Part shown: positions 1 to 64,000 of the stretch, in pieces
How positions within the stretch are numbered: the first letter of the stretch is position 1
How the letters are laid out: every line of letters begins with the position of its first letter
IMG/VR virus record: IMGVR_UViG_3300032331_003707
Coordinates: 36,346 to 100,345 of that record
DNA length: 64,000 nt
Source of the DNA: a virus
Reading direction: 5' to 3' (one strand)
Program-made: the position numbers and the translations under genes
Notes under the pieces: generated by a model
Told to the model about the DNA's origin: nothing
The model's database searches: none
Seen by the model: the letters and a program-made list of their open reading frames with translations, nothing else

Positions 1-7
1 TAAAGTT

Positions 8-253
8 ATGAACAAAATGTCAACAACCCCAAGTGCACGTTCTTACCGTCGCTTGAACCGTACTGCTAAATTAGCATTTTACAATGCTCGTCAACGTAAA
101 GGTGACACTACCCGCTTAGCAGAAACTACTGGTTACTCAGCTAGCCATGTATCAAATATTATTAATGGTCGCCGTTCGGTGAATCAGGATGTAGCAAACG
201 CTATGTACAATATGTCTCGTCGTCGTATGAGAACAATCGAGCTAGTAGGTTAA
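8..253 (+). CDS. Small HTH DNA-binding protein
   Basis: An 81-residue basic protein. Residues about 30-70 read as a helix-turn-helix of the Xre/Cro kind: an RLAETTGYSASHVSNI helix pair, then INGRRSVN, the usual recognition-helix and loop pattern. The N-terminal 30 residues are Arg/Lys-rich. The start at 8 is chosen because it is preceded by AAAGTT, the A-rich context seen before many starts here; a second Met lies three codons downstream. It probably binds DNA as a small regulator, but the target cannot be read from the sequence. A strong terminator follows, so it ends a transcription unit that began before the window. Confidence 0.75.
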   Translation: MNKMSTTPSARSYRRLNRTAKLAFYNARQRKGDTTRLAETTGYSASHVSNIINGRRSVNQDVANAMYNMSRRRMRTIELVG

Positions 254-280
254 TTACCTAAGCCATGTTGTGTGTTGGAG

Positions 281-308
281 AGCATATCCTAAAGAGGATA
301 TGCTTTTC
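281..308 (+). terminator. Rho-independent terminator
   Basis: A perfect 10-bp stem (AGCATATCCT at 281-290 with AGGATATGCT at 295-304) with a 4-nt loop, followed by TTTCTT. It closes the HTH gene and isolates it from the promoter at 340. Confidence 0.9.
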
Positions 309-339
309 TTCTCACTAAAGATATCCCCCAATTCTTTAT

Positions 340-371
340 CCGAGATTATAAAATTATCTTTACTATATTTA
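340..371 (+). promoter_or_regulatory. Class I promoter (CCGAG-19-TATATTTA)
   Basis: CCGAG at 340-344, a 19-nt spacer, TATATTTA at 364-371. The ATG at 378 starts only 6 nt after the -7 box, so the transcript is probably leaderless. Confidence 0.75.
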
Positions 372-377
372 CAGTAT

Positions 378-851
378 ATGAATATTTTTTACGTACATAA
401 AGACCCAATAGTTGCAGCACAAATGCTAGCAGATGATCACATTCGCAAAATGCAAATTGAAAGCGCTCAGATGCTTTGTACAGCACATTGGGAAACAGGA
501 GGTGAAGCACCTTATAAGCGAGCTCATAAAAATCACCCCTCAACTATTTGGGCTAGACAATCACTGCAACATTATAGATGGTTGCTGAAGCATGGTTTAG
601 AAATTTGTTATGAGTTTGAGAAACGTTATGGTAAACGCCATGCAACACAAGCTGTACTTGAATGGTGTGAATTGAATATACCCAATATACCAAATGTTGA
701 GTTCGTTGAACCACCATTGTGTATGCCTGAGGAATTTAAGATTGATGATACTATTGGTTCGTATAGAAACTTTTACATCAATGATAAAGTAAAAATTAAA
801 AAATTGGATTGGAAGAAAAATCCTGAAAGAAAACCGAATTGGATATTATGA
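378..851 (+). CDS. Conserved phage protein of the DDHxxKMxxExAQ type
   Basis: A 157-residue protein. The start at 378 is chosen because it sits directly downstream of a promoter; longer upstream readings would run through the promoter and terminator. Near residue 20 it has DDHIRKMQIESAQML, then YKRAHKNHPSTIWARQS and RYGKRHATQA. I recall proteins with this pattern (a DKHVVKM-like helix, HKNHPS, RYGK) from many T4-like marine phages, where they have no established function. The conserved His, Lys and Glu residues hint at an enzyme, but no reaction can be assigned. The stop overlaps the next start (ATGA), so it is translationally coupled to the primase-like gene. Confidence 0.7.
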   Translation: MNIFYVHKDPIVAAQMLADDHIRKMQIESAQMLCTAHWETGGEAPYKRAHKNHPSTIWARQSLQHYRWLLKHGLEICYEFEKRYGKRHATQAVLEWCELNIPNIPNVEFVEPPLCMPEEFKIDDTIGSYRNFYINDKVKIKKLDWKKNPERKPNWIL

Positions 852-1453
852 GGAATAATTTTGAGCAAATACGTAATATGTTGAAATTTGAGGATGATTA
901 TTTTTATTTCATTCAGATTATTCAACGTAAAAAAGAAAACCCTGAATTATGTTCTAGTAATAGAGTTATTCGTTCATATAATATCTCCAGTTTAGAGAAG
1001 TTTGATAAAGACAAAGATGAAATTATCACATTATGTGAAACATTTAATGCTCGTGCTTACATTCACTTGAATAGAAGAAAGTGGAGTAAGATTGCTTTAG
1101 AGTGTTTAAGACACAATGCTGAATTAATTGCAAATGAGCAGTACTATGGTATTAAATCTAGTTTTGAAACTATCATTGGGCGTAACAATGGTGAATCAAG
1201 TAGAACCAAAACATGGATTATTGATGTTGATATGAATGATTTGGAGGTTGTAAATAAAATTGAACGTATTATTAACAGTATAGAACCTATAGATAGGACT
1301 GTAACCAAATTAATGCATATTATTCCTACCAAGAATGGATATCATATGATTACTACACCCTTCGATAGAGCTGAATTTAACAAATATATGCAATTACAAG
1401 GTGATGTACCTGATGTACACACCGATAATCCAACAATATTATACGCAATATGA
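848..1453 (+). CDS. Possible archaeo-eukaryotic primase-like protein
   Basis: A 201-residue protein. I chose ATG 848, which overlaps the upstream stop, over a TTG nine bases earlier. WIIDVD near residues 123-128 is an hhhDhD motif, and PTKNGYHMI near 160-168 resembles the sxH motif of the archaeo-eukaryotic primase (AEP) fold. The spacing is short for a full AEP domain, so it may be a minimal or inactive relative. It lies directly upstream of the kinase and RNA ligase, overlapping the kinase by 4 nt, so it may belong to the same nucleic-acid repair unit. The family assignment is tentative; a typical zinc-finger primase is present separately at 42738. Confidence 0.5.
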   Translation: MRNNFEQIRNMLKFEDDYFYFIQIIQRKKENPELCSSNRVIRSYNISSLEKFDKDKDEIITLCETFNARAYIHLNRRKWSKIALECLRHNAELIANEQYYGIKSSFETIIGRNNGESSRTKTWIIDVDMNDLEVVNKIERIINSIEPIDRTVTKLMHIIPTKNGYHMITTPFDRAEFNKYMQLQGDVPDVHTDNPTILYAI

Positions 1454-1839
1454 AAGATTTAATATTATTAAGAGGGTTACCTGGAGCAGGTAAGTCAACA
1501 TTAGCTAAGTCATTAAGTTGTTGTGTATTTGAGGCGGATCAATATTTTATTGACTCTGAAACTGGCGAATATAAATTTGATATGTCAAAAATAAAACTAG
1601 CTCATGATTGGTGTAAATTGCGTGTTGGACATAGTATGGAAGATGGGTTAGGTACGATTGTAGTTGCTAATACTTTTACCCGAGAATGGGAAATGGATGC
1701 TTATTATGAGTTAGCCGAAAAGTATGGATATCGAGTGCATTCTGTTATTGTGGAGAATAGACACGATGGAGTGAATGAACATGGATGCCCAGATGATAAA
1801 ATAAAACAAATGAAAAATCGTTTTGAAATAAAGTTATAA
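1450..1839 (+). CDS. P-loop polynucleotide/nucleoside kinase
   Basis: A 129-residue P-loop kinase of the AAA_33 / T4 Pnk kinase-domain type. Walker A is GLPGAGKST at residues 9-17. FEADQYF near residues 29-35 fits the acceptor-binding Asp seen in 5'-polynucleotide kinases, and VVANTFTREWEM is a Walker B-like strand with downstream Arg. No phosphatase domain is fused, unlike T4 Pnk. The RNA ligase starts 1 nt after its stop, so the likely job is to phosphorylate 5'-OH RNA ends for sealing. Function is inferred from domain plus neighbour. Confidence 0.8.
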   Translation: MKDLILLRGLPGAGKSTLAKSLSCCVFEADQYFIDSETGEYKFDMSKIKLAHDWCKLRVGHSMEDGLGTIVVANTFTREWEMDAYYELAEKYGYRVHSVIVENRHDGVNEHGCPDDKIKQMKNRFEIKL

Positions 1840-1840
1840 T

Positions 1841-2983
1841 ATGGAAAATAATAATTCAGTGTGCTACGTAGCACGCATAAACGAAATCAAAGAAATCCCA
1901 GGAGCAGATAATATCGAGCAAGGTGTTATCGGTGGATGGAATTGTATTATCAAGAAAGGAGAATACAAAGTAGATGACTTGGTTGTAGTGGCAACAACCG
2001 ATGCAGTCATTCCTGTAGAGTTGTCAGATGCAATGAATGTAACCAATTACTTACGTAAAGGTCAACGTGTGCGTACTGTTAAGTTGAGGGGAGTATATTC
2101 TGAGTGTTTGATTATACCTTTAAGATATGCTCGTCAATCTGCTAAGTACACTAAATTGGAGTGGGATGAAGGTAAGGATATAATGGAATTGTTGGGTGTC
2201 TACAAGTATGAACCACCAGTACGCCAAGTACAATTGGCTGGGGGTCGTAAAATTAAATATAAAGACAATCCTAACTTCACAGTATATCACAAGTTCCCTA
2301 ACATTAAGAATGTAACTGGAATGTTTACTGAAGAAGATTATGTACAAATTACTCGTAAGATACATGGTACAAATGCTCGTTACGGTATTGTTAAGAAACA
2401 TAAATTATCGTTTTGGGATAAAGTTAAAAAACTCTTTACTAACAATATATGGGCTGAATATGAGTTTATATATGGGTCCCATAACGTTGAGAAAGGTTCA
2501 GATACACAAGGTTTTTATGATACTGATGTTTGGAGGGAAGTAGCTGATAAATATGATATCAAAAACAAGTTATGGGAGTTTGCTAAAAAAATCTCACCAG
2601 CTGTAATTGGGTCTGGGGTAGTAGTTTATGGTGAAGTATATGGTCCTGGTATCCAAAAGAACTATGATTATGGGTTAAAGGAGTTAGAGTTTGCTGGGTT
2701 TGATATTACAGTCAATGGTACATACCAAACCACATTCGCTACTAGACATATTATGGTTGGTGCATTCGAATTACCACACGTACCTGAATTATGTGAACAT
2801 ACATCTTGGTCACAAGAGATTCAAGACCAATTCACATTCAACAACTTCATTGAAGGAACTAAAGTACCACATGAAGGTATTGTAATCAAACATATAAGTG
2901 GACAAAGAGAAAAAATAGCCAAAGTAATCAACCCAGACTACCTCATCTATGGAGAGAAACACGATGTAGGAGATAGCCACTAA
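1841..2983 (+). CDS. RNA ligase, DRB0094-like
   Basis: A 380-residue ATP-dependent RNA ligase. The N-terminal ~120 residues form the OB-like domain typical of the Deinococcus DRB0094 family (ARINEIKEIPGADNIE). The nucleotidyltransferase domain carries motif I KIHGTN with the AMP-accepting Lys at residue 173, motif IV as HEGIVIK and motif V as IAKVINPDYL. Length and domain order fit the family. With the kinase immediately upstream it forms an RNA-repair pair that could mend tRNAs or rRNA cut by host defence nucleases, as T4 Pnk/Rnl1 do against PrrC. The substrate is not visible in the sequence. Confidence 0.88.
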   Translation: MENNNSVCYVARINEIKEIPGADNIEQGVIGGWNCIIKKGEYKVDDLVVVATTDAVIPVELSDAMNVTNYLRKGQRVRTVKLRGVYSECLIIPLRYARQSAKYTKLEWDEGKDIMELLGVYKYEPPVRQVQLAGGRKIKYKDNPNFTVYHKFPNIKNVTGMFTEEDYVQITRKIHGTNARYGIVKKHKLSFWDKVKKLFTNNIWAEYEFIYGSHNVEKGSDTQGFYDTDVWREVADKYDIKNKLWEFAKKISPAVIGSGVVVYGEVYGPGIQKNYDYGLKELEFAGFDITVNGTYQTTFATRHIMVGAFELPHVPELCEHTSWSQEIQDQFTFNNFIEGTKVPHEGIVIKHISGQREKIAKVINPDYLIYGEKHDVGDSH

Positions 2984-2992
2984 ACTCTTTAT

Positions 2993-3024
2993 CCTAGGCT
3001 TTTAAATAAAATTTATTATCTTTA
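2993..3024 (+). promoter_or_regulatory. Class I promoter, variant CCTAG
   Basis: CCTAG at 2993-2997, 19 nt, TATCTTTA at 3017-3024. The ATG at 3029 follows after only TAGT, making the phosphoesterase mRNA a leaderless candidate. Confidence 0.75.
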
Positions 3025-3028
3025 TAGT

Positions 3029-3679
3029 ATGAAAATAGAGTTAAAACAACATCAAAGATTATGGTTTACGAGTGATACTCACTACAACCACTCCAATATT
3101 TGTAGAGCAACTACACGTTGGACTGATGCTGATAGTGTGACTCGTGATTTTGCTTCATTAGAGAAGATGAATGAGGAGTTAGTGTACTGGATAAATAGGA
3201 GAGTAGCGCAGGATGATATCTTGATTCACTTAGGTGATTGGTCGTTTGGTGGTTTTGAAAGTATCCAAACATTTAGAGATAGAATTGTATGTCAAAACAT
3301 ACATTTAGTGTTAGGCAATCACGACCACCACATTCAGAATAACAGAGATAACATCCAATCTATATTCAGCTCAGTAAACCAATACTTGGACTTAGGTGTT
3401 AGTTGGTGGATTGCTGGCAAGAAAAAGGAACACGCTCGTTTCATTTGTATGCACTACCCAATCGCAAGTTGGAATGGGATGAATGATGGTGCAGTGCATT
3501 TACACGGACACGTTCACTTACCTAAACATTTAAGAATGGCAGCAGGTAAAGCAATGGATGTAGGAGTTGATGGAAATGACTTGGAGCCAATTGAAATGGA
3601 TGATATATTAATAAAGATGGTATCTAGGCCAATTGCTAAATTAGCATTACCAAAGGATCACCACGAAAAAAGATTATAA
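3029..3679 (+). CDS. Calcineurin-like metallophosphoesterase
   Basis: A 216-residue metallophosphoesterase with the full set of metal ligands in order: DTH at residues 16-18, LGDW, GNHD, HYP and GHVH. Such enzymes cleave phosphomono- or diesters with two metals. Phage members are often near nucleotide or RNA processing genes, and this one follows the RNA ligase and precedes a second phosphoesterase by 1 nt. It could remove 2',3'-cyclic phosphates or terminal phosphates to complement the kinase/ligase pair, which would fit the missing phosphatase domain of that kinase. That link is inference. Confidence 0.85.
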   Translation: MKIELKQHQRLWFTSDTHYNHSNICRATTRWTDADSVTRDFASLEKMNEELVYWINRRVAQDDILIHLGDWSFGGFESIQTFRDRIVCQNIHLVLGNHDHHIQNNRDNIQSIFSSVNQYLDLGVSWWIAGKKKEHARFICMHYPIASWNGMNDGAVHLHGHVHLPKHLRMAAGKAMDVGVDGNDLEPIEMDDILIKMVSRPIAKLALPKDHHEKRL

Positions 3680-3680
3680 C

Positions 3681-4388
3681 ATGAAAACAATAGTATTAGG
3701 AGATACACATGGTCGTAACATTTGGAAAGAGATTGTGTTTCAAGAAAAAGCAGATCGAGTTATTTTTATTGGAGACTATTTTGATAGCTTTGATATCGGT
3801 CCTGCTGAGCAGATGTTTAACTTTAGAGAGATTATTGACTTTAAAGAGAAGGGTGAGTGCGAAGTTATTTTACTAATCGGTAATCATGACTTCCACTACT
3901 ACCCAGGTGGTGAAACATACTCAGGATATAAAGCAGGCGCGGCACCAGCTATTAGACAAATACTACAAGAAAATAATCACCACATACAAATGTGTTATCA
4001 ACTTGATAATGTTTTGTTTACACATGCTGGTATTGGTCATGATTGGTTAGTATACCAAAATAAATATGAAAGTGGCTCAATTGCTGATTTTGTAAATGAT
4101 ATTTGGAAATATCAGCCTAATCGCTTTATGTTTTATGGTATTGACCAATATGGTAATACTAAAACACAAACACCAATTTGGATTAGACCTCAAGCATTAA
4201 TGGCTGGTAATAGAGATACATTCTTGAAAAAAGAGTATATTCAAGTAGTAGGACATACTGCTGTAAGAAAGATTGATATCGAAGGTAAAGCAACAGGAGG
4301 CAGATATTACTTTATCGACACATTTGACACATCAGGCCAATTCCTGATTTATGAGAATGGAGAATTTAGATTAGGAGAATACCCTTAA
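3681..4388 (+). CDS. Metallophosphoesterase, Ser/Thr phosphatase-like
   Basis: A 235-residue second phosphoesterase. Motifs are GDTHG near residue 7, GDYFDSFD, GNHDFHY, FTHAG and GHTA. The GD(T/I)HG, GDYxD and GNHD series is closer to PPP-type protein phosphatases and diadenosine tetraphosphatases than to the upstream gene, so the two are related in fold but not recent duplicates. Expression is coupled to the upstream gene through a 1-nt gap. The substrate (phosphoprotein, nucleotide or RNA end) cannot be decided. Confidence 0.85.
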   Translation: MKTIVLGDTHGRNIWKEIVFQEKADRVIFIGDYFDSFDIGPAEQMFNFREIIDFKEKGECEVILLIGNHDFHYYPGGETYSGYKAGAAPAIRQILQENNHHIQMCYQLDNVLFTHAGIGHDWLVYQNKYESGSIADFVNDIWKYQPNRFMFYGIDQYGNTKTQTPIWIRPQALMAGNRDTFLKKEYIQVVGHTAVRKIDIEGKATGGRYYFIDTFDTSGQFLIYENGEFRLGEYP

Positions 4389-4402
4389 CACTTATATAAA
4401 TT

Positions 4403-4645
4403 ATGGCAAAAGTAATAATTGAATTTGATTGCGTTGAAGAAGCAGATGGAATACACTCTGCATTATACGGATACAAGTATAGAAATATACTTTGGGAGTT
4501 AGACCAAAAACTACGTAGTGTGCATAAGTATGGTGCTGCTCTTGAAGGTAATGGAGAAGCTACAGATGCAGAAATGGATGTATGTTATAGACTGAGAGAT
4601 GTTATCAGAAAAATGCTACAAGAAGATAACTTGACAATAGAGTAA
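4403..4645 (+). CDS. Conserved small phage protein
   Basis: An 80-residue protein. The pattern ALYGYKYRNILWELDQKLRS followed by an acidic C-terminal helix recurs, as I recall, in many unrelated phages without a known role. The motif YKxxLWxLDxxLR is its signature. It sits between the phosphoesterase and thyA with gaps of 14 and 2 nt, so it belongs to the same transcription unit. No catalytic motif is visible. Confidence 0.7.
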   Translation: MAKVIIEFDCVEEADGIHSALYGYKYRNILWELDQKLRSVHKYGAALEGNGEATDAEMDVCYRLRDVIRKMLQEDNLTIE

Positions 4646-4647
4646 CT

Positions 4648-5718
4648 ATGAACAATTTAGATAAAGAATACCAAATGCTCCTAGAGTATATTCTAGGTAA
4701 TGGAGTAGAAAAGAAAGACCGAACTGGTACTGGGACTAAATCAATCTTTGGTTGGCAGATTCGTCACAACATGAGCGAAGGATTTCCTTTACTCACAACC
4801 AAGAAGATGGCTTGGAAGCAGATTGTAACCGAGTTATTATGGTTTTTAAGAGGTGATACCAACATCAAATACCTTGTTGATAACAATTGTCATATTTGGG
4901 ATGGCGATGCGTATAATAATTACCTTAAAGGTGGTGATGTGAAGTGGTTAAAATTTACAGAAGTAGATACACCAATAGGTAAAATGAACATTCCAACACC
5001 GTATTCAAAAGAAGAATTCATCAACAAAATCAAAACTGATGATGAGTTTGCTTATAAGTGGGGTGATTTAGGTCCTGTGTATGGTGCACAATGGAGAGGT
5101 TGGCATTGGAGAAGTGAACCATTCCTACCAGAAGAAAAAGATGTGATTTACACAACCGAAGGTAAACCAGTAACTTGGTCAAAAGAAAAGTATATTGACC
5201 AAATCGCAAACCTAATCAACGACCTTAAAACAAACCCAGACTCAAGACGATTAATGGTTAATGCTTGGAATGTTGGAGAATTAGACCAAATGGTTCTCCC
5301 ACCTTGTCATTATGGATTTCAAGTTTATACAAGAGAGTTGACTCAATATGAAAAATATAGTTGGGGGATGTTAAATGAAGATAATCCTAACATCCCAACC
5401 CGAGCAATTTCTTTAATGTGGAATCAACGTTCAGTAGACACATTTTTAGGTTTACCATTCAACATCGCAAGTTATGGATTGTTATTAACTATGATTGCAG
5501 ATGAGGTAAATATGGTTCCTGATGAATTGATTGGTAACTTAGGTGATGTGCATTTGTACAACAACCACATTGAGCAAGCGGAGTTGCAATTAACTAGAGA
5601 GCCATTTGAGTTACCTAAAGTAATAGTTCAAGATGGGATATTCTGTAGCTCAGTTAATGATGTCATTTTAGAAAATTACCAATCACACCCAGCAATTAAA
5701 GCACCATTAAGTAATTAA
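4648..5718 (+). CDS. thyA: Thymidylate synthase
   Basis: A 356-residue ThyA-type thymidylate synthase, converting dUMP and methylene-tetrahydrofolate to dTMP and dihydrofolate. Visible landmarks are the phosphate-binding DRTGTGT at residues 24-30, the catalytic Cys at about 220 in LPPCHYGFQ, RRLMVNAWN, and the C-terminal GDVHLYNNH. It is about 90 residues longer than the E. coli enzyme because of insertions around residues 88-140 and 155-180 in the region before the catalytic domain core. It secures dTTP for phage replication. The start is fixed by its position 2 nt after the previous stop. Confidence 0.96.
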   Translation: MNNLDKEYQMLLEYILGNGVEKKDRTGTGTKSIFGWQIRHNMSEGFPLLTTKKMAWKQIVTELLWFLRGDTNIKYLVDNNCHIWDGDAYNNYLKGGDVKWLKFTEVDTPIGKMNIPTPYSKEEFINKIKTDDEFAYKWGDLGPVYGAQWRGWHWRSEPFLPEEKDVIYTTEGKPVTWSKEKYIDQIANLINDLKTNPDSRRLMVNAWNVGELDQMVLPPCHYGFQVYTRELTQYEKYSWGMLNEDNPNIPTRAISLMWNQRSVDTFLGLPFNIASYGLLLTMIADEVNMVPDELIGNLGDVHLYNNHIEQAELQLTREPFELPKVIVQDGIFCSSVNDVILENYQSHPAIKAPLSN

Positions 5719-5721
5719 ACT

Positions 5722-5877
5722 ATGACCATAACTTTAGAACCCATAACTCATATTAACACATTAGATGTTATATATGATACAAAACTAAAGCAATTTTGTG
5801 TTTACCCACAAGGTGTAACTAACTTTGACGAGGATTATATTAAAAAGAATTGTTTAAGATTACCTTTACCGAATTAA
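5722..5877 (+). CDS. Hypothetical small protein (51 aa)
   Basis: A 51-residue ORF starting 3 nt after thyA, in the same operon. The reading begins MTITLEPITHINTLD and ends with a basic KKNCLRLPLPN tail. No family recognised. Support comes from its position filling the space between thyA and the next promoter and from its tight spacing. Confidence 0.55.
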   Translation: MTITLEPITHINTLDVIYDTKLKQFCVYPQGVTNFDEDYIKKNCLRLPLPN

Positions 5878-5899
5878 ATTATTATCCCTAATTCCTTAT

Positions 5900-5931
5900 C
5901 CGAGGCTCTTTAATTATCTTTATTATCTTTA
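5900..5931 (+). promoter_or_regulatory. Class I promoter
   Basis: CCGAG at 5900-5904, 19 nt, TATCTTTA at 5924-5931, then the leader TAGTATAAG and an A-run before the ATG at 5950. It drives the polycistronic block 5950-8564. Confidence 0.85.
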
Positions 5932-5949
5932 TAGTATAAGAAAAAAATT

Positions 5950-6096
5950 ATGATTATATCAATTGTTATTTCAATTTCATTAGCAGCAATAGTTGCATTA
6001 TTAATGGTTCGAGGATTGACCTATATGGAAAAAAATCACCCCGATTATAAAGGTGAGGATTTGTTTGACGAAGATAAAGATAATTTAATAAAATAA
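5950..6096 (+). CDS. Small single-pass membrane protein (48 aa)
   Basis: A 48-residue protein: a hydrophobic helix at residues 1-20 rich in Ile/Ser/Ala, then an acidic tail (GEDLFDEDKD). It is the first gene behind a class I promoter. Probably an inner-membrane micro-protein; role unknown. Confidence 0.6.
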   Translation: MIISIVISISLAAIVALLMVRGLTYMEKNHPDYKGEDLFDEDKDNLIK

Positions 6097-6101
6097 AGGT
6101 T

Positions 6102-6221
6102 ATGAAAAATAAATTAAGCAATAAAGCAACAGATTTATTCGTAAGTTTTGCTATTGTATTTGGAGTATTCACATGCGTGTTTGCATTTTTAGGAATGTTT
6201 CTTAAATTAATATTTGGATAA
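6102..6221 (+). CDS. Small membrane protein (39 aa)
   Basis: A 39-residue protein with a basic N-terminus (MKNKLSNK) and a hydrophobic segment from about residue 12 to the end. It starts 5 nt after the previous membrane micro-protein, and the next ATG follows its stop by 1 nt. Membrane-associated by composition; no function visible. Confidence 0.55.
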   Translation: MKNKLSNKATDLFVSFAIVFGVFTCVFAFLGMFLKLIFG

Positions 6222-6222
6222 T

Positions 6223-6615
6223 ATGGAAGATAGAATACAAATAAATGGGGTATGGTACACTCGAGAAGATAACCAACCAACACAAGAAATAAAACCATTA
6301 AAGAGAGAAGATGTAACTGGCTTTAAAGGGTTTGTATATGAAACAGATAAATTTTGTTATGAAGTAACTATTATAGCAAAAGATGGTTTATTTGAAGAAG
6401 GTGAATACCATGATAATATTGATATTAAGTTCACTGACAAACGTATTAAACCATGGGTAGAAGATCACTGGGATAGTATGTTTTGGTTTAAAGGAGTACT
6501 TGAAAATAACCCAGACTCAATTAACTCATTAATAAATGAAAATGAAATGGAGGCTGAAGATATATTAGAGTTTAGATCATTTTTAGCATTTTTAAAACAA
6601 CAAGGATGGCTGTAA
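6223..6615 (+). CDS. Hypothetical phage protein (130 aa)
   Basis: A 130-residue acidic protein. ATG 6223, 1 nt after the previous stop, is preferred over an in-frame TTG nine bases upstream. It begins MEDRIQINGVWYTRED, a short beta-hairpin-like opening with conserved GVWY, followed by mixed alpha/beta sequence. The 3' end overlaps the next gene by 10 nt. No family assigned. Confidence 0.65.
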   Translation: MEDRIQINGVWYTREDNQPTQEIKPLKREDVTGFKGFVYETDKFCYEVTIIAKDGLFEEGEYHDNIDIKFTDKRIKPWVEDHWDSMFWFKGVLENNPDSINSLINENEMEAEDILEFRSFLAFLKQQGWL

Positions 6616-6956
6616 TAACATATATAAGAGTAACATACGTAGCATTATCACACTACGGCAAACCCATAGCAACTGCTCATACAGAGAAAGATCTCAAAGA
6701 TGGTATAGATGAATACTATGGGATAGGAACAGACAATAAAGCTAAGTATATCGAATGGGTACCATACAACTGCAAATACCCAGATGAACTTGAAGGACAT
6801 CATGTATATGAAGTAGATGATTTCAATGGTGGGTTAGAGTTTGAGCGGGTAAAGGTGTATTGTGTAGAATTTTATCCACATACAAAATATGAAGTCGATA
6901 CTCAAAAAGAAGCACTTATTGAACTAACAAATATAAATTTAGAAGATGAAAACTAA
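6606..6956 (+). CDS. Hypothetical phage protein (116 aa)
   Basis: A 116-residue acidic protein overlapping both neighbours by 10-11 nt, typical of tightly packed phage operons. It is rich in Tyr and acidic residues (YEVDDFNGG, CVEFYPHTKYEVD). It has no membrane segment and no recognisable motif. Confidence 0.65.
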   Translation: MAVITYIRVTYVALSHYGKPIATAHTEKDLKDGIDEYYGIGTDNKAKYIEWVPYNCKYPDELEGHHVYEVDDFNGGLEFERVKVYCVEFYPHTKYEVDTQKEALIELTNINLEDEN

Positions 6957-7203
6957 AACAGTAGAGCGTCTAATGAACGAGACACCAGAGCATATCAAAC
7001 AACAAGTTAGTGAGTATGCTGATAATGTAGTTCAAAACAACGCATCATTTGTATTTACTCCATTTCCTAAATATGTGGGTTGTTATTGTTTAGGAGGTAA
7101 GACAGGAGTATGTATTTATTTTAAAACTAAACCTAACTGGTTTCATAGAACAATGATGAAATTATGTTTAGGTTGGGAATGGAAAGATGATAATAGAATA
7201 TAA
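6946..7203 (+). CDS. Hypothetical phage protein (85 aa)
   Basis: An 85-residue protein with several Cys (GCYCLGG, VCIYF, KLCLGWEW) and many aromatic residues in the C-terminal half. It overlaps the upstream gene by 11 nt. The Cys spacing does not match a standard zinc finger. Function unknown. Confidence 0.65.
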   Translation: MKTKTVERLMNETPEHIKQQVSEYADNVVQNNASFVFTPFPKYVGCYCLGGKTGVCIYFKTKPNWFHRTMMKLCLGWEWKDDNRI

Positions 7204-7206
7204 GTT

Positions 7207-7578
7207 ATGAAAAGAGATACACCCGTTTTTAATATAATTGTAATGCTAGCAATAATAGTAGGTATAGCATGGTCACTATCAAAAGTAGGAGAAGTTATAA
7301 CTTCTAGTAAACAATATCCTGAACAACCTGTTAAGCCTACTATCTCAGACTCGGTAAAACCAGTCCCGGAACAACCATATGAATCAAAGGAAGATAGTTT
7401 AATAAAACAACTATATCCTATTTGTGTGATTGAAATAAATAAATCTACTTATAAAGGATATAAGTGGGAAGTAATAGCAGAGAACGGTTTAATGTATTAT
7501 ACTAATAATAAACCAAAAATTGGTGACCCTGCTTTTTATATTGGTAGTGATAGTGAAACATTATATTGGACTAAATAA
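7207..7578 (+). CDS. Membrane-anchored protein with exposed domain
   Basis: A 123-residue protein: a short basic N-terminus, one transmembrane helix at about residues 8-28 and a Pro/Lys/Glu-rich linker to residue 65. A small beta-rich domain (KGYKWEVIAENGLMYYT) ends the protein. The topology suggests an N-terminal anchor with the C-terminal domain on one membrane face. It lies 3 nt after the previous gene. It could modify the envelope during infection; no homolog recognised. Confidence 0.65.
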   Translation: MKRDTPVFNIIVMLAIIVGIAWSLSKVGEVITSSKQYPEQPVKPTISDSVKPVPEQPYESKEDSLIKQLYPICVIEINKSTYKGYKWEVIAENGLMYYTNNKPKIGDPAFYIGSDSETLYWTK

Positions 7579-7581
7579 GTT

Positions 7582-7809
7582 ATGAGTAAACAAACAGCAG
7601 TACATTGGTTAATGGAACAAGTAGCCGATGAAGAAAACCAAAGAACACTCTCAGGAGATCAGTGGAGGGATATAATTGATCGAGCCGTTCAGATGGAAAA
7701 AGAACAACTAATAAAAGCAGTATATGACTCTATGGGAACTAACTTTGATCCTAATATGGGTAGAGCAGAACTATACTACAACAAAACTTACGGAGGTAAC
7801 GATGAGTAA
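7582..7809 (+). CDS. Small phage protein, MEKEQ family, copy 1
   Basis: A 75-residue protein, MSKQTAVHWLMEQV at the start, a central helix with QMEKEQLIKA and the C-terminal YYNKTYGG. I recall this organisation (KQTAVEWL, then MEKxQI, then YYxxTYGG) from many Bacteroidetes phages; function unknown. It overlaps the next gene, a clear paralog, by 8 nt. Confidence 0.75.
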   Translation: MSKQTAVHWLMEQVADEENQRTLSGDQWRDIIDRAVQMEKEQLIKAVYDSMGTNFDPNMGRAELYYNKTYGGNDE

Positions 7810-8074
7810 GCAAACTGCGGTTGAATGGTTGGTGCAAGAAATTCATAAAAATGGCAATTGGATTCCTACTCATATGATTGACCAAGCCAAGCAAATGGAA
7901 AAGGAGCAGATAAATAAAACAGCTCAAGATAACTTTTATGCAGGTCAAGATTTAGCAAATGGTTATAAAATTGATTGGGATTCTTCAGAACAATACTACA
8001 ACGAAACTTACGGAGGCCAAGAAGAACCCAACCCAAAACCAGACCAAAACTACAAATTCGAAGACGGCGTATGA
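7802..8074 (+). CDS. Small phage protein, MEKEQ family, copy 2
   Basis: A 90-residue paralog of the previous gene: the same MSKQTAVEWLVQEI start, QAKQMEKEQINKTAQ centre and YYNETYGG, plus an 18-residue charged extension. ATG 7802 is chosen because it aligns with the paralog start; a longer in-frame reading only extends back into copy 1. The pair looks like a tandem duplication. The stop overlaps the next start (ATGA). Confidence 0.75.
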   Translation: MSKQTAVEWLVQEIHKNGNWIPTHMIDQAKQMEKEQINKTAQDNFYAGQDLANGYKIDWDSSEQYYNETYGGQEEPNPKPDQNYKFEDGV

Positions 8075-8337
8075 GTGAAGAACAGGAAGAACTACCAAAC
8101 GAGACTTATGAACAACGCTGGAGGGACACTCAAGCATACAATACAAAACATAATAAGACTTGGGTAGAATGCCCTGGATATGATAAGGCTTGGATCGCTT
8201 GTGAAACAGACAGTTCGTATCACATAACTAAACTCAAAAACGTATACGATGATAAGGGAAATGTCCGACGTCCTCGAACATGGGGACTTGAAGGTGAATG
8301 GGTAAAAAAAACTAAATTTAATTATAGAAAGTTATGA
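8071..8337 (+). CDS. Hypothetical phage protein (88 aa)
   Basis: An 88-residue protein with an acidic N-terminus and a basic C-terminus (RRPRTWGLEGEWVKKTKFNYRKL). Four-nt overlaps with both neighbours indicate translational coupling. No motif recognised. Confidence 0.65.
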   Translation: MSEEQEELPNETYEQRWRDTQAYNTKHNKTWVECPGYDKAWIACETDSSYHITKLKNVYDDKGNVRRPRTWGLEGEWVKKTKFNYRKL

Positions 8338-8564
8338 GCAACATTAAATTTTATACAAACAGACAAATAGCCCTACAGATGGCTATGGAACATACTAAAC
8401 AAGAAGGAACATTACGTTATAGTCAAGGTATAGGAAGCGTATGTAAAATAGCAGATGAGTATTATAAATGGTTACAAGACGCACCACAATCCGATAAAGA
8501 TGAAAATAAGTGGTATTATGATGTTACAACTACTAAACCTAAAGGGAAGTCTGATTCAAAATAA
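8334..8564 (+). CDS. Hypothetical phage protein (76 aa)
   Basis: A 76-residue protein, last of the 5950-8564 operon. It contains a helical segment (NRQIALQMAMEHTKQEG) and a Lys-rich tail. No family recognised. The next class I promoter begins 22 nt after its stop. Confidence 0.65.
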   Translation: MSNIKFYTNRQIALQMAMEHTKQEGTLRYSQGIGSVCKIADEYYKWLQDAPQSDKDENKWYYDVTTTKPKGKSDSK

Positions 8565-8586
8565 TTTTCACTCCCTAACTCTTTAT

Positions 8587-8618
8587 CCGGGGCTCTTAAA
8601 CATTCTATATTATCTTTA
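8587..8618 (+). promoter_or_regulatory. Class I promoter, variant CCGGG
   Basis: CCGGG at 8587-8591, 19 nt, TATCTTTA at 8611-8618, then an A-rich leader ending AAAGTT before the ATG at 8645. Confidence 0.82.
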
Positions 8619-8644
8619 GAGTATAATTAAAAACAATAAAAGTT

Positions 8645-9451
8645 ATGTTAGAAATCAAAAACACATCATTTCTCGACAAAGTTGAGATTAAAAAACGCGC
8701 CGCGTCAGTATTCACATCTGTAAAAGGCGAAGCAACAAGTGAAAAATACACTCATATTCCAACAGACCGTGTTATTGAAGACATGGAAAAGTTAGGATGG
8801 GGTGTAGTAGATGCTAAAGAAGTACGTGCTCGTAAAGGAGTAGGGTTTCAAAAGCATTTGGTAGTATTTCGAAACCCAAGCATTGCCATTACAGGTGATG
8901 ATGGTGATGATGTATTTCCACAAATTCTATTAACAAATAGTCATGATGGTAAAAATGCATTTACATTTACGGCTGGTTTGTTTAGATTGGTTTGTGAGAA
9001 TGGTTTAGTTATTTCAACTCAAGAGTTTGAAAACCTAAAGATTCGTCACATGGGTTATAACTTTGAAGAGCTACAAACAACAATCACAGCGTTAGTAGAA
9101 AAACTACCACTGACAGTTGATAGCATGAACAAGTTGAAAGCAACCAAACTGAATCAGAAACAGAAAGAAGACTTTGCTAAGCGTGCCCTAGAAACACGAT
9201 TTGGTAAGGAAGATGTTCAAAACATTACTATTGATGTTAAGTCACTATTAGAACCAACTCGTAAGGAAGACAGTGGTGATGACATTTGGAGTGTGTTTAA
9301 CGTGATTCAAGAGAAATTGATTCACGGTATGTTCGAGTATAAATTTGGTACTAAGGTACGTAAAGCTCGTAAAATCAAGAATTTCAAACAAGACATAAAG
9401 GTAAATGAAGATTTGTTTGAATTAGCACTTGATTATGTAACAGCGGCGTAA
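8645..9451 (+). CDS. DUF932-like phage/plasmid protein
   Basis: A 268-residue protein resembling the DUF932 phage/plasmid family. The diagnostic stretch is LTNSHDGKNAFTFTAGLFRLVCENGL around residues 99-124, where family members carry a SxDGxxAF...GLFRLxCxNG signature. The second half is charged and helical. The family is common on phages and plasmids and is usually linked to DNA metabolism, but no activity has been fixed. It is alone behind its promoter and is followed by a structured 3' region with a palindrome and terminator. Confidence 0.8.
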   Translation: MLEIKNTSFLDKVEIKKRAASVFTSVKGEATSEKYTHIPTDRVIEDMEKLGWGVVDAKEVRARKGVGFQKHLVVFRNPSIAITGDDGDDVFPQILLTNSHDGKNAFTFTAGLFRLVCENGLVISTQEFENLKIRHMGYNFEELQTTITALVEKLPLTVDSMNKLKATKLNQKQKEDFAKRALETRFGKEDVQNITIDVKSLLEPTRKEDSGDDIWSVFNVIQEKLIHGMFEYKFGTKVRKARKIKNFKQDIKVNEDLFELALDYVTAA

Positions 9452-9488
9452 ACGCCAACGGTAGAAACAAAACATCCCCAGTTTCTTG

Positions 9489-9502
9489 CAGTGGGCCCAC
9501 TG
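9489..9502. other. Perfect 14-nt palindrome
   Basis: CAGTGGGCCCACTG is a perfect palindrome lying 37 nt after the DUF932-like stop and 21 nt before a terminator. It could be an operator or an RNA hairpin with no loop. It is notable because the surrounding DNA is strongly AT-rich. Confidence 0.5.
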
Positions 9503-9523
9503 AGACTTTATAAGGATGTACAT

Positions 9524-9550
9524 GGCCTCGACTCTGATCAAGTCGGGGCC
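9524..9550 (+). terminator. Hairpin terminator with CTGATCA loop
   Basis: A 10-bp stem (GGCCTCGACT / AGTCGGGGCC, one G.U pair) around the loop CTGATCA, followed by TTCTTG. It terminates the DUF932-like transcript. Confidence 0.8.
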
Positions 9551-9571
9551 TTCTTGATCCAAATTTTTTAT

Positions 9572-9603
9572 CCGAGATTATAGATTATTTGTTTGTATCT
9601 TTA
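9572..9603 (+). promoter_or_regulatory. Class I promoter
   Basis: CCGAG at 9572-9576, 19 nt, TATCTTTA at 9596-9603. ATG 9622 follows 18 nt later. Confidence 0.82.
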
Positions 9604-9621
9604 TATTAAATAATAAAACAT

Positions 9622-9756
9622 ATGACTAATAAAGAGCTAGCAAAACAGATCCAAGACCTAAATGCGTATTTGGATAAAAATCCATGGGATGTTCAGCAAC
9701 GTCAATTGCGTTACGATCTTGTTGACCAATTGTGTAATAAGATCCTTAATCCTTAA
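9622..9756 (+). CDS. Hypothetical small helical protein (44 aa)
   Basis: A 44-residue protein, MTNKELAKQIQDLN then YLDKNPWDVQQRQLRYDL. It looks like a short helical hairpin. It has its own class I promoter, and the next promoter box begins 1 nt after its stop. This monocistronic arrangement supports it being a real gene. Confidence 0.65.
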   Translation: MTNKELAKQIQDLNAYLDKNPWDVQQRQLRYDLVDQLCNKILNP

Positions 9757-9757
9757 T

Positions 9758-9789
9758 CCGAGATCATCAATTAACTTATATTATCTTTA
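9758..9789 (+). promoter_or_regulatory. Class I promoter
   Basis: CCGAG at 9758-9762, 19 nt, TATCTTTA at 9782-9789; ATG 9808 lies 18 nt downstream. Confidence 0.83.
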
Positions 9790-9807
9790 TACTATAAATT
9801 AAAACAC

Positions 9808-10269
9808 ATGATTAAATTTACAGAAACAGATTCAGGGCGTGTCAGAGCCGGATTCACAGATGAAAACAATGACTGCGCAGTTAGAGCATTAGCTGAAGTA
9901 ACTGGAACAAGTTATTCAAATGCACACATGTTTTGGGGGCAGTTAGGTCGAAAAAGAGGTGGTGGTTCGTTTATGGTGTGGTTAGATAAGTATTTGTTTA
10001 ATAATGACGACAAAGTATTTGGTATGAAAGTAAAGCGACACAAAATGCCATATCACGATCATGAACGTCAACCCGACCCTGTTACTCGTAAACCAACATT
10101 GAAGCGATTAAATGTTAAAACGTTTATACAACAAAACCCAACAGGTAGGTTCATGATTATTACTTGTAATCATGCTAAGGCCATTGTTGATAGTGAGATA
10201 CGTGATTTTGAACAAGGTGTTTACAGTGAGGTAGCATTAGTATATGAATTTATATCCCCAACTTCTTAG
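9808..10269 (+). CDS. Putative papain-fold (C39-like) phage protein
   Basis: A 153-residue protein. NNDCAVRALAEVTG around residues 20-33 places a Cys at the head of a helix, and TCNHAKAIVDSEIRDF near residues 124-139 gives a His strand followed by Asp. This Cys...His...Asp layout matches small papain-like or C39-like cysteine peptidases found in phages. Activity is not proven. It is a single-gene unit between two class I promoters and may act on a host protein early in infection. Confidence 0.6.
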   Translation: MIKFTETDSGRVRAGFTDENNDCAVRALAEVTGTSYSNAHMFWGQLGRKRGGGSFMVWLDKYLFNNDDKVFGMKVKRHKMPYHDHERQPDPVTRKPTLKRLNVKTFIQQNPTGRFMIITCNHAKAIVDSEIRDFEQGVYSEVALVYEFISPTS

Positions 10270-10301
10270 CCGAGATTTTAGAACAAATGATATTATCTTT
10301 A
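10270..10301 (+). promoter_or_regulatory. Class I promoter
   Basis: CCGAG at 10270-10274, immediately after the upstream stop, 19 nt, TATCTTTA at 10294-10301; ATG at 10327. Confidence 0.85.
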
Positions 10302-10326
10302 TAGTATAATTAAAAACACAAAACAC

Positions 10327-11049
10327 ATGGAAAAAATTAGAATTGTTTGTGGTAAAGATTTGAATTTCAATAATTCAATCCTTCAACCAATGAAAACCAA
10401 ATCAGAATTAGATGTAATTCTATCTGAAAGTGGTGGTTTAATGCCTGCAACTAACATGGTTATTGCTGGTGGTGCTGGGTCAGGTAAAACAACGTTAACA
10501 TTAGATATGTTAGCTCGACTCACCACTGAGGGGTATAAAACATTGTTTATATCTGCTGAGATGGATGAGATTGGTTATTTCAAGTATTGCAAACGCTTAC
10601 CTGCCATCGCATCTGTTCCCGTATTTTTTGTTAAAAATCATGTTGATACGTTAGCTCAAACATTGCTAACAGTGTTAGATGAGGGTTATGATGTGGTTGC
10701 TATTGATAGTGTTGCTGAGATATTAGGCATGTTCAAAGATGTATATAAAACTACGGAAGTAGCTGGTGAGAGATGGTTATTGGAGTTACAAGACAAACAT
10801 AAAATGGGTCGTAACAAAACATCTACACATACATGTTTCATTAACATTCAACAAGTAACCAAACAAGGTACGTTTGCTGGTAGTAACCGATTGAAACATA
10901 TGACTGATGCTATGGCCATTATCAAACGTGATGTGGATACAGCAGAGCGTAGTCTACAGTTTGAGAAGAATCGTGATGGTAACACAGATCAGGTAGTAAC
11001 ATTTAGAATTACATCTGATAGTGTAGCATATGGTTTTGAGAGTATATAA
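10327..11049 (+). CDS. RadA/RecA-like ATPase
   Basis: A 240-residue RecA-fold ATPase. Walker A GGAGSGKTT has its Lys at residue 54; FISAEMD follows, and VVAIDS near 123-128 is Walker B. The C-terminal stretch INIQQVTKQGTFAGSNRLKHMTDA then FEKNRDG matches the RadA/Sms signature (VTKxGxxAGxxxLxHMxD...KNR). It lacks the zinc finger and Lon-like domain of RadA, so it is a core-only version. It may drive recombination-dependent replication or repair in place of T4 UvsX, or act as a helicase; which one cannot be decided here. Confidence 0.8.
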   Translation: MEKIRIVCGKDLNFNNSILQPMKTKSELDVILSESGGLMPATNMVIAGGAGSGKTTLTLDMLARLTTEGYKTLFISAEMDEIGYFKYCKRLPAIASVPVFFVKNHVDTLAQTLLTVLDEGYDVVAIDSVAEILGMFKDVYKTTEVAGERWLLELQDKHKMGRNKTSTHTCFINIQQVTKQGTFAGSNRLKHMTDAMAIIKRDVDTAERSLQFEKNRDGNTDQVVTFRITSDSVAYGFESI

Positions 11050-11119
11050 TGTGTGTGTGTTTTAACATAGGTATGAATTAGGGTGAAGAGTAAAAAAAGC
11101 AGTAGCCCTAATTTCTTAC

Positions 11120-11151
11120 CCTTGGTTTTAAAAGTATTTTTATTATCTTTA
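11120..11151 (+). promoter_or_regulatory. Class II (host-like) promoter for tRNA
   Basis: CCTTG at 11120-11124, 19 nt, TATCTTTA at 11144-11151. The -33 box contains TTG instead of CCGAG, closer to the host consensus. It serves the tRNA-Leu at 11171. Confidence 0.75.
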
Positions 11152-11170
11152 TAGTATAAGAAAAAATAAT

Positions 11171-11256
11171 GGCCGGATGGTGAAACAGGTAGACACGCAG
11201 GACTTAAAATCCTGTTGCCCGAAACGGCAGTGTGGGTTCGATTCCCACTCCGGCTA
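11171..11256 (+). tRNA. tRNA-Leu (UAA)
   Basis: An 86-nt class II tRNA. The acceptor stem GGCCGGA pairs with TCCGGCT (first pair G.U, as in E. coli tRNA-Leu), discriminator A. The anticodon stem CAGGA/TCCTG closes the loop CTTAAAA with anticodon TAA. There is a long variable arm with TGCC/GGCA, and the T arm is GTGGG-TTCGATT-CCCAC. CCA is not encoded. It reads UUA, a codon very frequent in this AT-rich phage. Confidence 0.95.
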
Positions 11257-11271
11257 CTAAAAAGGATTGTT

Positions 11272-11460
11272 ATGCTACCCACACCTAGGGTTAGTGAGTT
11301 ACTTAAAGAGGTACAGTCTGACGAGGCAGACCATAACAATAATACAATGAGGAAGGCCCTTAGGCAAGGCTATGTCAACTGGAACGTATGCCGGAAGATG
11401 AATAACCACTTACTCATGGGTTCGAACGCGATGCAAAGCGCCCCAGAGACCCAGACCTGA
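11272..11460 (+). CDS. Hypothetical protein downstream of tRNA (62 aa)
   Basis: A 62-residue ORF starting 15 nt after the tRNA on the same transcript, preceded by GGATTGTT. The reading is MLPTPRVSELLKEVQSDE, followed by a basic middle (KALRQGYVNWNVCRK). The longer reading that starts inside the tRNA is rejected. Its last codons lie within the terminator stem, so RNA folding and translation termination overlap. No family recognised. Confidence 0.55.
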   Translation: MLPTPRVSELLKEVQSDEADHNNNTMRKALRQGYVNWNVCRKMNNHLLMGSNAMQSAPETQT

Positions 11461-11473
11461 TCAGTCTGGGTCT
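11447..11473 (+). terminator. Hairpin terminator with CTGATCA loop
   Basis: A perfect 10-bp stem (AGACCCAGAC 11447-11456, GTCTGGGTCT 11464-11473) and loop CTGATCA, followed by TACCTTTT. It contains the stop codon of the 62-residue ORF and has the same loop as the terminator at 9524. Confidence 0.88.
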
Positions 11474-11502
11474 TACCTTTTAAAATTACCATAATTTTTT
11501 AT

Positions 11503-11534
11503 CCGAGGTTCTGAAATTGAATTTTATATCTTTA
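11503..11534 (+). promoter_or_regulatory. Class I promoter
   Basis: CCGAG at 11503-11507, 19 nt, TATCTTTA at 11527-11534; ATG at 11552 after TAGTATAAG and an A-run. Confidence 0.85.
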
Positions 11535-11551
11535 TAGTATAAGAAAAAAAT

Positions 11552-11728
11552 ATGAGTAAGTTTCAAGTAAAGTATTCAGGTAAGATGATGGATCAATTCC
11601 CACAGAATAGATTCAATCAATACCCAGCAACAGCACCTGCTTATGAGGTATTAGATGAAAACGGAACATCTAGGTTTGTTGGTTCATATCAAGCATGTTG
11701 GAATTTTATTCAAATATTCGCTAATTAA
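11552..11728 (+). CDS. Hypothetical small protein (58 aa)
   Basis: A 58-residue protein, MSKFQVKYSGKMMDQFPQNRF and a C-terminal GSYQACWNFIQIF. The composition suggests a small beta-sheet domain closed by an amphipathic helix. First of three genes behind one class I promoter. Function unknown. Confidence 0.6.
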   Translation: MSKFQVKYSGKMMDQFPQNRFNQYPATAPAYEVLDENGTSRFVGSYQACWNFIQIFAN

Positions 11729-11740
11729 ACAATACATAAT

Positions 11741-11893
11741 ATGAAATATACACCAGCAATGCAACAAGTAGTAATGACACTCCAACAATATGGAATTGTC
11801 AACCCATCACCAAACCAAGTAGCATTAATCGCTTCAGATATAGGTGAGAATTTAACCAGCGCTCAAATAGTATACATATCAAATAATGTCTAA
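11741..11893 (+). CDS. Hypothetical small protein (50 aa)
   Basis: A 50-residue protein with two predicted helices (MQQVVMTLQQYGIV and NQVALIASDIGENLTSAQ), resembling a minimal helix-turn-helix. It starts 12 nt after the previous stop. A DNA-binding role is possible but unsupported by charge. Confidence 0.58.
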   Translation: MKYTPAMQQVVMTLQQYGIVNPSPNQVALIASDIGENLTSAQIVYISNNV

Positions 11894-11905
11894 ATAAAAC
11901 ACAAC

Positions 11906-12391
11906 ATGAACGTAGCAGAAATTAAACACAAAGTAGCAGAGCTAATGCTCGAATCAAAGACAAAATGGGAAAAAACATTTAATGGTATTGAACCCGCTAC
12001 AAAAGAAGAACGAGATGCTTATGAACAGCATTTGAAGCTCACCAACAGCAAAATCAAACAAATCGTTCCACGAGAACTACAACTATGCATAGGCTTAACT
12101 GGATGTGCTAAGACAGTATGGAATGGTGATGTTGATAGAGAGATTGAAGCAGAGTTTGGTAAGGGTAATGGTGTGTATTGTGATAGTGAGTCAGGTATGT
12201 TTTATGCTAAGGCATCACCTAGGATGGTTCATAAGTTGATTCGATTCATTGATTATAAGTTTCCAAACGAACTTGAACTAAGCATATCACCAACAGGCGA
12301 TTGGGATGATAATGGTAATCCATGGTTTTACAACTGGAATGGTATTGAACGTTATTTTAAGGAGTTAGAACAAGATGCCGAAAACTCTTGA
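11906..12391 (+). CDS. Hypothetical phage protein (161 aa)
   Basis: A 161-residue protein. The helical N-terminus (MNVAEIKHKVAELMLESKTKWEK) precedes a mixed domain with ELQLCIGLTGCAKTVWNGDVDREIEAEFG and a Trp-rich C-terminus (GNPWFYNWNGIERYF). LTGCAK superficially resembles a P-loop but lacks the glycine pattern. A class I promoter for the next gene starts just after its stop. No family recognised. Confidence 0.65.
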   Translation: MNVAEIKHKVAELMLESKTKWEKTFNGIEPATKEERDAYEQHLKLTNSKIKQIVPRELQLCIGLTGCAKTVWNGDVDREIEAEFGKGNGVYCDSESGMFYAKASPRMVHKLIRFIDYKFPNELELSISPTGDWDDNGNPWFYNWNGIERYFKELEQDAENS

Positions 12392-12392
12392 G

Positions 12393-12424
12393 CCGAGGTT
12401 ATTAAATGAACATTATTATCTTTA
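12393..12424 (+). promoter_or_regulatory. Class I promoter
   Basis: CCGAG at 12393-12397, 19 nt, TATCTTTA at 12417-12424; begins 1 nt after the previous stop. ATG at 12448. Confidence 0.85.
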
Positions 12425-12447
12425 TAGTATAATTAAAAAATACACAC

Positions 12448-12783
12448 ATGAGTAAAAAAACAAGCAAAATCATCACAGTATCCTTCAATGAAGGTAAAGA
12501 GCGAGTTAGAACAATGATTAGCGAGACATTCTCCCATATGATAGGTGATGTTGTACTTGATCTACAACAACTCAAAGATAGTGGTGATTTAGATGAATTA
12601 CAATCAACCACAAGCATGTTACAAACATTTCTAAGCATGCAAAAATCTATGTTGCTAAGCTTAGATAAGTGTTATTGCTTAGCAGAGATTGTAGGTTTAA
12701 GTAGTGAGTATGATATATTTGAGGAGTGTGAAGAGCAATTGGTTGGGGCGTTTTTAGGACAAAACATAATCATAATACAATAA
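12448..12783 (+). CDS. Hypothetical helical protein (111 aa)
   Basis: A 111-residue protein, mostly alpha-helical, with a basic start (MSKKTSKIITVSFNEGKERVR) and acidic C-terminal half (YDIFEECEEQL). The opening MSKKTxKI is shared with the gene at 15116, hinting at related leaders or a shared N-terminal peptide. Monocistronic. Function unknown. Confidence 0.65.
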   Translation: MSKKTSKIITVSFNEGKERVRTMISETFSHMIGDVVLDLQQLKDSGDLDELQSTTSMLQTFLSMQKSMLLSLDKCYCLAEIVGLSSEYDIFEECEEQLVGAFLGQNIIIIQ

Positions 12784-12803
12784 TAAATTCCCTAACTTCT
12801 TAG

Positions 12804-12835
12804 CCGAGATTTTCAAGTATTATATATTATCTTTA
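12804..12835 (+). promoter_or_regulatory. Class I promoter
   Basis: CCGAG at 12804-12808, 19 nt, TATCTTTA at 12828-12835; ATG at 12861. Confidence 0.85.
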
Positions 12836-12860
12836 TAGTATAAATTAAAAACATAAACAT

Positions 12861-13091
12861 ATGAAATTTCAATGTATTAAAGGTTTCGCAACATCAGATA
12901 ATATATCTGTAATTGCAATGGAAGGTGATGTGGTTGAATTAATTTCAACTGATGAAGGTGAAGTTGTAGTGAATGGGATAGCAGGATGGTGTAATGGGTT
13001 TGAATTAAACTTCACACCAAGAGAATTCACTACACACTTCAGAACACTTGGAATCACATATACTATTTGGGATAAGGATAAAGTAAAATAA
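12861..13091 (+). CDS. Hypothetical small beta protein (76 aa)
   Basis: A 76-residue protein with short alternating hydrophobic strands (NISVIAMEGDVVELIS, GEVVVNGIAGWC), consistent with a small beta-barrel of SH3 or OB type. It shares a promoter with the acidic protein that follows 11 nt downstream. No homolog recognised. Confidence 0.6.
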   Translation: MKFQCIKGFATSDNISVIAMEGDVVELISTDEGEVVVNGIAGWCNGFELNFTPREFTTHFRTLGITYTIWDKDKVK

Positions 13092-13102
13092 AAACAAACA
13101 AT

Positions 13103-13645
13103 ATGAAAACAGTAGAAGAACAAATCGCAGAGTTACAAGACCGATTAAATAAACTTGAAAACAACTTAACAGAACGCTCTGAAGAGTATGAGCCGTGTTG
13201 TATTGAGGAGTGTACTTGTGAAGAACCTGAAACAGAAACGAATGAAGAAAAAGTCATATTAAGACGAGGTGAGGTTTTAACAGAAGATGATAATGGACCT
13301 GAGTTTGACAGTGCAGGGTTTAGCGAAGCAGACCGCGAACCAGACCCAGAACAAACAATATCATTCAATAGAGAAGAACTAATCACACTTGCTGCTAAAC
13401 TAATGGAGCGAGCCTTAAAAGCAGCTAAAGAAGCAGTGGCAGATACTGAGTTTGATGTTGATTCGTTAGTTTCATTAGAGTTAAATACGTGGAGTGGTAA
13501 TACAATTGAAGTTGAGTTAGACAAAGACACAATTGTTGATAATATATGTAGTGAGATTAGTGATACTATTTATTTAGATAATGACTCAGTTGAAGATGAA
13601 TTACATGATATTTTAGTAGAAATAGGTAAAATAAAAATAAGTTAA
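13103..13645 (+). CDS. Acidic coiled-coil protein (180 aa)
   Basis: A 180-residue, very acidic protein. Residues 1-30 form a coiled coil (VEEQIAELQDRLNKLENNL); then comes a Cys/Glu cluster (CCIEECTCEEPE) and a second helical region (ELITLAAKLMERALKAAKEA). The tail is acidic and Val/Asp-rich. Such charge could mimic DNA and bind a host DNA-binding protein, but that is speculation. Hairpin at 13675 ends the transcript. Confidence 0.65.
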   Translation: MKTVEEQIAELQDRLNKLENNLTERSEEYEPCCIEECTCEEPETETNEEKVILRRGEVLTEDDNGPEFDSAGFSEADREPDPEQTISFNREELITLAAKLMERALKAAKEAVADTEFDVDSLVSLELNTWSGNTIEVELDKDTIVDNICSEISDTIYLDNDSVEDELHDILVEIGKIKIS

Positions 13646-13674
13646 TTATGTGTGTGTTTTATATGTGTGCGATT

Positions 13675-13694
13675 GTGGGGACTTAGGTCCCCAC
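13675..13694 (+). terminator. Hairpin terminator
   Basis: GTGGGGAC at 13675-13682 pairs with GTCCCCAC at 13687-13694 around the loop TTAG, followed by TCTTGTT. It separates the acidic protein from the promoter that begins 7 nt later. Confidence 0.75.
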
Positions 13695-13701
13695 TCTTGT
13701 T

Positions 13702-13733
13702 CCGAGGTAAAAAAACATTCGATATTATCTTTA
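13702..13733 (+). promoter_or_regulatory. Class I promoter
   Basis: CCGAG at 13702-13706, 19 nt, TATCTTTA at 13726-13733; ATG at 13759. Confidence 0.85.
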
Positions 13734-13758
13734 TAGTATAATTAAAAAATATACACAT

Positions 13759-13935
13759 ATGAATCTAATTAAAGTAGAAAGAATCATTGCTCTAAAACAA
13801 AGACAAAAACAACTTGCAACACATTATGGCGAGCCAGATTGGGACCTTGAATGGGAATTGTCAGAACTAGAAGGGTCATTAACAAAACAGGAAGCATCAA
13901 AACTAATTGAACTCGAAACAGCAATACTATTTTAG
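13759..13935 (+). CDS. Hypothetical small helical protein (58 aa)
   Basis: A 58-residue helical protein with a basic N-terminal helix (VERIIALKQRQKQLA) and an acidic C-terminal helix (EWELSELEGSLTKQEASKL). It lies alone between two class I promoters. It could form a helical hairpin; function unknown. Confidence 0.62.
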   Translation: MNLIKVERIIALKQRQKQLATHYGEPDWDLEWELSELEGSLTKQEASKLIELETAILF

Positions 13936-13957
13936 TATTGTTGCCTTAACTCCTTAT

Positions 13958-13989
13958 CCGAGGTTATTAAGCAGATTATATTAAATTTA
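13958..13989 (+). promoter_or_regulatory. Class I promoter
   Basis: CCGAG at 13958-13962, 19 nt, TAAATTTA at 13982-13989; ATG at 14014. Confidence 0.8.
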
Positions 13990-14013
13990 TAGAAATAATA
14001 AAAACATACAATT

Positions 14014-14256
14014 ATGACAGTAAAAGAATTAAGAGAAGTATTAGCAGATTTCGACGCAGACATGGAAGTACGATTCGCATACAACTATGGCGATTATTGG
14101 AATAGCGAAGTAGCAGCAGACATAACTGATGCAGAAATAGGTCAAGTTCAATACTCAGCATATCATAGATCAGACAAGGTTGTTGATCCTGACAGAGATA
14201 ATGATGACGATAGCATAAATGCCTTAACCGCTCCACACGTAGTGATTTTAAGATAA
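14014..14256 (+). CDS. Small acidic phage protein, MTVKELREVL type
   Basis: An 80-residue acidic protein. MTVKELREVLADFDADMEVRFAY matches a widespread phage pattern (MTVxEL...L...DxDxEVxF) in which a helix is followed by a strand and an acidic loop. The gene at 18714 has the same architecture. The function of the group is unknown. Monocistronic behind a class I promoter. Confidence 0.7.
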   Translation: MTVKELREVLADFDADMEVRFAYNYGDYWNSEVAADITDAEIGQVQYSAYHRSDKVVDPDRDNDDDSINALTAPHVVILR

Positions 14257-14269
14257 TACAACTCCTTAG

Positions 14270-14301
14270 CCGAGATTCTAAAATGAACGATATTATCTTT
14301 A
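14270..14301 (+). promoter_or_regulatory. Class I promoter
   Basis: CCGAG at 14270-14274, 19 nt, TATCTTTA at 14294-14301; ATG at 14327. Confidence 0.85.
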
Positions 14302-14326
14302 GAGTATAATTAAAAATAACACACAT

Positions 14327-14704
14327 ATGAAAATCTTATTAACACAAATCGAATCAGAAGATTATTTCTTGAATGCATTATGTAATGGCCTACATGAATT
14401 AGGTAATTACGGAGTTGAACTCGATTACAACGAGGATGAATATAAATTATCACGAGCATCATTAGGACCAAATGCACCGTGTTTTGAAGATGTATTGATG
14501 CAAATGTTACGTGATGGTTACAAATTAGATTTTACTGATACTGAAGCAGAAGAAACCACATCTATTACAATGCATGACGTTTACGCTAAGGTACAGGAAA
14601 CAGATATACGTCATTTATTAGATATGATAAATGAACGAGACGATGCTATAACAGCAGATGCTATATTACAAACAGTTATATATGGTGAGGTTATCTTCGG
14701 ATAA
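14327..14704 (+). CDS. Hypothetical acidic protein (125 aa)
   Basis: A 125-residue acidic protein. The N-terminal half alternates strands and helices (MKILLTQIESEDYFLNALC); residues 75-105 carry EEETTSITMHDVYAKVQ-like acidic helices, and the C-terminus is hydrophobic. Single-gene unit. No motif identified. Confidence 0.62.
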   Translation: MKILLTQIESEDYFLNALCNGLHELGNYGVELDYNEDEYKLSRASLGPNAPCFEDVLMQMLRDGYKLDFTDTEAEETTSITMHDVYAKVQETDIRHLLDMINERDDAITADAILQTVIYGEVIFG

Positions 14705-14717
14705 CCTTACCTTTTAG

Positions 14718-14749
14718 CCGAGGTTATTCAACATTTGTTATTACTTTTA
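14718..14749 (+). promoter_or_regulatory. Class I promoter
   Basis: CCGAG at 14718-14722, 19 nt, TACTTTTA at 14742-14749; ATG at 14775. Confidence 0.8.
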
Positions 14750-14774
14750 TAGTATAAGAAAAAATAACACACAT

Positions 14775-15044
14775 ATGAAAAAGTATCAAGACATACCCGA
14801 AATTACCGAGTATATACAAGCCCAAGAACTAATGATGTTAGCAGATTTAGCTAGGTTTGGTATTAGTGAAGGTAAGTTTCAACTTGAATTGTGTAAAGAA
14901 GAATTGAAAGCAACACCAGACATGGATGAACGGGAAGAAATTCTATTACAAGCTAAAGATATACAACATCATATCGATACATGTAATGAAACACTAAAAT
15001 TCTTCAAAACGGAATTAAAATCATTAGTGTATATATTTAATTAA
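14775..15044 (+). CDS. Hypothetical helical protein (89 aa)
   Basis: An 89-residue all-helical protein with heptad-like spacing (ELMMLADLARFG, FQLELCKEELKA, ILLQAKDIQHHIDTCNETL). It may form a helical bundle or coiled coil. Single-gene unit. Function unknown. Confidence 0.62.
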   Translation: MKKYQDIPEITEYIQAQELMMLADLARFGISEGKFQLELCKEELKATPDMDEREEILLQAKDIQHHIDTCNETLKFFKTELKSLVYIFN

Positions 15045-15058
15045 CCCTAATTCCTTAC

Positions 15059-15090
15059 CCGAGATAAGGGAATAAATGATATTATCTTTA
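15059..15090 (+). promoter_or_regulatory. Class I promoter
   Basis: CCGAG at 15059-15063, 19 nt, TATCTTTA at 15083-15090; ATG at 15116. Confidence 0.85.
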
Positions 15091-15115
15091 GAGTATAATT
15101 AAAAAATATACACAC

Positions 15116-15373
15116 ATGAGTAAAAAAACAATCAAAATTAACCTAAACGCAAACACAGAAAAAGAATTGTTGTATAGACATTCATACGATTTAGGAACAC
15201 TAATCGGAACAATGAGTGGTATATTAAAATACACAGATACTACTGACGAAGTGAAACGTTTAATACTTAGATCACTACGTGAAATTGAACACGGTGATTC
15301 AGAATATAGTAAAAGTAAGATTAAACAGTTAGAAGCATTGGCGGATAGTTTTGGATTCGAATTCGAATCCTAA
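15116..15373 (+). CDS. Hypothetical small protein (85 aa)
   Basis: An 85-residue protein with opening MSKKTIKINLNANTEKELL, similar in its first residues to the gene at 12448. A helical body includes LILRSLREIEHG and IKQLEALADSFG. Single-gene unit. No family recognised. Confidence 0.62.
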   Translation: MSKKTIKINLNANTEKELLYRHSYDLGTLIGTMSGILKYTDTTDEVKRLILRSLREIEHGDSEYSKSKIKQLEALADSFGFEFES

Positions 15374-15382
15374 ACTCTTTAT

Positions 15383-15414
15383 CCGAGGTTTTAAGATAGA
15401 TATTCATATTTTTA
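15383..15414 (+). promoter_or_regulatory. Class I promoter
   Basis: CCGAG at 15383-15387, 19 nt, TATTTTTA at 15407-15414; ATG at 15450. Confidence 0.82.
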
Positions 15415-15449
15415 TAGTATAAGAAAAAATAATAAACACATAAAAGCAT

Positions 15450-15650
15450 ATGAACGCAGATATCCACTTCACAGACGACCAAGGTAATGAGTTTTATGTT
15501 GGGATAAGAAATGGTGAATTAAGTCAAGTTTGGAAAAATAAAATGGACCTACATGATTTTAGAGTTTATTATGAAGAATTAGATAAAATAGAACCTAACC
15601 ATGGTATGTTTATAGATAGTGATGAATGGGAGAAAGAAATGGGTAGATAG
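15450..15650 (+). CDS. Hypothetical acidic protein (66 aa)
   Basis: A 66-residue acidic protein: strand-rich opening (DIHFTDDQGNEFYVGIRNGE) then YYEELDKIEP. Monocistronic behind its own promoter. Function unknown. Confidence 0.6.
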   Translation: MNADIHFTDDQGNEFYVGIRNGELSQVWKNKMDLHDFRVYYEELDKIEPNHGMFIDSDEWEKEMGR

Positions 15651-15666
15651 TACCCTAACTGTTTAG

Positions 15667-15698
15667 CCGAGATTATTGAGTAAAATATATTATCTTTA
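15667..15698 (+). promoter_or_regulatory. Class I promoter
   Basis: CCGAG at 15667-15671, 19 nt, TATCTTTA at 15691-15698; the start at 15739 follows a 40-nt A-rich leader. Confidence 0.83.
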
Positions 15699-15738
15699 TA
15701 TCATAAGAAAAAATAATAATCAAATAAAACACACAATT

Positions 15739-15915
15739 ATGCAAAGCGAATTACAGAAAATCATCAGTAACTTACTTCAATGTGGTATCAGTCAAAGTCA
15801 AATCGATGCGTTCGCAGCATTATATAGCGAAGCAGAAAAATTGAAAATTGAATTTGAAGAATTTGATCAATACGAAAAGGACGGACCATTGTACATCACA
15901 TTGAAAATAAAATAA
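15739..15915 (+). CDS. Hypothetical small helical protein (58 aa)
   Basis: A 58-residue protein. ATG 15739 (after CACACAATT) is chosen; a longer reading would start inside the promoter. The helix pair ELQKIISNLLQCGISQSQIDAF resembles a short HTH-like fold, followed by an acidic helix and a strand. It shares its promoter with the gene at 15935. Confidence 0.6.
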   Translation: MQSELQKIISNLLQCGISQSQIDAFAALYSEAEKLKIEFEEFDQYEKDGPLYITLKIK

Positions 15916-15934
15916 TAATTAAAAATAAAAAATT

Positions 15935-16090
15935 ATGTATAGTTTAGATTGTTCCTACTACACAAAATCATTTACAACATTAAATGAGTTAATAGATGAT
16001 GTGACAATATCAGGCATGGACCCAAATTATGAGATAACACGTGACGGAAAAGGAATAGGGGAAAATGCAATTGATTACCTAGTATTTTAA
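15935..16090 (+). CDS. Small phage protein, MYSL family, copy 1
   Basis: A 51-residue protein starting MYSLDCSYYTKSF with central TISGMDPNYEIT and C-terminal GENAIDYL. It is clearly paralogous to the gene at 17802, which conserves about 60% of positions including the whole ISGMDPNYEIT block. Function unknown. Confidence 0.68.
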   Translation: MYSLDCSYYTKSFTTLNELIDDVTISGMDPNYEITRDGKGIGENAIDYLVF

Positions 16091-16091
16091 T

Positions 16092-16123
16092 CCGAGATAA
16101 GAAAGCAGATTATATTAAATTTA
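16092..16123 (+). promoter_or_regulatory. Class I promoter
   Basis: CCGAG at 16092-16096, 1 nt after the previous stop, 19 nt, TAAATTTA at 16116-16123; ATG at 16161. Confidence 0.8.
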
Positions 16124-16160
16124 TAGTATAAGAAAAAATAAAATATAATACCAGAAAAAC

Positions 16161-16460
16161 ATGAAGACACAGAACGAATTATTCAAAACATTCCTAAACG
16201 AGAATATCAATGAATTGAAAGATGTATTGGTGGATACGTTTGAATTAGATGAGGATAATGTGAATGATATTGTTGGGTTTGACGGAAACAATTATGATGG
16301 GTATTATGGAGTAGATAAAGAAGGAGAATGTGTAACGTTTGGATGTGATATATTTGAATCATTAGATGATGATTTTGAAGAAGATAATGGTGATGATGTA
16401 TCGATTGGAACAGATGTGATTGGTGGGAAAGAAATATATTTTGTATGTTACGATTTCTAA
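16161..16460 (+). CDS. Highly acidic protein (99 aa)
   Basis: A 99-residue protein dominated by Asp/Glu (ELDEDNVNDIVGFDGNN, SLDDDFEEDNGDD), with a hydrophobic C-terminus. The net charge is strongly negative. This composition is shared by DNA mimics and other small anti-host proteins, but also by many phage proteins of unknown role. Single-gene unit. Confidence 0.63.
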   Translation: MKTQNELFKTFLNENINELKDVLVDTFELDEDNVNDIVGFDGNNYDGYYGVDKEGECVTFGCDIFESLDDDFEEDNGDDVSIGTDVIGGKEIYFVCYDF

Positions 16461-16476
16461 AATCCTAACTCATTGT

Positions 16477-16508
16477 CCGTGATAAAGAAAGAAAATATAT
16501 TATCTTTA
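16477..16508 (+). promoter_or_regulatory. Class I promoter, variant CCGTG
   Basis: CCGTG at 16477-16481, 19 nt, TATCTTTA at 16501-16508; ATG 16513 follows TAGT, a leaderless arrangement. Confidence 0.78.
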
Positions 16509-16512
16509 TAGT

Positions 16513-16683
16513 ATGAAAGGAAAAATAACAGAAATGATAGTATCAATCATCACAATGTATTTGATTGGTAGTTGTATGTTTTTATCGTTTAATCCATATG
16601 AATGGAGTATAACGGGAATAATCATATTAACATTAGTATTAGGAAAAGTATTAGGAGATTTGTATTATGGGACAAAAGAATAA
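16513..16683 (+). CDS. Small two-pass membrane protein (56 aa)
   Basis: A 56-residue protein with two hydrophobic segments (residues ~8-25 and ~33-50) separated by NPYEWS, so probably a membrane hairpin. The start is 4 nt behind the -7 box, implying a leaderless mRNA. It overlaps the next gene by 17 nt. Function unknown. Confidence 0.65.
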   Translation: MKGKITEMIVSIITMYLIGSCMFLSFNPYEWSITGIIILTLVLGKVLGDLYYGTKE

Positions 16684-16918
16684 ATTTAGTTCGTATAAAC
16701 ATTATCTAACATATCTAACTAATCATGGAGATGTGGAGAGTGATATGATAGAGAAATTCATTGAAACGGGATTGTTGATAAAAGAGAAACAAGTGACGGT
16801 GGATGGGTATGAAGCGATTGGGTTTCGTGTGATGACGGAACGTGAATTTAACGGATCTAAGATGAAGAGAAATGATATTTTTAGTCGTGTTGAGAGATGG
16901 TTAATTGGTGACAAATAA
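16667..16918 (+). CDS. Hypothetical protein (83 aa)
   Basis: An 83-residue protein, possibly a winged-helix-like fold: helices YKHYLTYLTNHG and DMIEKFIETGLLI, then strands KEKQVTVDGYEAIGFRVM. The 233 nt after it contain no ORF, tRNA or clear hairpin, only a promoter at the far end. Function unknown. Confidence 0.62.
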   Translation: MGQKNKFSSYKHYLTYLTNHGDVESDMIEKFIETGLLIKEKQVTVDGYEAIGFRVMTEREFNGSKMKRNDIFSRVERWLIGDK

Positions 16919-17081
16919 AGATAGTGTGTGTTGTTTTAGGAATGGGAATTGGTGGTATGTGACATACGTATATATCAATGATATTACGGAATTATGAACA
17001 CATGCTACCTTCCCCCCATCGCCTTCCAAATTTAGATAAGTAAAAAGAGGATATTTGTATATATTTTCCCTAACTCCTTAT

Positions 17082-17113
17082 CCGAGGTTCCAAAAAGAAG
17101 GAATATATCTTTA
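17082..17113 (+). promoter_or_regulatory. Class I promoter
   Basis: CCGAG at 17082-17086, 19 nt, TATCTTTA at 17106-17113; ATG at 17152. Confidence 0.84.
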
Positions 17114-17151
17114 GAGTATAAGTAAAAAGATATAAATTAAAAACAACAACT

Positions 17152-17352
17152 ATGTTAAGATGGATGTGGGATATGTATGGTATGTTTTCTTTAATGAAAC
17201 TACTAATGTGGGACCTACCATTTATGTCCCTGAAGTTTACATATTACATGTTTAAGTACACTATCATAACGATGTATTATGTTATGAAGGGTTGTTTTGA
17301 AATGTTTAAGCTTTTTTATGTATTCATAAAGTTTTTAACAGGTATTTTTTAA
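17152..17352 (+). CDS. Met/Phe-rich membrane protein (66 aa)
   Basis: A 66-residue, extremely hydrophobic protein rich in Met, Phe, Tyr and Trp with few charges, consistent with two or three membrane helices (for example IITMYYVMKGCFEMF). It has its own promoter and a hairpin terminator. It may act on the host inner membrane. Confidence 0.62.
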   Translation: MLRWMWDMYGMFSLMKLLMWDLPFMSLKFTYYMFKYTIITMYYVMKGCFEMFKLFYVFIKFLTGIF

Positions 17353-17360
17353 GAGATAAA

Positions 17361-17385
17361 AAGGGAACTTGAATAAGATTCCCTT
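17361..17385 (+). terminator. Hairpin terminator
   Basis: AAGGGAA (17361-17367) pairs with TTCCCTT (17379-17385) across an 11-nt loop, followed by CTCTTTATT. It lies directly after the membrane protein. Confidence 0.6.
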
Positions 17386-17393
17386 CTCTTTAT

Positions 17394-17425
17394 TCGAGAT
17401 AAGAAGAAAAATGAACGTATTTTTA
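17394..17425 (+). promoter_or_regulatory. Class I promoter, variant TCGAG
   Basis: TCGAG at 17394-17398, 19 nt, TATTTTTA at 17418-17425; ATG at 17443. Confidence 0.72.
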
Positions 17426-17442
17426 CAGAAAAAAGAAAACAA

Positions 17443-17754
17443 ATGATTAAGATAAATAAACACCCAGAATCAATCGACAACATGAGTAACCTAATAGAAT
17501 CAGGGTTCACCATGAAATTCGAGAACGGAAATACTATCAGTGTTCAGTTCGGTGATTTTAATTACAGTAGTAATAAAGATAAAGGAACAAAGAACACTGC
17601 AACATCAGCAGAAGTAGCAATATGGAACAGTGATGGGACGTGGTACGATTTTGGTGATGAGTTATATATTAAGGGATGGTGTGGTGTTGATGAGGTAGCG
17701 AAGTGGGTTTCATTTGCTGCTACCAATGTTTTTAGCCAAGGCTCTGAAGCATGA
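17443..17754 (+). CDS. Hypothetical protein (103 aa)
   Basis: A 103-residue protein, beta-rich (FTMKFENGNTISVQFGDFNY, VAIWNSDGTWYDFGDEL), ending in a helix. I recall a similar pattern (gNGxTISVQFGxxNY) from other phages, without a function. The promoter of the next gene lies inside its 3' end. Confidence 0.65.
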   Translation: MIKINKHPESIDNMSNLIESGFTMKFENGNTISVQFGDFNYSSNKDKGTKNTATSAEVAIWNSDGTWYDFGDELYIKGWCGVDEVAKWVSFAATNVFSQGSEA

Positions 17755-17767
17755 TATCGTACATTTA
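17736..17767 (+). promoter_or_regulatory. Class I promoter inside a coding end, variant CCAAG
   Basis: CCAAG at 17736-17740 lies within the last codons of the upstream gene; 19 nt, TACATTTA at 17760-17767. ATG at 17802. Confidence 0.72.
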
Positions 17768-17801
17768 TAGTATAAGAAAAAATAATTAAACACACACAAT
17801 T

Positions 17802-17957
17802 ATGTATAGCTTAAACTGCCATTACTACACAAAGCAATTCCCAGCATTAAACGAATTGATAGAGGATATAACTATATCAGGTATGGATCCAAATTATGAG
17901 ATAACACTTGATGGAGAAGGAACAGGAGAAGAAGCAATTGATTTCATTACTTTCTAG
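17802..17957 (+). CDS. Small phage protein, MYSL family, copy 2
   Basis: A 51-residue paralog of the gene at 15935: MYSLNCHYYTKQF, ISGMDPNYEIT and EEAIDF. The length is identical. The leader sequences (CACACAATTATG versus AAAATTATG) are also similar. Two near copies 1.9 kb apart suggest duplication with divergence. Function unknown. Confidence 0.68.
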   Translation: MYSLNCHYYTKQFPALNELIEDITISGMDPNYEITLDGEGTGEEAIDFITF

Positions 17958-17989
17958 CCGAGACTCTAGAACATGATATATTATATTTA
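17958..17989 (+). promoter_or_regulatory. Class I promoter
   Basis: CCGAG at 17958-17962 directly abuts the previous stop codon; 19 nt, TATATTTA at 17982-17989. ATG at 18007. Confidence 0.8.
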
Positions 17990-18006
17990 CATAAAAAATA
18001 AAGGTT

Positions 18007-18111
18007 ATGAAAAACAACAACACAGCACATTTGGGTAAGTATGTAGTGGTGAACAATGTCCCACACAAGTTCGTAAACGGAAAATTAATAGCGCTAACCA
18101 AGAAGGGTTAA
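18007..18111 (+). CDS. Hypothetical micro-protein (34 aa)
   Basis: A 34-residue basic ORF (MKNNNTAHLGKYVVVNN, ending ALTKKG) with its own class I promoter. AAGGTT before the ATG matches other starts here. Its 3' end folds into the terminator. Small but well placed. Confidence 0.5.
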   Translation: MKNNNTAHLGKYVVVNNVPHKFVNGKLIALTKKG

Positions 18112-18123
18112 GCGCTATTTTTT
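18087..18123 (+). terminator. Terminator overlapping a stop codon
   Basis: AATAGCGCT (18087-18095) pairs with AGCGCTATT (18111-18119), extended by AACC/GGTT with one bulged A, followed by a T-run. The TAA of the 34-residue ORF is inside the 3' arm. Confidence 0.85.
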
Positions 18124-18125
18124 AT

Positions 18126-18157
18126 CCGAGACAACACATTGTTTAGTCGTATATTTA
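18126..18157 (+). promoter_or_regulatory. Class I promoter
   Basis: CCGAG at 18126-18130, 19 nt, TATATTTA at 18150-18157, immediately after the terminator T-run; ATG at 18181. Confidence 0.8.
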
Positions 18158-18180
18158 GCTTGTAATAAAAAAACACACAC

Positions 18181-18639
18181 ATGAAAATTACAGCATCAAC
18201 CCCAATCACATCGCTCACCAGCAAAGAATTAACAACGGTAGTGATAAACACAGTACAGTGGTGTTTCGATAATTTGAAACAACCACGTCGTCACAGAGTG
18301 TTCAACGGTATAAAATTAACCATGCCTGAGATGCATGTGTTCATTTCACGTAAACGTGGTTATGATTTGAATCCGAAAAACAATTGTCGTGGTGAATACA
18401 ATCCATTCATCAACCAAATCATCATTGTTAAAAACAACATTGATAGTTTCGAGGATTTGGTCGACACAATCATTCATGAGTATACTCACTCAACACAAAC
18501 ATTAGGTAGCTATGCTAAGAAGAGCCTAAAATATGGTTATTATGATAACCCGTTTGAGGTTGAGGCACGTACTGTTGCTGCCATTCATACTGATGATTGT
18601 GTGTTTGATGTTTGTAAATTGTTAAATCCTAACTATTGA
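18181..18639 (+). CDS. Putative zinc metallopeptidase
   Basis: A 152-residue protein with the zincin signature HEYTH at residues 99-103 (His99, Glu100, His103) and a downstream NPFEVEAR, whose Glu is a good third ligand. Size and layout resemble small SprT/IrrE-like or other minimal metallopeptidases of phages. No signal peptide, so probably cytoplasmic. The target is unknown; in an early region it may process a host regulator. Confidence 0.75.
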   Translation: MKITASTPITSLTSKELTTVVINTVQWCFDNLKQPRRHRVFNGIKLTMPEMHVFISRKRGYDLNPKNNCRGEYNPFINQIIIVKNNIDSFEDLVDTIIHEYTHSTQTLGSYAKKSLKYGYYDNPFEVEARTVAAIHTDDCVFDVCKLLNPNY

Positions 18640-18640
18640 T

Positions 18641-18672
18641 CCGAGATTACAAAGCGTATTGTCGTATTTTTA
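18641..18672 (+). promoter_or_regulatory. Class I promoter
   Basis: CCGAG at 18641-18645, 1 nt after the previous stop, 19 nt, TATTTTTA at 18665-18672; ATG at 18714. Confidence 0.82.
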
Positions 18673-18713
18673 TAGTATAAGAAAAAATAATAACAACACA
18701 TAAACACACGATT

Positions 18714-18908
18714 ATGACAATTTCAGAAATGATTGAACAATTGACCGAGTTAAAAGCACAACACGGTGACATCGAAGTAGTATTGAACGTTACTGATCAC
18801 ACTGATTGGGATTACAATTTTGAACACCCCGGTTTTGATGTTGGTGAGGTGTATGAAGAGGGGTTTGATGAAGATACTAACTATTGTATCTGTAGTATAC
18901 AAATATAG
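18714..18908 (+). CDS. Small acidic phage protein, MTISEMIEQL type
   Basis: A 64-residue acidic protein: MTISEMIEQLTELKAQHGDIEVVLN, then an acidic loop and a short C-terminal strand (CICSIQI). Same layout as the gene at 14014, and a pattern common in phages. Function unknown. Confidence 0.7.
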   Translation: MTISEMIEQLTELKAQHGDIEVVLNVTDHTDWDYNFEHPGFDVGEVYEEGFDEDTNYCICSIQI

Positions 18909-18922
18909 TCGTAGTTACCTAT

Positions 18923-18954
18923 CCGAGATTAGAAGACAAATGTTCGTATTTTTA
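18923..18954 (+). promoter_or_regulatory. Class I promoter
   Basis: CCGAG at 18923-18927, 19 nt, TATTTTTA at 18947-18954; ATG at 19000. Last class I element found in the window. Confidence 0.83.
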
Positions 18955-18999
18955 TAGTATAAGAAAAAAATAATAAACACAAAAACAAAACACACAGTT

Positions 19000-19356
19000 A
19001 TGAAAAAGAAAAACACAACAACCCCAGCTCCAGTAGTAGTAACAGTTCAATTAGGTCGTCCAGTTAACCCGACCAGTGAGCGTCAAAAGCGTTTAGCAGC
19101 ATTTGCAGAGCGTGAAAAGTTAGGTGTAACAGTTAAGCGTGGTCGTCCTGTAGTGAGTGACAGTGACCGTCAAAAGCGCCTTGCCGAGCAAGCACAACGT
19201 GCAGCAGCAAACGGTGGTGTAGCGAAGCGCGGCCGTCCAATTAAAACTGACAGTGCACGTCAAGCGCGTTTAGCAGAGCGTGAAGCCAAAATTGCTAGCG
19301 GTGCAGAAATTAAGCGCGGTCGCCCTGCAATTGCGAAGTTGCCCGAAGTTAAGTAA
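19000..19356 (+). CDS. AT-hook tandem-repeat protein
   Basis: A 118-residue, highly basic protein built from four (K)RGRP/LGRP motifs spaced about 30 residues apart, each but the last followed by a helix (SDRQKRLAEQAQR-type). RGRP is the core of the AT-hook, which inserts into the minor groove of AT-rich DNA. The protein could coat or bend the phage genome or host AT-rich DNA, like an H-NS or histone substitute. Its codons are richer in G+C (CGT, GCA) than those of neighbouring genes. It is alone behind the last class I promoter of the cluster. Confidence 0.78.
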   Translation: MKKKNTTTPAPVVVTVQLGRPVNPTSERQKRLAAFAEREKLGVTVKRGRPVVSDSDRQKRLAEQAQRAAANGGVAKRGRPIKTDSARQARLAEREAKIASGAEIKRGRPAIAKLPEVK

Positions 19357-19378
19357 TTGTAGAGTGCGATTAGTAAGT

Positions 19379-19403
19379 AGTGGGTCCCGTAGTGGGGCCC
19401 ACT
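19379..19403 (+). terminator. GC-rich hairpin after AT-hook gene
   Basis: AGTGGGTCCC pairs with GGGGCCCACT (one G.U) around GTAGT. There is no long T-run, but position and strength fit a terminator. TAAGTA and TACTTA flank it and can extend the stem across a bulge. Confidence 0.65.
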
Positions 19404-19722
19404 GTGTTCGTACTTAGTGCGCCATATATACGCCATATATAACGCGGTATAACTGCCGTACCTACCACGCGCACCGCTGTCACTCGATGCCGCGTACCGG
19501 GCAAAAAGGAGTTGGATTAACAACTATATAGTATATAACTATACAAGCCGATGAAGTATATACTTATATAACCACTAGCCACCCTGCGTCTCCAAAAAAT
19601 AACCCATTTTTAACTATAGGCATTTTGGGAAAAATCCAACGGATCGCAAATCGTAGAGACTAACAATCTTTTGCGTCGATGAAGGATATACGTATATTTC
19701 ATTTGACTACCAGTAGACAACA
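19404..19722. other. Gene-free junction between convergent genes
   Basis: About 320 nt without a supported gene between the + strand early block and the first minus-strand gene. The left part (about 19430-19500) is locally GC-rich, and CGCCATATATA is repeated near 19420-19441. The right part has several TATA/GTATATAC-rich stretches (about 19525-19580, 19685-19700). No tRNA or promoter was recognised. It may be a replication origin or a recombination scar; the sequence alone does not show which. Confidence 0.5.
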
Positions 19723-19747
19723 AAAGAGACCCATTACGGGTCCCTTT
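19723..19747 (-). terminator. Terminator of the minus-strand gene
   Basis: On the minus strand AAAGGGACCC pairs with GGGTCTCTTT (one G.U) around GTAAT, followed by TTTTG-like sequence, 24 nt beyond the stop at 19771. Confidence 0.75.
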
Positions 19748-19770
19748 CATGTTTCACCAGAAATCCTAAC

Positions 19771-20133
19771 TTACTTTGATGATGATGGTGTGTTAGGACT
19801 CTTTTTTGGTGATTTTTTGTAGTACTTTTTAGTAGCTACCTTTGGAGTCGTCGGTTGACCACTTGTGGTCCCATTCTGAGAAGATGGTTTAACCTCGTCC
19901 TTTTGCATCTTGAGTTTATCAAGTGCTTGTTTTAAATCAAGATTGAGCGAGTAAACTTTCAGTTTGAACTCCTCCGCTTGGACACCAATTTTGTTTAGTG
20001 CTTCTTGCGTTCTTTGATTTGTTGTTTTAAGCGCGTCTGTGAGGTTCATGCTGTGTTTTACGTTTCTGTAAAGCAATACGTTTACCACCAATGATAACGC
20101 GAATAAAACTGATAATGATGTTAATAAAATCAT
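19771..20133 (-). CDS. Membrane-anchored coiled-coil protein
   Basis: A 120-residue protein: N-terminal transmembrane helix (residues ~3-22), then a coiled coil to about residue 80 (ALNKIGVQAEEFKLKV), then a disordered Ser/Thr/Pro/Lys tail with KKYYKKSPKKSP. The layout resembles Rz-type or other envelope-spanning phage proteins. It is divergent from the spanin-like pair at 20240, so a lysis or superinfection-exclusion role is plausible but unproven. Confidence 0.65.
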   Translation of the reverse strand: MILLTSLSVLFALSLVVNVLLYRNVKHSMNLTDALKTTNQRTQEALNKIGVQAEEFKLKVYSLNLDLKQALDKLKMQKDEVKPSSQNGTTSGQPTTPKVATKKYYKKSPKKSPNTPSSSK

Positions 20134-20218
20134 AATATATTATTTAATAATTATACCCCAATATAATAAAAGTATATACGTAGGCACGTTTAGGGGGTGA
20201 AGTTTTCAAGGAGTTTTT

Positions 20219-20228
20219 AATATTTATT
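20219..20228 (+). promoter_or_regulatory. Possible class III (late) motif, divergent
   Basis: AATATTTATT lies 11 nt before the ATG at 20240. It resembles the ATATTTATAAT late motif but differs at the end. Weak call. Confidence 0.4.
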
Positions 20229-20239
20229 GTAAAAATAAT

Positions 20240-20572
20240 ATGGTAGAGAAATTTTTGAAGGAATATTGGTTAAGAATATTCCCTTGGTTTACAACTGTAG
20301 TCTTGTTAACGCTGTTAGTAATTGTTTTAAATCGACCCAAATACGTTTCCCCACCACCTCCTGTAGATAATCGTATAGATAGTTTACAACAAATAGTAAA
20401 CCAATTACACATTGATTTATTGGATGCACGACATGATTATGATAGTGCACAATCAAACATAAAAACAGATATAGTAACAATAAGAATACAAAATGCGAAA
20501 GACGTTAGCAATATTAGCAATTTTAGTACTAAGCAGCTTGACAGCGCTTGGTCAGCCATCACTATCCCCTAA
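20240..20572 (+). CDS. Inner-membrane spanin-like protein
   Basis: A 110-residue protein. A single transmembrane helix (residues ~13-32) precedes a Pro-rich segment (PPPPVDNR) and a periplasmic-type coiled-coil stretch (IDSLQQIVNQLHIDLLDARHDY). The next ORF starts 80 nt before its end in another frame. A membrane-anchored coiled coil with a nested downstream gene is the classic Rz/Rz1 arrangement, so an i-spanin role in outer-membrane disruption is suggested. No sequence family was recognised. Confidence 0.6.
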   Translation: MVEKFLKEYWLRIFPWFTTVVLLTLLVIVLNRPKYVSPPPPVDNRIDSLQQIVNQLHIDLLDARHDYDSAQSNIKTDIVTIRIQNAKDVSNISNFSTKQLDSAWSAITIP

Positions 20573-20948
20573 ACGTATAATATATAACGGTGACACGGGT
20601 GTGTTCTTTATACGCACACAAGAAGTAGCTTTGTTACAACTTATAAAACAAGGTGAAGGACTTAAGAAAGAGAATGCACGTTTACTTGATTATCAAATCA
20701 ATTGTGATAAACAAACTATATTAGAACGTAAAGCGTATGATACTCTTTATACTAAATTCGGTGAGATGACTAGTTTAGCTAATGAGTATAAGGTTAAGTA
20801 TGAGAAAGAATGGTCTTTACATAAAGAAACCCAAAATGAGTTAGATACTCAAATTGGGTTAACCACTAAGTGGAAAAAACGGGCTATTGGTTTAGGTGTA
20901 GGTAATTTAATTTTAGGTGGAACTATATATTTAATTATTACCTATTAA
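20493..20948 (+). CDS. Secreted coiled-coil protein with C-terminal membrane helix
   Basis: A 151-residue protein. A cleavable-looking signal peptide (RKTLAILAILVLSSLTALGQ) precedes a long charged coiled coil (about residues 45-125) and a C-terminal transmembrane helix (GVGNLILGGTIYLII). It has no lipobox Cys, unlike Rz1 or T1 gp11. It overlaps the upstream spanin-like gene out of frame by 80 nt and converges with the minus-strand gene by 4 nt. A unimolecular spanin-like role is possible; another envelope role is equally open. Confidence 0.6.
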   Translation: MRKTLAILAILVLSSLTALGQPSLSPKRIIYNGDTGVFFIRTQEVALLQLIKQGEGLKKENARLLDYQINCDKQTILERKAYDTLYTKFGEMTSLANEYKVKYEKEWSLHKETQNELDTQIGLTTKWKKRAIGLGVGNLILGGTIYLIITY

Positions 20949-21493
20949 TCCCACCAACCTCTAATTCCTGAACCATCGAATTGGTCTAGGAACTCTGATT
21001 TTTTATTAAATTTAGAATAGTCTTGTCCATTAAGTAAGTGCATAAGCTCTTTCCAACCTTTCTTTTGCATATCGTGAGCTCTTCTTAATATTCGTTCATT
21101 AATCTTTTTCTCTTTTTTCGTAACGTCATTCACCATCTCGTATAGATCTGGTCTATCCTCTAAAGGTACAAAGTGAGTATTGAGAATCATTTCTAATCCT
21201 AACTCCTTCTCTGCTTCTTCTATAAAGTCGTCATTAGCAAATAGGTTAAGTAGATATACACATCTCTTCATTGCTTCTACTTTCTTTTCTTTAGATATCC
21301 ACTCCTCAATACCACGTTCTTCTATGTTGGTATGCATATCTTTTACAGCATCTGCCATAAGCGTAAACACTGAATGGTGTCCTCCATACCAACGATATTT
21401 CCATAAGGCTTTACGGAATATCCATAGGTTTCTAAAAAATGTAGGTAGGTCGTATCTAAATAACTCCCATATACGTTGTAATTTATATCTCAT
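20945..21493 (-). CDS. Conserved phage protein, WxFRKALW type
   Basis: A 182-residue charged protein. The N-terminus RIWELFRYDLPTFFRN then LWIFRKALWKYRW and HSVFTLM is a pattern I recall from several large phages of Bacteroidetes and cyanobacteria, where it has no known role. The remainder is helical (KKVEAMKRCVYLLNLF), and GWWD ends the protein. It is coupled to a 35-residue ORF upstream by an ATGA overlap. Confidence 0.68.
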   Translation of the reverse strand: MRYKLQRIWELFRYDLPTFFRNLWIFRKALWKYRWYGGHHSVFTLMADAVKDMHTNIEERGIEEWISKEKKVEAMKRCVYLLNLFANDDFIEEAEKELGLEMILNTHFVPLEDRPDLYEMVNDVTKKEKKINERILRRAHDMQKKGWKELMHLLNGQDYSKFNKKSEFLDQFDGSGIRGWWD

Positions 21494-21597
21494 AATTTTC
21501 CAAACATTTGTTTACTTTGAATTTCATTAGTGGTTTGTTGGACTTCCAATAACCATCTCCAAATTTTTTTAATTATAATTTTAGTAGGCGTTCTCAT
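21490..21597 (-). CDS. Micro-protein (35 aa), Lys/Trp-rich
   Basis: A 35-residue ORF (MRTPTKIIIKKIWRWLLEVQQ) whose stop overlaps the start of the next minus-strand gene (ATGA). It is basic and amphipathic. Support is the coupling and its resemblance to the ORF at 22044. Confidence 0.42.
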   Translation of the reverse strand: MRTPTKIIIKKIWRWLLEVQQTTNEIQSKQMFGKL

Positions 21598-21606
21598 GGG
21601 TTAATA

Positions 21607-22002
21607 TTATCCTTTTATTACTTGTTTAGCACCTAATGTGCCTGTTACTTTATCGATGCGTGAATCGATATATGAGTGGGTATGCTTTATTTCTTCACAT
21701 ATATCTTTAAATCGTAAGTCTAAATCGCGATCATGTCTTTCAAATTCAGAGTATATATTTCGCTCATTTTTTCCAAATTCAGAACTTATATCGCGTTCTA
21801 ATTCCTTAAATCTACGATCAAACTCTTCACGTGTGTCGTGGGTTGTTTCCCAAAACGTTCGGCTGACTTCTGATATTCTTTCTTCATTGGTTTTAACTTC
21901 TTTTAACAAATTGTTAATCTTAACTACACCCCAAACAATCGTTGCTAACATAATAGCACCAACAATCGAGAGCATACCTAAAACAAAATACATTGTTTCC
22001 AT
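21607..22002 (-). CDS. Membrane-anchored coiled-coil protein
   Basis: A 131-residue protein. The N-terminal transmembrane helix (residues ~5-28) is followed by a long charged coiled coil with a repeating FDRRFKELERDI / FERHDRDLDLRFKDI pattern. It stops 9 nt before the start of the 35-residue ORF. The topology is similar to tail-fibre-like or spanin-like envelope proteins; no family assigned. Confidence 0.65.
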   Translation of the reverse strand: METMYFVLGMLSIVGAIMLATIVWGVVKINNLLKEVKTNEERISEVSRTFWETTHDTREEFDRRFKELERDISSEFGKNERNIYSEFERHDRDLDLRFKDICEEIKHTHSYIDSRIDKVTGTLGAKQVIKG

Positions 22003-22043
22003 AATTTATTTCTCCTTATAATTTTTATTTCAAAGAACGCCTA

Positions 22044-22139
22044 CTAAAACATATCATCTAACTCGGGTGGACATGTGTCAATAATATGATTTTTGACAAA
22101 TCTTTTCCACCAATCAGTTATCTTTCGAATAATTTTCAT
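22044..22139 (-). CDS. Micro-protein (31 aa)
   Basis: A 31-residue ORF (MKIIRKITDWWKRFVKNHII, then acidic tail). It overlaps the upstream gene by 26 nt. The amphipathic Lys/Trp pattern resembles the 35-residue ORF at 21490. Low certainty because of size. Confidence 0.38.
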   Translation of the reverse strand: MKIIRKITDWWKRFVKNHIIDTCPPELDDMF

Positions 22140-22311
22140 AACGACAAATAGAGGTATAATAATTAATTATTTGATCCTTATTAAATTTTAAATTTTTATT
22201 TTCTTTATTATTTAATACAACCCACAATTCTTTTACAGCACTATCTACTAATGGAGATTTTTTCTCCTTAATTAAAAATTGCTCTAATTGTTCGATATTA
22301 TCTAATTTCAC
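22114..22311 (-). CDS. Hypothetical protein (65 aa), GTG start
   Basis: A 65-residue protein starting at GTG 22311, exactly 4 nt behind a TATCTTTA box, so its mRNA is probably leaderless. It begins MKLDNIEQLEQFLIKEKK and is helical and charged. No function recognised. Confidence 0.6.
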   Translation of the reverse strand: MKLDNIEQLEQFLIKEKKSPLVDSAVKELWVVLNNKENKNLKFNKDQIINYYTSICRYENYSKDN

Positions 22312-22315
22312 TATA

Positions 22316-22347
22316 TAAAGATAATAAAAAATGGCCCGAAGGCCAAA
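22316..22347 (-). promoter_or_regulatory. Class II promoter, minus strand
   Basis: On the minus strand: TTTGG (22347-22343), 19 nt, TATCTTTA (22323-22316), then TATA and the GTG start. It overlaps the upstream terminator hairpin. Confidence 0.72.
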
Positions 22348-22350
22348 TTT
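22325..22350 (-). terminator. UUCG-loop terminator
   Basis: On the minus strand TGGCC-TTCG-GGCCA followed by six T: a cUUCGg tetraloop hairpin with a U-tract, ending the holin-like gene. The same bases contribute the -33 box and spacer of the next promoter. Confidence 0.88.
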
Positions 22351-22374
22351 ATTATTTAAAAAAAGATTAAGATT

Positions 22375-22641
22375 TTATAATAATGGCTCTTCGTCTTTAG
22401 GTTTTTCGTTTTTAGCCTGTTGTTTCATTTTAACAACATTTTCAATTACTGTTAAACCTAATCCACCTCCCGCGATAAGCGCTATAGAGTCAAACATAAA
22501 TTCTGGTGTGATGTGTTCTTCGTTTTTATAGGTAGCGATATATGCTAACGATATAACAACAAATAAAGCTAATAATGAAGCAAAACGCTTGCTTGAAGTA
22601 TCAGAAGAACCTGATAGTAAGTCTTTAAAAAATTTTTTCAT
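22375..22641 (-). CDS. Holin-like membrane protein
   Basis: An 88-residue protein. The start at 22641 (MKKFFKDLLSGSSDTSSKRF) is preferred over a longer reading that overlaps the protease gene. Two transmembrane helices (LLALFVVISLAYIATY and FDSIALIAGGGLGLTVIE) precede a charged tail (KMKQQAKNEKPKDEE). The DxSSKRFxSLL...GGLGLTxxE pattern is, as I recall, common in Bacteroidetes and marine T4-like phages and is usually called a holin or structural membrane protein. It would form the lysis lesion in the inner membrane. Confidence 0.65.
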   Translation of the reverse strand: MKKFFKDLLSGSSDTSSKRFASLLALFVVISLAYIATYKNEEHITPEFMFDSIALIAGGGLGLTVIENVVKMKQQAKNEKPKDEEPLL

Positions 22642-22676
22642 GGTTGTATGTGTTTTCTCATACATATCACATGATG

Positions 22677-23249
22677 TTACATAATTTCGTCTACCATCAT
22701 TAATTTTAAAGCTTCTTCTGCTGTAATATACCAATCACGTCTTGATTTTTTAACATCATCTAATTGTTTTTGAGATACAGATGATTTTAATAATAAAATT
22801 GTATCATATTGTTTCATTATACGATTACATTCATCTAAATCATCTTTAATAATAGATAATTTATCAAATTGAGGATAATTATTTAGAGCCTCATGATACA
22901 TAAATGTAGCATATTTGCTAGCAAATCGTTTATGGCCTGAAATAAAGATGGGTAATCCCATTGACATAGCGTAACCATAACAATAAGTATGGATTGGGGT
23001 TATAGAATTTTCAATTACACCTATTAAAGCAAAACCATCATAAATCACCCCACCAAAACTATTAATAATTAATTTAATGGGTTTACGTTCGTAATCTTTA
23101 GTTACTGATTCTTGTTCATCATCATATTCATTAGCGTCTAATATGAATTGAATAATTTCTTCAACTGATTCATTATCAATGTCATTACTTAGAATAATAC
23201 TCCTAAATTGATCTTCCCTATCAAAATATCTACTTTTTCTATTCGTCAT
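22677..23249 (-). CDS. ClpP-like serine protease
   Basis: A 190-residue protein that aligns well with ClpP: LIINSFGGVIYDGFAL, then GYAMSMG with nucleophile Ser96, MYHEA with His119 and RRDWYITAEEA with Asp172. All three catalytic residues are therefore present. It has no ATPase partner in the window. In phages, ClpP-fold enzymes often serve as prohead proteases; here it sits among envelope genes, so it may instead be a regulatory or host-directed protease. It overlaps the upstream 68-residue gene by 4 nt. Confidence 0.85.
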   Translation of the reverse strand: MTNRKSRYFDREDQFRSIILSNDIDNESVEEIIQFILDANEYDDEQESVTKDYERKPIKLIINSFGGVIYDGFALIGVIENSITPIHTYCYGYAMSMGLPIFISGHKRFASKYATFMYHEALNNYPQFDKLSIIKDDLDECNRIMKQYDTILLLKSSVSQKQLDDVKKSRRDWYITAEEALKLMMVDEIM

Positions 23250-23452
23250 ATGATAACTTTTACTACTGTTTTTCTAGGCACTCCTGGATAGTAGGCATCT
23301 ATCATATTATGGTAATGTTCTATAGGTAAAATAGATTCTATCCCTACACCAAAATCTAATATATCAAACATTGAATAAGACTTCTCAGCTAATTCAAGTC
23401 GTTGTTCTAACGTTAGATCAATTTCTATACTATAACTAGATATTAATTCCAT
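23246..23452 (-). CDS. Hypothetical protein (68 aa)
   Basis: A 68-residue acidic protein (SIEIDLTLEQRLELAEKS, DILDFGVGIESILPIEHYH). ATG coupling to the protease downstream and a 1-nt overlap with the lipoprotein upstream place it in one operon. It is cytoplasmic by composition; function unknown. Confidence 0.6.
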   Translation of the reverse strand: MELISSYSIEIDLTLEQRLELAEKSYSMFDILDFGVGIESILPIEHYHNMIDAYYPGVPRKTVVKVII

Positions 23453-23631
23453 TATCTATGTTTTTTAGGTGAACACTGGTGTTGGAGTTGGTTTTTACCT
23501 TTATTAACTCGTTTGGTTTGTTTATACATTTTCTGCTGTCTATTACTATGGTGTTTATAGTTATAGCCTTTTTGAGGGGCTGAGCAGGAAGCAAATATAA
23601 TTACGATTAAAAAGAAAATTAATTTTTTCAT
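23452..23631 (-). CDS. Small basic lipoprotein
   Basis: A 59-residue protein. The start at 23631 gives MKKLIFFLIVIIFASCS, a clear lipoprotein signal with Cys16. The mature part is short, very basic and Gln/Lys/His-rich. Such small outer-membrane lipoproteins serve as o-spanins (Rz1) in lysis cassettes or as superinfection-exclusion factors. A longer start 15 nt upstream exists but would weaken the signal peptide. Confidence 0.68.
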   Translation of the reverse strand: MKKLIFFLIVIIFASCSAPQKGYNYKHHSNRQQKMYKQTKRVNKGKNQLQHQCSPKKHR

Positions 23632-23837
23632 AGTATTTCTACCCATTCGGGTTCTTTAATTGTTTCGCAAAATAAAAAATGAGAGTCTGTTTTTAATACA
23701 TGATCCGCATCTAAATATTCCTTCCATCCGTGAAGTAATTCTCTAATAAGTTGTCCTTCTTTATTAAAGAAATAACTTACTGGGATATTCCTGAGTATTT
23801 TGTATACTTCTCCGTTATAAAAATAAAGTGGTTTCAT
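23628..23837 (-). CDS. Hypothetical protein (69 aa)
   Basis: A 69-residue protein, aromatic-rich (MKPLYFYNGEVYKILRNI) with GWKEYLDADHV. It overlaps the lipoprotein start by 4 nt. About 90 nt without a feature separate it from the next membrane gene. Function unknown. Confidence 0.6.
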   Translation of the reverse strand: MKPLYFYNGEVYKILRNIPVSYFFNKEGQLIRELLHGWKEYLDADHVLKTDSHFLFCETIKEPEWVEIL

Positions 23838-23926
23838 ATTATACCCCGGTTACATTCCTACGTTTTTATTTATCACCCTTCCTTCCCGTATTCCCAATAT
23901 ACATAGTGAGAATTTTATTTCCAAAT

Positions 23927-24271
23927 TTATTTAAGAAAGATTTGTACTAAAAGTATCATTAAACTTAACCCCAAACATATCCATGTTTTTAGATTAATAT
24001 TTTCATCAAATATAAAATTAGACATAAGTGTAAATACTATAGTCCCAATTGAGAATCCTATTAACCTTCCGGGCCACAATTCTCCATTAAAAGCATGCTG
24101 GAAGTTTCTTACTGAGGTAGTAAACAGATATGATATAGGAATCCCCCAAAGTAACACAAACCAGAAATTCTGCTTTAAAAAATTATACTTCAGTGGACCC
24201 TGGAGTTGATAGAATGTAACTACTTGAGCTGTTATTCCACTTAAAACCCCTAATATTAAATTATAATTCAT
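23927..24271 (-). CDS. Four-helix membrane protein, small-transporter-like
   Basis: A 114-residue protein with four hydrophobic segments. GIPISYLFTTSV and WPGRLIGFSIGTIVFT recall the small multidrug/DMT-type topology. I recall similar proteins (QLxG...GIPISYL...LWPxRLIGFxIG) from other phages, annotated only as membrane proteins. Transport is possible but no substrate can be suggested. It overlaps its upstream gene by 4 nt. Confidence 0.65.
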   Translation of the reverse strand: MNYNLILGVLSGITAQVVTFYQLQGPLKYNFLKQNFWFVLLWGIPISYLFTTSVRNFQHAFNGELWPGRLIGFSIGTIVFTLMSNFIFDENINLKTWICLGLSLMILLVQIFLK

Positions 24272-24495
24272 ACAAAAATAAAATATAATGTGAAGTATAT
24301 AATTGAGTATAAAACGATAAGTACAATAAATCCTCCTAATACTTCATAAAATTCATGTCTAGGACTTACAAAAATATCTCCTTTAGTATAATCTCTTAAT
24401 CTAAGAAGACATACGATAGTTCCTATTAAGTAAATAGAATTTAAAAATCCTAAAAATCCTAATAATCCTTGAATAATTTCAATTGTTGTTTCCAT
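24268..24495 (-). CDS. Two-pass membrane protein (75 aa)
   Basis: A 75-residue protein with hydrophobic segments at about residues 8-30 and 50-75, joined by a charged loop (LRDYTKGDIFVSPRHEF). First gene behind the class II minus-strand promoter. Function unknown. Confidence 0.63.
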   Translation of the reverse strand: METTIEIIQGLLGFLGFLNSIYLIGTIVCLLRLRDYTKGDIFVSPRHEFYEVLGGFIVLIVLYSIIYFTLYFIFV

Positions 24496-24534
24496 AACCT
24501 TTATTTTTTTATAACCTTAATTTTTATTATACTA

Positions 24535-24566
24535 TAAAGATAATACCCCTAATTAAAGATTCCAAA
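24535..24566 (-). promoter_or_regulatory. Class II promoter, minus strand
   Basis: On the minus strand: TTTGG (24566-24562), 19 nt, TATCTTTA (24542-24535), then TAGTATAATAAAAATT and two AAGGTT-like blocks before the ATG at 24495. Drives the leftward block. Confidence 0.82.
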
Positions 24567-24604
24567 TTTTTTAGTGGAAATCTTCAAAGTTTTTATATAT
24601 TAAT

Positions 24605-24615
24605 ATATTTATAAT
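24605..24615 (+). promoter_or_regulatory. Class III (late) motif
   Basis: ATATTTATAAT ends inside the first ATG of the next gene, unlike the other copies which lie 3-22 nt upstream. Confidence 0.5.
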
Positions 24616-25054
24616 GATGAATCTAGAAGAAATTTTTTCCCTATTTGATAACCCCTCAGATAATAATGGAAAATATACTGTTTCTGATGAGGATTTATTT
24701 TTTTATCTTAAAATGTTTAAAGGTTATATCTTAAGATTTGATGAGCTTAAAAAAGGATTCCTCCCATTTATGCATTCGATTAATCCTGAAATAGCAGAAA
24801 AACTATCTACTACTACTATTAATCCACTTTGTTATTATAAAGCTTATTCTTTTTTAAAGAAAATAGACCTAAATGATAAGGATCATTATGAATCTTTCTC
24901 TAAAAATATAGACTTAGATTTTATAAAAGCATGTAATAAATCCATAGAATACTTCATCAGTACAGAAGAATATGAAAAATGTAACATGCTAAACATATTT
25001 CTACAAGAAGGAATGAAAATTCTTAAAGTAAACTTGCTAGATACAAATTATTAA
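24614..25054 (+). CDS. Hypothetical protein (146 aa)
   Basis: A 146-residue, mostly helical acidic protein; the start is 24614 or the adjacent ATG 24617. N-terminal EEIFSLFDNP, a YKAYSFLKKIDLNDKDHYE middle and a helical C-terminus. It is the first rightward gene of the late block, overlapping a late-promoter motif. No family recognised. Confidence 0.62.
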   Translation: MMNLEEIFSLFDNPSDNNGKYTVSDEDLFFYLKMFKGYILRFDELKKGFLPFMHSINPEIAEKLSTTTINPLCYYKAYSFLKKIDLNDKDHYESFSKNIDLDFIKACNKSIEYFISTEEYEKCNMLNIFLQEGMKILKVNLLDTNY

Positions 25055-25091
25055 TTACATTATCATATTATTTACTTAAAAAACAACAATT

Positions 25092-25292
25092 ATGAGAAAT
25101 CGCGACCTAATCTTTAATAAGATTGAACGCGTTGAAGGTGCTTTAAAATCATTAAAAGTATTCTCAACACGCCCAGGAATTACAGTAGAAGATATTCATG
25201 CTATCATTAACGATGCTGAAAATATCCTCTCAGACTTAAAATCTATGATTGAAAGAGAGCCAATGGGGCCTAATGAAATTAACAGAGTTTAA
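25092..25292 (+). CDS. Hypothetical helical protein (66 aa)
   Basis: A 66-residue two-helix protein (LIFNKIERVEGALKSLKVF, EDIHAIINDAENILSDLKSMIE). The pattern recalls short phage proteins found near T4-like structural genes. Its ATG follows CAACAATT. Function unknown. Confidence 0.65.
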   Translation: MRNRDLIFNKIERVEGALKSLKVFSTRPGITVEDIHAIINDAENILSDLKSMIEREPMGPNEINRV

Positions 25293-25311
25293 TTATTAAA
25301 AAATAAAAGTT

Positions 25312-26094
25312 ATGAAATTAACAGCAGAAGAAATCCAAAATAATTGGATTGATTTAGAAGAAACTATTAAATCATATATTAGCGAACCACGTCGTTCTCA
25401 ATTACTTGGTTTTTATTCTCAATATGCAGAACGCATTATGATGATGCCTGCTTCATATAAAAAAGAATATCACAATGCATTCCCAGGAGGATATGTTGAT
25501 CACATCTTACGAGTAGTAGATTGTGCTCTTAAATTAAATAATGTGTGGATTGAAATGGGGGTAGATGATTCTACTTATACTAAAGAAGAATTAGTATTTG
25601 CTGCTTTAAATCATGATTTAGGTAAAATGGGTGATGAAGAACATGAATCGTATGTTCCTCAAACTGATCAATGGCGTAAAGATAAACTTGGTGAAGATTA
25701 TACCTTCAATACTAAATTAGCATTTGCATCTGTACCTGATAGAGGTTTATATTTACTCCAACAACATGGTATCAAATATTCATTCAATGAAATGATTGCT
25801 ATCCAAACCCATGATGGATTATACGATGAAGGTAACAAAAAATATTTAATGGCTTGGACCCCAGAACAACGTCCTCGTACATCATTACCGTTTATTGTTC
25901 ACCAAGCCGATTTAATGGCATCTCGTATCGAATTTGAACGCGAGTGGTTACCTAAATTCAAAACCAATACTCCTAAAAATTTCAAATTAGATACTACCTC
26001 TACAACCTCTACAGAGAAAAAAACACCTATTAAAACTAAAGCTTTAGGAAATATTCAAAGTGAAAATTTAAAAAATATGCTTAATAACTTATGA
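25312..26094 (+). CDS. HD-domain phosphohydrolase
   Basis: A 260-residue HD-family metal-dependent hydrolase. His residues near 54-64 (EYHNAFPGGYVDHI), the HD dyad at 101-102 (NHDLGKMG), a later HDG and VHQADLMASRIE supply the ligands in the usual order. HD proteins remove phosphates from nucleotides or nucleic acids. The C-terminal 50 residues are a Thr/Lys-rich tail. It lies 4 nt overlapping the next membrane gene and may trim dNTP pools or signalling nucleotides. Confidence 0.85.
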   Translation: MKLTAEEIQNNWIDLEETIKSYISEPRRSQLLGFYSQYAERIMMMPASYKKEYHNAFPGGYVDHILRVVDCALKLNNVWIEMGVDDSTYTKEELVFAALNHDLGKMGDEEHESYVPQTDQWRKDKLGEDYTFNTKLAFASVPDRGLYLLQQHGIKYSFNEMIAIQTHDGLYDEGNKKYLMAWTPEQRPRTSLPFIVHQADLMASRIEFEREWLPKFKTNTPKNFKLDTTSTTSTEKKTPIKTKALGNIQSENLKNMLNNL

Positions 26095-26366
26095 TTTCAA
26101 TTATTATTATATCAATTTTGAGTTGTCTAGTAGTATTACTAAGTTATACTACTTTTAATCTTCTTAAAAAGAATGAAAAAGCTGAAGATATTTTAATTTC
26201 ATATAAAGAATATATTGATAAATTATCTTCTCAAATTGAAGAATCTAATCAAAAAATTAAAGAAATTGATGAAAAGGGAGTTTTTGATAGTGATGATGAA
26301 ATAGGATGGTTTTTTAAAGAGCTTAAGAAAATTCAATCCTCTTTAGAAAAATTTAAAATAAATTAA
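26091..26366 (+). CDS. Membrane-anchored coiled-coil protein (91 aa)
   Basis: A 91-residue protein: transmembrane helix at residues 2-22, then a coiled coil (KLSSQIEESNQKIKEI) and a second helix. Coupled to the HD gene by an ATGA overlap and followed 4 nt later by the late sigma factor. Function unknown. Confidence 0.65.
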   Translation: MISIIIISILSCLVVLLSYTTFNLLKKNEKAEDILISYKEYIDKLSSQIEESNQKIKEIDEKGVFDSDDEIGWFFKELKKIQSSLEKFKIN

Positions 26367-26370
26367 TTCT

Positions 26371-27132
26371 ATGACTGTTACAAAAAAAGGAAAAAACTAT
26401 TTTACCCAAGATACTGAATTAGCAATATTAGAATATAATAATTGTGAGGATTTTTCACAACGAAGTCAAATTTACGATAAAAAAATCCACTATGCTTTTT
26501 TCAAACTAACCGAAAACATTATCCATACCTTTAAATTTTACTATACAGAGGTAAATAATCTTGAGGATTTACAACACGAGGTAATTACTTTTTTACTTTC
26601 TAAAATCCATCTCTACAACCAGGATAAAGGTAAGGCTTATTCATATTTTGGTACTATTGCTAAAAGATATCTTATTATATCTAATACCAAAAATTATAAA
26701 AGAAAAATAGATACTATTCCTTTAACCGAACTTGGAAATTCTCATTCGGATAATGATGACTTCACCAATCATAATAAAAAATCTATCCATGACGAACCTC
26801 AGGGGGAAATTACTATATTTGATGAAGAAAAAAACATATTACCTGAAAAAGATAATCTTTCTAGATTTATAGATTTATATGTAGAATATAGTTCTAAAAA
26901 TTTATATAAATTATTCCCCAAAGAATCAGATGCACGAATAGCAGATGCGGTATTAGAATTATTTAGAAAAAGAGATCATTTAACTATATTTAATAAAAAG
27001 GCTCTTTATATCTATATAAGAGAAATTATAGATGTAAAAACTCCAAAAATTACTAAAATAGCTCTTCAATTATATGATTTGTTTAAAGAAAAACACGCAT
27101 TTTATTTAGAAAACGGATATTTTGAGTCCTAA
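26371..27132 (+). CDS. gp55-like late-transcription sigma factor
   Basis: A 253-residue protein. Residues about 40-120 match the sigma-2 region of T4 gp55-type factors: LEDLQHEVITFLLSKIHLYNQ, then GKAYSYFGTIAKRYLI, equivalent to the -10 recognition and core-binding helices. A long acidic insert follows, then a helical C-terminus. gp55 directs host RNA polymerase to late promoters lacking a -35 box, which agrees with the short ATATTTATAAT motif used in this half of the window. I did not recognise a gp33- or gp45-like partner here. Confidence 0.78.
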   Translation: MTVTKKGKNYFTQDTELAILEYNNCEDFSQRSQIYDKKIHYAFFKLTENIIHTFKFYYTEVNNLEDLQHEVITFLLSKIHLYNQDKGKAYSYFGTIAKRYLIISNTKNYKRKIDTIPLTELGNSHSDNDDFTNHNKKSIHDEPQGEITIFDEEKNILPEKDNLSRFIDLYVEYSSKNLYKLFPKESDARIADAVLELFRKRDHLTIFNKKALYIYIREIIDVKTPKITKIALQLYDLFKEKHAFYLENGYFES

Positions 27133-27140
27133 TTCTTTCT

Positions 27141-27150
27141 ATATTTATAA
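27141..27150 (+). promoter_or_regulatory. Class III (late) motif
   Basis: ATATTTATAA then GAAAAAAT and ATG at 27159; opens the tail/baseplate gene block. Confidence 0.6.
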
Positions 27151-27158
27151 GAAAAAAT

Positions 27159-27500
27159 ATGGCTTCTTTAGATGAAATAATATTCGGTAAAAAAAGTTTT
27201 TCTAATCTTTTAGAAGAAATATACGATAACCAAAAGAAAAAAGAAAAACAAATCTCTGCTTTAATTAGTGAACTTAAGCCTCTTATAAGAGAAATAGGTG
27301 ATGCTACTTTAATTGTTCCTTTAATTAAGGAATATTTGGAAATAGGTGTTAAAAATGATGAGCAGTTAATTAAAATGGCTACAATCATTCAAAGAGCACT
27401 CCAAACCTCAACATCTACAGATAATTTTTCTATTACTGAAGAAGAAAAACAACAACTTCTTAATCAAATTGATCAATTAAAATCCGACGGAAATGGTTAA
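27159..27500 (+). CDS. Conserved virion-cluster protein (113 aa)
   Basis: A 113-residue helical protein: MASLDEIIFGKKSFSNLLEEIYDNQ, KQISALISELKP, GDATLIVPLIKEYLEIGVKNDEQLIKMA. I recall this arrangement from T4-like marine phages directly upstream of the baseplate spike gene. It overlaps the next gene by 8 nt. Probably a baseplate or tail assembly component; exact role unknown. Confidence 0.68.
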   Translation: MASLDEIIFGKKSFSNLLEEIYDNQKKKEKQISALISELKPLIREIGDATLIVPLIKEYLEIGVKNDEQLIKMATIIQRALQTSTSTDNFSITEEEKQQLLNQIDQLKSDGNG

Positions 27501-28776
27501 TTTTGGTTTTATAAATAATCTAAGACTAGCAGCCCCTACTCCAAATGTAATGAGTAGTGTAGGAGGAACTGTTACTCCTGTTAGAGTAATAAACACCATG
27601 TTAACTGCTCAAGATATTAAAGATTATTATCAAGGAGATTTATATCTTTTACTTAATGAAGATGTAGTATTAGGAAGTATAATATTTGCTGATTTAAGAG
27701 CTCCTATAAAAGATGAAAATAAGGGAGGTTTAAACGTTGCAAGACCCTTATTCCCTTATACAAAAAATATTCCTTTAAAAAAAGAAATAGTATTAATAGT
27801 ATCTACTACTACTAATAATTTAGCAAATACTAACGAACAAACAGCCAATACTAATAAATTTGTTTATTATTATATATCTCCACTAAACATTTGGGGTAAT
27901 ATTAATCACAATGCACTCCCAGAGGAAATATACTTCCCTGAAACCCCAGATAGTTTAAATAAACCATACTCAGAAACTACAAGTGGAAATGCAAACTCAG
28001 TAAATGATAGTTTTCATGAAATTGAATTAGGTAATTTTTTTAAAGAACGAGGTAATGTTCAACCTCTCCAACCATATGAAGGAGATGTAATTTATGAAGG
28101 AAGATGGGGTAACTCTATCAGATTTGGAAGTACATCTATAGGAACTGATAGTCCTTGGTCTGAATTTCCTGAAAATGGAGATCCTATTACTATTTTAAGA
28201 AATGGGTTTTATGATAATAAAAAAGAACCATGGGATCCTATTGTAGAAGATATAAATCAAGATAAATCTAGTATCTATCTTACTTCTACTCAAAAGATTC
28301 CTATTGAAGTTTCTAATAAAAATTACAGTGCATACGCTCCTTCTACTGAACCTGATAATCCTAAAGATTATACTAAAGATCAAGTAATAATAACTTCTAA
28401 TAGAATCTTAATAAATAGTAAAGATGACCATACATTATTAAGTGGGGCAAAGTCTATAGGTTTAAATTCTAAAGGAAGTATAAATTTATACGCTGATACA
28501 AATTTTATAGTAAAAACTAAAGGAAAAATCCTCCTTGGAGACCCAGATGAAACTAAAACCCAATCATTATTGTTAGGTGATAAAACTGTAGATCTATTAT
28601 CTAATCTTTTAATAGATTTACAAACCATAGCTAATCAATTATCTTCACTAACAAGTCTTCCTCCTGGGGCTCCTTTTATACCTTTAAATACTGCAGCTAT
28701 AAGTTTTAATTTAAAATTACAAAATTATCAATCGCAACTTTCATCTTTATTATCAAAAGTTAGCAAAACTAAATAA
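27493..28776 (+). CDS. Baseplate hub spike-like protein (gp5/gpV type)
   Basis: A 427-residue structural protein. EGDVIYEGRWGNSIRFGST near residues 197-215 is the OB-fold signature of spike proteins (GDxxxxGRxGxSIRxG). The C-terminal region SKGSINLYADTNFIVKTKGKILLG resembles the repeated strands of a trimeric beta-helix. It lacks the lysozyme domain of T4 gp5. It would form the puncturing tip under the tail tube. The surrounding genes are gp25- and gp6-like. Confidence 0.65.
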   Translation: MVNFGFINNLRLAAPTPNVMSSVGGTVTPVRVINTMLTAQDIKDYYQGDLYLLLNEDVVLGSIIFADLRAPIKDENKGGLNVARPLFPYTKNIPLKKEIVLIVSTTTNNLANTNEQTANTNKFVYYYISPLNIWGNINHNALPEEIYFPETPDSLNKPYSETTSGNANSVNDSFHEIELGNFFKERGNVQPLQPYEGDVIYEGRWGNSIRFGSTSIGTDSPWSEFPENGDPITILRNGFYDNKKEPWDPIVEDINQDKSSIYLTSTQKIPIEVSNKNYSAYAPSTEPDNPKDYTKDQVIITSNRILINSKDDHTLLSGAKSIGLNSKGSINLYADTNFIVKTKGKILLGDPDETKTQSLLLGDKTVDLLSNLLIDLQTIANQLSSLTSLPPGAPFIPLNTAAISFNLKLQNYQSQLSSLLSKVSKTK

Positions 28777-28779
28777 TAT

Positions 28780-29820
28780 ATGGCCGAAAATGATGCATTA
28801 AAGAAAGCTGCAGAAGCTGCCCTAAAAGCACAAGAAAAAGCTTTAAAAGCAGCTGAAAAAGCAGCTGAAATAAAAGCTGCTTCTGAAAAAGCAGCAGCAT
28901 TGATAGCATTAGCTATTAAAGCGGCTGAGACTGTTAAACTTCTTAAAGCACAAAGACAAAAACGCAAAGCAGAAGGAACAAAACCATCACTCCCCCCAGG
29001 ATTAGGAGGATTAGTTATATCTATAGTTAAACAAATAATTGTAAATTTAAATCTTCAAGAAAAAGCTATTCAAAAAATAATTGAAGAATTACAAGATAGT
29101 TGCCCATCATCAGAAAAACTTCAAGAACTAATAGATTTTAAAAATAAGGTTAAAGATGCTCTTACTAAGGTTAATGATACTATTTCCTCAGTAAAACAAG
29201 TTGGAACTACATTAGATACTATTTTAACAGTATTAGATACTATAGTAACAGTTTTACGGAATCTTCCACTTCCAACTGCTGTCCCTCCTGGGGTTGGTAT
29301 TCCATTAAATGTAGTTAATAAATTTAGAGATAGCATAGATGTAGCAGATAAATTTATAGACCAAGGAAAAGCAATTACTGATGGAATAGTAGGAGCAATT
29401 GGAGGAATACAAGGAATCGTCCAAGGTTTAATTGAAAATTTAGATCTTTTAGATCAAGCAATTGCATTTTGTGCTTCCAAAATAGCCCTAGAACAATCAA
29501 CCACCTCCGAAGAAGCCCAAGAAATAATGAGTGAATTTTTAAGTAATATTAAATCTCTTAATGCTACCCCCCAATCTTCAGATACTAGCAACACAGACAC
29601 TCCTTTAGAAGAAATTACTTTCCCTGTAATATATAGAGAGTTTTCTATTATTATAGAAAATGCTCCTTTAACAGATGTATTACAAAATATTCCTCGAAGA
29701 AGAGCAATAGCTACTCAAATATCTACAAACGTTAAAATTGAAGGAGATTACTCATTTAGTTCAAGCGCACAAGTATTAGTAGATACTATGAAATTTGCTA
29801 TTGATAATTATTTAGGATAA
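28780..29820 (+). CDS. Ala/Lys-rich structural protein (346 aa)
   Basis: A 346-residue protein. Residues 1-65 form an Ala/Lys/Glu-rich helix (KAQEKALKAAEKAAEIK). The middle is hydrophobic and Val/Ile/Gly-rich (GAIGGIQGIVQGLIENL), and the C-terminal ~80 residues form a beta-rich domain. Found between spike and wedge genes, so a baseplate or hub component. No family recognised. Confidence 0.6.
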   Translation: MAENDALKKAAEAALKAQEKALKAAEKAAEIKAASEKAAALIALAIKAAETVKLLKAQRQKRKAEGTKPSLPPGLGGLVISIVKQIIVNLNLQEKAIQKIIEELQDSCPSSEKLQELIDFKNKVKDALTKVNDTISSVKQVGTTLDTILTVLDTIVTVLRNLPLPTAVPPGVGIPLNVVNKFRDSIDVADKFIDQGKAITDGIVGAIGGIQGIVQGLIENLDLLDQAIAFCASKIALEQSTTSEEAQEIMSEFLSNIKSLNATPQSSDTSNTDTPLEEITFPVIYREFSIIIENAPLTDVLQNIPRRRAIATQISTNVKIEGDYSFSSSAQVLVDTMKFAIDNYLG

Positions 29821-29843
29821 TATATTAAAAACATAATTAACAA

Positions 29844-29854
29844 ATATTTATAAT
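29844..29854 (+). promoter_or_regulatory. Class III (late) motif
   Basis: ATATTTATAAT, followed by CAT and ATG at 29858. Confidence 0.6.
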
Positions 29855-29857
29855 CAT

Positions 29858-30205
29858 ATGAAAATCGACGGTTTAAAAAAATTAATTAAAGAAGCAGTAC
29901 GTGAAGCAATCCAAGATGAATTAAAAGATATTTTACTTGAAGCAGTACGTGCTCCTAAAACAGTAGTAAAGGAAGCATATACTCCATCCTATGGAACTAC
30001 AACCCCTGAGCCTTCACCATCAATAAATCATACTTTTAAACGCAATTTAAGAGATATGGTTAGTGGAGAATTTGGAACAATCTCAGCTACATCAGCCAAC
30101 GCTCAACCTGCCTACACCCCACCTCCAATAAATACAGTAGCTGAGGGTACTAGCCTACCATCAGGTGAAGTAAGCTTAAACCAAATAATGGGATTAATGA
30201 AATAA
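29858..30205 (+). CDS. Protein with capsid-targeting-like N-terminus (115 aa)
   Basis: A 115-residue protein opening with an amphipathic helix (LKKLIKEAVREAIQDELKDI) similar to the N-termini in the 44-61 kb block, then a disordered Pro/Thr/Ser-rich body. The C-terminus is short and helical (SLNQIMGLMK). It could be a scaffold, chaperone or head-packaged protein. Its stop overlaps the gp25 start. Confidence 0.6.
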   Translation: MKIDGLKKLIKEAVREAIQDELKDILLEAVRAPKTVVKEAYTPSYGTTTPEPSPSINHTFKRNLRDMVSGEFGTISATSANAQPAYTPPPINTVAEGTSLPSGEVSLNQIMGLMK

Positions 30206-30606
30206 TGGCAATAATTATTCAAAATAAATTTGCGCTTGATTCTTTAGGATATAAAACTATAGGATTTTCATTTCCTTTAAATGCAGGAGCAGTATTTCCT
30301 CCTACTTATACAGTCCAAGATCAAATTAAATATAACCTTATTAATTATTTAATGACTAATAGTGGGGAATCATATTTGGTTCCAAATTTTGGAGCAGGGT
30401 TACAAGATTTTGTTTTTGAACAAATTACTACTGAAAATTTTGCTTTATTAGAAACTATTATAAAGGAAAAAATTCAATTCGCTTTTCCTCAAGTTCAAGT
30501 TAAAAAAATTGAAGTTTTAGGAAACGCAGATAATAATCAAGTACGAATAGTAATTACATATAATATAATTAATTTTGGTAATGACCAAATAACTTTACAA
30601 TTTTAA
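30205..30606 (+). CDS. Baseplate wedge protein, gp25-like
   Basis: A 133-residue gp25/lysozyme-like wedge protein. The signature is TNSGESYLVPNFGAGLQDFVFE near residues 51-72, matching the conserved GExxxxPxFGxGLxxxLFE of contractile-tail sheath initiators, followed by the INIxxR-like strand region. In T4 it joins the baseplate wedge to the sheath. The gp6-like gene follows 5 nt later, as in other contractile injection systems. Confidence 0.9.
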   Translation: MAIIIQNKFALDSLGYKTIGFSFPLNAGAVFPPTYTVQDQIKYNLINYLMTNSGESYLVPNFGAGLQDFVFEQITTENFALLETIIKEKIQFAFPQVQVKKIEVLGNADNNQVRIVITYNIINFGNDQITLQF

Positions 30607-30611
30607 AAATA

Positions 30612-32477
30612 ATGGCATCTAGTAACCCCCAAATAAATTATTACGCTAGAGATTTTGAATCTTTACGTAGTACCTTAATTAATTATACTAAAACATATTT
30701 TCCTGACACATATAATGACTTTAGCCCTGCTTCCACAGGAATGATGTTTATGAATATGGCAGCGTATGTTGGGGATATACTTTCATTTTATTTAGATAAT
30801 CAAATCCAAGAAACTTTTATACAATATGCTAAGCAAGAAGAAAACATATTTGCCCTAGCATATCTACTTGGTTATAAACCTGCAATTTCTTCCCCAGCTG
30901 TTACCACTATTGATTTTTATCAACAATTACCAGCAGTACTTTCAGGAAGTGTAGCTATACCTGATTTTTCATATGCTCTTACTATCCCTGTATCTACCCA
31001 AATTTCTAATAATTTTGGTCTCCAAACTAGTTTTCTTTTAAATGGCCCTGTAGATTTTTCTTTTAGTAGTTCCTTAGACCCAACTGAAATATCAGTATAC
31101 CAGGTATCCAATGGAGTTCCTACTTATTTTCTAGCTAAAAAATCAGTTGTAGCAACTGAAGGGACTTTAAAAACTAAGCAATTTTCATTTGGTGTTGCAC
31201 AAGAATTTCCTACTATATTAATTCAAGATAATGATATAGTATATATCTCTAATTGTTTTGATTCAAATGGAAATACTTGGTATGAAGTAGATAATCTAGC
31301 CCAAGATTTTATATATGATGATGTTTCTAACACTCCATATAATGATCCTAATACCTCTACCTCAGATGTGTTTGCTACTCCTAATTTACTCCAATTAAAG
31401 AAAATTGAACGTAAATTTGCAACTCGATTCATAAATTCTAATAATTTAGAAATTCAATTTGGTAATGGTGGTGTAACTAATACTACTGAAAACATCATAC
31501 CAAACCCAGATAATGTTGGGTTAGGATTACCTATAGGAAGAAGTAAACTTACTACTGCTTTTTCTCCTACCAATTTTATCTTCTCTAACACATATGGTAT
31601 AGCACCCTCTAATACCGTTTTAACTTTTAGTTATTTAACCTCAAACGGAACCACAGGTAACCTACCAGCTAATACTCTTGTTCAATTTAACAAAAATATA
31701 TTAAAGTTTAAAACCACTGGTTTAGATCCTTCTATTTCAAATATAGTAATTAATTCTGTTACATGTACTAATCCTCAAGCTGCTTCTGGAGGAGGAAATG
31801 GTGATACTTTAGACCAAATAAAGCAAAATGCCCTTGGTTCATTTCAATCTCAATTAAGAGCAGTTACTCCTAATGATTATTTAATTCGTGCTTATAGTTT
31901 ACCTTCAAACTTAGGAACAGTAGCTAAAGCATATGTTACCCCCGAAAAATTATCTAATATCCAATCTGGGGAAACTCCATCAATTTTAGATCTATATATT
32001 TTAAGTCAAAATATTGATGGAAGTTATTCTACTGCTAATAACAGTTTAAAACAAAACTTAAAAACATACCTGTCCCAATATAGAAGTATTACTGATACTG
32101 TTAAAATTAAAGATGCTTTTATAATTAATATAGGAGTAGAATTTGAAATAGTTATTCGTCCTAATAGTGTTGGAGATATGGTATTATCAATGTGTATTGA
32201 TAGTATTAATAAATTTTTTGATAGAGGTAAATGGCAAATTAACCAACCTATATTACTAGATGATTTATATAGTTCTCTTGATTTAGTAGAAGGAATTCAA
32301 ACTGTTAAAAATATTAAAATTACCAACCTTACTTCTTCTAATGGAAATTACAGTACATATGCTTATGATGTTATAGGAGCTACTGTTAATAACATAGTTT
32401 ACCCCTCAGTTGACCCAATGATATTTGAACTAAAATCTCCAACAACAGATATTAAAGGAAAAATAGTACCATTCTAA
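30612..32477 (+). CDS. Baseplate wedge protein, gp6/gpJ-like
   Basis: A 621-residue gp6-type wedge protein. The N-terminus YYARDFESLRSTLINYTKTYFPDTYNDF and the helix TGMMFMNMAAYVGDILSFYLDNQIQETF are diagnostic, as is the central GDTLDQIKQNALGSFQSQLRAVTPNDY (gpJ-like core). It forms the ring of the baseplate that switches at contraction. The position after gp25 supports the call. Confidence 0.9.
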   Translation: MASSNPQINYYARDFESLRSTLINYTKTYFPDTYNDFSPASTGMMFMNMAAYVGDILSFYLDNQIQETFIQYAKQEENIFALAYLLGYKPAISSPAVTTIDFYQQLPAVLSGSVAIPDFSYALTIPVSTQISNNFGLQTSFLLNGPVDFSFSSSLDPTEISVYQVSNGVPTYFLAKKSVVATEGTLKTKQFSFGVAQEFPTILIQDNDIVYISNCFDSNGNTWYEVDNLAQDFIYDDVSNTPYNDPNTSTSDVFATPNLLQLKKIERKFATRFINSNNLEIQFGNGGVTNTTENIIPNPDNVGLGLPIGRSKLTTAFSPTNFIFSNTYGIAPSNTVLTFSYLTSNGTTGNLPANTLVQFNKNILKFKTTGLDPSISNIVINSVTCTNPQAASGGGNGDTLDQIKQNALGSFQSQLRAVTPNDYLIRAYSLPSNLGTVAKAYVTPEKLSNIQSGETPSILDLYILSQNIDGSYSTANNSLKQNLKTYLSQYRSITDTVKIKDAFIINIGVEFEIVIRPNSVGDMVLSMCIDSINKFFDRGKWQINQPILLDDLYSSLDLVEGIQTVKNIKITNLTSSNGNYSTYAYDVIGATVNNIVYPSVDPMIFELKSPTTDIKGKIVPF

Positions 32478-32489
32478 ACTTACTAACAC

Positions 32490-33620
32490 ATGGCTGTATT
32501 TAAAATATTCCCAACCAAAGACACCACTATATACTCAGCATATCCTAACCTAAACTCAGGATTAGATGAAATTATAGAAACTTCTACAACTTCTGTAGGA
32601 GAATATGGTCCTAATCCTCAAGCTGCTAGAACTTTAATCCAATATTCTTCTACTGAAATAAATGATATTATTAGTAATAAGATAAGTGGTAGTAATTTTA
32701 ATATTTACCTAAATTTATACCACGCCCAAATCTCAGGATTATATGGAGACTCTTCTATAGAAGCCTATCCTATATATGGTACCTGGAATATGGGAACTGG
32801 AAAGTATAGAGACACCCCCGTAATTACTAATGGAGCTAGTTGGACATGGGCTGATTATTTAGGATCTACTCAATGGATAACAAGTAGTTTCCCACCATAT
32901 GTTACAGCATCCTTCTCAGGTTCTATCCCTAATGGAGGAGGAACATGGTATACTGGTTCATCTAATGGATTAATTACAGTTAGAACCCAATCTTTCTCAT
33001 ATTACTCAGACTTAGATTTAAGTATAGATGTTAGCAATATTGTAACAGCATGGTATAGTGGAAGTATTCCTAATAATGGATTTATACTAAAACAACCTTC
33101 TTCAAAAGAATTTATAAATAATCAAGTTATCCAAACTGAATTAAAATATTTTTCTACTGATACTCATACTATATACCCACCAAATTTAGAATTTAGATGG
33201 AGAGATTATACTTTTAATACTGGATCTTCTGAGACTACTATCATCAATACAGACCAACTTGCTATAAGTAACCCAAATAATTTAGGAGTATTTTATAGTG
33301 GAAGTATTCAACGTTTTAGACTTAATGTAAGACCACAATATCCTACTAGAGTATTCCAAACATCTTCATTTTACACCACTAATTATTATCTACCTACAGC
33401 ATCATATTACGCTATTAAAGATCTACAGACTAATGAATATATAATAGATTTTGATAATAATTACACCCAAATTAGTGCTGATAATCAAACTAGTTATTTT
33501 GATATTTATATGAGTGGATTGCAACCTGAAAGGCATTATACTGTCTTAATTAAAACCACAGTAGGAGGATCTACTATTATTTACGATCAAAATATAAACT
33601 TTAAAGTAGTGAATGGGTAA
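32490..33620 (+). CDS. Tail structural protein with DNRLRE-like domain
   Basis: A 376-residue protein rich in Ser/Thr/Tyr. The opening IFPTKDTTIYSAYPNLNSGLDEIIE then RTLIQYS matches the start of DNRLRE-type beta-sandwich domains (DTxVxxxxPxxNxG...RxLLxF). A second beta domain (RFRLNVRPQYPTRVFQT) ends the protein. Probably part of the baseplate periphery or a fibre connector. Its stop overlaps the next ATG by one base. Confidence 0.65.
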   Translation: MAVFKIFPTKDTTIYSAYPNLNSGLDEIIETSTTSVGEYGPNPQAARTLIQYSSTEINDIISNKISGSNFNIYLNLYHAQISGLYGDSSIEAYPIYGTWNMGTGKYRDTPVITNGASWTWADYLGSTQWITSSFPPYVTASFSGSIPNGGGTWYTGSSNGLITVRTQSFSYYSDLDLSIDVSNIVTAWYSGSIPNNGFILKQPSSKEFINNQVIQTELKYFSTDTHTIYPPNLEFRWRDYTFNTGSSETTIINTDQLAISNPNNLGVFYSGSIQRFRLNVRPQYPTRVFQTSSFYTTNYYLPTASYYAIKDLQTNEYIIDFDNNYTQISADNQTSYFDIYMSGLQPERHYTVLIKTTVGGSTIIYDQNINFKVVNG

Positions 33621-34012
33621 TGGAAAAAGTTACAATAAATAGACAAGTATTTGATAAATCTCAATTTGACAAAACTATCAATACTAATTTTACTCAACTT
33701 ACTAGCTCCCTTCCCCCAATAAATTCTACACCAACAGTAGATGGAACTGTAGATGGTTTTTTTTCATTATATGACTCATTATTTTTTGACATACCTAAAT
33801 TTGGCGATCTCAATTCCCACCAGTATCTTGCAACTACTAGTGGAGCATATATTGGAGGAGAACAAATAAATGAAAGTGTTCAACTTTTATTAGATGAAAT
33901 AGCAGCCCTAAGAATATCTCTTCTTGGTGCTAATAAAAAAATTGCTGAGCTTGAAGTCCAAGCCGGAATTAACCAAGCAGGAATTGATCCAAATCTATTC
34001 CCACTATCATAA
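33620..34012 (+). CDS. Tail/baseplate protein (130 aa)
   Basis: A 130-residue protein: EKVTINRQVFDKSQFDKTINTNFTQLT at the start, DGTVDGFFSLYDSLFFDIPKFGD in the middle and a coiled-coil end (LLLDEIAALRISLLGANKKIAELE). The layout fits a small trimeric connector. I recall related short proteins next to gp6-like genes in marine T4-like phages. Confidence 0.62.
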   Translation: MEKVTINRQVFDKSQFDKTINTNFTQLTSSLPPINSTPTVDGTVDGFFSLYDSLFFDIPKFGDLNSHQYLATTSGAYIGGEQINESVQLLLDEIAALRISLLGANKKIAELEVQAGINQAGIDPNLFPLS

Positions 34013-34036
34013 AATAATAGACAAACTATTTAACCA

Positions 34037-37000
34037 ATGACCTCATACCCTTCAGCATCTATAGAAATTTTAGATCCTAAAACACTAGAAGTTCCAACAT
34101 TTAGTGATAAGGATTTTGCTATTATTCCTAATTTTATTTTTACTGGATCTTTTGATCCTACTCAAGACAGAGTTGAATTTTTTGTATATTCTGAGAATAA
34201 TGTTTTATTATATTCGGATGGAGATTTTAATGCATGGACTAATACTCTTGATCCTCTTCTAGCATCTCAAGGAATTAGTACTCTAAACCTAGACCCAGTA
34301 CAAGCAGTTTCTGATTTAGGAATAACCGAAGGAAAAATAAAAACCCTATTTAACTTTATCTCAGATGAACTTGGATCTTCAGTAGATAATCCTTTCTTTA
34401 TAAAAGAAATTTCAGGAGATAGAACCGAATTACGACTTCAAACTAATTTTACTTCTAATGCTGATTTAGAAGTATTATTTACTGAGTTTAAATCAAGAAT
34501 TTCTTCCCAAGTATATTTTGATGAATTTTATTTAAATTTTGGTGATAATAATTTACTTATAGGGATTAATATCTTATTAGATACTACTGGTGGTAATGTT
34601 AGTTTTTTTGTTAAACTTTATGAACCACTTCCTGATAATATTTTACTTCAAGATATAGTTTGGATATCAACTAAAGTTGGAGAATCTACATCTTATCTAA
34701 TTTCTTTTCCTGAAACTTCATTAGTAGTAGATAATTTAATATATTTAGGAGGCCCAAATATAAACATAGATGTAAATAAGAGTGTTGGAATTTCAACAGC
34801 TTTTAAAACATATTCTACATTAATTTCATCATCTCTTACTAGTTCTTATAATCAATTACAAAATATCCTTCAACAAAAAGGAATTCAAATAACTCCTGAT
34901 TATACTAATTTTGAAAGTTTTGTATTTTTTTCAAATGCTAGCCAACGTTTAGTTAATTTTTATACTAAAGTATCTAATATTGAATCATACCAAAATGATT
35001 TATCTATTATTAATTCTATTACCGGATCAACTTCACAATCATATTCTGTATCTGCTAGTAGAGTAACTATAGAACAAAATATTACTAACATTATATCAAA
35101 CTTTGATGGATATGAAAACTACCTCTATTTCCAATCAGGTTCGTATACTTGGCCTAAATCAAATTCCACCTACCCATATGCTTTATACTCTACAGGTAGT
35201 TCTCAAGTTTTAACATGGTTAGGAAGTTCAGATGAAACCTCAGCCTATTATGGAGGTCAACTTTATTCATCTTCGATATATGATAATTTAAATCAAAATA
35301 ATTTATTCTATTCTATTCCTGCATATTTAAGAAATGATCCAAATAACACTCAATATTTTTTATTTATAGAAATGATGGGACAGTTTTTTGATAATATATG
35401 GATCTATACAGATGCTATAACAGATAAACTTAAGGCTGATAATAGAATTAATGATGGTGTATCTAAAGATTTAGTAGCAACTGTACTTGAATCTTTAGGA
35501 CAAAAGTTATACACAAACCAATTTAATTCTAATGATATATATTCATCCTTAATAGGAGTAGATCCTCAAGGAAACTTATCACCCTTCCCTAATACTACAG
35601 GAACTTATCCTGTTACCGGATCAGGTTTAGAATATATTCAAAATTTTGTTTCTGCTTCATCATTACAATCTTTAATTCCTCTTACTGAGGCTAATCAACG
35701 TTTATATAAACGAATATATCATATTTTACCATATTTGGTAAAGAAAAAAGGTACATTAGAAGCATTAAAACTTATTAGAAATGCATATGGTATTCCAAGT
35801 ACTATTCTAAGATTTAATGAATTTGGAGGAAAAAATGGATATACTAGCCGTTATGACTATTTTAATGATAAATATAATCTTGCATTTGATAACCAAGCAA
35901 GTGCATCTATTATAGTCCCTTGGGAAAGTTTAAATACATCCTTTACCTCACCTGATGCTGGCACAAATATTCCCACAAGTATTCAATTCAGATTTAAAAC
36001 CCCAGGTATCCCATCTGGAAGTATATCTCAATCATTATTTATAAAAACATCTACCAATAATTCCTCAGCTACTCCTATTACGTCAAGCTGGGATATGGGA
36101 TTATTTTTATTTTATACAGGATCAGGTACAACATCTGGATCATACTCAGGCTCAGTAGCAGATCCATATAATCAATATGGTACCTTAAGATTTTATCTCT
36201 CAGGAAGTGCTGCTCAAACAAGTAATAACGGATATTACCAATCATCTGGTATTTATTTACCTTTTTTTGATGGTGGATGGTGGAATATTATGCTACAACG
36301 TTCCCCATATAATGCTGCTGCTGCTAATACAGTAACATATAATATATATGCTGCTAATAAAATATATGATGAAAATGAAGGATATCAATTAGGATTTATA
36401 GGATCAGCTTCTTTTACTATCGCAGCAGCATCCTCTTCTATAAATAATAGTTGGATTAAATCTACTACTTCTTCAAACACTGCTTACCCTGCAGGTATAT
36501 ATTTTGGTGGATCAATTTCAGGATCTAAAACTTTAACTACAACTCTTACTACACCTGGATTATTTACAGGTTCATTTCAAGAAATTAGATATTTTAGTGC
36601 TACTTTACCTACAACATCATTTTATGACTATGTAATGAACCCTCAATCTATAACTGGATTGATCCCAAGTGGAGCCAATTATATAGATGGAAGTGGTAAC
36701 TTAATTGGTTCAAGTTATGGGTTATTAGCATTTAGAGCCCCCTTAGGAAGTGAATTAGAAACTATATTTACTGCTTCTTCTGCTACTTCTATTAACACTG
36801 CCTCATACAGTAGTTACCATCCTGCTATATCAGGTTCTAATCCTACATCTTCATTTAATTCTTTAAGTTCTTCTTATAAAGTATTATATTACCCTATTTC
36901 AAGTAGCCTTACTAGTTCATTTTCAACTAATAACTATGAAACATACTATTATGCTGCTCCTATAATAGGAACTAAAAATAAAACCTCAGATAATATCCAG

Positions 37001-39496
37001 ATAATTTCTTCTAGTTATCCTGCAGGAGGAGTTTTATCTCAATATATAAGTTTAGAACAAAATTATCCATTTACAAGTAGCATTGTATATAATACTAATT
37101 TATTTGAAGCTGCATTTTCACCACAAGAAGAATTAAATGATGATATTATAGATTCATTAGGTCGTTTTGATATTGGAAACTATATAGGAGATCCTAGATT
37201 ATTATCTCAATCTTTAACCACTTACCCTGATTTAGATCAATTAGCTGCTTATCATTTCCAAAAATATTCAAATAAATATAATATTAAGGATTATGTAAGA
37301 TTGATTAAATTTATAGATAATTCTTTATTTAAGTTTATTAAAGATTATATTCCTGCTAGAGCTGACTCTTCCACAGGAGTAGTAGTTAAACAACATTATT
37401 TAGAAAGAAATAGACATAGAATGGTTTTACCTCAAATGTCTCAATCTTATAATCAATTTACTTCTTCTATAAATTCCCCTGTTACCTCAAGTATTAGTGG
37501 TGGAGTTTATTATAACATTGATGAAGGTACTACGTATACATTTACTGGATCAACAGGAGGAGTTTTAGATAATTATAATTTTGTTTCTTCTTCTTATTTA
37601 ACATCAACTGTTGGTGGAGTAGTTGTTACTCAAAGTTATACTCAAAGTTTAAACACTATAGCAGGTACAGTAACTACTATTAATAATTACCAAACCGAAT
37701 TTTACACAGGAAATTACAGTGGCTCTACAGCAAGAGCTACTTCTCAAAGTTTATTTAATGTTCCATATTTAATTCCAAGTGGAGCAATTGATTTTACTTC
37801 ATCTTCCCCATCAAGACTCACAATAGCGGGACAAATATTATATAATTTCCAATATGAAAATAGTGATTATTACCCATTAGTTAATAATATTAACACCAAT
37901 AGACCAAATACTAATTATTACGATTTAGATTTTACTACAAATTCAATCCAAGCAGCTAATTTATACGCTGTTTTATCAGGAAGTGCATTAAGAGCTCAAA
38001 CACCTGATAGTAATTATACATCATTAAAATCTATTCTTCCAAGATATAATGGAAGTAAATTACAAGCTCTTAATTATAATACTTATGCTAGTGGTTCTTC
38101 AGCTGCTTTATTATTAGATGGAACCATAGGTGCATATTCTGGAGATGTAAGTTATGGACCAAATGCAGTCATAACTAAAAATCCACAATATTTTGCTCAC
38201 TTTACTTATGGTTATCCATCATTAGAAACTAAAAATACATTTACATTTGATATTGATAAATTATATCCTATAGTAATAACTGGCCAAACCTTATCAACCT
38301 CAGGAGGACCAGCCGATCCTAAAGAAGTTTCTAATACTATTGTAGCCGGTGCTATATCAATAGGTAAGAAACCCATATCCACAGTAGGCGACTCAGAAAT
38401 AAACATATTTACCTCAGATGTTTTTGAACAAGGAAGAAAATTAGCTGTTATATTAACAGGAGATGATACTAAACCTCAATATCGAGGATCTATATTAGAT
38501 CAAGTAAGTATAGCAGGACAAACAGATTTTACTTTCCTCCCTTCAGGTTCATGGAATATTTTTAATTCTGGATTAGGATATACTGTTACTTTAGCTAATC
38601 AAAAACAAGATACATATAATCAAGATAATACGGCATACCAAATTGCTTTTAAAAGGAAAAACCAAAGACAACCTAAAAGTACTGAATATACAAACCAATA
38701 TGTAGTATATTTACAAGGAAGTCCTACTACCCCTAATCCTCCATCTGGATTTACTGGAAGTTTTTTTACCACAGGGAGTGGATGTTTACTCCTTACAGGA
38801 TCATCATATTCTAGTAGCTATATAGACTATGGTGGTGACTATACATTTAAAACCACTAATCCTTTAGCCTTTATCCATAATTATAATTATCTTTTATATA
38901 ATAATGTAACCTCATCTACAGCTATTACCAACCCCGTATTTAACACAGTTACATTAAATGCTATAGATAATTCATTATTACGTAACTATTATATCTGGGA
39001 CCCAGAAAATACTGGAGTTGAACAATACCCTACTGCTCTTACGCCTTTTGTTATATTAAGAGGAGACATTATTAAAATTTCATATGAAGATAGAAATGGT
39101 GTTCCTAGAACTCAAGAATTTACGGTAACTGGGGTAGAAACAACGAGTGATGAAGCATACAATCAATCTTACCAATTTTCTACAAACACTACTACATTCA
39201 CACCAGTTACTGTACCTTTATATAAAAAAATAAACGTAACCCCCGATCCAACAACAGTAACATATCCAATTCCTATAGTTGATTCTCACATAATGGGTTC
39301 ATGTATTATTAAGCGTCCTAAGTCTGATAATTCTAAAATTATAATTATTGCTAATAATCCACCTCAAGCCGAAGGTATCCAAACTCAGGTAACTGACGGG
39401 TATTTAATACCTAAAGATTTAAATCAAAGCCAATTATTAACTGTACTATCTACAATTGAACAAATAAATAATGCTGGAAACCAAAATCAAAGATAA
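34037..39496 (+). CDS. Giant baseplate/tail protein with LamG-like domain (1819 aa)
   Basis: An 1819-residue protein, the largest of the window, very rich in Ser, Thr, Tyr, Asn and Gly. Around residues 430-600 it has a conserved core (YFLFIEMMGQFFDNIWIYTD, KRIYHILPYLVKKKGTLEAL, YGIPSTILRFNEFGG), which recalls tail-protein-I/gp7-type wedge proteins. Residues about 630-860 look like a concanavalin/LamG domain (RFYLSG, GGWWNIMLQRS). Further beta domains follow to the end. It probably builds the outer baseplate with fibre-like, glycan-binding modules. Confidence 0.68.
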   Translation: MTSYPSASIEILDPKTLEVPTFSDKDFAIIPNFIFTGSFDPTQDRVEFFVYSENNVLLYSDGDFNAWTNTLDPLLASQGISTLNLDPVQAVSDLGITEGKIKTLFNFISDELGSSVDNPFFIKEISGDRTELRLQTNFTSNADLEVLFTEFKSRISSQVYFDEFYLNFGDNNLLIGINILLDTTGGNVSFFVKLYEPLPDNILLQDIVWISTKVGESTSYLISFPETSLVVDNLIYLGGPNINIDVNKSVGISTAFKTYSTLISSSLTSSYNQLQNILQQKGIQITPDYTNFESFVFFSNASQRLVNFYTKVSNIESYQNDLSIINSITGSTSQSYSVSASRVTIEQNITNIISNFDGYENYLYFQSGSYTWPKSNSTYPYALYSTGSSQVLTWLGSSDETSAYYGGQLYSSSIYDNLNQNNLFYSIPAYLRNDPNNTQYFLFIEMMGQFFDNIWIYTDAITDKLKADNRINDGVSKDLVATVLESLGQKLYTNQFNSNDIYSSLIGVDPQGNLSPFPNTTGTYPVTGSGLEYIQNFVSASSLQSLIPLTEANQRLYKRIYHILPYLVKKKGTLEALKLIRNAYGIPSTILRFNEFGGKNGYTSRYDYFNDKYNLAFDNQASASIIVPWESLNTSFTSPDAGTNIPTSIQFRFKTPGIPSGSISQSLFIKTSTNNSSATPITSSWDMGLFLFYTGSGTTSGSYSGSVADPYNQYGTLRFYLSGSAAQTSNNGYYQSSGIYLPFFDGGWWNIMLQRSPYNAAAANTVTYNIYAANKIYDENEGYQLGFIGSASFTIAAASSSINNSWIKSTTSSNTAYPAGIYFGGSISGSKTLTTTLTTPGLFTGSFQEIRYFSATLPTTSFYDYVMNPQSITGLIPSGANYIDGSGNLIGSSYGLLAFRAPLGSELETIFTASSATSINTASYSSYHPAISGSNPTSSFNSLSSSYKVLYYPISSSLTSSFSTNNYETYYYAAPIIGTKNKTSDNIQIISSSYPAGGVLSQYISLEQNYPFTSSIVYNTNLFEAAFSPQEELNDDIIDSLGRFDIGNYIGDPRLLSQSLTTYPDLDQLAAYHFQKYSNKYNIKDYVRLIKFIDNSLFKFIKDYIPARADSSTGVVVKQHYLERNRHRMVLPQMSQSYNQFTSSINSPVTSSISGGVYYNIDEGTTYTFTGSTGGVLDNYNFVSSSYLTSTVGGVVVTQSYTQSLNTIAGTVTTINNYQTEFYTGNYSGSTARATSQSLFNVPYLIPSGAIDFTSSSPSRLTIAGQILYNFQYENSDYYPLVNNINTNRPNTNYYDLDFTTNSIQAANLYAVLSGSALRAQTPDSNYTSLKSILPRYNGSKLQALNYNTYASGSSAALLLDGTIGAYSGDVSYGPNAVITKNPQYFAHFTYGYPSLETKNTFTFDIDKLYPIVITGQTLSTSGGPADPKEVSNTIVAGAISIGKKPISTVGDSEINIFTSDVFEQGRKLAVILTGDDTKPQYRGSILDQVSIAGQTDFTFLPSGSWNIFNSGLGYTVTLANQKQDTYNQDNTAYQIAFKRKNQRQPKSTEYTNQYVVYLQGSPTTPNPPSGFTGSFFTTGSGCLLLTGSSYSSSYIDYGGDYTFKTTNPLAFIHNYNYLLYNNVTSSTAITNPVFNTVTLNAIDNSLLRNYYIWDPENTGVEQYPTALTPFVILRGDIIKISYEDRNGVPRTQEFTVTGVETTSDEAYNQSYQFSTNTTTFTPVTVPLYKKINVTPDPTTVTYPIPIVDSHIMGSCIIKRPKSDNSKIIIIANNPPQAEGIQTQVTDGYLIPKDLNQSQLLTVLSTIEQINNAGNQNQR

Positions 39497-39514
39497 TTAA
39501 TCTTAAACTTATAT

Positions 39515-39525
39515 ATATTTATAAT
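39515..39525 (+). promoter_or_regulatory. Class III (late) motif
   Basis: ATATTTATAAT, 11 nt before ATG 39537. Confidence 0.62.
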
Positions 39526-39536
39526 AAAAATTACAA

Positions 39537-40196
39537 ATGGGATATTTAAACAACCAAATAATTACAGTTGATGCTATTTTAACTACTAAAGGTAGAGAAT
39601 TATTAGCAAAAGGAGATGGCTCTTTTCAAATTACTCAATTCGCATTATCAGATGATGAAATTGATTATACTTTATATAACCCAAACCATCCTTCTGGATC
39701 TGCATATTATGGAGAAGCAATTGAAAATATGCCTGTTTTAGAAGCATTTCCTGACCAAACTCAAATTATGAAGTATAAATTAGTTACATTACCTAGAGGT
39801 ACTTCTAAATTGCCTGTTCTTGATATTGGATATACAAGTATTTCTATTAAACAAGGTTCTTCATTAGCAATTACCCCTCAAACATTAAATTATTTAGGAA
39901 GTAACCAAACATTTGAATCTAGTGGATATGTTGCTACTATTGCCGATGTTAGATTATTATCTACATTTAATGGAGTAGGAATTAATACAACACAAGCTAA
40001 CGCATTAAACACAACTCCTACTATTGGAACAGCAGTATCTAAGACAGTAATTGGAACATCATTTACTTTAGTAGGTACTACCATCAATACTCTATTCTCA
40101 GGGTCCAATACATCTATCAATACTACTTTAACTATTGAAGGAAGAGATAGTGGTGCTAGAATTACAGTTCCAGTAACTATTATTAAACAATCATAA
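39537..40196 (+). CDS. Virion structural protein (219 aa)
   Basis: A 219-residue protein with MGYLNNQIITVDAILTTKGRELLAKGDGSFQITQFALSDDEIDY-type opening, which I recall as a recurrent structural protein of T4-like marine phages (LTxKGRExLAKG...FALSDDEIDY). The rest is Thr/Ser-rich beta structure. It starts a late unit together with the two paralogous proteins downstream. The exact place in the particle is unknown. Confidence 0.68.
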   Translation: MGYLNNQIITVDAILTTKGRELLAKGDGSFQITQFALSDDEIDYTLYNPNHPSGSAYYGEAIENMPVLEAFPDQTQIMKYKLVTLPRGTSKLPVLDIGYTSISIKQGSSLAITPQTLNYLGSNQTFESSGYVATIADVRLLSTFNGVGINTTQANALNTTPTIGTAVSKTVIGTSFTLVGTTINTLFSGSNTSINTTLTIEGRDSGARITVPVTIIKQS

Positions 40197-40213
40197 TATT
40201 AAAATAAAACAAA

Positions 40214-41245
40214 ATGGGATTTAAAAGATTTGACCCTCAAGACTTAGTAGTAAGTGTTGATTCTATATCCAGTACAGTTTGGAGTACTAATACTCCTTCA
40301 TTAACTACTTTTTTTTCTTCTTCTACTCAAGAAGGTGGAACAACTGGAAACTATTATCTTACTGTTTATCAAACTGCTTCTACAGCAGCTGGAGCTACAC
40401 CTCAATTTGACTTAGTTTATGGTGACTCACAAGGTAGTGGAAGCGCATTCTTTAATATCCTAGTTACAGGATCTTCACCTACTAGAACAATTTATGGTCA
40501 ATATAGAAATTTAATTTTAGCAGATGAAAGCTCTTCGTTTACATTTGCTGGTGTTACTAGCTCATATTTTTGGGCTATAAACTTAGATCGCGCACAATAT
40601 AAAGAACATTTATTACCGGGGGCTTTAACATTAACCCTAAGTGGCGCCGCTGCTATTACTCTCACTGATGATAGTAACTATACAACAGTAGTAACACGAA
40701 ATGATGCCGGTAGAGTATTTAACCTTATCTCAGGATCAGCAGGTGTTAGAACATCCACTCCTAAAGATGTAGCAAGCTTAGGATATACTACAACCTCAGG
40801 TTCATATGGTTACTTCCTACCAGATGTTGGAATTATATTACTAAATGGAGAAGCACTTTCAGGATCAGTCGCTGGAGGAGGAATAGCACTTCAAGCAAGT
40901 AGATCATTTAACGCTCCTGGGCTAAACACTAGAAGATTCTACCAAGCCATAAGCTCATCAGCAACTGCTAATTTTAGATTAAACAGTCAAGAAACCTTAT
41001 CATCAAATTTCGTATTTGTAAGAGCTAGAAGCAACGAATTTAACTACTCAGAAAACCCAAGTTATATATCTAGTGCTAATGGATCTTTAACATGGAGTGA
41101 TTTTGCTTATAATCCATTAACTTATATAACAACAGTAGGTCTTTATAATGATAATAATGAATTATTAGCTGTAGCTAAATTAAGTCGACCATTACAAAAA
41201 GATTTTACTAAAGAATTGTTAGTTAGAGTTAAATTAGACTTCTAA
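40214..41245 (+). CDS. Tail/fibre structural protein, paralog A
   Basis: A 343-residue Ser/Thr/Gly-rich protein. The C-terminal ~100 residues, FVFVRARSNEFNYSENPSY then TTVGLYNDNNELLAVAKLSRPL and a final VRVKLDF, form a module shared with the next gene. GLYNDxxELLAVAKL is, as I recall, frequent in phage structural proteins. Probably a fibre or baseplate decoration protein. Confidence 0.68.
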   Translation: MGFKRFDPQDLVVSVDSISSTVWSTNTPSLTTFFSSSTQEGGTTGNYYLTVYQTASTAAGATPQFDLVYGDSQGSGSAFFNILVTGSSPTRTIYGQYRNLILADESSSFTFAGVTSSYFWAINLDRAQYKEHLLPGALTLTLSGAAAITLTDDSNYTTVVTRNDAGRVFNLISGSAGVRTSTPKDVASLGYTTTSGSYGYFLPDVGIILLNGEALSGSVAGGGIALQASRSFNAPGLNTRRFYQAISSSATANFRLNSQETLSSNFVFVRARSNEFNYSENPSYISSANGSLTWSDFAYNPLTYITTVGLYNDNNELLAVAKLSRPLQKDFTKELLVRVKLDF

Positions 41246-41248
41246 TGA

Positions 41249-42259
41249 ATGAGTGCTTATAAACAATTTACTAATAATGATGTAATCTCTGTACCTTTCA
41301 CAGTTGCTAAAAGCTTTACATTTAGTGGTGAAGCTATAACTTCTTCAGCCGGTATTGATTTTTACGCTGGGTTAAACCTAAACCATTTAGACTATGATTA
41401 TACAACTGAACCTACTACAGGATTAGTTGCTCTTCAAGATAAAAGAGGAATATATAACAGTGCTAGGGCTTTATATTATTCTAATGACATTTCATATTAT
41501 GGAGATTTAACCACAGGATCATATAATCTTTTCAATCCAAAATATAACCCAAATTGGGAACAATATCTTTTACAATTTACAGGTTCTGTATCTTCCTCTT
41601 TTGGTAGATTTTACAATTACCCATCTACAACATTATATAATCCTAAATATTTTCCTACAGCTACTCAATCTTTATTAGATACGGGATCTATTACTGTAGT
41701 CTCTATTCCTACTAATTTATATGGTAATTATGTTGTCCCTAAATCTTTTAAATTAGGTTTTATAGATAATACAACAGCAAACATATATTATATAACTGAT
41801 AATGGTGAAGGAAATCTAATTCTTACCTCAGGCAGTAAAACTAGTAAAGTAGGAAACATCTTTTACTCTCAGGGTATAGCAGTAATAACCACAGGCAGTT
41901 TCTCCATAAACTGCAATCAATGGGCTGAATATATTTCATCATCTGCCTGGTACGATGACCTACCAGGGATATTTTGGACTTCCATTAATTTCTCTTCTTC
42001 AGTTACTTTATATGAAAACAAATATAATTGTGCTATTTTAGAAAATGAATTTGGTTTTAGTCAAAACCCATCTTTAGCATCAGGAAGTACTAATACGTTG
42101 TATGATTTTGCTACTGGATCTTATTTTTCACCATATGTTACATCTATTGGGTTATATAATGATGATAAAGATTTAATAGCCATAGCTAAATTAGGACAAC
42201 CACTCCAATGTTCACCAACAACTGATACTACCATCATGATAAATTTTGATATGGTATAA
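41249..42259 (+). CDS. Tail/fibre structural protein, paralog B
   Basis: A 336-residue protein whose C-terminal module (AILENEFGFSQNPS, TSIGLYNDDKDLIAIAKLGQPL, MINFDMV) matches the upstream gene, while the N-terminal two thirds differ. This pattern fits a conserved anchoring module with a variable exposed part. It starts 3 nt after the previous stop and ends the structural block. Confidence 0.68.
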   Translation: MSAYKQFTNNDVISVPFTVAKSFTFSGEAITSSAGIDFYAGLNLNHLDYDYTTEPTTGLVALQDKRGIYNSARALYYSNDISYYGDLTTGSYNLFNPKYNPNWEQYLLQFTGSVSSSFGRFYNYPSTTLYNPKYFPTATQSLLDTGSITVVSIPTNLYGNYVVPKSFKLGFIDNTTANIYYITDNGEGNLILTSGSKTSKVGNIFYSQGIAVITTGSFSINCNQWAEYISSSAWYDDLPGIFWTSINFSSSVTLYENKYNCAILENEFGFSQNPSLASGSTNTLYDFATGSYFSPYVTSIGLYNDDKDLIAIAKLGQPLQCSPTTDTTIMINFDMV

Positions 42260-42276
42260 AATTAAATATAAACGTT

Positions 42277-42711
42277 ATGAATTGGTTATATAATAATACA
42301 ATCGTAAATTCGATTGAGGATCTGCCTGAAAATACTTATGGGTTTATATACAAAGTTATAAGCCCTAATGGTAAATTTTACATAGGTAAAAAAAGTCTTT
42401 ATCATAATGTAAAGAAAAAACTTACTAAAAAAGAATTAGCAGAACAAACAGGTCCTGGGAGAAAGGCTACTACTAAAGTCACTCAAAAAGAATCTGATTG
42501 GAAAACATATTATGGTTCTTCTAAAGAATTAAAAGAGGATATAACAAATATAGGTAAAGAAAACTTTACTAAAGAAATATTAAGAATTTGTTATACTAAA
42601 AAATCATTAACATATTGGGAAATATCATATCAATGTAAAGAAGATGTCTTATTAAACAGTACGTACAACGATAATATATTAGGTAAATTTTTTCGTAAAG
42701 ACTTGGAATAA
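42277..42711 (+). CDS. GIY-YIG nuclease
   Basis: A 144-residue protein. YGFIYKVISPNGKFYIGKKSL at residues ~21-41 is the GIY-YIG catalytic strand pair; WKTYYGSS, FTKEILRICYTKKSLTYWEISYQ supplies the catalytic Glu helix. It resembles T4 SegE-like and other free-standing GIY-YIG endonucleases. It could be a homing endonuclease or a nuclease that processes phage or host DNA. It is placed between structural genes and the primase. Confidence 0.8.
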   Translation: MNWLYNNTIVNSIEDLPENTYGFIYKVISPNGKFYIGKKSLYHNVKKKLTKKELAEQTGPGRKATTKVTQKESDWKTYYGSSKELKEDITNIGKENFTKEILRICYTKKSLTYWEISYQCKEDVLLNSTYNDNILGKFFRKDLE

Positions 42712-42732
42712 ATTTTCTTTTTATTATCTTGT
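42701..42732 (+). promoter_or_regulatory. Class II promoter for the primase
   Basis: ACTTG at 42701-42705, inside the end of the nuclease gene, 19 nt, TATCTTGT at 42725-42732, ATG at 42738. The TTG and TAnnTTG pattern is close to the Bacteroidetes consensus. Confidence 0.65.
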
Positions 42733-42737
42733 AAGTT

Positions 42738-43667
42738 ATGATAAACCAACTAGTTGTTGTATTAGTAGATTCTATATTAGGTTCTGGTAAAGATACGGCT
42801 CGAAATAATAGAGCATACCATTGTCCTTTTTGTAATCACCCTAAACCTAAACTAGAAATATGTATGGATACTAATTCTGAAGGAGAAAATCCTTGGAATT
42901 GCTGGGTTTGTGGTAAAAAGGGAAAAAAACTTATCAATTTATTTAAATCTTTAAAAGCTGATTCCTCAAAATTAACTGAACTAAGATCTTTAATAAATGA
43001 TTCTAAAACCTCTACTCACCAAATAGTAGTTGAAACCATATCTTTACCCAAAGAATTCACCCCACTTTACCCCACCCCAGAAGGAATTATAGCCAAACAT
43101 GCTTTAAATTATCTAAAAATTCGAAATATTACTGAAGAGGATATTATAAAATATAATATAGGTTATTGCGAATATGGAGAATATTCCAATATGGTTATTA
43201 TCCCATCATATGATGAAAACAGAATACTAAACTATTTCTCAGCCCGTAGCTTTGATAAAAATTCTTCTCGTAAATATAAAAATCCTCAAGTATCAAGAAA
43301 TATTATACCTTTTGGTTTTTACATAAATTGGAATTCTCCTTTAATATTATGTGAAGGAGTATTTGATATGTTAGCAATTAAAAGAAATGCTATTCCGTTA
43401 TTAGGTAAAAATATTTCTAAAGAGTTAATGAAAAAAATTGTAACATCTTCAATACAAAAAATATACATAGCCTTAGATAAAGATGCTATAAAAGAAGCCT
43501 TAGATTTTTGTGAAAATTTATTAAATCAAGGTAAAAAAGTTTATTTAGTTGAATTACAAGATAAAGACCCTGGAGAAATGGGTTTTGTTAATTTTACTAA
43601 TTTAATTCACCAAACCCCCAAACTAACATTCTCAAAATTATTTGAGAAAAAATTACAATTAATATGA
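42738..43667 (+). CDS. DNA primase, gp61/DnaG-like
   Basis: A 309-residue primase. The zinc ribbon has Cys29 and Cys32 (HCPFCNH) and Cys55 and Cys58 (CWVCGKKG). The TOPRIM domain shows LILCEGVFDMLAI with Glu206, ALDKDA with Asp247/Asp249, and DPGEMG. It makes RNA primers for lagging-strand synthesis. At 309 residues it matches the short T4 gp61 class, which needs a separate helicase; none was identified in the window. It overlaps the next nuclease gene by 4 nt. Confidence 0.88.
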   Translation: MINQLVVVLVDSILGSGKDTARNNRAYHCPFCNHPKPKLEICMDTNSEGENPWNCWVCGKKGKKLINLFKSLKADSSKLTELRSLINDSKTSTHQIVVETISLPKEFTPLYPTPEGIIAKHALNYLKIRNITEEDIIKYNIGYCEYGEYSNMVIIPSYDENRILNYFSARSFDKNSSRKYKNPQVSRNIIPFGFYINWNSPLILCEGVFDMLAIKRNAIPLLGKNISKELMKKIVTSSIQKIYIALDKDAIKEALDFCENLLNQGKKVYLVELQDKDPGEMGFVNFTNLIHQTPKLTFSKLFEKKLQLI

Positions 43668-44476
43668 TTGAAAAAAATGTAAACGTAAATAAAAAATCTG
43701 TTACTCGTATTCTCCAAGTTGACCCTACATCTAAGAGAGTTAACATAGCTGATAACAGATTCTATAGCAGAAATGAAGATTATTACCCATCAGTAACAAG
43801 TATTTTACAATTTTTACCTAAAGGTAAATTTTTTGAAACCTGGCTTAAAGATGTAGGGCATAATGCTGATGTTATTTCTAGGAAAGCAGCAGATGAAGGA
43901 ACACAAGTCCATGATGCTATTGAGCGTTACTTATTAGGTGAAAAAATAGAATGGTTAAATGAAAATGGATATTCAAATTACTCATTAGACGTTTGGAAAT
44001 TAATTTTAAAATTCCATGATTTCTGGGCTACTGTTAAACCAACACTAATTGAAAGTGAAATCCACTTATTTTCAGATAAGTATAAATTTGCAGGAACTTG
44101 CGATTTAGTTGTTGAAATTAATGGTGAAAAATGGCTATTAGATATTAAAACTTCAAACTCAATCCACACAGCTATGGATTTACAATTAGCTGCTTATACT
44201 CAAGCATGGAATGAGACATTTGAAGAAAAAATAGAAAAGAATGGTATTATTTGGTTAAAATCATCTAAACGCGGAGAAGATAAAAGCGGCAAAAAAATAC
44301 AAGGTAAAGGATGGGAAATTTATGAACCAACACGTACTATTGAAGATAATTTTAAATTGTTTGAACACGTACATGAATTGTTCAAACTAGAAAACCCTAA
44401 CCCAAGACCATCATCAGAACAATTCCCTATGGAAATTCAGATATCCTCTGATATTTATGACAAAAATAAAGAATGA
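43664..44476 (+). CDS. PD-(D/E)XK exonuclease, Cas4/RecB-like
   Basis: A 270-residue nuclease. His83 in GTQVHDAIERYL, Asp147 in AGTCDLVVEINGEKWLLDIKTS (Asp160, Lys162) and QLAAYTQAW form the Cas4/RecB-type catalytic motif series. No Fe-S Cys cluster is present, so it is the PDDEXK_1-like single domain. It probably processes DNA ends during replication or recombination and is coupled to the primase and the following nucleotidyltransferase by 4-nt overlaps. Confidence 0.85.
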   Translation: MIEKNVNVNKKSVTRILQVDPTSKRVNIADNRFYSRNEDYYPSVTSILQFLPKGKFFETWLKDVGHNADVISRKAADEGTQVHDAIERYLLGEKIEWLNENGYSNYSLDVWKLILKFHDFWATVKPTLIESEIHLFSDKYKFAGTCDLVVEINGEKWLLDIKTSNSIHTAMDLQLAAYTQAWNETFEEKIEKNGIIWLKSSKRGEDKSGKKIQGKGWEIYEPTRTIEDNFKLFEHVHELFKLENPNPRPSSEQFPMEIQISSDIYDKNKE

Positions 44477-45435
44477 TATCACTAGTTAGTATCTTTAAGG
44501 ACTTAATCCTTGAAGGAGGAAACGTATTTGGCACTACAGCCCCTATCAAACGGGAGTATATTCAACCTACTTTAGATAAATTTACTAAAGAATTAAAACG
44601 AATTTTTCCCAAAGTTACTTTTAGCTTTGAATCTCTAGGATCAGTTGGAAAAAAAGCTGAATCGGGAGACATAGATTTAGGATTTAGTGCTAATAACATT
44701 ATTTCAAATGATGGTACTCCATTATTTGATAAATGGGGAATTAGTCCTCAAGAATTTCAAGTTACTTATGATCAAATCCGTAAACGATCTAAAACCGCTA
44801 CTGAAGCTCAAAGTAAACTTAGAGCTATGCTTCAACTTATAGCAACTAAGATAGAAAATGAATCTGAAACCATAGGCACAGACACTAAAGCATCAGGATC
44901 AGGATCAATATACTGTGCTTTTCCTCAATATGATGAATCAGGAAATACAGTTGGTGATAAAAGTGTGCAAATTGATATTAATGTAGGTAATTTAGATTGG
45001 CTTAAATTCAGTTACTATTCTAATACTTATAAAGATAATGTAAAAGGATTACATAGAACCCAATTAATGTTATCTATGTTTCAAGCATTAGGATTATCAT
45101 TTACTCATGCTACTGGGGTTAAATCAAAAGAAACCGGTGAAACTATAGCTACTAACCCTGGAGAAGCTATCCAAGCTCTTAATGATGGGTATGGAATAGA
45201 ATTAACTCCGGATGTAGTAAATGATTATTTTGAATTAATGGGATATATTAAGAAAAATATCCCTAAAGATAAATTTAATCAAATATTAGATATTTACCTA
45301 AAAATCCTTGATTCTACTAGAGCTGATATCCCATATGATCTACAACAATATTGGATTAAAAACCAAGACCGATTAGGTCTTAAAGGAAAATTCCTACCAG
45401 ATGACTCAAAATTAACCCAATATAAGAAAGTATAA
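44473..45435 (+). CDS. Pol-beta-type nucleotidyltransferase, capsid-targeting-like N-terminus
   Basis: A 320-residue protein. It opens MISLVSIFKDLILEGGNVFG, like other N-termini in this block. ESLGSVGKKAESGDIDLGF has the GS...DxD motif (Asp66, Asp68) of pol-beta nucleotidyltransferases, and VQIDINVG may supply the third acid. The rest is helical. The enzyme could add nucleotides to RNA, proteins or small molecules. It directly precedes a giant protein with two more such domains. The helical N-terminus suggests packaging in the head (inference). Confidence 0.72.
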   Translation: MISLVSIFKDLILEGGNVFGTTAPIKREYIQPTLDKFTKELKRIFPKVTFSFESLGSVGKKAESGDIDLGFSANNIISNDGTPLFDKWGISPQEFQVTYDQIRKRSKTATEAQSKLRAMLQLIATKIENESETIGTDTKASGSGSIYCAFPQYDESGNTVGDKSVQIDINVGNLDWLKFSYYSNTYKDNVKGLHRTQLMLSMFQALGLSFTHATGVKSKETGETIATNPGEAIQALNDGYGIELTPDVVNDYFELMGYIKKNIPKDKFNQILDIYLKILDSTRADIPYDLQQYWIKNQDRLGLKGKFLPDDSKLTQYKKV

Positions 45436-48400
45436 TGTCAGGTTCAATCGGAGCTAATAGAATCCCTAGAAAAGCTGTTGACCCAACAGTTAAAAAATAT
45501 ATTGAAAATATTTTAAAGAAATATCCTCCTTTTAGAAGTGCTAAAATATCTGGGTCATATAATACTACTGTAAAATCAGATCATGGTGATTTAGATTTAG
45601 TGATCCATGTTGATGCAGGTGAAGATGATAAAAAAACTCTTAAGAAAAAATTTGCTGAATATTTAAATTCATTACCTGATGATGTAATTGTTCCATTTAA
45701 AGCAGGACGTCATCAAGGTAAAAAAACAGCAGGTACTGGGGATATAGTTATTACTCAAATCCCAATAGAAGGTTACCCTGATCTAACGGTTCAAGTAGAT
45801 AATATGATTGTTACTTCTGAACAGGAAAGTGATTATAGAAAAAACTTTTTAGATATACCTGGTGAGAAACAAGCTTTATTAATTGGATTAGCAAAAGCTA
45901 TATTAATAGAAGAAGATCCTGAAACTGTAATTAAACGTTTAGGTATAAAAAATCTTCCACCTCTTGAAGATAATCAAGAATTTGAATTTAACCTATCATC
46001 AAAAGGTTTAACTTTACGTTTAGTAACGTTAGATAACTTTAAAGAAATTGGGCGTAATGATATTTGGAGTTCATATGATTGGAATGACATAAGTAAACTA
46101 TTTACCAATTATAATTTAAATTTACCATTTGATGAGTTATTAAAACAAGTAAAAAATTCTATAAGTAATCCTCGTTCTAGAAACAGAATTAAAGGATTAT
46201 TTAAATCTATGTTAGTAATTGGAGCAGGTGAAAAAGGAACACCTAAAGGAGACAATAAGGAATTAGCCCTACAGAAAGTAGATTCAATTTTAGAACAATT
46301 GGCTGCTTCATATATAACTGAAGACGCTACCTCTCCTATTATAGCTCTTTACCCTGGTAAATTTAAACCACCACATAAAGGACATTTAGATGTAGTTAAT
46401 CAACTTGCTTCTCTCCCTAATGTAGAAAAAGTAATAGTCTTAATTTCACCAAAACCTCATGAAGGTATCACAGCTGAACAAAGTTTAAATATATGGGAAA
46501 AATTATATTTACCATTAATAAACAACCCTGATAAAGTTAAATTTACCATATCTCAAGTTACACCTGTAAAAGATGTTTATGACATCATAACAGACAACCC
46601 AGACACAAATTTCATAGCAGCATATGGAAAAGAAGACGCAGGCCGTTATAGTAAACTAAACTCAGAAAGAGTTAAAACATATGATGCTGGAAATGTTGAA
46701 GGTATAAGTGCTACCGATTTAAGATCAGCTTTAAATTCTCAAGGAGATATAACTCCTTATATTCCTAAAGATGTTTCTCCAATTAAATATCTTGAAACTC
46801 TTGGAGTTTTGTTACATGAAAGTTTAAATGAATATACCAATCAATCTACATTAAATCCTGTAGTGTTTGATGGATTAGAAATTAAACCTAAGGTAAAAGA
46901 TATACTTATAAAAATTGCTAACGAATTTTGGAATTCATTAGAATTAGATGTTGATTATGAAGATATTTTACTTTTAGGTAGTTCTGCTAATTACAATTGG
47001 ACTCCATATTCTGATATAGATTTACATATTTTAGTAGATTTTGATGAGTTTGAAGATCCTAAAATAGCTAAAAAATTCTTTGATTTAGCCAAATCAAGAT
47101 TTAATGATACTCATGATCTAAAAATTAAAAATAATGATATAGAGGTATATGTTCAAAATTCTAAAGAACCTAATGCTAGCATAGGAGTATATTCTTTACT
47201 AAATGATGAATGGTTACAAGAACCTCAATACGGAAAAATTAAAATTCCGGATAATGAAATAGAAAATAAAGCTAAACCCTTTAAATCTAAAATTGATAAA
47301 ATCTTAAGAACAAAACCTACATCTAACAACTATGATTTTTTAATTGATTCTATAAAAGGACTCCAGGACAAACTTAAAAAATTCAGACAAATTGGATTAG
47401 AAACAGGTGGTGAATATTCAATTGAAAATTTAGCTTTTAAAAACCTACGCAATACAGGTTATATTGAGAAACTTCTTAATTACAAGACTGAAGTAATGGA
47501 TAAAGTATTATCTATTAAAGAAATTTTTGATAAACCTGTAGATGCTTACCCATTCACTGAATCAGGAGATGGAACATATATGTTTGAATCTGACAGTGGA
47601 AATCAATATGTTGTCTATATAGATGTTGCTAGTGAAAACAGAATTTCTATAGACTTTGGTATAGCCGATGAAACAGGTGATGTAGATTACCCTGAAACAA
47701 ATGTAGGTGAATTATATAAAGTAATGTCTACTATTATAGCAATTGCTAAAAGTTATGTAAACCAACACCCTGAAATAGAAATTATTTCTTGGTCATCTGT
47801 AGCAAAAAGAGGACAAAAGAAAATTGGAGATACTCAACGTGATAAACTTTATAAATTGGTTGTTAAAAAACAAGCAGGACTATCTGATAAAGATATTAAA
47901 TTTATTAACGGTGAATGGTGGGCTTATTTAAAAGGATATAACCCATTATTTGAAAAAATGTCCTCTACAACTGAATTCCCAGAACCATTTACGTATGAAG
48001 ATCTTATAGATATAGACAAATATGCAGATGATGCTTTAAACCCAATAGATGTTAATCTTGACCCTAAGTCAAATGGGCATTTTTTAGATAGAGCTATTGA
48101 AAGAGGTATAACTAAAGATGAATTAAAGGATTTCTTTGCTAGATTAGGATTAAAAAAAGATAGTTTAAAATATTTCTTTACTAAAGCAAAAGAAAAAGGA
48201 GACAATGATGTTGTAGCAACAGATAAAAAAACAAATATTAGTATTCCTTTTGAAGATACAACTTCAAGTGTTAAAGATCGTATGGCGAATAGAATTAAAT
48301 CTATAGGCGCTAAAACAGTACATAAAAAATCTAATTTTCATACCCCAAATGTTCGACTTACTTTTGCTGAAAATGAAAAAGATACATTTGGATTAAATGC

Positions 48401-48899
48401 TTATGCTAGAGAATTGGCTAAAGAATTAGAAGAAGAATTAAAAGAAGCTAATAATATTAAAACAAGTAAAACTAAACCACTAATGAATATTTTGGTATTA
48501 GATTCTGAAGATAAATCTTCTTTAAAAGAATTTAAAAAACACTTGGCTTCTTTAACTAATTATATGATCGATAACGGATATAATGTTTCTCCTCTTCCTA
48601 AAATAAAATTTATCAATAATGATGTAGAAAATGCTCAAAATGTACTAGGAACAACTGCATATTATAACCCAAATGATAAATCAGTTACTTTGTTTACATT
48701 AAATAGACATCCAAAAGATATATTACGTTCATATGCTCATGAAATGGTTCATCATAAACAAAATTTAGAAAATAGATTAACTAATATCTCTGGACAAAAT
48801 ATAAATGAAGATGACTATTTGAAAGAAATTGAAAGAGAAGCATATGAGGAAGGAAATATGATGTTTAGAAGTTGGGAAAACGGATTAAATAAAAAATGA
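45435..48899 (+). CDS. Multi-enzyme fusion: two NTases, HxGH cytidylyltransferase, metalloprotease (1154 aa)
   Basis: A 1154-residue fusion with at least five parts. Residues 35-125: pol-beta nucleotidyltransferase (SGSYNTT, Asp52/Asp54). Residues 300-450: cytidylyltransferase/NMNAT-like domain with HKGH (314-317) and ISATDLR (424-430). Residues 480-620: second nucleotidyltransferase (LLGSSANY, Asp527/Asp529). Residues 880-975: a domain opening HFLDRAIERGI. Residues 1090-1145: zincin HEMVHH (1102-1107) with EIEREAYEEG. Short helices ending YITE (293-296) and LNE (464-466) precede domains 2 and 3. Marine T4-like phages have shorter HxGH proteins of this type; such a long assembly is unusual. 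Confidence 0.8.
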   Translation: MSGSIGANRIPRKAVDPTVKKYIENILKKYPPFRSAKISGSYNTTVKSDHGDLDLVIHVDAGEDDKKTLKKKFAEYLNSLPDDVIVPFKAGRHQGKKTAGTGDIVITQIPIEGYPDLTVQVDNMIVTSEQESDYRKNFLDIPGEKQALLIGLAKAILIEEDPETVIKRLGIKNLPPLEDNQEFEFNLSSKGLTLRLVTLDNFKEIGRNDIWSSYDWNDISKLFTNYNLNLPFDELLKQVKNSISNPRSRNRIKGLFKSMLVIGAGEKGTPKGDNKELALQKVDSILEQLAASYITEDATSPIIALYPGKFKPPHKGHLDVVNQLASLPNVEKVIVLISPKPHEGITAEQSLNIWEKLYLPLINNPDKVKFTISQVTPVKDVYDIITDNPDTNFIAAYGKEDAGRYSKLNSERVKTYDAGNVEGISATDLRSALNSQGDITPYIPKDVSPIKYLETLGVLLHESLNEYTNQSTLNPVVFDGLEIKPKVKDILIKIANEFWNSLELDVDYEDILLLGSSANYNWTPYSDIDLHILVDFDEFEDPKIAKKFFDLAKSRFNDTHDLKIKNNDIEVYVQNSKEPNASIGVYSLLNDEWLQEPQYGKIKIPDNEIENKAKPFKSKIDKILRTKPTSNNYDFLIDSIKGLQDKLKKFRQIGLETGGEYSIENLAFKNLRNTGYIEKLLNYKTEVMDKVLSIKEIFDKPVDAYPFTESGDGTYMFESDSGNQYVVYIDVASENRISIDFGIADETGDVDYPETNVGELYKVMSTIIAIAKSYVNQHPEIEIISWSSVAKRGQKKIGDTQRDKLYKLVVKKQAGLSDKDIKFINGEWWAYLKGYNPLFEKMSSTTEFPEPFTYEDLIDIDKYADDALNPIDVNLDPKSNGHFLDRAIERGITKDELKDFFARLGLKKDSLKYFFTKAKEKGDNDVVATDKKTNISIPFEDTTSSVKDRMANRIKSIGAKTVHKKSNFHTPNVRLTFAENEKDTFGLNAYARELAKELEEELKEANNIKTSKTKPLMNILVLDSEDKSSLKEFKKHLASLTNYMIDNGYNVSPLPKIKFINNDVENAQNVLGTTAYYNPNDKSVTLFTLNRHPKDILRSYAHEMVHHKQNLENRLTNISGQNINEDDYLKEIEREAYEEGNMMFRSWENGLNKK

Positions 48900-49435
48900 T
48901 TAGTTTAACACAAATTTACCAAGAGGGCGTTCTCTCTCCTAATTACACGCTTTATTGTGATATGGATGGAGTACTATGTGACTTCGATTCCCGATTTGAT
49001 TACTTCACAGGACTTTCTCCTGAAGAATATAAAAATAAATTTGGAAATAAAAAGTTTTGGGACCTAATTGATAACCAAGTAGGAGTACCATTTTGGTCTA
49101 ACATGCCCTGGATGCCAGAAGGAGAACTTCTTTGGGATTACATTAAAAAATATAACCCTGTTCTTCTTTCCTCACCCTCAGAAAATAATGAATCTCGTTT
49201 AGGGAAACGTCTTTGGGTAGAAAAACACATTAATAAATATCTCCCACCAGCTTCACCTAAAACCGAATTAATTCTTGCAGCTAGACACAATAAACAAGAT
49301 TATTCAACAAAAACTTCAATACTTATAGACGATCGCCCTGATACTATTTCAGAATGGAACTCCCATAGTGGGATTGGAATTTTGTTTAGATCAACAGGCC
49401 AAACCATTAAAGACTTAAAAAAAATAGGATTATGA
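48896..49435 (+). CDS. HAD-like 5'-nucleotidase/phosphatase
   Basis: A 179-residue HAD hydrolase. The N-terminus MISLTQIYQEGVLSP resembles the block's targeting helix. The catalytic motif DMDGVLCDFD (Asp22/Asp24) opens the domain; LLSSPS is motif II and ILIDDRPDTI motif IV. It is of the 5'(3')-deoxyribonucleotidase type. It overlaps the giant enzyme and the following gene by 4 nt, so all are co-translated. The substrate is probably a nucleotide. Confidence 0.8.
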   Translation: MISLTQIYQEGVLSPNYTLYCDMDGVLCDFDSRFDYFTGLSPEEYKNKFGNKKFWDLIDNQVGVPFWSNMPWMPEGELLWDYIKKYNPVLLSSPSENNESRLGKRLWVEKHINKYLPPASPKTELILAARHNKQDYSTKTSILIDDRPDTISEWNSHSGIGILFRSTGQTIKDLKKIGL

Positions 49436-49839
49436 AACTCCACCAACTCAAAAAAATCATCATCGAAAATCTCACTGCTCACTCCCCAGAACTAATTTCA
49501 TCTCCAGATGAATCCCCAAAATTCCCAGGAGTTAACCAAGTTAAAGACTTCTTCGTAGTAACCCTCCCAGCATCATCATCTCCAGAAAGTACTGTAAGAA
49601 GAACTAATGTATTTGATGATATTCCTATGGATGGAACTCATGGAGTATATTTAAGTGAAGCTGAAGCTACTCGTGAATCTAAACGTTTAACTCAAGAATA
49701 TTCTTCTCAATTAAAAGAGTTAGAAGAAACTATGGCTGAAGTTAGAGCTCAAGAAGCTGAATTAAAAGAAAGAAAAAAAGAAGCTGCTGAAAGAATTAAG
49801 CAGATGAAAGGTGATAAGAAAAAAGAAACCAAAAAATAA
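49432..49839 (+). CDS. Coiled-coil protein with targeting-like N-terminus (135 aa)
   Basis: A 135-residue protein: MKLHQLKKIIIENLTAH at the start, a Ser/Pro-rich stretch with NVFDDIPMDGTHGVYLSEAEA, then a Lys/Glu coiled coil (LKELEETMAEVRAQEAELKERK). Scaffold-like composition. Function unknown. Confidence 0.6.
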   Translation: MKLHQLKKIIIENLTAHSPELISSPDESPKFPGVNQVKDFFVVTLPASSSPESTVRRTNVFDDIPMDGTHGVYLSEAEATRESKRLTQEYSSQLKELEETMAEVRAQEAELKERKKEAAERIKQMKGDKKKETKK

Positions 49840-49844
49840 AAGTA

Positions 49845-50414
49845 ATGTCTGATAATGTTTTAAAAAAAGAATTCCAACAAAAAGATGTTCAACGTCTTCG
49901 TAATATTTTAACTAATAAGCACGGAGAAAAAACAATTGTAGGGATAGGTTATACCAAACAACAAGAATTCCATGAAGATGGAGATATATGGGAAGAAGAT
50001 GGTCGTACTTGGACTATTAAAGATGGGATTAAACAAAATATTACTAAACTAGATAAAGCTAAAGAATCTATTGTAGCACCTTTATTTTGCCCTTGTTGTA
50101 AAAATTTAATGAAGAATAAGCATGATAATGCTTTCTATCTTCAATATAAACGTTGTTTTAATTGTCAAGTAGATTTTGAAACTCGCCTTAGAATTAATGG
50201 CCAATGGGAAGATTATGAAAAAAATATTGTTAATTCTGATGTAGATGATATGATAAGTGATTTTTCTGTATGGATGGAAGAACATATGAATGCCTCAGAC
50301 GAATCATTCATAACAGAAAGGGGAGATGTTGAAAAATGGGTTGGTTCTTCGAAACAAAAATTATTAGAAAATAAAGAAGAAACAATAAAGTATTTACAAA
50401 GTTTAAAAAAATAA
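49845..50414 (+). CDS. Zinc-ribbon phage protein (189 aa)
   Basis: A 189-residue protein with a zinc ribbon near residues 81-105 (FCPCCKNLMKN...RCFNCQVDFE). It continues LRINGQWEDYEKN. I recall this family, a CPxCxxxM/CFxCxxxFE ribbon plus GxWxxYE, from many T4-like phages with no established function. No targeting-like N-terminus. It may bind nucleic acid or another protein. Confidence 0.72.
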   Translation: MSDNVLKKEFQQKDVQRLRNILTNKHGEKTIVGIGYTKQQEFHEDGDIWEEDGRTWTIKDGIKQNITKLDKAKESIVAPLFCPCCKNLMKNKHDNAFYLQYKRCFNCQVDFETRLRINGQWEDYEKNIVNSDVDDMISDFSVWMEEHMNASDESFITERGDVEKWVGSSKQKLLENKEETIKYLQSLKK

Positions 50415-50417
50415 TTA

Positions 50418-50428
50418 ATATTTATATA
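50418..50428 (+). promoter_or_regulatory. Class III (late) motif, variant
   Basis: ATATTTATATA, 15 nt before ATG 50444. Confidence 0.5.
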
Positions 50429-50443
50429 TAAAAACATATAAAC

Positions 50444-50923
50444 ATGAGCAATAATTTTAGTATAAGTGAATGGAGACGTCAACAACTTCACAAAGAAATA
50501 ATAACAGAAGACCTTACGCGTATATCAGAAAATGAAGAAGAAGCTGATATGAAAAAATACCGTAAAGAAGTTTTACAACAACTTTTAACTTGGTATAAAA
50601 AACAAGACAAACCAGACCAGAATATGGTTAAAAAACTTGAAGGAGAAATTGGTAATCTTAACGAAGGTAAAGTTACTGTTAAGTCAATTAAGTTTTCTGA
50701 TTTAAGTGATAAAAATCTTTTACCTACTAATATAGGCATGGGTTCGTCTCGAAAAATTAAAGACGAAGATGACTTTAAAAATTGGAAAGCTGATTTTCTT
50801 AAAAAATATGGTAATATTGAATTAGAAAAAGGCAATGCCGGATGGAAAGCATCATCTAAGCATGAAGCAAATAAACAAGCACAAGCAGACTTTGACAAGA
50901 ATGCTAAAAAAAATAAAAAATAA
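50444..50923 (+). CDS. Charged helical protein (159 aa)
   Basis: A 159-residue charged protein: FSISEWRRQQLHKEIITEDL at the N-terminus, a helical body, then VTVKSIKFSDLSDKN and a Lys-rich tail. The opening helix ends in ITE, matching the (I/L)xE pattern of prohead-protease sites. Function unknown. Confidence 0.6.
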   Translation: MSNNFSISEWRRQQLHKEIITEDLTRISENEEEADMKKYRKEVLQQLLTWYKKQDKPDQNMVKKLEGEIGNLNEGKVTVKSIKFSDLSDKNLLPTNIGMGSSRKIKDEDDFKNWKADFLKKYGNIELEKGNAGWKASSKHEANKQAQADFDKNAKKNKK

Positions 50924-50930
50924 AATTACC

Positions 50931-51299
50931 ATGAACGAATTTGCAAAACTAATATCATATCTATTTCATTCAAGAACCCAAGCTCACATATTTCATCTTC
51001 AAACTGACTCATTTGCAGCTCACTCTGCTTTAAATGGATATTATGATGCAATTATTGGGTTAACTGATGGATTAGTAGAATCATACCAAGGAAAATATGG
51101 TATTTTAACCAATTACTCTAATTTTAGTATATTAGAATATAAAAGCTGTGAGGAAGTTATTATGTATTTTCAAGGTTTAGATATGACTATTGAAAAACTA
51201 CGCAAATCAATACCCCAAGATTCATATATCCAAAACCAAGTTGATACTATAGTAGAATTAGTTTCTTCTACTATTTACAAACTTAAATTCTTAAAATAA
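50931..51299 (+). CDS. Ferritin-like-fold phage protein (122 aa)
   Basis: A 122-residue helical-bundle protein. ATG 50931 is chosen; longer readings overlap the upstream gene. LISYLFHSRTQAHIFHLQTDSFAAHSALNGYYDAI then LVESYQGKYG match a phage family (HSRxQxHIxHLxTxSxAxHxALxxYY) with a Dps/ferritin-like pattern, similar to DUF5856 as I recall. The His/Glu positions could bind metal. Possibly protective against oxidative damage; unproven. Confidence 0.7.
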   Translation: MNEFAKLISYLFHSRTQAHIFHLQTDSFAAHSALNGYYDAIIGLTDGLVESYQGKYGILTNYSNFSILEYKSCEEVIMYFQGLDMTIEKLRKSIPQDSYIQNQVDTIVELVSSTIYKLKFLK

Positions 51300-51658
51300 T
51301 GGAATCTAATTTTAATCAAGGAAAAAAGGCTATTTCTAACAGACTTAGAAACCTTATTATTATCCCTGAGAAAATACGAGAATTCAGACAAGAATTAAAC
51401 CAAAAGTTTCTTAGCGGAGAAATCACCAAATATGAATTTGATGAAGCCTCAGCTTATTTAGATAAAAAAGAAAACGAACACTACTCTAAAACCCCAGGAC
51501 TTAGAGAAGCATTAATCGAGGTTTATTCTAAAATAGAAGAAGAACTCTGCCCAGCTGGAAAAAGATATATTACTAAACGTAAAGCTGCTGGTGAAAAATC
51601 ATCAGCCTATCTTTCAGGACGTGCTGTAAAAGTGTGTAAGGGTCAAATGAAGGGATAA
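51299..51658 (+). CDS. Basic conserved phage protein (119 aa)
   Basis: A 119-residue protein. The C-terminus CPAGKRYITKRKAAGEKSSAYLSGRAVKVCKG is a basic, two-Cys module, recalled from several marine T4-like phages. The N-terminal part is helical and charged. It starts on the last base of the previous stop and ends on the next start. It may bind nucleic acid in the particle. Confidence 0.66.
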   Translation: MESNFNQGKKAISNRLRNLIIIPEKIREFRQELNQKFLSGEITKYEFDEASAYLDKKENEHYSKTPGLREALIEVYSKIEEELCPAGKRYITKRKAAGEKSSAYLSGRAVKVCKGQMKG

Positions 51659-51933
51659 TGACTAAAAAAGAATTACATGAAATAATTTATGAGTCATTAC
51701 GTGATTGGTTTAAAAAAGAAGACTGGGTTCGTATTGATACCCAAGGTAATATAACTGGCCCATGTGGTACTATGAAAAAAGGTCAAGCAACTACTCGTTG
51801 TTTACCTAGAGCTAAAGCAAATAGTTTAACTAAAGCAGAACGTGCTTCTACATCTAGAAAAAAAGTAACAGGTAGTAAAAAAGGTAAACAATTTGTTTCT
51901 AACACATCCAAAGCCAAAGTTAAAAAAAAATGA
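51658..51933 (+). CDS. Basic CGT/RCLPxAKA-type phage protein (91 aa)
   Basis: A 91-residue, very basic protein. A targeting-like helix (ELHEIIYESLRDWFKKE) is followed by the conserved WVRIDTQGNITGPCGTM, RCLPRAKA and SLTKAERASTSRKK. The CG(T/G)...RCLPxAKAxSLTxxER module is widespread in marine phages, function unknown. The Lys tail suggests DNA binding, for example inside the head. Confidence 0.7.
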   Translation: MTKKELHEIIYESLRDWFKKEDWVRIDTQGNITGPCGTMKKGQATTRCLPRAKANSLTKAERASTSRKKVTGSKKGKQFVSNTSKAKVKKK

Positions 51934-52079
51934 TTAAACTAACCGACATATTACAAGAAATGATAGCTAATACTAAAATTATTTGTGATAAATGTGGCTG
52001 GAAATGGAAAATAAAAGATGGAGGAGATGATTTATTTATGTGTCATAAATGTGGCCATGATAATGCTTCATCTTATTAA
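51930..52079 (+). CDS. Zinc-finger micro-protein (49 aa)
   Basis: A 49-residue protein, ATGA-coupled to the previous gene. MIKLTDILQEMIAN is a targeting-like helix; CDKCGWKWK and CHKCGH form a four-Cys zinc ribbon with conserved KIKDGGDDLFMC between. I recall similar ribbons (CxKCxWxW...DLxxCHKCG) fused to many phage proteins. Role unknown. Confidence 0.68.
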   Translation: MIKLTDILQEMIANTKIICDKCGWKWKIKDGGDDLFMCHKCGHDNASSY

Positions 52080-52087
52080 AAAATAAC

Positions 52088-52098
52088 ATATTTATAAT
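52088..52098 (+). promoter_or_regulatory. Class III (late) motif
   Basis: ATATTTATAAT, 11 nt before ATG 52110. Confidence 0.62.
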
Positions 52099-52109
52099 AA
52101 AATTATACA

Positions 52110-53243
52110 ATGAAACAACAATTGAGCGAACAATTTTCTCGTATGAAAAAATTAGCGGGTATTAATGAAAATTTTATGACCCCAAAACCATTACCTCCTG
52201 CTTCTGGGGAACATAATCCTTCTACATTATGGGATTCATTAGATCTCCCAACTAGAACTAATGCTCTTGAACCAATTGTTGGACCTGAAGATGCTGGATA
52301 CCTAGCTAGATATAGTTGGTATAATATCCCAGGTAGTGTAGCTAATCAAATTGAATTTGATGATATAGTATCTCATAGAGAAAATACTCCTGTTTCTTTT
52401 TTAGATAAAGAATTAAATGAAATTTTAGCTTTAATAAATGAAGCTGAGAAAAAATCAAAAGAAGAAGAGGAAGAAGAAACACCAGCTGAAGAAGAAGAAA
52501 CACCTGCTGAAGGTGAAGATGAAGCACCAGCTGAAGAAGAAGCTCCTGCTGAAGGGGAAGATGTTGAAGGTGAAGAAGGTCTTGATCCTGAGGTTAAAAA
52601 AATTCAAAGTGCATTAGAATTAGCATATGCTAAAGCTAAAGAATTAGGAGATAAAAAATTAAATGCTCAAATTGGTAATACTATTACTTATTTTACTAAA
52701 ACTCAAGTATTAAAAGCTGAAGAAGGTGAAGGTGAGGAAGGTGGGGAAGTTACTGAAGATTTATTTTCTTCATTAGTTAGAGAAGTAGCTATTGCTCCTG
52801 CTGGGAAACCAAAAGAAGACCCAAATAAAAAACAAGCCCAAGTAAAGGGAAGTATTAATGTTAATGCTTTTAAAAAATTAAATGTCCCTGGTGCTAATAT
52901 TGCTGTCTTAACCTCATCAATAAACAAAATCAAACAAGGTCTTTCAGCAGATAAACTTAGCACTAGTGAAAAAGCAGAATTAGCTAAGACATTTGCTGAA
53001 ATGATTCGCACTAAAAACGATTCTCTTCTTAATCAAATCTTCAGCATCCTTAAAAATGTTGAACAAGCCCCAGCAAAAGCTCCTGTAACTGAAAAAAAAC
53101 TTTCTAAAGCTGAAAACAGTGAAAAAGAAAAAATTGTAAAGGGAATGAAAAAAAATAAATCTGAGTTTGTAAAAGATTATGGGAAAGATGCTCAAAAAGT
53201 AATGTATGCTACTGCTACTAAATTAGCCCAAAAGAAAAAATAA
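52110..53243 (+). CDS. Acidic repeat virion/scaffold-like protein (377 aa)
   Basis: A 377-residue protein. The N-terminus EQFSRMKKLAGINENF is shared in style with the gene at 57218. Residues ~110-160 are a Glu-rich repeat of PAEEE/PAEGE units. The C-terminus KIVKGMKKNKSEFVKDYGKDAQKVMYATATKLA is a module recalled from many marine phage proteins (MKKNxxxFxKxYGxxAxxVMYATATKxA). Composition and position fit a scaffold or internal head protein. Its stop overlaps the next ATG by 1 nt. Confidence 0.66.
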   Translation: MKQQLSEQFSRMKKLAGINENFMTPKPLPPASGEHNPSTLWDSLDLPTRTNALEPIVGPEDAGYLARYSWYNIPGSVANQIEFDDIVSHRENTPVSFLDKELNEILALINEAEKKSKEEEEEETPAEEEETPAEGEDEAPAEEEAPAEGEDVEGEEGLDPEVKKIQSALELAYAKAKELGDKKLNAQIGNTITYFTKTQVLKAEEGEGEEGGEVTEDLFSSLVREVAIAPAGKPKEDPNKKQAQVKGSINVNAFKKLNVPGANIAVLTSSINKIKQGLSADKLSTSEKAELAKTFAEMIRTKNDSLLNQIFSILKNVEQAPAKAPVTEKKLSKAENSEKEKIVKGMKKNKSEFVKDYGKDAQKVMYATATKLAQKKK

Positions 53244-53755
53244 TGACTCGTGCTGAATTAATAGATAAAATTAGAGGTATTGTAAAAAAAGTTTACAAAC
53301 CTGTAATTGTAAAAGTTGACTTAGACACAGTCAATACTGGGGTATCCTTAGATATAGAAAGATTCCCATTATTAGCTAAATTCCCATCATTACGAGAAAT
53401 AATCGAAAAACTTCTTACTTCTCAATATGATATCTTTATAGGAGATGTATTATGGGTTGCACCTCGTCCTACTACATTTAAAATTATATTTAATAATGGA
53501 CAAGTATTTTATCTTATAACTACTAATAAAGGATGGATCGCTAAAGTAGAAGGTAAAAAATATTTTATAACCGAACGAAATGAACTAGAACGAGCCTCAG
53601 AAGCTCTTGCACGAATCCTTTCATATGGAAACCCAGCTGATATTGCAGCCGCATCAACTGAAGCACCTGCTGAAGAAGTTCCAGCTGAAGAAGCACCTGC
53701 TGAAGAAGCTCCAACTGAAGAAACACCTGAAGAAACCCCTGAAGAAACAACATAA
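53243..53755 (+). CDS. Protein with PAEE repeat tail (170 aa)
   Basis: A 170-residue protein. Residues 1-125 form an alpha/beta domain (VKKVYKPVIVKVDLDTVN, FKIIFNNGQVFYLITTNKGWIAKVEGKKYF); the last 40 are a repeat of (P/A)AEE units like that in the preceding protein. Sharing of the repeat suggests joint evolution or interaction. Function unknown. Confidence 0.62.
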   Translation: MTRAELIDKIRGIVKKVYKPVIVKVDLDTVNTGVSLDIERFPLLAKFPSLREIIEKLLTSQYDIFIGDVLWVAPRPTTFKIIFNNGQVFYLITTNKGWIAKVEGKKYFITERNELERASEALARILSYGNPADIAAASTEAPAEEVPAEEAPAEEAPTEETPEETPEETT

Positions 53756-53776
53756 ATTTTTAACATAAACCAAAAA

Positions 53777-54400
53777 ATGAAAAATAAACTTACCGAAGAA
53801 AAAATTGAACAATTACTTCTAGAATTAATTGAAGAAGGATTATTTGATAGATTAAAATCTAAAGCAACTGGAGCTGTAGCTGGTTTAAAACAAACTGGAA
53901 AGAACTTAGGTGCGTTTTTAAAAGGTGATGCTTCTGCTATCGGAGATCCAAAACTTCAAAAAGCAACAGCTCAACTTAAATCAAAACTTGATACTATCGC
54001 TAAAGATTTATCTTCAGCCCAAGAAGATATGGCTACTCTATTCCCAGCAGCTACTATAAAATCTTTACCTGGAGATCTTCCAACTATAATAAGTAATTAC
54101 CAAAAATCTTTAACTGTTATGGGTAATGCTACTAAAAAGATTATATCTCAAATTTCAAACCCTCCTAAATCAAAAGGTGATGACAAATCATCTGAAGAAA
54201 AAGGTAAACAACCTCAACAAAAAGCCGCTCAACCCCAACAAAAAGGTAAACAACCACAACAAAAAGCTGCTCAACAAAAACAACCCAACAGAAACCCAGC
54301 AACTGGAAGATTTACTAAAAAAGGAGAACCAGCTCGTGACCCTAAAACTGGAAGGTTTGTTAAAAAGACTTTAGAAGAACTTCTAAAACAATATAAATAA
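53777..54400 (+). CDS. Basic repeat protein with targeting-like N-terminus (207 aa)
   Basis: A 207-residue protein. The N-terminal helix EEKIEQLLLELIEEGLFDRLK ends in acidic residues. A helical core follows, then a Gln/Lys-rich repeat (GKQPQQKAA units, ~residues 142-170) and two NPATGRFTKKG / DPKTGRFVKK repeats. Disordered and basic at the end, so a possible DNA-condensing head protein. Confidence 0.62.
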   Translation: MKNKLTEEKIEQLLLELIEEGLFDRLKSKATGAVAGLKQTGKNLGAFLKGDASAIGDPKLQKATAQLKSKLDTIAKDLSSAQEDMATLFPAATIKSLPGDLPTIISNYQKSLTVMGNATKKIISQISNPPKSKGDDKSSEEKGKQPQQKAAQPQQKGKQPQQKAAQQKQPNRNPATGRFTKKGEPARDPKTGRFVKKTLEELLKQYK

Positions 54401-54407
54401 TTTAGTT

Positions 54408-55259
54408 GTGGATATTTTTACAAAATTCCTAAATAGCGTTTCTCATAAGTTTCCTAAAGGTTACCCTGATATGAATGATGCTGATGATGTTAAACTTTTA
54501 GAATCTTTACTTAAACCATACATCTCAGAAACAGAACAACCTGAAGGGGAATCTTCTGAGGAATCAACAATATCTACCCAACAACAAGAACTTCAAAAAA
54601 TTATTGATGTTATAGATAAAGTTGAATCAGATGATAAGATAACAAAAACCAAATTATTTGACTTACTTGCAGATTATACTTACAAATATTATAACTCTGA
54701 ATTAGGGGATATTAAAAAAGTATTCCCCAACCCTGTGTCTACACTTGGAAGTTGGAGAGACTATGTTGAAAGAAAAGAAAGCAATGTAGGTAAAGAAATA
54801 GAACAAGCTGTAGAATTATACTCTCAGGAACAAGGCGTAGAAGCATCATCTATAAGAGGCAAAGGAACAGATGTTAATATAGATGGGAAAGAAGTTGAAA
54901 TTAAATCATCATCAGGTAATACCATAACTACGATGCTTCAAACTTCATTCTATAAAAATAATCCTAATAAATTTTATTTATTTGCTAGTAATTCATCTAA
55001 ATCTGATTTAACTATTCGTATAGTATCAAGTGAACTATTATATAGATTAAGTTTAGGAGATGATATAGCAGATGAGCTAGCAACTAATAAACAATCACAA
55101 AAATTACTAGACCAAATAAATACAGGTTTAGAAACATTAGATTTTCCACATTTAATACAAACATCATTAACAACAGGTGAAAGCTTAGATGTTAAAAAAT
55201 CTTTTAAAGTAGGAAAAAATATTAAAGTTAGATTTGTAATCTATATTGAACCTCAATAA
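54408..55259 (+). CDS. Restriction-enzyme-like PD-(D/E)XK protein, GTG start
   Basis: A 283-residue protein with a GTG start 7 nt after the previous stop. NVGKEIEQAVELYSQ, then GKGTDVNIDGKEVEIKSSSG (Asp155, Glu164, Lys166) is a PD-(D/E)XK core of the type seen in restriction endonucleases, followed by FYLFASNSS. The N-terminal 70 residues are acidic. A nuclease within the internal-protein-like cluster could act on host DNA after injection. The family is tentative. Confidence 0.65.
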   Translation: MDIFTKFLNSVSHKFPKGYPDMNDADDVKLLESLLKPYISETEQPEGESSEESTISTQQQELQKIIDVIDKVESDDKITKTKLFDLLADYTYKYYNSELGDIKKVFPNPVSTLGSWRDYVERKESNVGKEIEQAVELYSQEQGVEASSIRGKGTDVNIDGKEVEIKSSSGNTITTMLQTSFYKNNPNKFYLFASNSSKSDLTIRIVSSELLYRLSLGDDIADELATNKQSQKLLDQINTGLETLDFPHLIQTSLTTGESLDVKKSFKVGKNIKVRFVIYIEPQ

Positions 55260-55269
55260 TATTTATAAT
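55259..55269 (+). promoter_or_regulatory. Class III (late) motif
   Basis: ATATTTATAAT, starting on the last base of the previous stop codon; ATG at 55283. Confidence 0.62.
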
Positions 55270-55282
55270 AAATAATACTACT

Positions 55283-55900
55283 ATGGGATGTGCTTGTGGA
55301 TGTAATACTTGTGATAAATCACCAATGTTGATAGAATCAAAACAATATGATTCTCCTATATCTGAAGGTTTACGATATCATATGGATTTTAAAGTTCCTC
55401 TTAATGACACAGTATATAGACCTGGGTCAAAAGCCCATATTAATCTAATATTTGAAGCTCGTAATCTGTGGAAGGAAGGAATTATTAAAGTTCAAGATTT
55501 AGACAGAAAATTATTTGAAACTACAGATTTAGGTAAAATCGGGTTTTATGAAGGTAAGACAGTACCATTAGATTTTCCACTAATGGAAATTGAAACATTA
55601 ACTGAAGCAGAATTAGAAGAAGAAAAGAAAAATCCACCAATAGGAAAACCTAAACGTGGTGGTTCTAAAAAATTCTATGTTTATGTTAGAGACCCTAAAA
55701 CCAAAAATATTAAAAAAGTATCATTTGGACAAGCAGGGATGTCTGCAAAAATTAATGACCCAAAAGCGCGTAGAGCATTTGCTGCTAGACATAAATGTGC
55801 TCAAAAAACAGATAGAACCAAACCTAGCTATTGGTCATGCCGTCTACCAAGATATGCTAAACTACTAGGATTAAAATCAACATTCTCAGGATACTGGTAA
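55283..55900 (+). CDS. Cys-rich N-terminus, YWSCR-module protein (205 aa)
   Basis: A 205-residue protein. It starts MGCACGCNTCDKS, a compact Cys cluster likely to bind metal. The C-terminal 70 residues (KFYVYVRDPKTKNIKKVSFG, ARRAFAARHKCAQK, SYWSCRLPRYAK) form a module that I recall from very many T4-like phages (RHxC...YWSCR). The function of that module is not established. Late-promoter gene. Confidence 0.72.
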   Translation: MGCACGCNTCDKSPMLIESKQYDSPISEGLRYHMDFKVPLNDTVYRPGSKAHINLIFEARNLWKEGIIKVQDLDRKLFETTDLGKIGFYEGKTVPLDFPLMEIETLTEAELEEEKKNPPIGKPKRGGSKKFYVYVRDPKTKNIKKVSFGQAGMSAKINDPKARRAFAARHKCAQKTDRTKPSYWSCRLPRYAKLLGLKSTFSGYW

Positions 55901-55901
55901 T

Positions 55902-56717
55902 ATGAATACAAATTATATCAAACAAATTATTAAAGAAGAATTAGAAAAAATTCTTAATGAAGCTTTCTTTAACATCAGACCTCAAAAAGGAGGATCAGGT
56001 GGAAGAAGGTACATCCCTAAATTTTTTGTCTTCCCAGGAAATGTCAGAGAAAATCTTAAAGATTACTTTAAATTTTATGGAAATACAATGTATGTTGATC
56101 CTCAAGTATTAATAGCACTTGGTTACCTTACTCGAGGAAGACAATCATATGATAAAACACAGGATTTTCCATCTTTAACTAAACTTTTACAAGATAAACT
56201 ACCACAACCTGTTAGATTATCTATTAAAAAAGGAGCTGAAGGGCAAAGAATGCAAGATATTGGTGGTAAAAAAATGGTTCCTTTAAATTTAGATATTACT
56301 AAAGATGAAGCAGGGAATTATTTAATTAAAAACCCATATACTAATATTAGTGAATATAAATCACACCTATTAGAAGCATTATTACTAGAAAAAAAAAACG
56401 TATCTAATGTATATCAACTAGAATCATTACTAGTTACTGATACTAGTGTTCGTAACCAAGCTGAAATCTTATCTGATATTCGCTCCCTTTCTGGAGTTAC
56501 TATTGTATCCACAGATCCACTTAATCCTGATCAAAATGTTCAAAATAAAGATAGGGTTGAATCTAAACTTTATTTAAAAATCGATCCACATCCATTTTTA
56601 GGTAAGGGAGGATTTGGAGAAAAAGAACTTGAAACTATTTATTCAAGCATTAAAAAAATTAAAGGTGTTACTGTATTTAGAGTAATTGGTAAACCTGATA
56701 GAAAAACATTACGATGA
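55902..56717 (+). CDS. Protein with targeting-like N-terminus (271 aa)
   Basis: A 271-residue protein. YIKQIIKEELEKILNEAFF is the best example of the block's N-terminal helix. Later DIRSLSGVTIVSTDPL and KLYLKIDPHPF, IKGVTVFRVIG look like a ferredoxin-like beta-alpha-beta pair, a feature I recall in phage proteins containing DIRSLPGVTxV. No catalytic motif. It overlaps the next gene by 4 nt. Confidence 0.65.
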   Translation: MNTNYIKQIIKEELEKILNEAFFNIRPQKGGSGGRRYIPKFFVFPGNVRENLKDYFKFYGNTMYVDPQVLIALGYLTRGRQSYDKTQDFPSLTKLLQDKLPQPVRLSIKKGAEGQRMQDIGGKKMVPLNLDITKDEAGNYLIKNPYTNISEYKSHLLEALLLEKKNVSNVYQLESLLVTDTSVRNQAEILSDIRSLSGVTIVSTDPLNPDQNVQNKDRVESKLYLKIDPHPFLGKGGFGEKELETIYSSIKKIKGVTVFRVIGKPDRKTLR

Positions 56718-56971
56718 TTAAGTTAATAGATTTACTTAAAGAAGAAAAAGGAGAAAAATATCCTCCTTATATGTACTCTCCTGTAGGATTTGGTTGTCAC
56801 GTTTGTGAATATTATTATAAAGAAGATGGATTACATCATTGTAGTAATAAAGAATATCAAAAATATATGGGTACTAATGAATTAGTAGATAATGAAGGAA
56901 ACCAAATTAAGGATCCATCAAAATGGTGTTCTAATTGGTTCCACCCTAATATTCAAGATGAGACCGTATAA
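56714..56971 (+). CDS. Cys-motif protein with targeting-like N-terminus (85 aa)
   Basis: An 85-residue protein: MIKLIDLLKEEKGEKYP at the start, then GFGCHVCEYYY, HHCSNKEYQ and KWCSNWF. Four Cys in this spacing, with aromatic neighbours, resemble small Fe-S (HiPIP-like) or zinc proteins. Function unknown. It overlaps the cupin-like gene. Confidence 0.66.
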   Translation: MIKLIDLLKEEKGEKYPPYMYSPVGFGCHVCEYYYKEDGLHHCSNKEYQKYMGTNELVDNEGNQIKDPSKWCSNWFHPNIQDETV

Positions 56972-57221
56972 CGATATAGAAATTACAGATAAATATATTA
57001 TTCGTGAATTTAACGAAAATATAGATCCTATTGAATTACTGTGGCATCGTGATAGAGAAGATCGCGTTGTAGAAATTATAGAAGGAATAGATTGGAAAGT
57101 TCAACTCGAAGATCAACTTCCAATAACTCTTACAAATTCTCCAATATTTATACCAAAATACGAATGGCATCGTGTTATTAAAGGAACAGGAAACTTAAAG
57201 TTAAAAATACATAAAAAATGA
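56958..57221 (+). CDS. Cupin-like small phage protein (87 aa)
   Basis: An 87-residue protein; ATG 56958 is chosen over longer readings inside the previous gene. LLWHRDREDRVVEIIEGIDWKVQLEDQLP and IFIPKYEWHRVIKG follow a compact beta-barrel pattern (WHxDxExRxVxIxxGxxWxxQ...IPxxxxHR) common in T4-like marine phages. His residues could bind metal. Role unknown. Confidence 0.7.
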   Translation: MRPYNDIEITDKYIIREFNENIDPIELLWHRDREDRVVEIIEGIDWKVQLEDQLPITLTNSPIFIPKYEWHRVIKGTGNLKLKIHKK

Positions 57222-57958
57222 ATAAAGAATTTTTAAAAATGCAAAAATTGGCTGGTTTAATTACTGAAAGTCAATACAAATCAAAAATAAACGAAGCTGA
57301 AGAAGACCCATCAATAAGCGATATTGTAAAAAAAATTACCCAATATCTTAAATCAAATGATTATAACTCATTAGTATTTCTTGATGGAAAGAAAATAGAA
57401 GGAAACCCAGGTGACCCATTCGAAATAATGGGAAAATCTAATGATGGAAATATTTCAGTAGTTGGCCGTGGAAATAAACCAGAATTAATTAAAAACGAAA
57501 TGGAGCATTTACAAAAATGGATTTTAAATAATTTTGATTCTTTAAAACTACAAAGCCCTTTTACACCTGGCCATATGGGGGGAGATCAGCATAATGGTAA
57601 ATTTTGGGTTAAAATAGACTCAGACAAAAAATCAGTAAACGAAGCTGAGGAAAAAACTATTCAAACATATGGTCCAAACTTAGTAGATATGTTAAAAAAA
57701 AATGGTTTTGACACTAAATTTACTACTAATAACTCTGAATATAAAAAAGCCCAAGAATTTGCTAAAACATCAGATAAAAAATTAGCTGTTGTCTACTATA
57801 ACCCTAACATTAAATTTATTTCTGTTACAACAAATCAAAACAATCGAGATGAAGCTTTTAAAATAATTACAAGCCCAGCTGTTGAAAGATTACTCCCAGA
57901 TGGTTATAAGGCTCAAGAGCAAGGAGGTTATTTTATTGAAATTCAAAATCTTAGCTAA
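57218..57958 (+). CDS. Protein with repeated NEAEE segments (246 aa)
   Basis: A 246-residue protein. The N-terminus FLKMQKLAGLITESQYKSKINEAEED resembles that of 52110. A similar segment, VNEAEEK, recurs near residue 140 between two alpha/beta domains; the second contains LVDMLKKNGFDTKFTTNN. ITE and INE/VNE match (I/L/V)xE cleavage-site patterns. The domains themselves were not recognised. Confidence 0.63.
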   Translation: MNKEFLKMQKLAGLITESQYKSKINEAEEDPSISDIVKKITQYLKSNDYNSLVFLDGKKIEGNPGDPFEIMGKSNDGNISVVGRGNKPELIKNEMEHLQKWILNNFDSLKLQSPFTPGHMGGDQHNGKFWVKIDSDKKSVNEAEEKTIQTYGPNLVDMLKKNGFDTKFTTNNSEYKKAQEFAKTSDKKLAVVYYNPNIKFISVTTNQNNRDEAFKIITSPAVERLLPDGYKAQEQGGYFIEIQNLS

Positions 57959-57979
57959 TTTAATTAAAAGAAATAACTT

Positions 57980-58030
57980 ATAGACAGATTCATAGCCTGT
58001 CGCTCTAACAAGAGACAAAATTATGGTAGC
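57980..58030 (+). ncRNA. Possible structured RNA
   Basis: Between two genes: AGACAG pairs with CTGTC-type sequence across a short loop, then GCTCT-AACA-AGAGAC forms a second hairpin, and a strong terminator follows at 58032. No ORF is present. It could be the processed 3' end of the upstream mRNA or a small RNA. Low certainty. Confidence 0.3.
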
Positions 58031-58031
58031 T

Positions 58032-58064
58032 GTGGCACCCCTAAAAAGGTGCCACTTTTTATTT
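58032..58064 (+). terminator. Rho-independent terminator
   Basis: GTGGCACC (58032-58039) pairs with GGTGCCAC (58048-58055), followed by TTTTTATTT. Ends the internal-protein block before the oxidoreductase promoter. Confidence 0.9.
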
Positions 58065-58093
58065 GGATTTTAGCAAAAAATATATTATCTTTA
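58062..58093 (+). promoter_or_regulatory. Class II promoter
   Basis: TTTGG at 58062-58066, 19 nt, TATCTTTA at 58086-58093; ATG 58100 follows after only TAGCAT. Overlaps the terminator T-run. Confidence 0.8.
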
Positions 58094-58099
58094 TAGCAT

Positions 58100-59404
58100 A
58101 TGAATAAGAAAATAGTAATTATAGGTGCGGGAGTAGCGGGTATAAACGCAGCTACTAAATTAGTCGACAACGGCTACCCAGGCGAATTAATCACCATTAT
58201 AGACAAAGGAAATGACCCACATAATCGTTTACCTGAAGAGGTAATGACAGGTATGTTAGGCGCAGGAGGATGGAGTGATGGTAAATTAACATATCACACA
58301 GCAATCGGAGGTGTACTATCAAAATATTGTGGTGAAGAGAAAGCAATGGAGTTAATGGATCAAGTCATTAGTAACTTTAGACGTTTTCATCCTAAACCAG
58401 AAGAAATATTTTGTTCTGACCCACAAGCAGAACCTGATTTTATTAAACCATATTTTGGATTACGCCTATTTCCAGTATGGCATATTGGTTCAAATTATCT
58501 ACATGAGATTGCTAAAACATGGTATTCATACTTAGTTGATAAAGGTGTTAATTTTATATGGAATACTGAGGTAGACGATATTGATTTTAAAAATAATAAA
58601 ATCTATACACACAATGCTACATTAAAATATGATAAACTTATATTCGCTGTAGGCAAATCAGGTATTGATTTCGCACAACAAATGTCCGATACTTATAAAC
58701 TACCTACAGAACCCAAATCAGTGCAAATTGGGGTACGTTTTGAAGCACCACAAAAATACTTTCAAAAACTAATTGATATTAGCTACGATTTTAAACTATA
58801 TCAAAAGTTTGATAATGTATCATTACGTTCATTCTGCACAAACAATAACGCAGCTTATGTTGCTGTGGAAGAGACTTATGGGGATGTAAGTTACAACGGT
58901 CATGCTAAGAAAGGTGAGGAATTTAGAAATGATATGACTAACTTTGGTATCTTAATGGAAATTAAGGGTATTGAAGATCCATTTGCATGGTCAAGAGATG
59001 TCGTAAAACAATGCCAAGCCCAAGAATTAATTCCTAATAAAGGAGAAAAAAATATAGGTTTATATTATTCTCCTTCTAGAACTGTGAGCAAAACAAGTGA
59101 AAATGAATACGTAACTGCTTTTCAATTATCTTCATTAGAACCATTTAAAGAGTCATTTGGTGAATATTCACAATATATTTTAGATTTTATTGACCAAATG
59201 AATAATGTATTTGAATTTGGTGATGATTGGGGAATGTATATCCCTGAAGTAAAATATTTGAGTCCTGAGCCACTAGTTGATTATACTAACTTAGCCTTAA
59301 CTGAATATCCTAACGTACATTTTGTAGGAGATGCATTAAGTGCTAGAGGTATAACAGTTAGTGGTGCACAAGGAATTTATGTAGCTGAAAACCTAATAAA
59401 ATAA
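58100..59404 (+). CDS. FAD-dependent oxidoreductase
   Basis: A 434-residue flavoprotein. The N-terminal dinucleotide-binding motif is IVIIGAGVAGINAA with an acid at the end of strand 2 (TIIDKG). LIFAVGKSG and the C-terminal HFVGDALSARGITVSGAQGIYVAENL are typical FAD-binding segments. It resembles the uncharacterised FAD-dependent dehydrogenases of the COG2509 type as I recall. Its own class II promoter and near-leaderless start set it apart from the late genes. The substrate is unknown; flavin oxidoreductases of this size are rare in phages. Confidence 0.8.
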   Translation: MNKKIVIIGAGVAGINAATKLVDNGYPGELITIIDKGNDPHNRLPEEVMTGMLGAGGWSDGKLTYHTAIGGVLSKYCGEEKAMELMDQVISNFRRFHPKPEEIFCSDPQAEPDFIKPYFGLRLFPVWHIGSNYLHEIAKTWYSYLVDKGVNFIWNTEVDDIDFKNNKIYTHNATLKYDKLIFAVGKSGIDFAQQMSDTYKLPTEPKSVQIGVRFEAPQKYFQKLIDISYDFKLYQKFDNVSLRSFCTNNNAAYVAVEETYGDVSYNGHAKKGEEFRNDMTNFGILMEIKGIEDPFAWSRDVVKQCQAQELIPNKGEKNIGLYYSPSRTVSKTSENEYVTAFQLSSLEPFKESFGEYSQYILDFIDQMNNVFEFGDDWGMYIPEVKYLSPEPLVDYTNLALTEYPNVHFVGDALSARGITVSGAQGIYVAENLIK

Positions 59405-59408
59405 ATAT

Positions 59409-59645
59409 ATGAGTATAGACCCAACATTTCAAACCAAGAAATACACATCACCTGATGGTACAGTACGCCATATGAAAGATGGTAAACTACATAACTGGGA
59501 AGGACCAGCATTAATTACACCTGAAGGTAAAGAAGAGTATTTTATTAATGGTTTCCAACACACTAAAGATAGTTGGAAAAAAGCTAGAAAAGATGGTGTA
59601 GGGTTACCATGGTATAAATCAAGTGTGGCTAAAGCTAGATTTTAA
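59409..59645 (+). CDS. Small conserved phage protein (78 aa)
   Basis: A 78-residue protein with DGTVRHMKDGKLHNWEGPALITPEGKEEYFINGF, a pair of MORN-like beta-hairpins (xDGxLHxxxGPAxxxPDGxxEYxxNG) that I recall from many phages and bacteria. It ends GLPWYKSSV. It is co-transcribed with the oxidoreductase (4-nt gap). Function unknown. Confidence 0.72.
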   Translation: MSIDPTFQTKKYTSPDGTVRHMKDGKLHNWEGPALITPEGKEEYFINGFQHTKDSWKKARKDGVGLPWYKSSVAKARF

Positions 59646-59646
59646 T

Positions 59647-59654
59647 TATCTTTA
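59647..59654 (+). promoter_or_regulatory. Promoter -7 box with leaderless start
   Basis: TATCTTTA followed by TAAT and ATG 59659, the same geometry as other leaderless starts. The -33 region (GTGTG) is a poor match. Confidence 0.55.
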
Positions 59655-59658
59655 TAAT

Positions 59659-60189
59659 ATGAAAATAGGATTATGTGGAACAATGAGTGTTGGAAAAAGT
59701 ACACTCGTACATGCTTTAAAGGAATTACCTGAATTTAAAGATTATTATTTTGCTACTGAACGTAGTAAATACTTACGTGATTTAGGCATTCCATTAAATA
59801 CTGATAGTACATTAAAAGGACAAACAATATTCTTAGCTGAACGTTGTTCTGAGTTAATGCGTGAAAATGTTATTACTGATAGAACAATTTTAGATGTAAT
59901 GGCTTTTACTCAATGTGCTCAATCTATTGATGAAAAAGAAAAACAATCTTTTGTCAATTATGCTACTCAATTTCTTAAAGAATATGATTACATATTTTAT
60001 ATTTCTCCAATTGGTGTTGAAATTGAAGATAATGGGGTTAGAGAAACAAATTCTGAATATAGAGATATAATTGATATTAGTATTAAATCTTTAATTAAAT
60101 CTAATATAGATAATTTTAAAAACTTTGGTATTGTTACTGGTACTGTAGAGGAAAGAATTAAACAAGTGAAATTTTATTTAGGGTTTTAA
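59659..60189 (+). CDS. P-loop nucleotide/nucleoside kinase (AAA_28-like)
   Basis: A 176-residue kinase. The start at 59659 is placed behind the -7 box; a longer reading overlaps the upstream gene. GTMSVGKST at residues 6-14 is Walker A, and ITDRTILDVMAFTQ is the DR motif of deoxynucleoside-kinase-like AAA_28 proteins (NadR/Ttd14 type). It probably phosphorylates a nucleoside or a cofactor. It may supply nucleotides together with thyA, or NAD precursors. Confidence 0.8.
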   Translation: MKIGLCGTMSVGKSTLVHALKELPEFKDYYFATERSKYLRDLGIPLNTDSTLKGQTIFLAERCSELMRENVITDRTILDVMAFTQCAQSIDEKEKQSFVNYATQFLKEYDYIFYISPIGVEIEDNGVRETNSEYRDIIDISIKSLIKSNIDNFKNFGIVTGTVEERIKQVKFYLGF

Positions 60190-60199
60190 TATTTATAAT
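60189..60199 (+). promoter_or_regulatory. Class III (late) motif
   Basis: ATATTTATAAT at the end of the kinase gene, 16 nt before ATG 60216. Confidence 0.62.
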
Positions 60200-60215
60200 C
60201 AAAACTCTATATAAA

Positions 60216-60830
60216 ATGAAACAAATCAACATTTTAAGAAAACTTATCAAAGAAACGATAAACGAATTTGCTGGAGAAACAGCAGGAGCACCAGTATCTG
60301 GTTTTTATTTAACCCCTGATTACAAAGAAAAACTTGTAGCTGCTCAGCAAGATCCTCAATTAGCCCCTTTAATTTATACTAAAGGTGGACAAGGTAGATT
60401 ATCTACTACTGTAGAAAATATTATAGGTGCCTTAGAAGCATTAAGTGCTATCGGAGGAGATATTTCAACAGATGAAGAAGGAAATATAGATAGTGGAATT
60501 GCTTCACTTCAACAAATTGCTACCAAAGCATTTGGTGCAGGAACAGAACAACAAGCTGTTTTCCAACCTGTTAAAAGACTTGTAAATGCTGGTGTAGTTG
60601 AACAATCTACTCAAAAGTATGCTCGCAGCCCGTTTTCTGGTAAACTTAAATCTTTTACTAAATCTGAAAAACCTGCTCCTACAGGTATAAGAGGTCGTAA
60701 GAAAGAAGTTGATGCCGATATAAAAATGATGGGAGCTGGAATAATTAATAAATTCTCTAGAGGAAATACTAATTATACCCCTGAAGAAGTAGCATATATT
60801 AAAGACTTATTTAAATCTTTAAAAAAATAA
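60216..60830 (+). CDS. Protein with targeting-like N-terminus (204 aa)
   Basis: A 204-residue protein: ILRKLIKETINEFAGE at the start ends in an INE site. The middle is helical (TTVENIIGALEALSAIGG), and the C-terminus is basic (KSEKPAPTGIRGRKKEVDAD). Directly upstream of the terminase. A head-internal or small-terminase-like role is conceivable, but no family was recognised. Confidence 0.62.
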   Translation: MKQINILRKLIKETINEFAGETAGAPVSGFYLTPDYKEKLVAAQQDPQLAPLIYTKGGQGRLSTTVENIIGALEALSAIGGDISTDEEGNIDSGIASLQQIATKAFGAGTEQQAVFQPVKRLVNAGVVEQSTQKYARSPFSGKLKSFTKSEKPAPTGIRGRKKEVDADIKMMGAGIINKFSRGNTNYTPEEVAYIKDLFKSLKK

Positions 60831-60852
60831 TTTTATTATTTCCTAGCCTGAA

Positions 60853-60884
60853 TTTGGGGGGATTAATCTAATTAGTTATATTAC
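60853..60884 (+). promoter_or_regulatory. Weak class II promoter
   Basis: TTTGG at 60853-60857, 19 nt, TATATTAC at 60877-60884; ATG 60894. The -7 box is degenerate. Confidence 0.45.
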
Positions 60885-60893
60885 ACATACTGT

Positions 60894-62474
60894 ATGAACC
60901 AACCTAATCAACCTAATTTAAAGGAAATAATTAGACAAGAATACGTAAAGTGTGTTCAGGATCCTGCTCACTTTATGAGAAAATACTGTTATATCCAACA
61001 CCCACAGCGTGGTAGGGTTCTTTTTAATCTTTACCCATTTCAAGGTAAAGTTTTAAATTTATGGAAAAGTAACCCATATTCTGTAGTACTTAAATCTCGT
61101 CAATTAGGTATATCAACATTAGCAGCTGGTTATTCTTTATGGTTAATGTTATTCCATAAAGATAAAAACGTGTTGTGTATAGCAACTAAACAGGAAACTG
61201 CTCGTAACATGGTAACCAAGGTTAAGTTTATGTTTGATAACTTACCATCTTGGTTAAAAGTACCTGCTGAAGAAAACAATAAACTATCATTAAGATTAAA
61301 TAATGGTTCCCAAATTAAAGCCACATCCGCAAGTAGTGATGCAGGTCGATCAGAAGCAGTATCTTTATTGTTAATTGATGAGGCAGCATTCATTGAAGGA
61401 ATTGGTGAAATATGGGCATCTGCTCAACAAACCTTAGCAACGGGTGGTGGTGCGATTGTATTATCTACTCCTTATGGTACTGGTAATTGGTTCCACCAAA
61501 CATGGGTTAGAGCAGAAGCACAAGAAAATGATTTTCTACCTATTAGATTACCATGGTTTGTTCATCCTGAGCGAGATGAAGCTTGGAGAAAACGGCAAGA
61601 TGAATTATTAGGTGATCCTAGATTAGCATCCCAAGAATGTGACTGTGACTTTAATACCTCAGGAGACGTAGTATTTTATCCTGAATGGGTTGAGTTTATA
61701 TTACAAACCACTATTAAAGATCCTTTAGAAAGACGAGGAGCAGACCAAAATTTATGGGTCTGGGAACCAGCAGATTACAGTAGAGATTACATGGTTGTAG
61801 CAGATGTAGCCAGAGGAGACAGCAAAGACTTCTCAGCATTCCACGTAATGGACATAGCTACTAATACTCAAGTTGCAGAATATAGAGGACAAATGCCTCC
61901 TAAAGATTTTGGATATTTACTTTGTGCCATTGCTACTGAGTACAACCAGGCTCTTTTAATAGTAGAAAATGCTAATATAGGTTGGTCAACTATAGATTCT
62001 ATAATAGAAAGAAGCTATAAAAACATATATTACTCACCTAAAGGAGACGTTACTATAGATTCATTTTTTGACCAATACAGTGATACATCAAAAATGACAC
62101 CTGGGTTTACTATGAGCTTACGTACTCGTCCTTTGGTTGTTAATAAATTTAGAGAATACGTTGGTGATAGAAGTGTTACTATTCAGTCTAAACGATTGCT
62201 TGAAGAAATGAAAGTATTTGTTTGGAAAAACGGGCGAGCAGAAGCTCAATCTGGATACAATGATGACTTAGTAATGAGTTTTGGAATTGGAATGTACCTT
62301 AGAGATACTTCTTTAAAATTCAAACAACAAAATTTAGACGCAACTAGAGCAGCATTAAATAATTTCAAATCAAATAACCCACTTTCGGGTGTCTATTCTC
62401 CATCAATAAATGGTGGTAATCCATATAATATGGATGTAAATGGAGGTCAAGAGAGTATTAGATGGTTATTATAA
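60894..62474 (+). CDS. Terminase large subunit, gp17-like
   Basis: A 526-residue packaging ATPase/nuclease. The ATPase has a Walker-A-like KSRQLGIST (67-75), LLLIDEAAF (158-166) as Walker B with catalytic Glu, and STPYGTGN as coupling motif. The nuclease half shows VVADVARGDSKDFSAF, LLIVENANIG and GYNDDLVMSF, giving the three acidic clusters of the RNase H-like fold. It cuts and pumps DNA into the head. The length fits T4 gp17-type proteins. Confidence 0.95.
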   Translation: MNQPNQPNLKEIIRQEYVKCVQDPAHFMRKYCYIQHPQRGRVLFNLYPFQGKVLNLWKSNPYSVVLKSRQLGISTLAAGYSLWLMLFHKDKNVLCIATKQETARNMVTKVKFMFDNLPSWLKVPAEENNKLSLRLNNGSQIKATSASSDAGRSEAVSLLLIDEAAFIEGIGEIWASAQQTLATGGGAIVLSTPYGTGNWFHQTWVRAEAQENDFLPIRLPWFVHPERDEAWRKRQDELLGDPRLASQECDCDFNTSGDVVFYPEWVEFILQTTIKDPLERRGADQNLWVWEPADYSRDYMVVADVARGDSKDFSAFHVMDIATNTQVAEYRGQMPPKDFGYLLCAIATEYNQALLIVENANIGWSTIDSIIERSYKNIYYSPKGDVTIDSFFDQYSDTSKMTPGFTMSLRTRPLVVNKFREYVGDRSVTIQSKRLLEEMKVFVWKNGRAEAQSGYNDDLVMSFGIGMYLRDTSLKFKQQNLDATRAALNNFKSNNPLSGVYSPSINGGNPYNMDVNGGQESIRWLL

Positions 62475-62484
62475 TATTTATAAA
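62474..62484 (+). promoter_or_regulatory. Class III (late) motif
   Basis: ATATTTATAAA begins on the last base of the terminase stop codon, 6 nt before ATG 62491. Confidence 0.58.
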
Positions 62485-62490
62485 TAAAAA

Positions 62491-64000
62491 ATGGCAGATA
62501 TAAGTGTATTTTCTAGACTCAAACGACTTTTTTCTACAGATGTAATAATTAGAAACATTGGTGGAGACCAATTACGAGTTTTAGATACCAATAAAATTCA
62601 AACTACTGGGGAAATTGAAACCAATTCATTATATGATAGGTTTACTCGTTTGTATACTACAAACTCTTCCCCTTACTATAATCTAAATGCTAATTACCCT
62701 ACATTACGTCTTAACCTATACCAGGATTACGAAGTAATGGATACAGATGCTATTGTAGCATCAGCATTAGACGTTGTAGCAGATGAAAGTACTTTAAAAA
62801 ATGATATGGGAGAAGTACTTCAAATTAGAAGTAGTGATGAAGACGTACAAAGAATATTATATAATTTATTCTATGACGTATTAAACATAGAATTTAACCT
62901 ATGGTCTTGGACTCGCCAAATGTGTAAATACGGTGATTTCTTCCTAAAACTAGAAATTGCAGAAAAATTTGGAGTATTTAACGTTATTCCTTTCTCAGCA
63001 TACAATATAGCTCGAGAAGAAGGATATGATAAAGTTAACCCAAGCTCTATTCGCTTTAGATATGATCCTACAGGTAACTTGGGGGCTAGTGGTTATTATA
63101 CTCAAACTACACTAAACCGCTCTGATAACCCAGCAGCATACTATTTTGATAATTATGAAATGGCTCATTTTAGATTAATAGCCGATTCTAATTATTTACC
63201 ATATGGAAGATCATTTTTAGAACCTGCTCGTAAATCATATAAGCAAATGGTTCTTATGGAAGATGCTATGCTTATCCACCGTATAGTAAGAGCCCCAGAA
63301 AGACGAGTATTCTATATTAATGTAGGTTCAATCCCTCCAAATGAGATTGAACAATTTATGGAAAGAACTATTTCTAAAATGAAAAGAATTCCATATATGG
63401 ATCCTCAAACTGGTGAATATAATCTTAAATATAATGTTCAAAACATGTTAGAAGATTATTTTATTCCTGTAAGAGGAGGATATGCTACAACCAAAATTGA
63501 TACTACTAAAGGATTAGATTATGATGGAATAACAGACGTAAATTATCTAAGAGATAAAATGATGGCCGCTTTAAAAGTACCTAAAGCATTTATGGGCTAT
63601 GATGCTCAATTGCAAGGTAAAGCTACATTAGCAGCTGAAGATATCCGTTTTGCTCGCACTGTTGATCGTATCCAGAAAATTATCCTCTCAGAATTATATA
63701 AAATAGCATTAGTTCATTTGTATACTCAAGGATATACTGGTGAAAATTTATCTAATTTTGAATTAAGTTTAACTAATCCTTCTATTATTTTTGAACAGGA
63801 AAAAGTTGCTCTTCTTACACAAAAGGTAGAATTAGCTAAAAATATCCTAGATGCTAAATTATTACCACAAGATTGGATTTATGACCATATCTTTAACTTT
63901 AGTGAAGACACATTCGATGAATATAGAGATTTAATAATCCAAGACCAAAAATATAAATTTAGATTAAGTCAAATAGAAACCGAAGGCAACGACCCATTAG
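62491..64000 (+). CDS. Portal protein, gp20-like (partial)
   Basis: The first 503 codons of a gp20-type portal, cut by the window end. Recognisable parts are LRLNLYQDYEVMDTDAIVASALDVVADEST near the N-terminus, WTRQMCKYGDFFLKLEI, LIADSNYLPYGRSFLEPARKSYKQMVLMEDAMLIHRIVRAPERRVFYINVG, and DVNYLRDKMMAALKVPKAFMG. These match the conserved core of T4-like portals (YGxSxLexAR...ED.mxIyRI.RAPERRvFYIDVG). It forms the DNA channel at one head vertex. Position after the terminase is the normal T4-like order. Confidence 0.95.
   Translation, partial: MADISVFSRLKRLFSTDVIIRNIGGDQLRVLDTNKIQTTGEIETNSLYDRFTRLYTTNSSPYYNLNANYPTLRLNLYQDYEVMDTDAIVASALDVVADESTLKNDMGEVLQIRSSDEDVQRILYNLFYDVLNIEFNLWSWTRQMCKYGDFFLKLEIAEKFGVFNVIPFSAYNIAREEGYDKVNPSSIRFRYDPTGNLGASGYYTQTTLNRSDNPAAYYFDNYEMAHFRLIADSNYLPYGRSFLEPARKSYKQMVLMEDAMLIHRIVRAPERRVFYINVGSIPPNEIEQFMERTISKMKRIPYMDPQTGEYNLKYNVQNMLEDYFIPVRGGYATTKIDTTKGLDYDGITDVNYLRDKMMAALKVPKAFMGYDAQLQGKATLAAEDIRFARTVDRIQKIILSELYKIALVHLYTQGYTGENLSNFELSLTNPSIIFEQEKVALLTQKVELAKNILDAKLLPQDWIYDHIFNFSEDTFDEYRDLIIQDQKYKFRLSQIETEGNDPL

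Follow-up and report, generated by a model that had tools for sequence, protein, structure and literature searches.

Proteins that are loaded into phage heads act at the very beginning of infection; Alt and counter-defence enzymes (T4 IPI) are among them. Finding such proteins is difficult, since their bodies have no sequence in common. In T4, the functionally unrelated proteins IPI, IPII, IPIII and Alt carry an N-terminal helix of about ten residues, with hydrophobic residues at positions 4, 7 and 8 and Glu at position 10, and the cleavage motif is L/I-x-E. Mutational mapping of this capsid-targeting sequence linked residues 4 and 7 to targeting and residues 8 and 10 to processing (PMC9026906). 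The ejection proteins of phiKZ-like phages and SPN3US have propeptides that are removed after Glu by a relative of T4 gp21 (gp175/gp245; PMC9026906). DarA, DarB and Hdf of P1 are head-loaded defence proteins, injected to protect the phage DNA (PMC12810830).

The window analysed here, the whole stretch of 64,000 nucleotides, covers part of the genome of a T4-like myovirus whose closest match is Flavobacterium phage immuto (vB_FspM_immuto, Immutovirus). Pfam and PHROGs gave few annotations for the window proteins. A block of genes with T4-like N-terminal sequences, called tags below, sits immediately 5' of the head genes, in the order terminase, portal, protease, scaffold and capsid when relatives are included. 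The head genes within the window are:

60894..62474, + strand: terminase large subunit (gp17-like), 58.8% identical to the immuto terminase; synteny anchor
62491..64000, + strand: portal (gp20-like), truncated at the record end; protease, scaffold and capsid genes would be expected next

The record is incomplete and stops within the portal gene, and the protease, scaffold and capsid genes are deduced from relatives. A gp21-type prohead protease and a cleavable capsid protein are found in the close relatives L006, L009, L031 and immuto, the immuto protease being imm201, and the relatives resemble T4 in this protease and in their T4-type scaffold and capsid genes. A Peptidase_S77 search gave no match in the record and none in the controls either. 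The gene order and the block of tagged proteins are common to this virus and immuto, whereas the tag repertoire of immuto is different and includes tag D (FLVENKLT); the immuto annotation is silent on tags.

The motif PHI-x-x-PHI-PHI-x-E (PHI = LIVMFY) within residues 1-30, derived from the T4 capsid-targeting sequence, is present in 10 of the 26 genes at 42277-60830 (44473, 48896, 49432, 51658, 51930, 53777, 55902, 56714, 57218 and 60216; genes are named by their start positions). The mean expectation with residues 2-30 shuffled was 1.64, and at least ten matches were seen in 0/20,000 shuffles. This bears out the claim of a preliminary description that many proteins here begin alike, with a helix ending near Glu, and all the N-termini that it quoted are present in the respective ORFs at the positions it gave. 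It had also suggested a motif search over the remaining genome; with automatic gene calls, the motif was found in 9/23 genes of the block versus 17/138 in the rest of the record (Fisher p 0.003). For the immuto block, delimited by synteny, the counts were 14/30 versus 19/193 (p 5e-6). Among 80 related loci, selected by terminase alone, 27.0% of the 84 upstream families scored had the motif, against 7.2% when shuffled and 6.9% of internal 30-mers (P 8e-8), and its Glu fell most commonly on residues 10 and 12. The strict motif is absent from about 60% of the block genes; the primase, exonuclease, FAD oxidoreductase and P-loop kinase of the block have no tag and form an internal negative control. 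The tags and tag-like segments of the block are:

44473..44514, + strand: tag MISLVSIFKDLILE before a pol-beta-type nucleotidyltransferase (44473-45435); motif match
46275..46322, + strand: tag-like inter-domain junction VDSILEQLAASYITE in a 1154-aa protein (45435-48899), preceding an NMN-adenylyltransferase-like domain (Pfam)
48896..48925, + strand: tag MISLTQIYQE, exact T4 register; attached to a 5'-nucleotidase/HAD protein (48896-49435) with a weak NT5C match
49432..49467, + strand: tag MKLHQLKKIIIE (49432-49839); motif, with a MKLxQL(R/K)xLIKE-like start kept in orthologues
50444..50509, + strand: possible tag MSNNFSISEWRRQQLHKEIITE (50444-50923), uncertain; IITE site as in tag C
51658..51693, + strand: tag MTKKELHEIIYE (51658-51933); motif, best PHROG matches (function unknown) begin at residue 13
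51930..51959, + strand: tag MIKLTDILQE, exact T4 register; attached to a zinc-ribbon protein of 49 aa (51930-52079)
52110..52169, + strand: scaffold-tail tag MKQQLSEQFSRMKKLAGINE (52110-53243); 28.4 bits with a profile of scaffold C-termini only
53777..53836, + strand: tag MKNKLTEEKIEQLLLELIEE (53777-54400); motif with two possible Glu sites, tag variable among orthologues
54408..54530, + strand: tag type E, the KGYPDMN module, with N-terminal KGYPDMNNP; the gene (54408-55259) has a GTG start and encodes a candidate PD-(D/E)xK nuclease
55902..55961, + strand: tag MNTNYIKQIIKEELEKILNE (55902-56717); motif matched twice
56714..56743, + strand: tag MIKLIDLLKE, exact T4 register; attached to a Cys-rich protein of 85 aa (56714-56971)
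57218..57268, + strand: scaffold-tail tag MNKEFLKMQKLAGLITE (57218-57958); tag kind common to 107 viral-contig ORFs
60216..60266, + strand: tag MKQINILRKLIKETINE (60216-60830), adjoining the terminase; motif

Comparison with relatives separates tags from bodies in several of these proteins: orthologues exchange tags or have none, and the untagged ones begin exactly at the predicted mature N-terminus. Thirteen orthologues of 44473 start untagged at M|GGNVF, loci L139 and L113 have analogous tags before GGNVF, and the immuto orthologue has in-frame stops closely upstream of its start. In the AF2 model of 44473, residues 1-16 have pLDDT<50 with a single helix at 4-11, and the body resembles DNA polymerase beta. 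The body of 48896 carries at least seven different N-terminal tags among relatives, for example MKKVMGNLADLLLE followed by ES in imm184. Weak zinc-ribbon matches of 51930 begin at residue 10, and its body is fused or otherwise tagged in relatives; the C-terminal domain of 55902 is also found behind other tags (L181, L029, L171). The N-terminus of 60216 is conserved in four relatives with partly different bodies, and the body of 57218 has no homologue among the related sequences compared. The possible tag of 50444 does not match the strict motif, and only one homologue was found. Protein 45435 has no N-terminal tag, its tag-like junction being internal only; in its homologues (L/I/F)xE lies ahead of the NMNAT-like domain, whether this domain is N-terminal or inside a polyprotein. 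The only PADLOC match was a weak one of 45435 to PDC-S09, across its nucleotidyltransferase region.

Most of the 14 examples in the preliminary description fit this pattern, with two exceptions:

29858..29941, + strand: helix MKIDGLKKLIKEAVREAIQDELKDILLE on the gene preceding gp25 (29858-30205); similar N-terminal helix, doubtful member
53243..53305, + strand: helix MTRAELIDKIRGIVKKVYKPV (53243-53755); no (L/I)xE in the helix, unsupported as a cleavable tag

The helix claimed for 29858 does exist; however, the gene adjoins baseplate gp25, and the orthologue imm157 has the identical baseplate position and helix. Since conservation runs through residue 30 and beyond, the helix perhaps belongs to the protein's own fold, and 29858 may be a structural protein. 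The membership of 53243 was not supported: its homologues retain the helix, and there too it does not end in a Glu site.

Nor is there one common helix, as had been proposed; the tags comprise short helices in the T4 register, KxxLIKE-type helices, the RMQKLAGI tag (tag C; 52110 and 57218) and the 40-residue KGYPDMN module (54408). RMQKLAGIITE is N-terminal in 97/107 ORFs of viral contigs, before 57 body families, and FLVENKLT in 105/114, before 56; roughly one in ten occurrences of tags C and D lies at a C-terminus or between domains. Body families were delimited by blastp at E<1e-3, and these counts may split remote relatives. Tag C ORFs were retrieved by the peptide itself, so the independent evidence lies in position and body diversity, not in conservation. 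KGYPDMNNP is N-terminal in all 52 ORFs that bear it (at residues 17-18 in 51), across six body families, and in most of 44 further loci the match to 54408 is confined to its first 28-89 residues. D155, E164 and K166 of 54408 are invariant; this D..ExK conservation makes the body a candidate PD-(D/E)xK nuclease, the AF2 model being poor (pLDDT 45). The contigs bearing tags are immuto-like (111/117, 109/110 and 67/67), and a search of 84,980 prokaryote genomes for RMQKLAGIITE found nothing. The 108 tagged-protein representatives match only seven Pfam families, nearly all by single proteins, in agreement with the earlier remark that much of this set is undescribed.

The RMQKLAGIITE tag corresponds to the C-terminal tail of the gp22-like scaffold protein in this group. 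The sequence (R)(M/W/F)(Q/K)xLAG(I/L) terminates 21 of the 22 scaffold proteins that are complete in the loci, and a profile built from scaffold tails alone finds cargo tags at up to 31 bits, the maximum for 4,098 shuffled proteins being 12.3. A LAGI tail general to T4-like scaffolds is ruled out: it is absent from the T4 and cyanophage/pelagiphage scaffolds compared, and T4 (..VYAKVASRF), P-SSM4 (..YVDALARWSK) and Mosig end otherwise. The major capsid protein and prohead protease of the relatives have N-termini of a similar kind, and the predicted capsid-protein site, (L/I)VxE|A/S/G/N/T, resembles the S, N or G that follows IITE in 87/107 tag C ORFs.

The tags are thus likely T4-type capsid-targeting sequences that have expanded in this group, partly via copying of the scaffold tail, with encapsidation and cleavage deduced from T4 homology. 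This reading, already put forward in the preliminary description, is well supported by the T4 register, the N-termini of capsid protein and protease, the scaffold-tail match and the adjacency to head genes. During prohead assembly, N-terminal tags would direct proteins with otherwise nothing in common to docking sites in the scaffold core or on the inner face of the shell. Short helices such as MISLTQIYQE are equivalent, position by position, to the targeting peptide of T4 IPIII and Alt; since the RMQKLAGI tag copies the scaffold tail, it would be expected to occupy the binding site of that tail on shell or core. A gp21-type prohead protease probably cuts after the Glu of (L/I)xE, releasing enzymes and small proteins that would remain with the DNA and then be ejected into the host. 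This virus group probably carries a large head-packed protein cargo; injection of this cargo may occur and is speculative, as is any function within the host. A fuller picture, to which we give about even chances, is a modular cargo system with several interchangeable tags, one being a copy of the scaffold tail, in which cargo mimics scaffold subunits and includes protease-cut multi-enzyme polyproteins, yielding injected enzymes.

T4 has a handful of tagged proteins, against at least 12 in this one block and, across the group, more than 100 body families; its targeting peptides are mainly N-terminal, whereas here they are also C-terminal and inter-domain; unlike T4, the group has several non-homologous tag types, one of them equal to the scaffold tail. 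As in T4, functionally unrelated bodies follow the tags, and L/I-x-E sites are present, at which cleavage is predicted. The phiKZ-like phages and SPN3US, another lineage, resemble the present case in their large head protein cargo and in propeptide removal after Glu, both of which are predicted here. The likeness to DarA, DarB and Hdf would lie in head loading and injection, P1 being a different phage with a different assembly route. Literature searches found no virion proteome for this phage group and nothing relevant on tag use in it, immuto proteomics or LAGIITE.

The tags could instead recruit assembly factors to the scaffold or core, to be broken down or driven out when the head matures, as with T4 gp67, gp68 and gp22, so that little or no cargo is delivered. 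Tag C is identical to the scaffold's own tail, the bodies of 52110 and 53777 are of low complexity, and T4 core proteins are fragmented and mostly exit the head (PMC9026906). However, folded enzymes or metal-binding domains make up several of the bodies (nucleotidyltransferase, 5'-nucleotidase, NMNAT, zinc ribbon, HD) and relatives differ greatly in the bodies that they carry, while assembly factors should be conserved; we regard this alternative as unlikely. Ordinary amphipathic helices for membrane binding or oligomerisation, with no link to heads, are common at N-termini and the motif has a background of 7%, but they would not be expected to keep the exact T4 register, to recur at the scaffold C-terminus and in capsid protein and protease N-termini, to be enriched beside head genes or to occupy C-terminal and inter-domain positions, and such an origin is very improbable.

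Conservation at the DNA or RNA level, through translation start context or a body-shuffling recombination hot spot, would fit tags at gene starts with bodies shuffled behind, a pattern expected of recombination between short stretches of shared sequence. Yet one 10-residue tag peptide has 61 DNA spellings and another 54, and the tag C peptide also lies at C-termini and inside ORFs; the chance that no protein signal is involved is thus slight, and DNA-level conservation of the tags is rejected on the codon diversity. With 61 spellings of one peptide, selection acts on the peptide; recombination may help the tags spread, yet it leaves their retention as peptides unexplained.

As capsid-targeting sequences, these simple tags would allow candidate injected proteins to be listed directly from metagenomes, for a very common aquatic phage group with more than 100 tagged families, of which hardly any has a known domain. 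The likeness of tag and scaffold tail gives a testable prediction of the binding partner of the targeting peptide, and the tags are peptides that could be used as they stand to load phage heads with foreign proteins.

The record, 100,345 bases long with the window as its positions 36346–100345, carries a terminase (60894–62474) with 58.8% identity to that of Flavobacterium phage vB_FspM_immuto. Immuto is a T4-like myovirus with the same gene order as the window: gp25, gp6, fibres, primase, exonuclease, a block of about 20 small to medium-sized genes, terminase and portal. Relatives have their genes for prohead protease, scaffold and major capsid protein after portal; these are absent here because the record stops within the portal gene. 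Locus L001 (record bases 2654–18500) has glycosyltransferase, epimerase, transaminase and nucleotide-sugar genes in a run, a large glycan pathway in the phage.

The T4 targeting peptide has been mapped by mutation in IPIII (MKTYQEFIAE), where residues 4 and 7 affect targeting and residues 8 and 10 processing (PMC9026906). Written as Φ-x-x-Φ-Φ-x-E (Φ = LIVMFY), this mapping catches T4 IPII, IPIII, Alt, gp68 and gp24. In the window block (42277–60830), the motif was found in the first 30 residues of 10 of 26 genes (shuffled mean 1.64; 10 reached in 0 of 20,000 shuffles); the limits of this block were taken from the finding itself, a weakness of which the immuto and 80-locus tests are free. The immuto block has the motif in 14 of 30 genes against 1.9 expected, and the remaining immuto genes in 19 of 193 against 12.6; the gene caller agreed with the annotated immuto starts in 48 of the 49 genes compared. 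In 80 loci for which terminase was the sole selection criterion, it is carried by 27.0% of the 84 families upstream, compared with 7.2% after shuffling and 6.9% in internal stretches (P = 8 × 10−8), family counting taking out relatedness only in part; Glu is commonest at residues 10 and 12. Among 27 families of genes downstream of terminase (portal, head), the share was 15%, as against 4.5%. All proteins collected together contain the exact T4 register 169 times, where 8.6 would be expected, with redundancy and tag-based selection still included. The T4-like N-terminus proposed in the preliminary description is thus borne out by the motif excess in the window block, the immuto block and the 80 loci. 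By the motif scan, the primase, exonuclease, FAD oxidoreductase and P-loop kinase of the window block are without a tag; the last two (58100–59404 and 59656–60189) lie upstream of terminase also in L006, L009 and L031.

One shared helix had been envisaged; the likeness is real, but there are several tag types instead of one:

Tags A/B: short helices, for example MISLTQIYQE (gene 48896), MIKLTDILQE (51930) and MNTNYIKQIIKEELEKILNE (55902)
Tag C: EQFxRMQKLAGIITE, window genes 52110 and 57218
Tag D: FNLKKFLVENKLTxNSxxLxE, immuto genes 179, 194 and 195, none in the window
Tag E: 40-residue KGYPDMN module, window gene 54408 and immuto gene 193

Tagged proteins occur beyond the pre-terminase block, since immuto genes 3, 40 and 41 (L086:1803, 24569 and 25061), distant from the head region, carry clear tags (D, T4-register, C). 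Exact-peptide scans of viral contigs, which cannot gauge peptide conservation, gave 107 ORFs for tag C (97 N-terminal, 7 inter-domain, 3 C-terminal; 57 body families), at least 114 for tag D (at least 105 N-terminal; at least 56 families) and 52 for tag E (all N-terminal; 6 families). Immuto homologues are present on 111 of 117, 109 of 110 and 67 of 67 contigs in the three tag sets. The tag C peptide has 61 distinct DNA spellings; it had no match in 84,980 prokaryote genomes, and of 50,697 phage records its immuto form matched only the four from immuto. At L311:3954–5768, four consecutive copies of the D-tag DNA pattern lie within 2 kb. A further portable module, KGKDHDGDGDIDSDDYMAAKDKAIKKAMGKDE, is EF-hand/dockerin-like and occurs in 11 otherwise different proteins (L179:5732–6838, L280, L341, L366, L381, L382, L289, L349, L031, L012, L263; bases 30772–31170 of the window's own record).

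Most bodies of the tagged (cargo) proteins are without a known domain; the Pfam search with 108 tagged representatives gave 7 families, six via one protein each. Those assigned in the window are:

44473 and parts of 45435: pol-beta nucleotidyltransferases
45435: NMNAT
48896: 5'-nucleotidase
51930: zinc ribbon
54408: candidate PD-(D/E)xK nuclease

The tags are appendages to these bodies. Nucleotidyltransferase 44473 starts with MISLVSIFKDLILE directly followed by GGNVF; its orthologues in L139 and L113 have different tags ahead of GGNVF, 13 orthologues start tagless with M and GGNVF, and the immuto orthologue has in-frame stops just upstream of its start. In the AF2 model (overall pLDDT 83), residues 1–16 are unstructured and the body, which resembles DNA polymerase beta, is confident. 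Relatives included, at least seven different tags stand in front of the 5'-nucleotidase body. Ahead of the NMNAT domain there is an (L/I/F)xE, at N-termini (MNQLTKHLIGELLE before DKQVIGLYGGGF) as well as within polyproteins (45435, LAASYITE before DATSPIIALYPGKF), which suggests that the same protease may separate polyprotein domains. The 45435–48899 product (1154 aa) is a multi-enzyme protein that combines a pair of pol-beta-type nucleotidyltransferase domains with an NMNAT-like domain, a DUF6934-like stretch and an HExxH-like C-terminal segment (HEMVHH), and its homologues vary in length and domain set. A Cys-rich MGCACGCNTC protein ending FSGYW/FSGFW (window 55283–55900; L037:3637, L179:10186, L062:510) has about 60 homologues in the loci collected; some relatives have the tag MENLHQLIREVLESK in front, and the window copy is without a tag.

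Of the 22 scaffolds complete in the loci collected, 21 have a C-terminus resembling QFxRWQKLAG(I/L), the exception (L049) ending RMRELAFGTKN. When a profile of these scaffold tails only was run against all other proteins, the top-scoring cargo N-terminus reached 30.9 bits and window 52110 reached 28.4 bits, the maximum in 4,098 shuffled proteins being 12.3; 16 of the 17 matches above that maximum were N-terminal, C-terminal or inter-domain tag copies. Since this profile finds cargo tags, tag C on cargo is a copy of the scaffold's tail, be it by descent or by convergence, and it is predicted to compete for the tail's partner. The scaffolds of T4, cyanophage P-SSM4 and pelagiphage Mosig, in contrast, have different C-terminal ends. 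The N-terminus of T4 gp22 (L089:30117–30926), MLKEQLIAEA, resembles the peptide MKTYQEFIAEA with which T4 itself targets cargo; the N-terminus of the scaffold is perhaps what T4 cargo imitates, just as cargo of the immuto group would imitate the C-terminus of its own scaffold.

The group's capsid proteins start MSxVQxLLES/MELNQLFEG and, in the stretch near the N-terminus that corresponds to the T4 gp23 propeptide, have (L/I)VxE, mostly ahead of a small residue, while its proteases start MKQVLIET, with a second Glu site shortly after; in tag C, IITE is followed by S, N or G in 87 of 107. By homology with T4, the best reading is that the tags would bring cargo to the scaffold core or inner shell and a gp21-type protease would trim them, the bodies remaining with the DNA; these may further be ejected into the host. 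Speculatively, cargo enzymes acting on NAD and nucleotides would fit counter-defence or take-over at the start of infection.

Follow-up and report, generated by a model that had tools for sequence, protein, structure and literature searches.

A probable prohead-protease-cleavable polyprotein of effector enzymes in a T4-like phage

The stretch of virus DNA analysed here (64,000 nucleotides, the window) encodes a 1154-aa protein that is probably a polyvalent effector protein, made as a prohead-protease-cleavable polyprotein and then packaged, cut and injected; we infer these steps, as well as the cellular targets. That the chain might be cut at (L/I)xE by a prohead protease had been the core idea of a first-pass annotation, and it is well supported by comparison with relatives, structure prediction and published virion proteomes of stand-alone homologues.

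The 1154-aa protein was confirmed as a real ORF. It starts with ATG and overlaps its neighbours by 1 base upstream (TAATG) and by 4 bases downstream (ATGA). Structure prediction with AlphaFold, based on a 34-row alignment of relatives (prediction from the single sequence was useless, mean pLDDT 41), gave six folded units: a Pol-beta nucleotidyltransferase (NTase), an NMNAT-like domain, a second Pol-beta NTase, a DUF6934-like domain, an HFxDR domain and a zincin. The domain boundaries given below rest on this predicted structure (the arrow marks a predicted cut or the start of a module):

44473-45435, + strand: upstream gene, NTase 'NA' (NTase A), with leader MISLVSIFKDLILE (44473-44514) followed by ↓GGNVF
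45435-48899, + strand: putative polyprotein gene, whole ORF, 1154 aa (ORF, domain matches, AlphaFold)
45435-46295, + strand: module 1, residues 1-287, Pol-beta NTase 'NB' (NTase B; Pfam, alignment, fold matches)
46314-46322, + strand: predicted site ITE-296↓D in linker 288-300 (also ILE-287); pLDDT<50 at 288-292
46323-46811, + strand: module 2, residues 297-459, NMNAT/NadD-like HxGH adenylyltransferase (PF01467, Foldseek)
46812-46832, + strand: predicted sites LHE-462 and LNE-466↓Y; pLDDT<50 at 459-479
46833-47513, + strand: module 3, residues 467-693, second Pol-beta NTase 'NC' (NTase C; phrog_36119)
47514-47522, + strand: predicted site IKE-696↓I; pLDDT<50 at 693-700
47523-47945, + strand: module 4, residues 697-837, DUF6934-like (PF22028)
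47946-47954, + strand: predicted site LFE-840↓K; pLDDT<50 at 840-849
47955-48362, + strand: module 5, residues 841-976, HFxDRxxERG domain
48363-48371, + strand: predicted site FAE-979↓N; pLDDT<50 at 980-987
48372-48446, + strand: linker helix TFGLNAYARELAKELEE with predicted sites LEE-1000↓E and LKE-1004↓A; pLDDT<50 at 1005-1026
48447-48896, + strand: module 6, residues 1005-1154, zincin, HEMVHH 1102-1107 and downstream ExE
48896-49435, + strand: downstream gene, NT5C-like 5'-nucleotidase (domain matches)

Pfam placed Pol-beta NTase matches (PF01909, PF22600, PF18765) twice in the chain, at 19-72 and 508-567, and a CTP_transf_like match (PF01467) at 305-357. The DUF6934-like match (PF22028, 704-792) had an E value of 5e-5, below the Pfam cut-off, and phrog_36119 and phrog_16532 matched at 471-694 and 1092-1147. 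The motifs FKPPHKGH (310-317), HFLDRAIERG (882-891) and HEMVHH (1102-1107) are present, and both Pol-beta NTases carry the GS...DxD signature, read from the sequence as GSYNT..DLD and GSSANY..DID. In module 1 the GS..DLD and VQVDN motifs are intact, and its fold matches in the PDB include pol lambda/beta. Module 2 combines its FKPPHKGH motif with a predicted nucleotidyltransferase fold, as expected for the HxGH superfamily, and has a NadD fold match (Foldseek, E=2e-5). Module 3 is 39% identical over 188 aa to gp156 of cyanophage S-CREM2 (E 3e-40), and module 5 is swapped as a unit among relatives. The HExxH and downstream Glu of the zincin were invariant across 19 aligned sequences; its fold matches are IrrE-like viral folds, and a search against PDB sequences found no relative (best E values of 0.25 and 0.87, which is noise). 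Thus, the single multi-enzyme ORF described in the first-pass annotation and the five domains named there were borne out, while the DUF6934-like domain had been overlooked.

The chain has no N-terminal leader of 10-20 residues and begins directly with MSGSIGANR, module 1 lacking a leader of its own. Leaders are found elsewhere: on the NTase A encoded upstream, on modules that are genes of their own, and within linkers. Within the window, a count of N-terminal leaders by a simple motif was marginal (13/20 versus 21/51 genes, p=0.06). Several relatives have NTase 'NA' joined to the N-terminal side of NB, and the NT5C-like 5'-nucleotidase of the downstream gene likewise occurs in relatives as a fused module.

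Disordered linkers separate the six units, and each holds (L/I/F)xE, one of them as FAE (site 979) and not as L/IxE. The mere presence of the motif is a weak argument: the raw count of 15 [LI]xE in the whole chain equals chance (14.7 expected from shuffling) and is therefore not evidence. The evidence is the position of the sites, not their number. Low-confidence linkers in the AlphaFold model, at 288-292, 459-483, 693-700, 840-849, 980-987 and 1005-1026, coincide with the sites; five of the six hold [LI]xE and all six [LIF]xE. For this single protein the coincidence has a P of about 0.01-0.03, versus 0.11 or more for control motifs. Two of the sites had been proposed before. YITE at 293-296 is exact, and a cut after 296 is supported by its predicted disordered linker and by the relatives, whose equivalent linkers carry [LI]xE in 31/32 cases. 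LHESLNE is present too, at 460-466 rather than 461-466, and supports a site at 466; the stand-alone NTase C gene starts with M[I/L]xE↓YxTQSTLNP, matching LNE-466↓Y. Full-chain structure prediction, which had been suggested as a check, put both sites in low-confidence linkers. A third proposed site, LIE at 157-159, exists as a motif and was ruled out as a cleavage site, being conserved in 30/30 sequences and lying in a folded helix (pLDDT about 90) within the first NTase's conserved core. The candidate sites at 696, 840, 979 and 1000/1004 had been missed. The linker helix of the chain, for which GLVKELILPLFE is an example sequence, has received an extra module after GLEE↓ in a relative that is 97% identical (L007).

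Comparison over relatives is much stronger evidence than the linker test on the single protein. We analysed 127 starts of fused domains, a non-redundant set whose sequence windows are less than 75% identical, with 500 shuffles. [LI]xE stood just upstream of 103 of them (81%) versus 53 (42%) in the shuffled sequences (z=10.9; maximum of all shuffles 68). Control motifs scored z between -0.7 and 2.2 (E.[LI], [LI]E, [LI]..E, [LI].D) or 3.0 ([LI].K), and inside domains [LI]xE was depleted (z=-6.5). One sequence (L066) is cut off by the end of its contig and cannot reliably be called fused, which leaves the count unaffected. The near-100% figure for NTase A/B junctions comes from a small number of independent fusions, and we therefore relied on the pooled test and the tree, on which NTase B changed between the fused and the separate state at least four times.

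At least nine modules were found both as separate genes and as parts of fusions, and in either form their start follows the same [LI]xE; in the separate genes this motif closes a T4-like capsid-targeting leader. Like sites precede ART, DPKTGTG, zincin YAEPS, NTase C, NT5C, NMNAT, FCIS and CWKGYK, alone and fused. The GGN start of NTase A is preceded either by '[LIVF]xE↓' or only by 'M↓', and a leader is likewise absent from NTase A genes of the immuto type. NTase B begins 'M↓SG' ('M↓SGSIG') alone and 'L[STN]E↓SG' ('LxE↓SGSIG') when fused; no relatives of it were found in bacterial genomes at the sensitivity used. The NMNAT leader MNSLVKELIQPLLE↓ recurs within linkers as ..LVKELILPLFE↓.

The protease expected to cut such sites is encoded by most of the large relatives. 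Of five, four that are near-complete encode an S77 protease and gp23, and the fifth lacks both; the predicted cut in the relatives' capsid protein reads VxE. A search for PF03420 in the phage's own contig gave no match, and this contig stops before the head genes. L/I-X-E is the specificity of T4 gp21, an S77 protease (PMC9026906). The virion proteome of S-CREM2 contains gp154, a cytidylyltransferase, and gp156, the NTase C homologue, with the authors' caution that co-purification is possible (PMC10665884).

Together, these observations suggest the following course. The chain would combine enzymes aimed at the host in a polyprotein destined for the head, entering the prohead probably through leader-like helices now located in its linkers. 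A T4 gp21-like (S77) prohead protease would cut after (L/I/F)xE near 296, 466, 696, 840, 979 and 1000/1004, releasing two nucleotidyltransferases, an NMN adenylyltransferase, two small domains and a metallopeptidase. The freed enzymes would go into the cell with the DNA and work immediately; they may, for example, modify host molecules, sustain NAD or cleave host proteins.

The junction sites could also be relics of genes with capsid-targeting leaders that fused and kept LxE in the linker, the chain remaining an uncut multidomain enzyme, packaged or not. A former leader is clearly visible in the NMNAT and other linkers, and many fusions may be recent. However, separate NTase B never carries a leader, yet all its fused copies have LxE exactly at their start, and [LI]xE is kept in otherwise unalignable linkers and avoided inside domains; we consider this explanation unlikely. 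It is very unlikely that the protein is an ordinary cytosolic multi-enzyme fusion that acts during infection and is never packaged, its motifs being a chance by-product of helical linkers. L, I and E are abundant in such linkers and the total motif count matches chance, but neither composition-preserving shuffles nor mirrored or shifted motifs reproduced the enrichment, and two modules have homologues reported in virions.

The first-pass annotation had alternatively proposed cutting by the chain's own protease domain. No domain is more frequent in polyvalent proteins than the zincin, autoprocessing has been proposed for these proteins (PMC5512222), and a zincin is usually present in this protein's family, so that its C-terminal zincin might cut the chain before or after injection. 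The sites are not confined to chains with a zincin in cis: since they persist in zincin-less fusions (L068, L073, L031, L145), autocleavage is disfavoured. The same sites also end the leaders of single-domain genes, and L/I-X-E is the specificity of gp21 (PMC9026906). We give self-cleavage very little credence and prefer processing by the prohead protease.

Several known systems resemble the chain in part. Polyvalent proteins (Iyer et al. 2017, PMC5512222) are likewise large phage proteins that combine enzyme domains unrelated to one another (Pol-beta NTases, ARTs, zincin); the chain shares with them at least two disparate activities (by predicted domains) and a zincin hub, which is common there but not obligatory. 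Early injection was predicted for them, and processing and an analogy with RNA-virus polyproteins were proposed, but processing was assigned to embedded zincin or assemblin-like domains (PMC5512222). Here, by contrast, the evidence favours junction sites cut by a separate S77 prohead protease and linkers derived from leaders, and both the set of domains (NTase-NMNAT-NTase-DUF6934-HFxDR-zincin) and the group of phages (T4-like) are different. T4 IPI-III and Alt (CTS and gp21 cut after L/I-X-E; PMC9026906) share the short (L/I)xE-ending leader with our separate-gene versions, the (L/I)xE at processing junctions, enzymes such as ARTs and the S77 protease encoded by relatives; they are, however, single proteins losing end propeptides, whereas here the predicted sites are internal to a chain that holds several enzymes and has no N-terminal leader. 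In phiKZ (gp175) and SPN3US (gp245), many head and ejection proteins are processed after xE by a protease of the gp21 type, sometimes at several sites, but the products described are trimmed propeptides and not separate enzymes from a single precursor (PMC5694885). Cyanophages S-CREM2 (gp154), S-SCSM1 and S-CBWM1 have NMNAT/cytidylyltransferases that, according to the literature, occur in virions, as separate genes. S-CREM2 gp154, weakly similar to the NMNAT of the chain (E about 1e-5, family profile), has the leader MKNFSSFLTE↓A, with gp156 as a neighbour. Gene 182 of Flavobacterium phage vB_FspM_immuto (immuto) is a syntenic orthologue of 907 aa annotated as NMN adenylyltransferase. It has NTase B, NMNAT and zincin and lies between NTase A and NT5C genes; a predicted cut in it would follow LAE (..QTLAE↓ALDDGSEVV..). 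Compared with the chain, the DUF6934 and HFxDR modules and a second NTase are missing, and an additional part follows at the C-terminal end; processing was not reported. With this protein and the polyvalent class described, the earlier statement that no phage protein with such a combination was known does not hold.

Polyproteins are typically found in RNA viruses and retroviruses. If our reading is true, the enzymes that a tailed DNA phage injects would be made as one polyprotein and matured by its capsid protease, a new logic of effector delivery in which processing in trans is an alternative to the zincin autoprocessing proposed for polyvalent proteins. The rule that modules start directly after (L/I)xE could serve to find injected effectors in unannotated T4-like genomes and to predict their mature N-termini, and what T4-like phages inject, a question of long standing, becomes testable in existing virion proteomics through semi-tryptic peptides. 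More broadly, we lean towards the view that T4-like phages of aquatic bacteria share a widespread cassette system, in which effector modules are shuffled between capsid-targeting leaders and prohead-protease sites. A separate gene and a long chain would then be nearly equivalent, both yielding the same mature enzymes in the capsid, which would serve as the chamber in which a DNA phage matures its effector polyprotein.

The 1154-aa ORF of the window protein is intact and lies inside a closely packed operon, which runs in the following order.

Genes of the operon
Ahead of 44473: primase, then exonuclease
44473-45435: NTase A, a nucleotidyltransferase
45435-48899 (+): window protein
From 48896: NT5C-like nucleotidase
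49432-60830: numerous small genes
From 60894: large terminase

The source phage is a T4-like myovirus fragment (100,345 bp) that stops shortly beyond the terminase, and portal, protease and capsid genes are therefore absent from it. Gene order is identical in Flavobacterium phage immuto, the closest cultured phage. Both PHROG and the phage immuto annotation give the label 'NAD synthetase' to a SegE-type GIY-YIG endonuclease (PF19835; 42277-42711), which looks like a propagated misannotation.

Pfam and PHROG searches identified two Pol-beta NTases (NTase B, then NTase C), a domain resembling cytidylyltransferases, a weak match to DUF6934 and an uncharacterised C-terminal family. AlphaFold modelling with 34 aligned relatives gave six units (mean pLDDT 75.8), while the pTM of 0.37 means that the packing of domains against each other is not fixed by the model. 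Using Foldseek, units matched NadD/NMN adenylyltransferases and DNA polymerase lambda/beta and, among viral proteins, IrrE-like and cytidyltransferase-like proteins. The aligned zincin shows HExxH with ExE downstream; no sequence relative was found among sequences of known structures. The intact ORF, these domain and NadD fold matches and the HExxH motif bear out the multi-enzyme fusion proposed by the first-pass annotation.

That annotation had also placed prohead-protease sites, (L/I)xE, at residues 159, 296 and 466. The site pattern exceeds chance by location, not by number: the window protein holds 15 [LI]xE versus 14.7 in shuffles, which is chance level, yet among the low-confidence linkers between units (288-292, 459-483, 693-700, 840-849, 980-987, 1005-1026) 5/6 hold the motif, and 6/6 with F allowed (P about 0.01-0.03 for this protein alone). 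Mirrored and shifted control motifs in the same linkers gave P of at least 0.11. Candidate linker sites are at 296, 462/466, 696, 840, 979 and 1000/1004; 296 and 466 were thus well placed. LIE-159 was ruled out because it forms part of a helix predicted with high confidence, and 30/30 relatives examined conserve it as a fold element. A further low-confidence stretch (502-530) falls within NTase C, where few relatives align.

About 300 loci were obtained from IMG/VR scans that used NTases A, B and C and the zincin as queries. The family is highly mosaic (428 to 1535 aa), with NTase B mostly first, the zincin mostly close to the end and variable modules between. We pooled the 30-33 residues upstream of 127 non-redundant fused domain starts and shuffled the same residues in 500 rounds. 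[LI]xE preceded 103/127 starts versus a shuffled mean of 53 (maximum 68 of 500); for total [LI]xE z was 10.9, which is not readable as a probability because the upstream stretches share descent even at <75% identity. Control motifs of equal composition gave z of 2.2 (E.[LI]), 1.3 ([LI]E), 1.4 ([LI]..E), -2.5 ([LI]...E), -0.7 ([LI].D), 3.0 ([LI].K) and -3.7 ([AST].E), and within domains [LI]xE was depleted (z = -6.5).

The same modules also occur as separate genes.

Module starts, separate versus fused (↓, predicted cut point or module start)
ART (ADP-ribosyltransferase): MIKFLDILNE↓A-KQVGILYHYT versus PGGLEE↓G-KQVGPLYHYT
DPKTGTG: MIKLIDILLE↓RDPKTGTG versus AKGLEE↓ADPKTGTG
Zincin: MVKLSQLLKE↓IYAEPN versus PLNE↓MYAEPS
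NTase C: MITE↓YQTHSTLNP versus SLNE↓YTNQSTLNP
Further pair: NLFPLNE↓YSEG versus KSLNE↓YSQG
NT5C: starts behind SLNE↓, LNE↓ and IFE↓
NMNAT: separate leader MNSLVKELIQPLLE↓ recurs inside fused linker NKLFKGLVKELILPLFE↓

NTase A starts [LIVF]xE↓GGN[VI]F after a leader of 14-16 residues (MISLxxxxxxLxE), or, within the immuto-like group, directly at M↓GGN. Separate NTase B starts M↓SG[SAV][IA]G, without a leader, so the LxE preceding it when NTase A is fused ahead (L[STN]E↓SG) is not a leader relic; its fused or separate state requires at least 4 changes on a 51-row tree. One relative, with 97% identity to the window protein, has an additional module (about 125 aa) flanked by GLEE↓ and SVEE↓. Among other relatives, the 1127-aa protein of locus L063 (7980-11363) has an ART-like module (LYHYTSADGLKGIL) that weakly matches Tox-ART-HYD1; its two HExxH motifs differ, and one of them belongs to an additional module ahead of the usual zincin. 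A 1358-aa relative (L036, 8001-12077) has the FCISARG module twice, behind an LKE and an INE site. Many small genes at 49432-60830 have T4-like leaders ending in (L/I)xE (for example 49432, MKLHQLKKIIIE↓N; 50444, HKEIITE↓D; 52110, RMKKLAGINE↓N; 55902, EELEKILNE↓A; 57218, KMQKLAGLITE↓S; 60216, LIKETINE↓F), and are a candidate block of injected proteins.

The chain's own zincin had been offered as an alternative cutter. Zincin-less fusions retain sites (FLGE↓ in locus L068, FLTE↓ in L073, LNE↓/LTE↓ in L031 and L145), which makes the zincin an unlikely processing enzyme. Both gp23 and an S77 (T4 gp21-like) protease, the latter matched at E 1e-30 or better and bearing GELDHP and SSRG motifs, were present in 4/5 large relatives; neither was found in the fifth, which is probably incomplete. 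At the capsid protein position that we take to match T4 gp23 E65, the large relatives have V[TSV]E↓, so the protease of this phage group may accept V in addition to L and I. In locus L012 (first 3.7 kb) the large terminase is seemingly split by an intein-like insertion (..ECDC LWGESTVTIRDSMTGEI..), with a GIY-YIG endonuclease-like gene upstream. T4 gp21 cleaves after L/I-X-E, and a leader of 10 residues is enough to carry a protein into the prohead (PMC9026906).

Homologues are reported from virions. The virion proteome of the T4-like cyanophage S-CREM2 includes ORF154 (cytidylyltransferase), ORF155, ORF156 and ORF160, for which its authors consider co-purification possible (PMC10665884), and NMNAT-like proteins are reported from virions of S-SCSM1 and S-CBWM1 (PMC9602691). 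ORF156 is 39% identical to NTase C (E 3e-40); ORF154 is weakly related to the NMNAT of the window protein and has the leader MKNFSSFLTE↓A. The virion-detected S-CREM2 gp160 (L321, 6804-7697) appears multi-module, with small CWxGYxxxGxK and DACYHKVKARYDVWPSAY modules that are separate leader-bearing genes in Flavobacterium-type relatives.

Polyvalent proteins are likewise large multi-enzyme phage chains, and zincin or assemblin-like domains embedded in them have been proposed as their processing enzymes (PMC5512222); predicted prohead-protease sites at junctions set the window protein apart. Gp21-type proteases are known to process single head proteins (PMC5694885; PMC9026906), whereas the window protein would be an effector polyprotein with junction sites. 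Neither such a T4-like polyprotein nor the conversion of leaders to linkers was found described in the searchable papers, which leave out most subscription papers and preprints.

The best supported reading is that the chain would be packed into the prohead, cut there by the S77 protease and its enzymes injected into the host. The ORF has no N-terminal leader and NTase A has one; targeting could rely on leader-like helices in the linkers or on binding to NTase A. Once released, the NTases might modify host proteins or RNAs, the zincin might cleave a host protein, and the NMNAT would sustain NAD in early infection; phage NAD synthesis has been discussed as counter-defence (PMC9503650).
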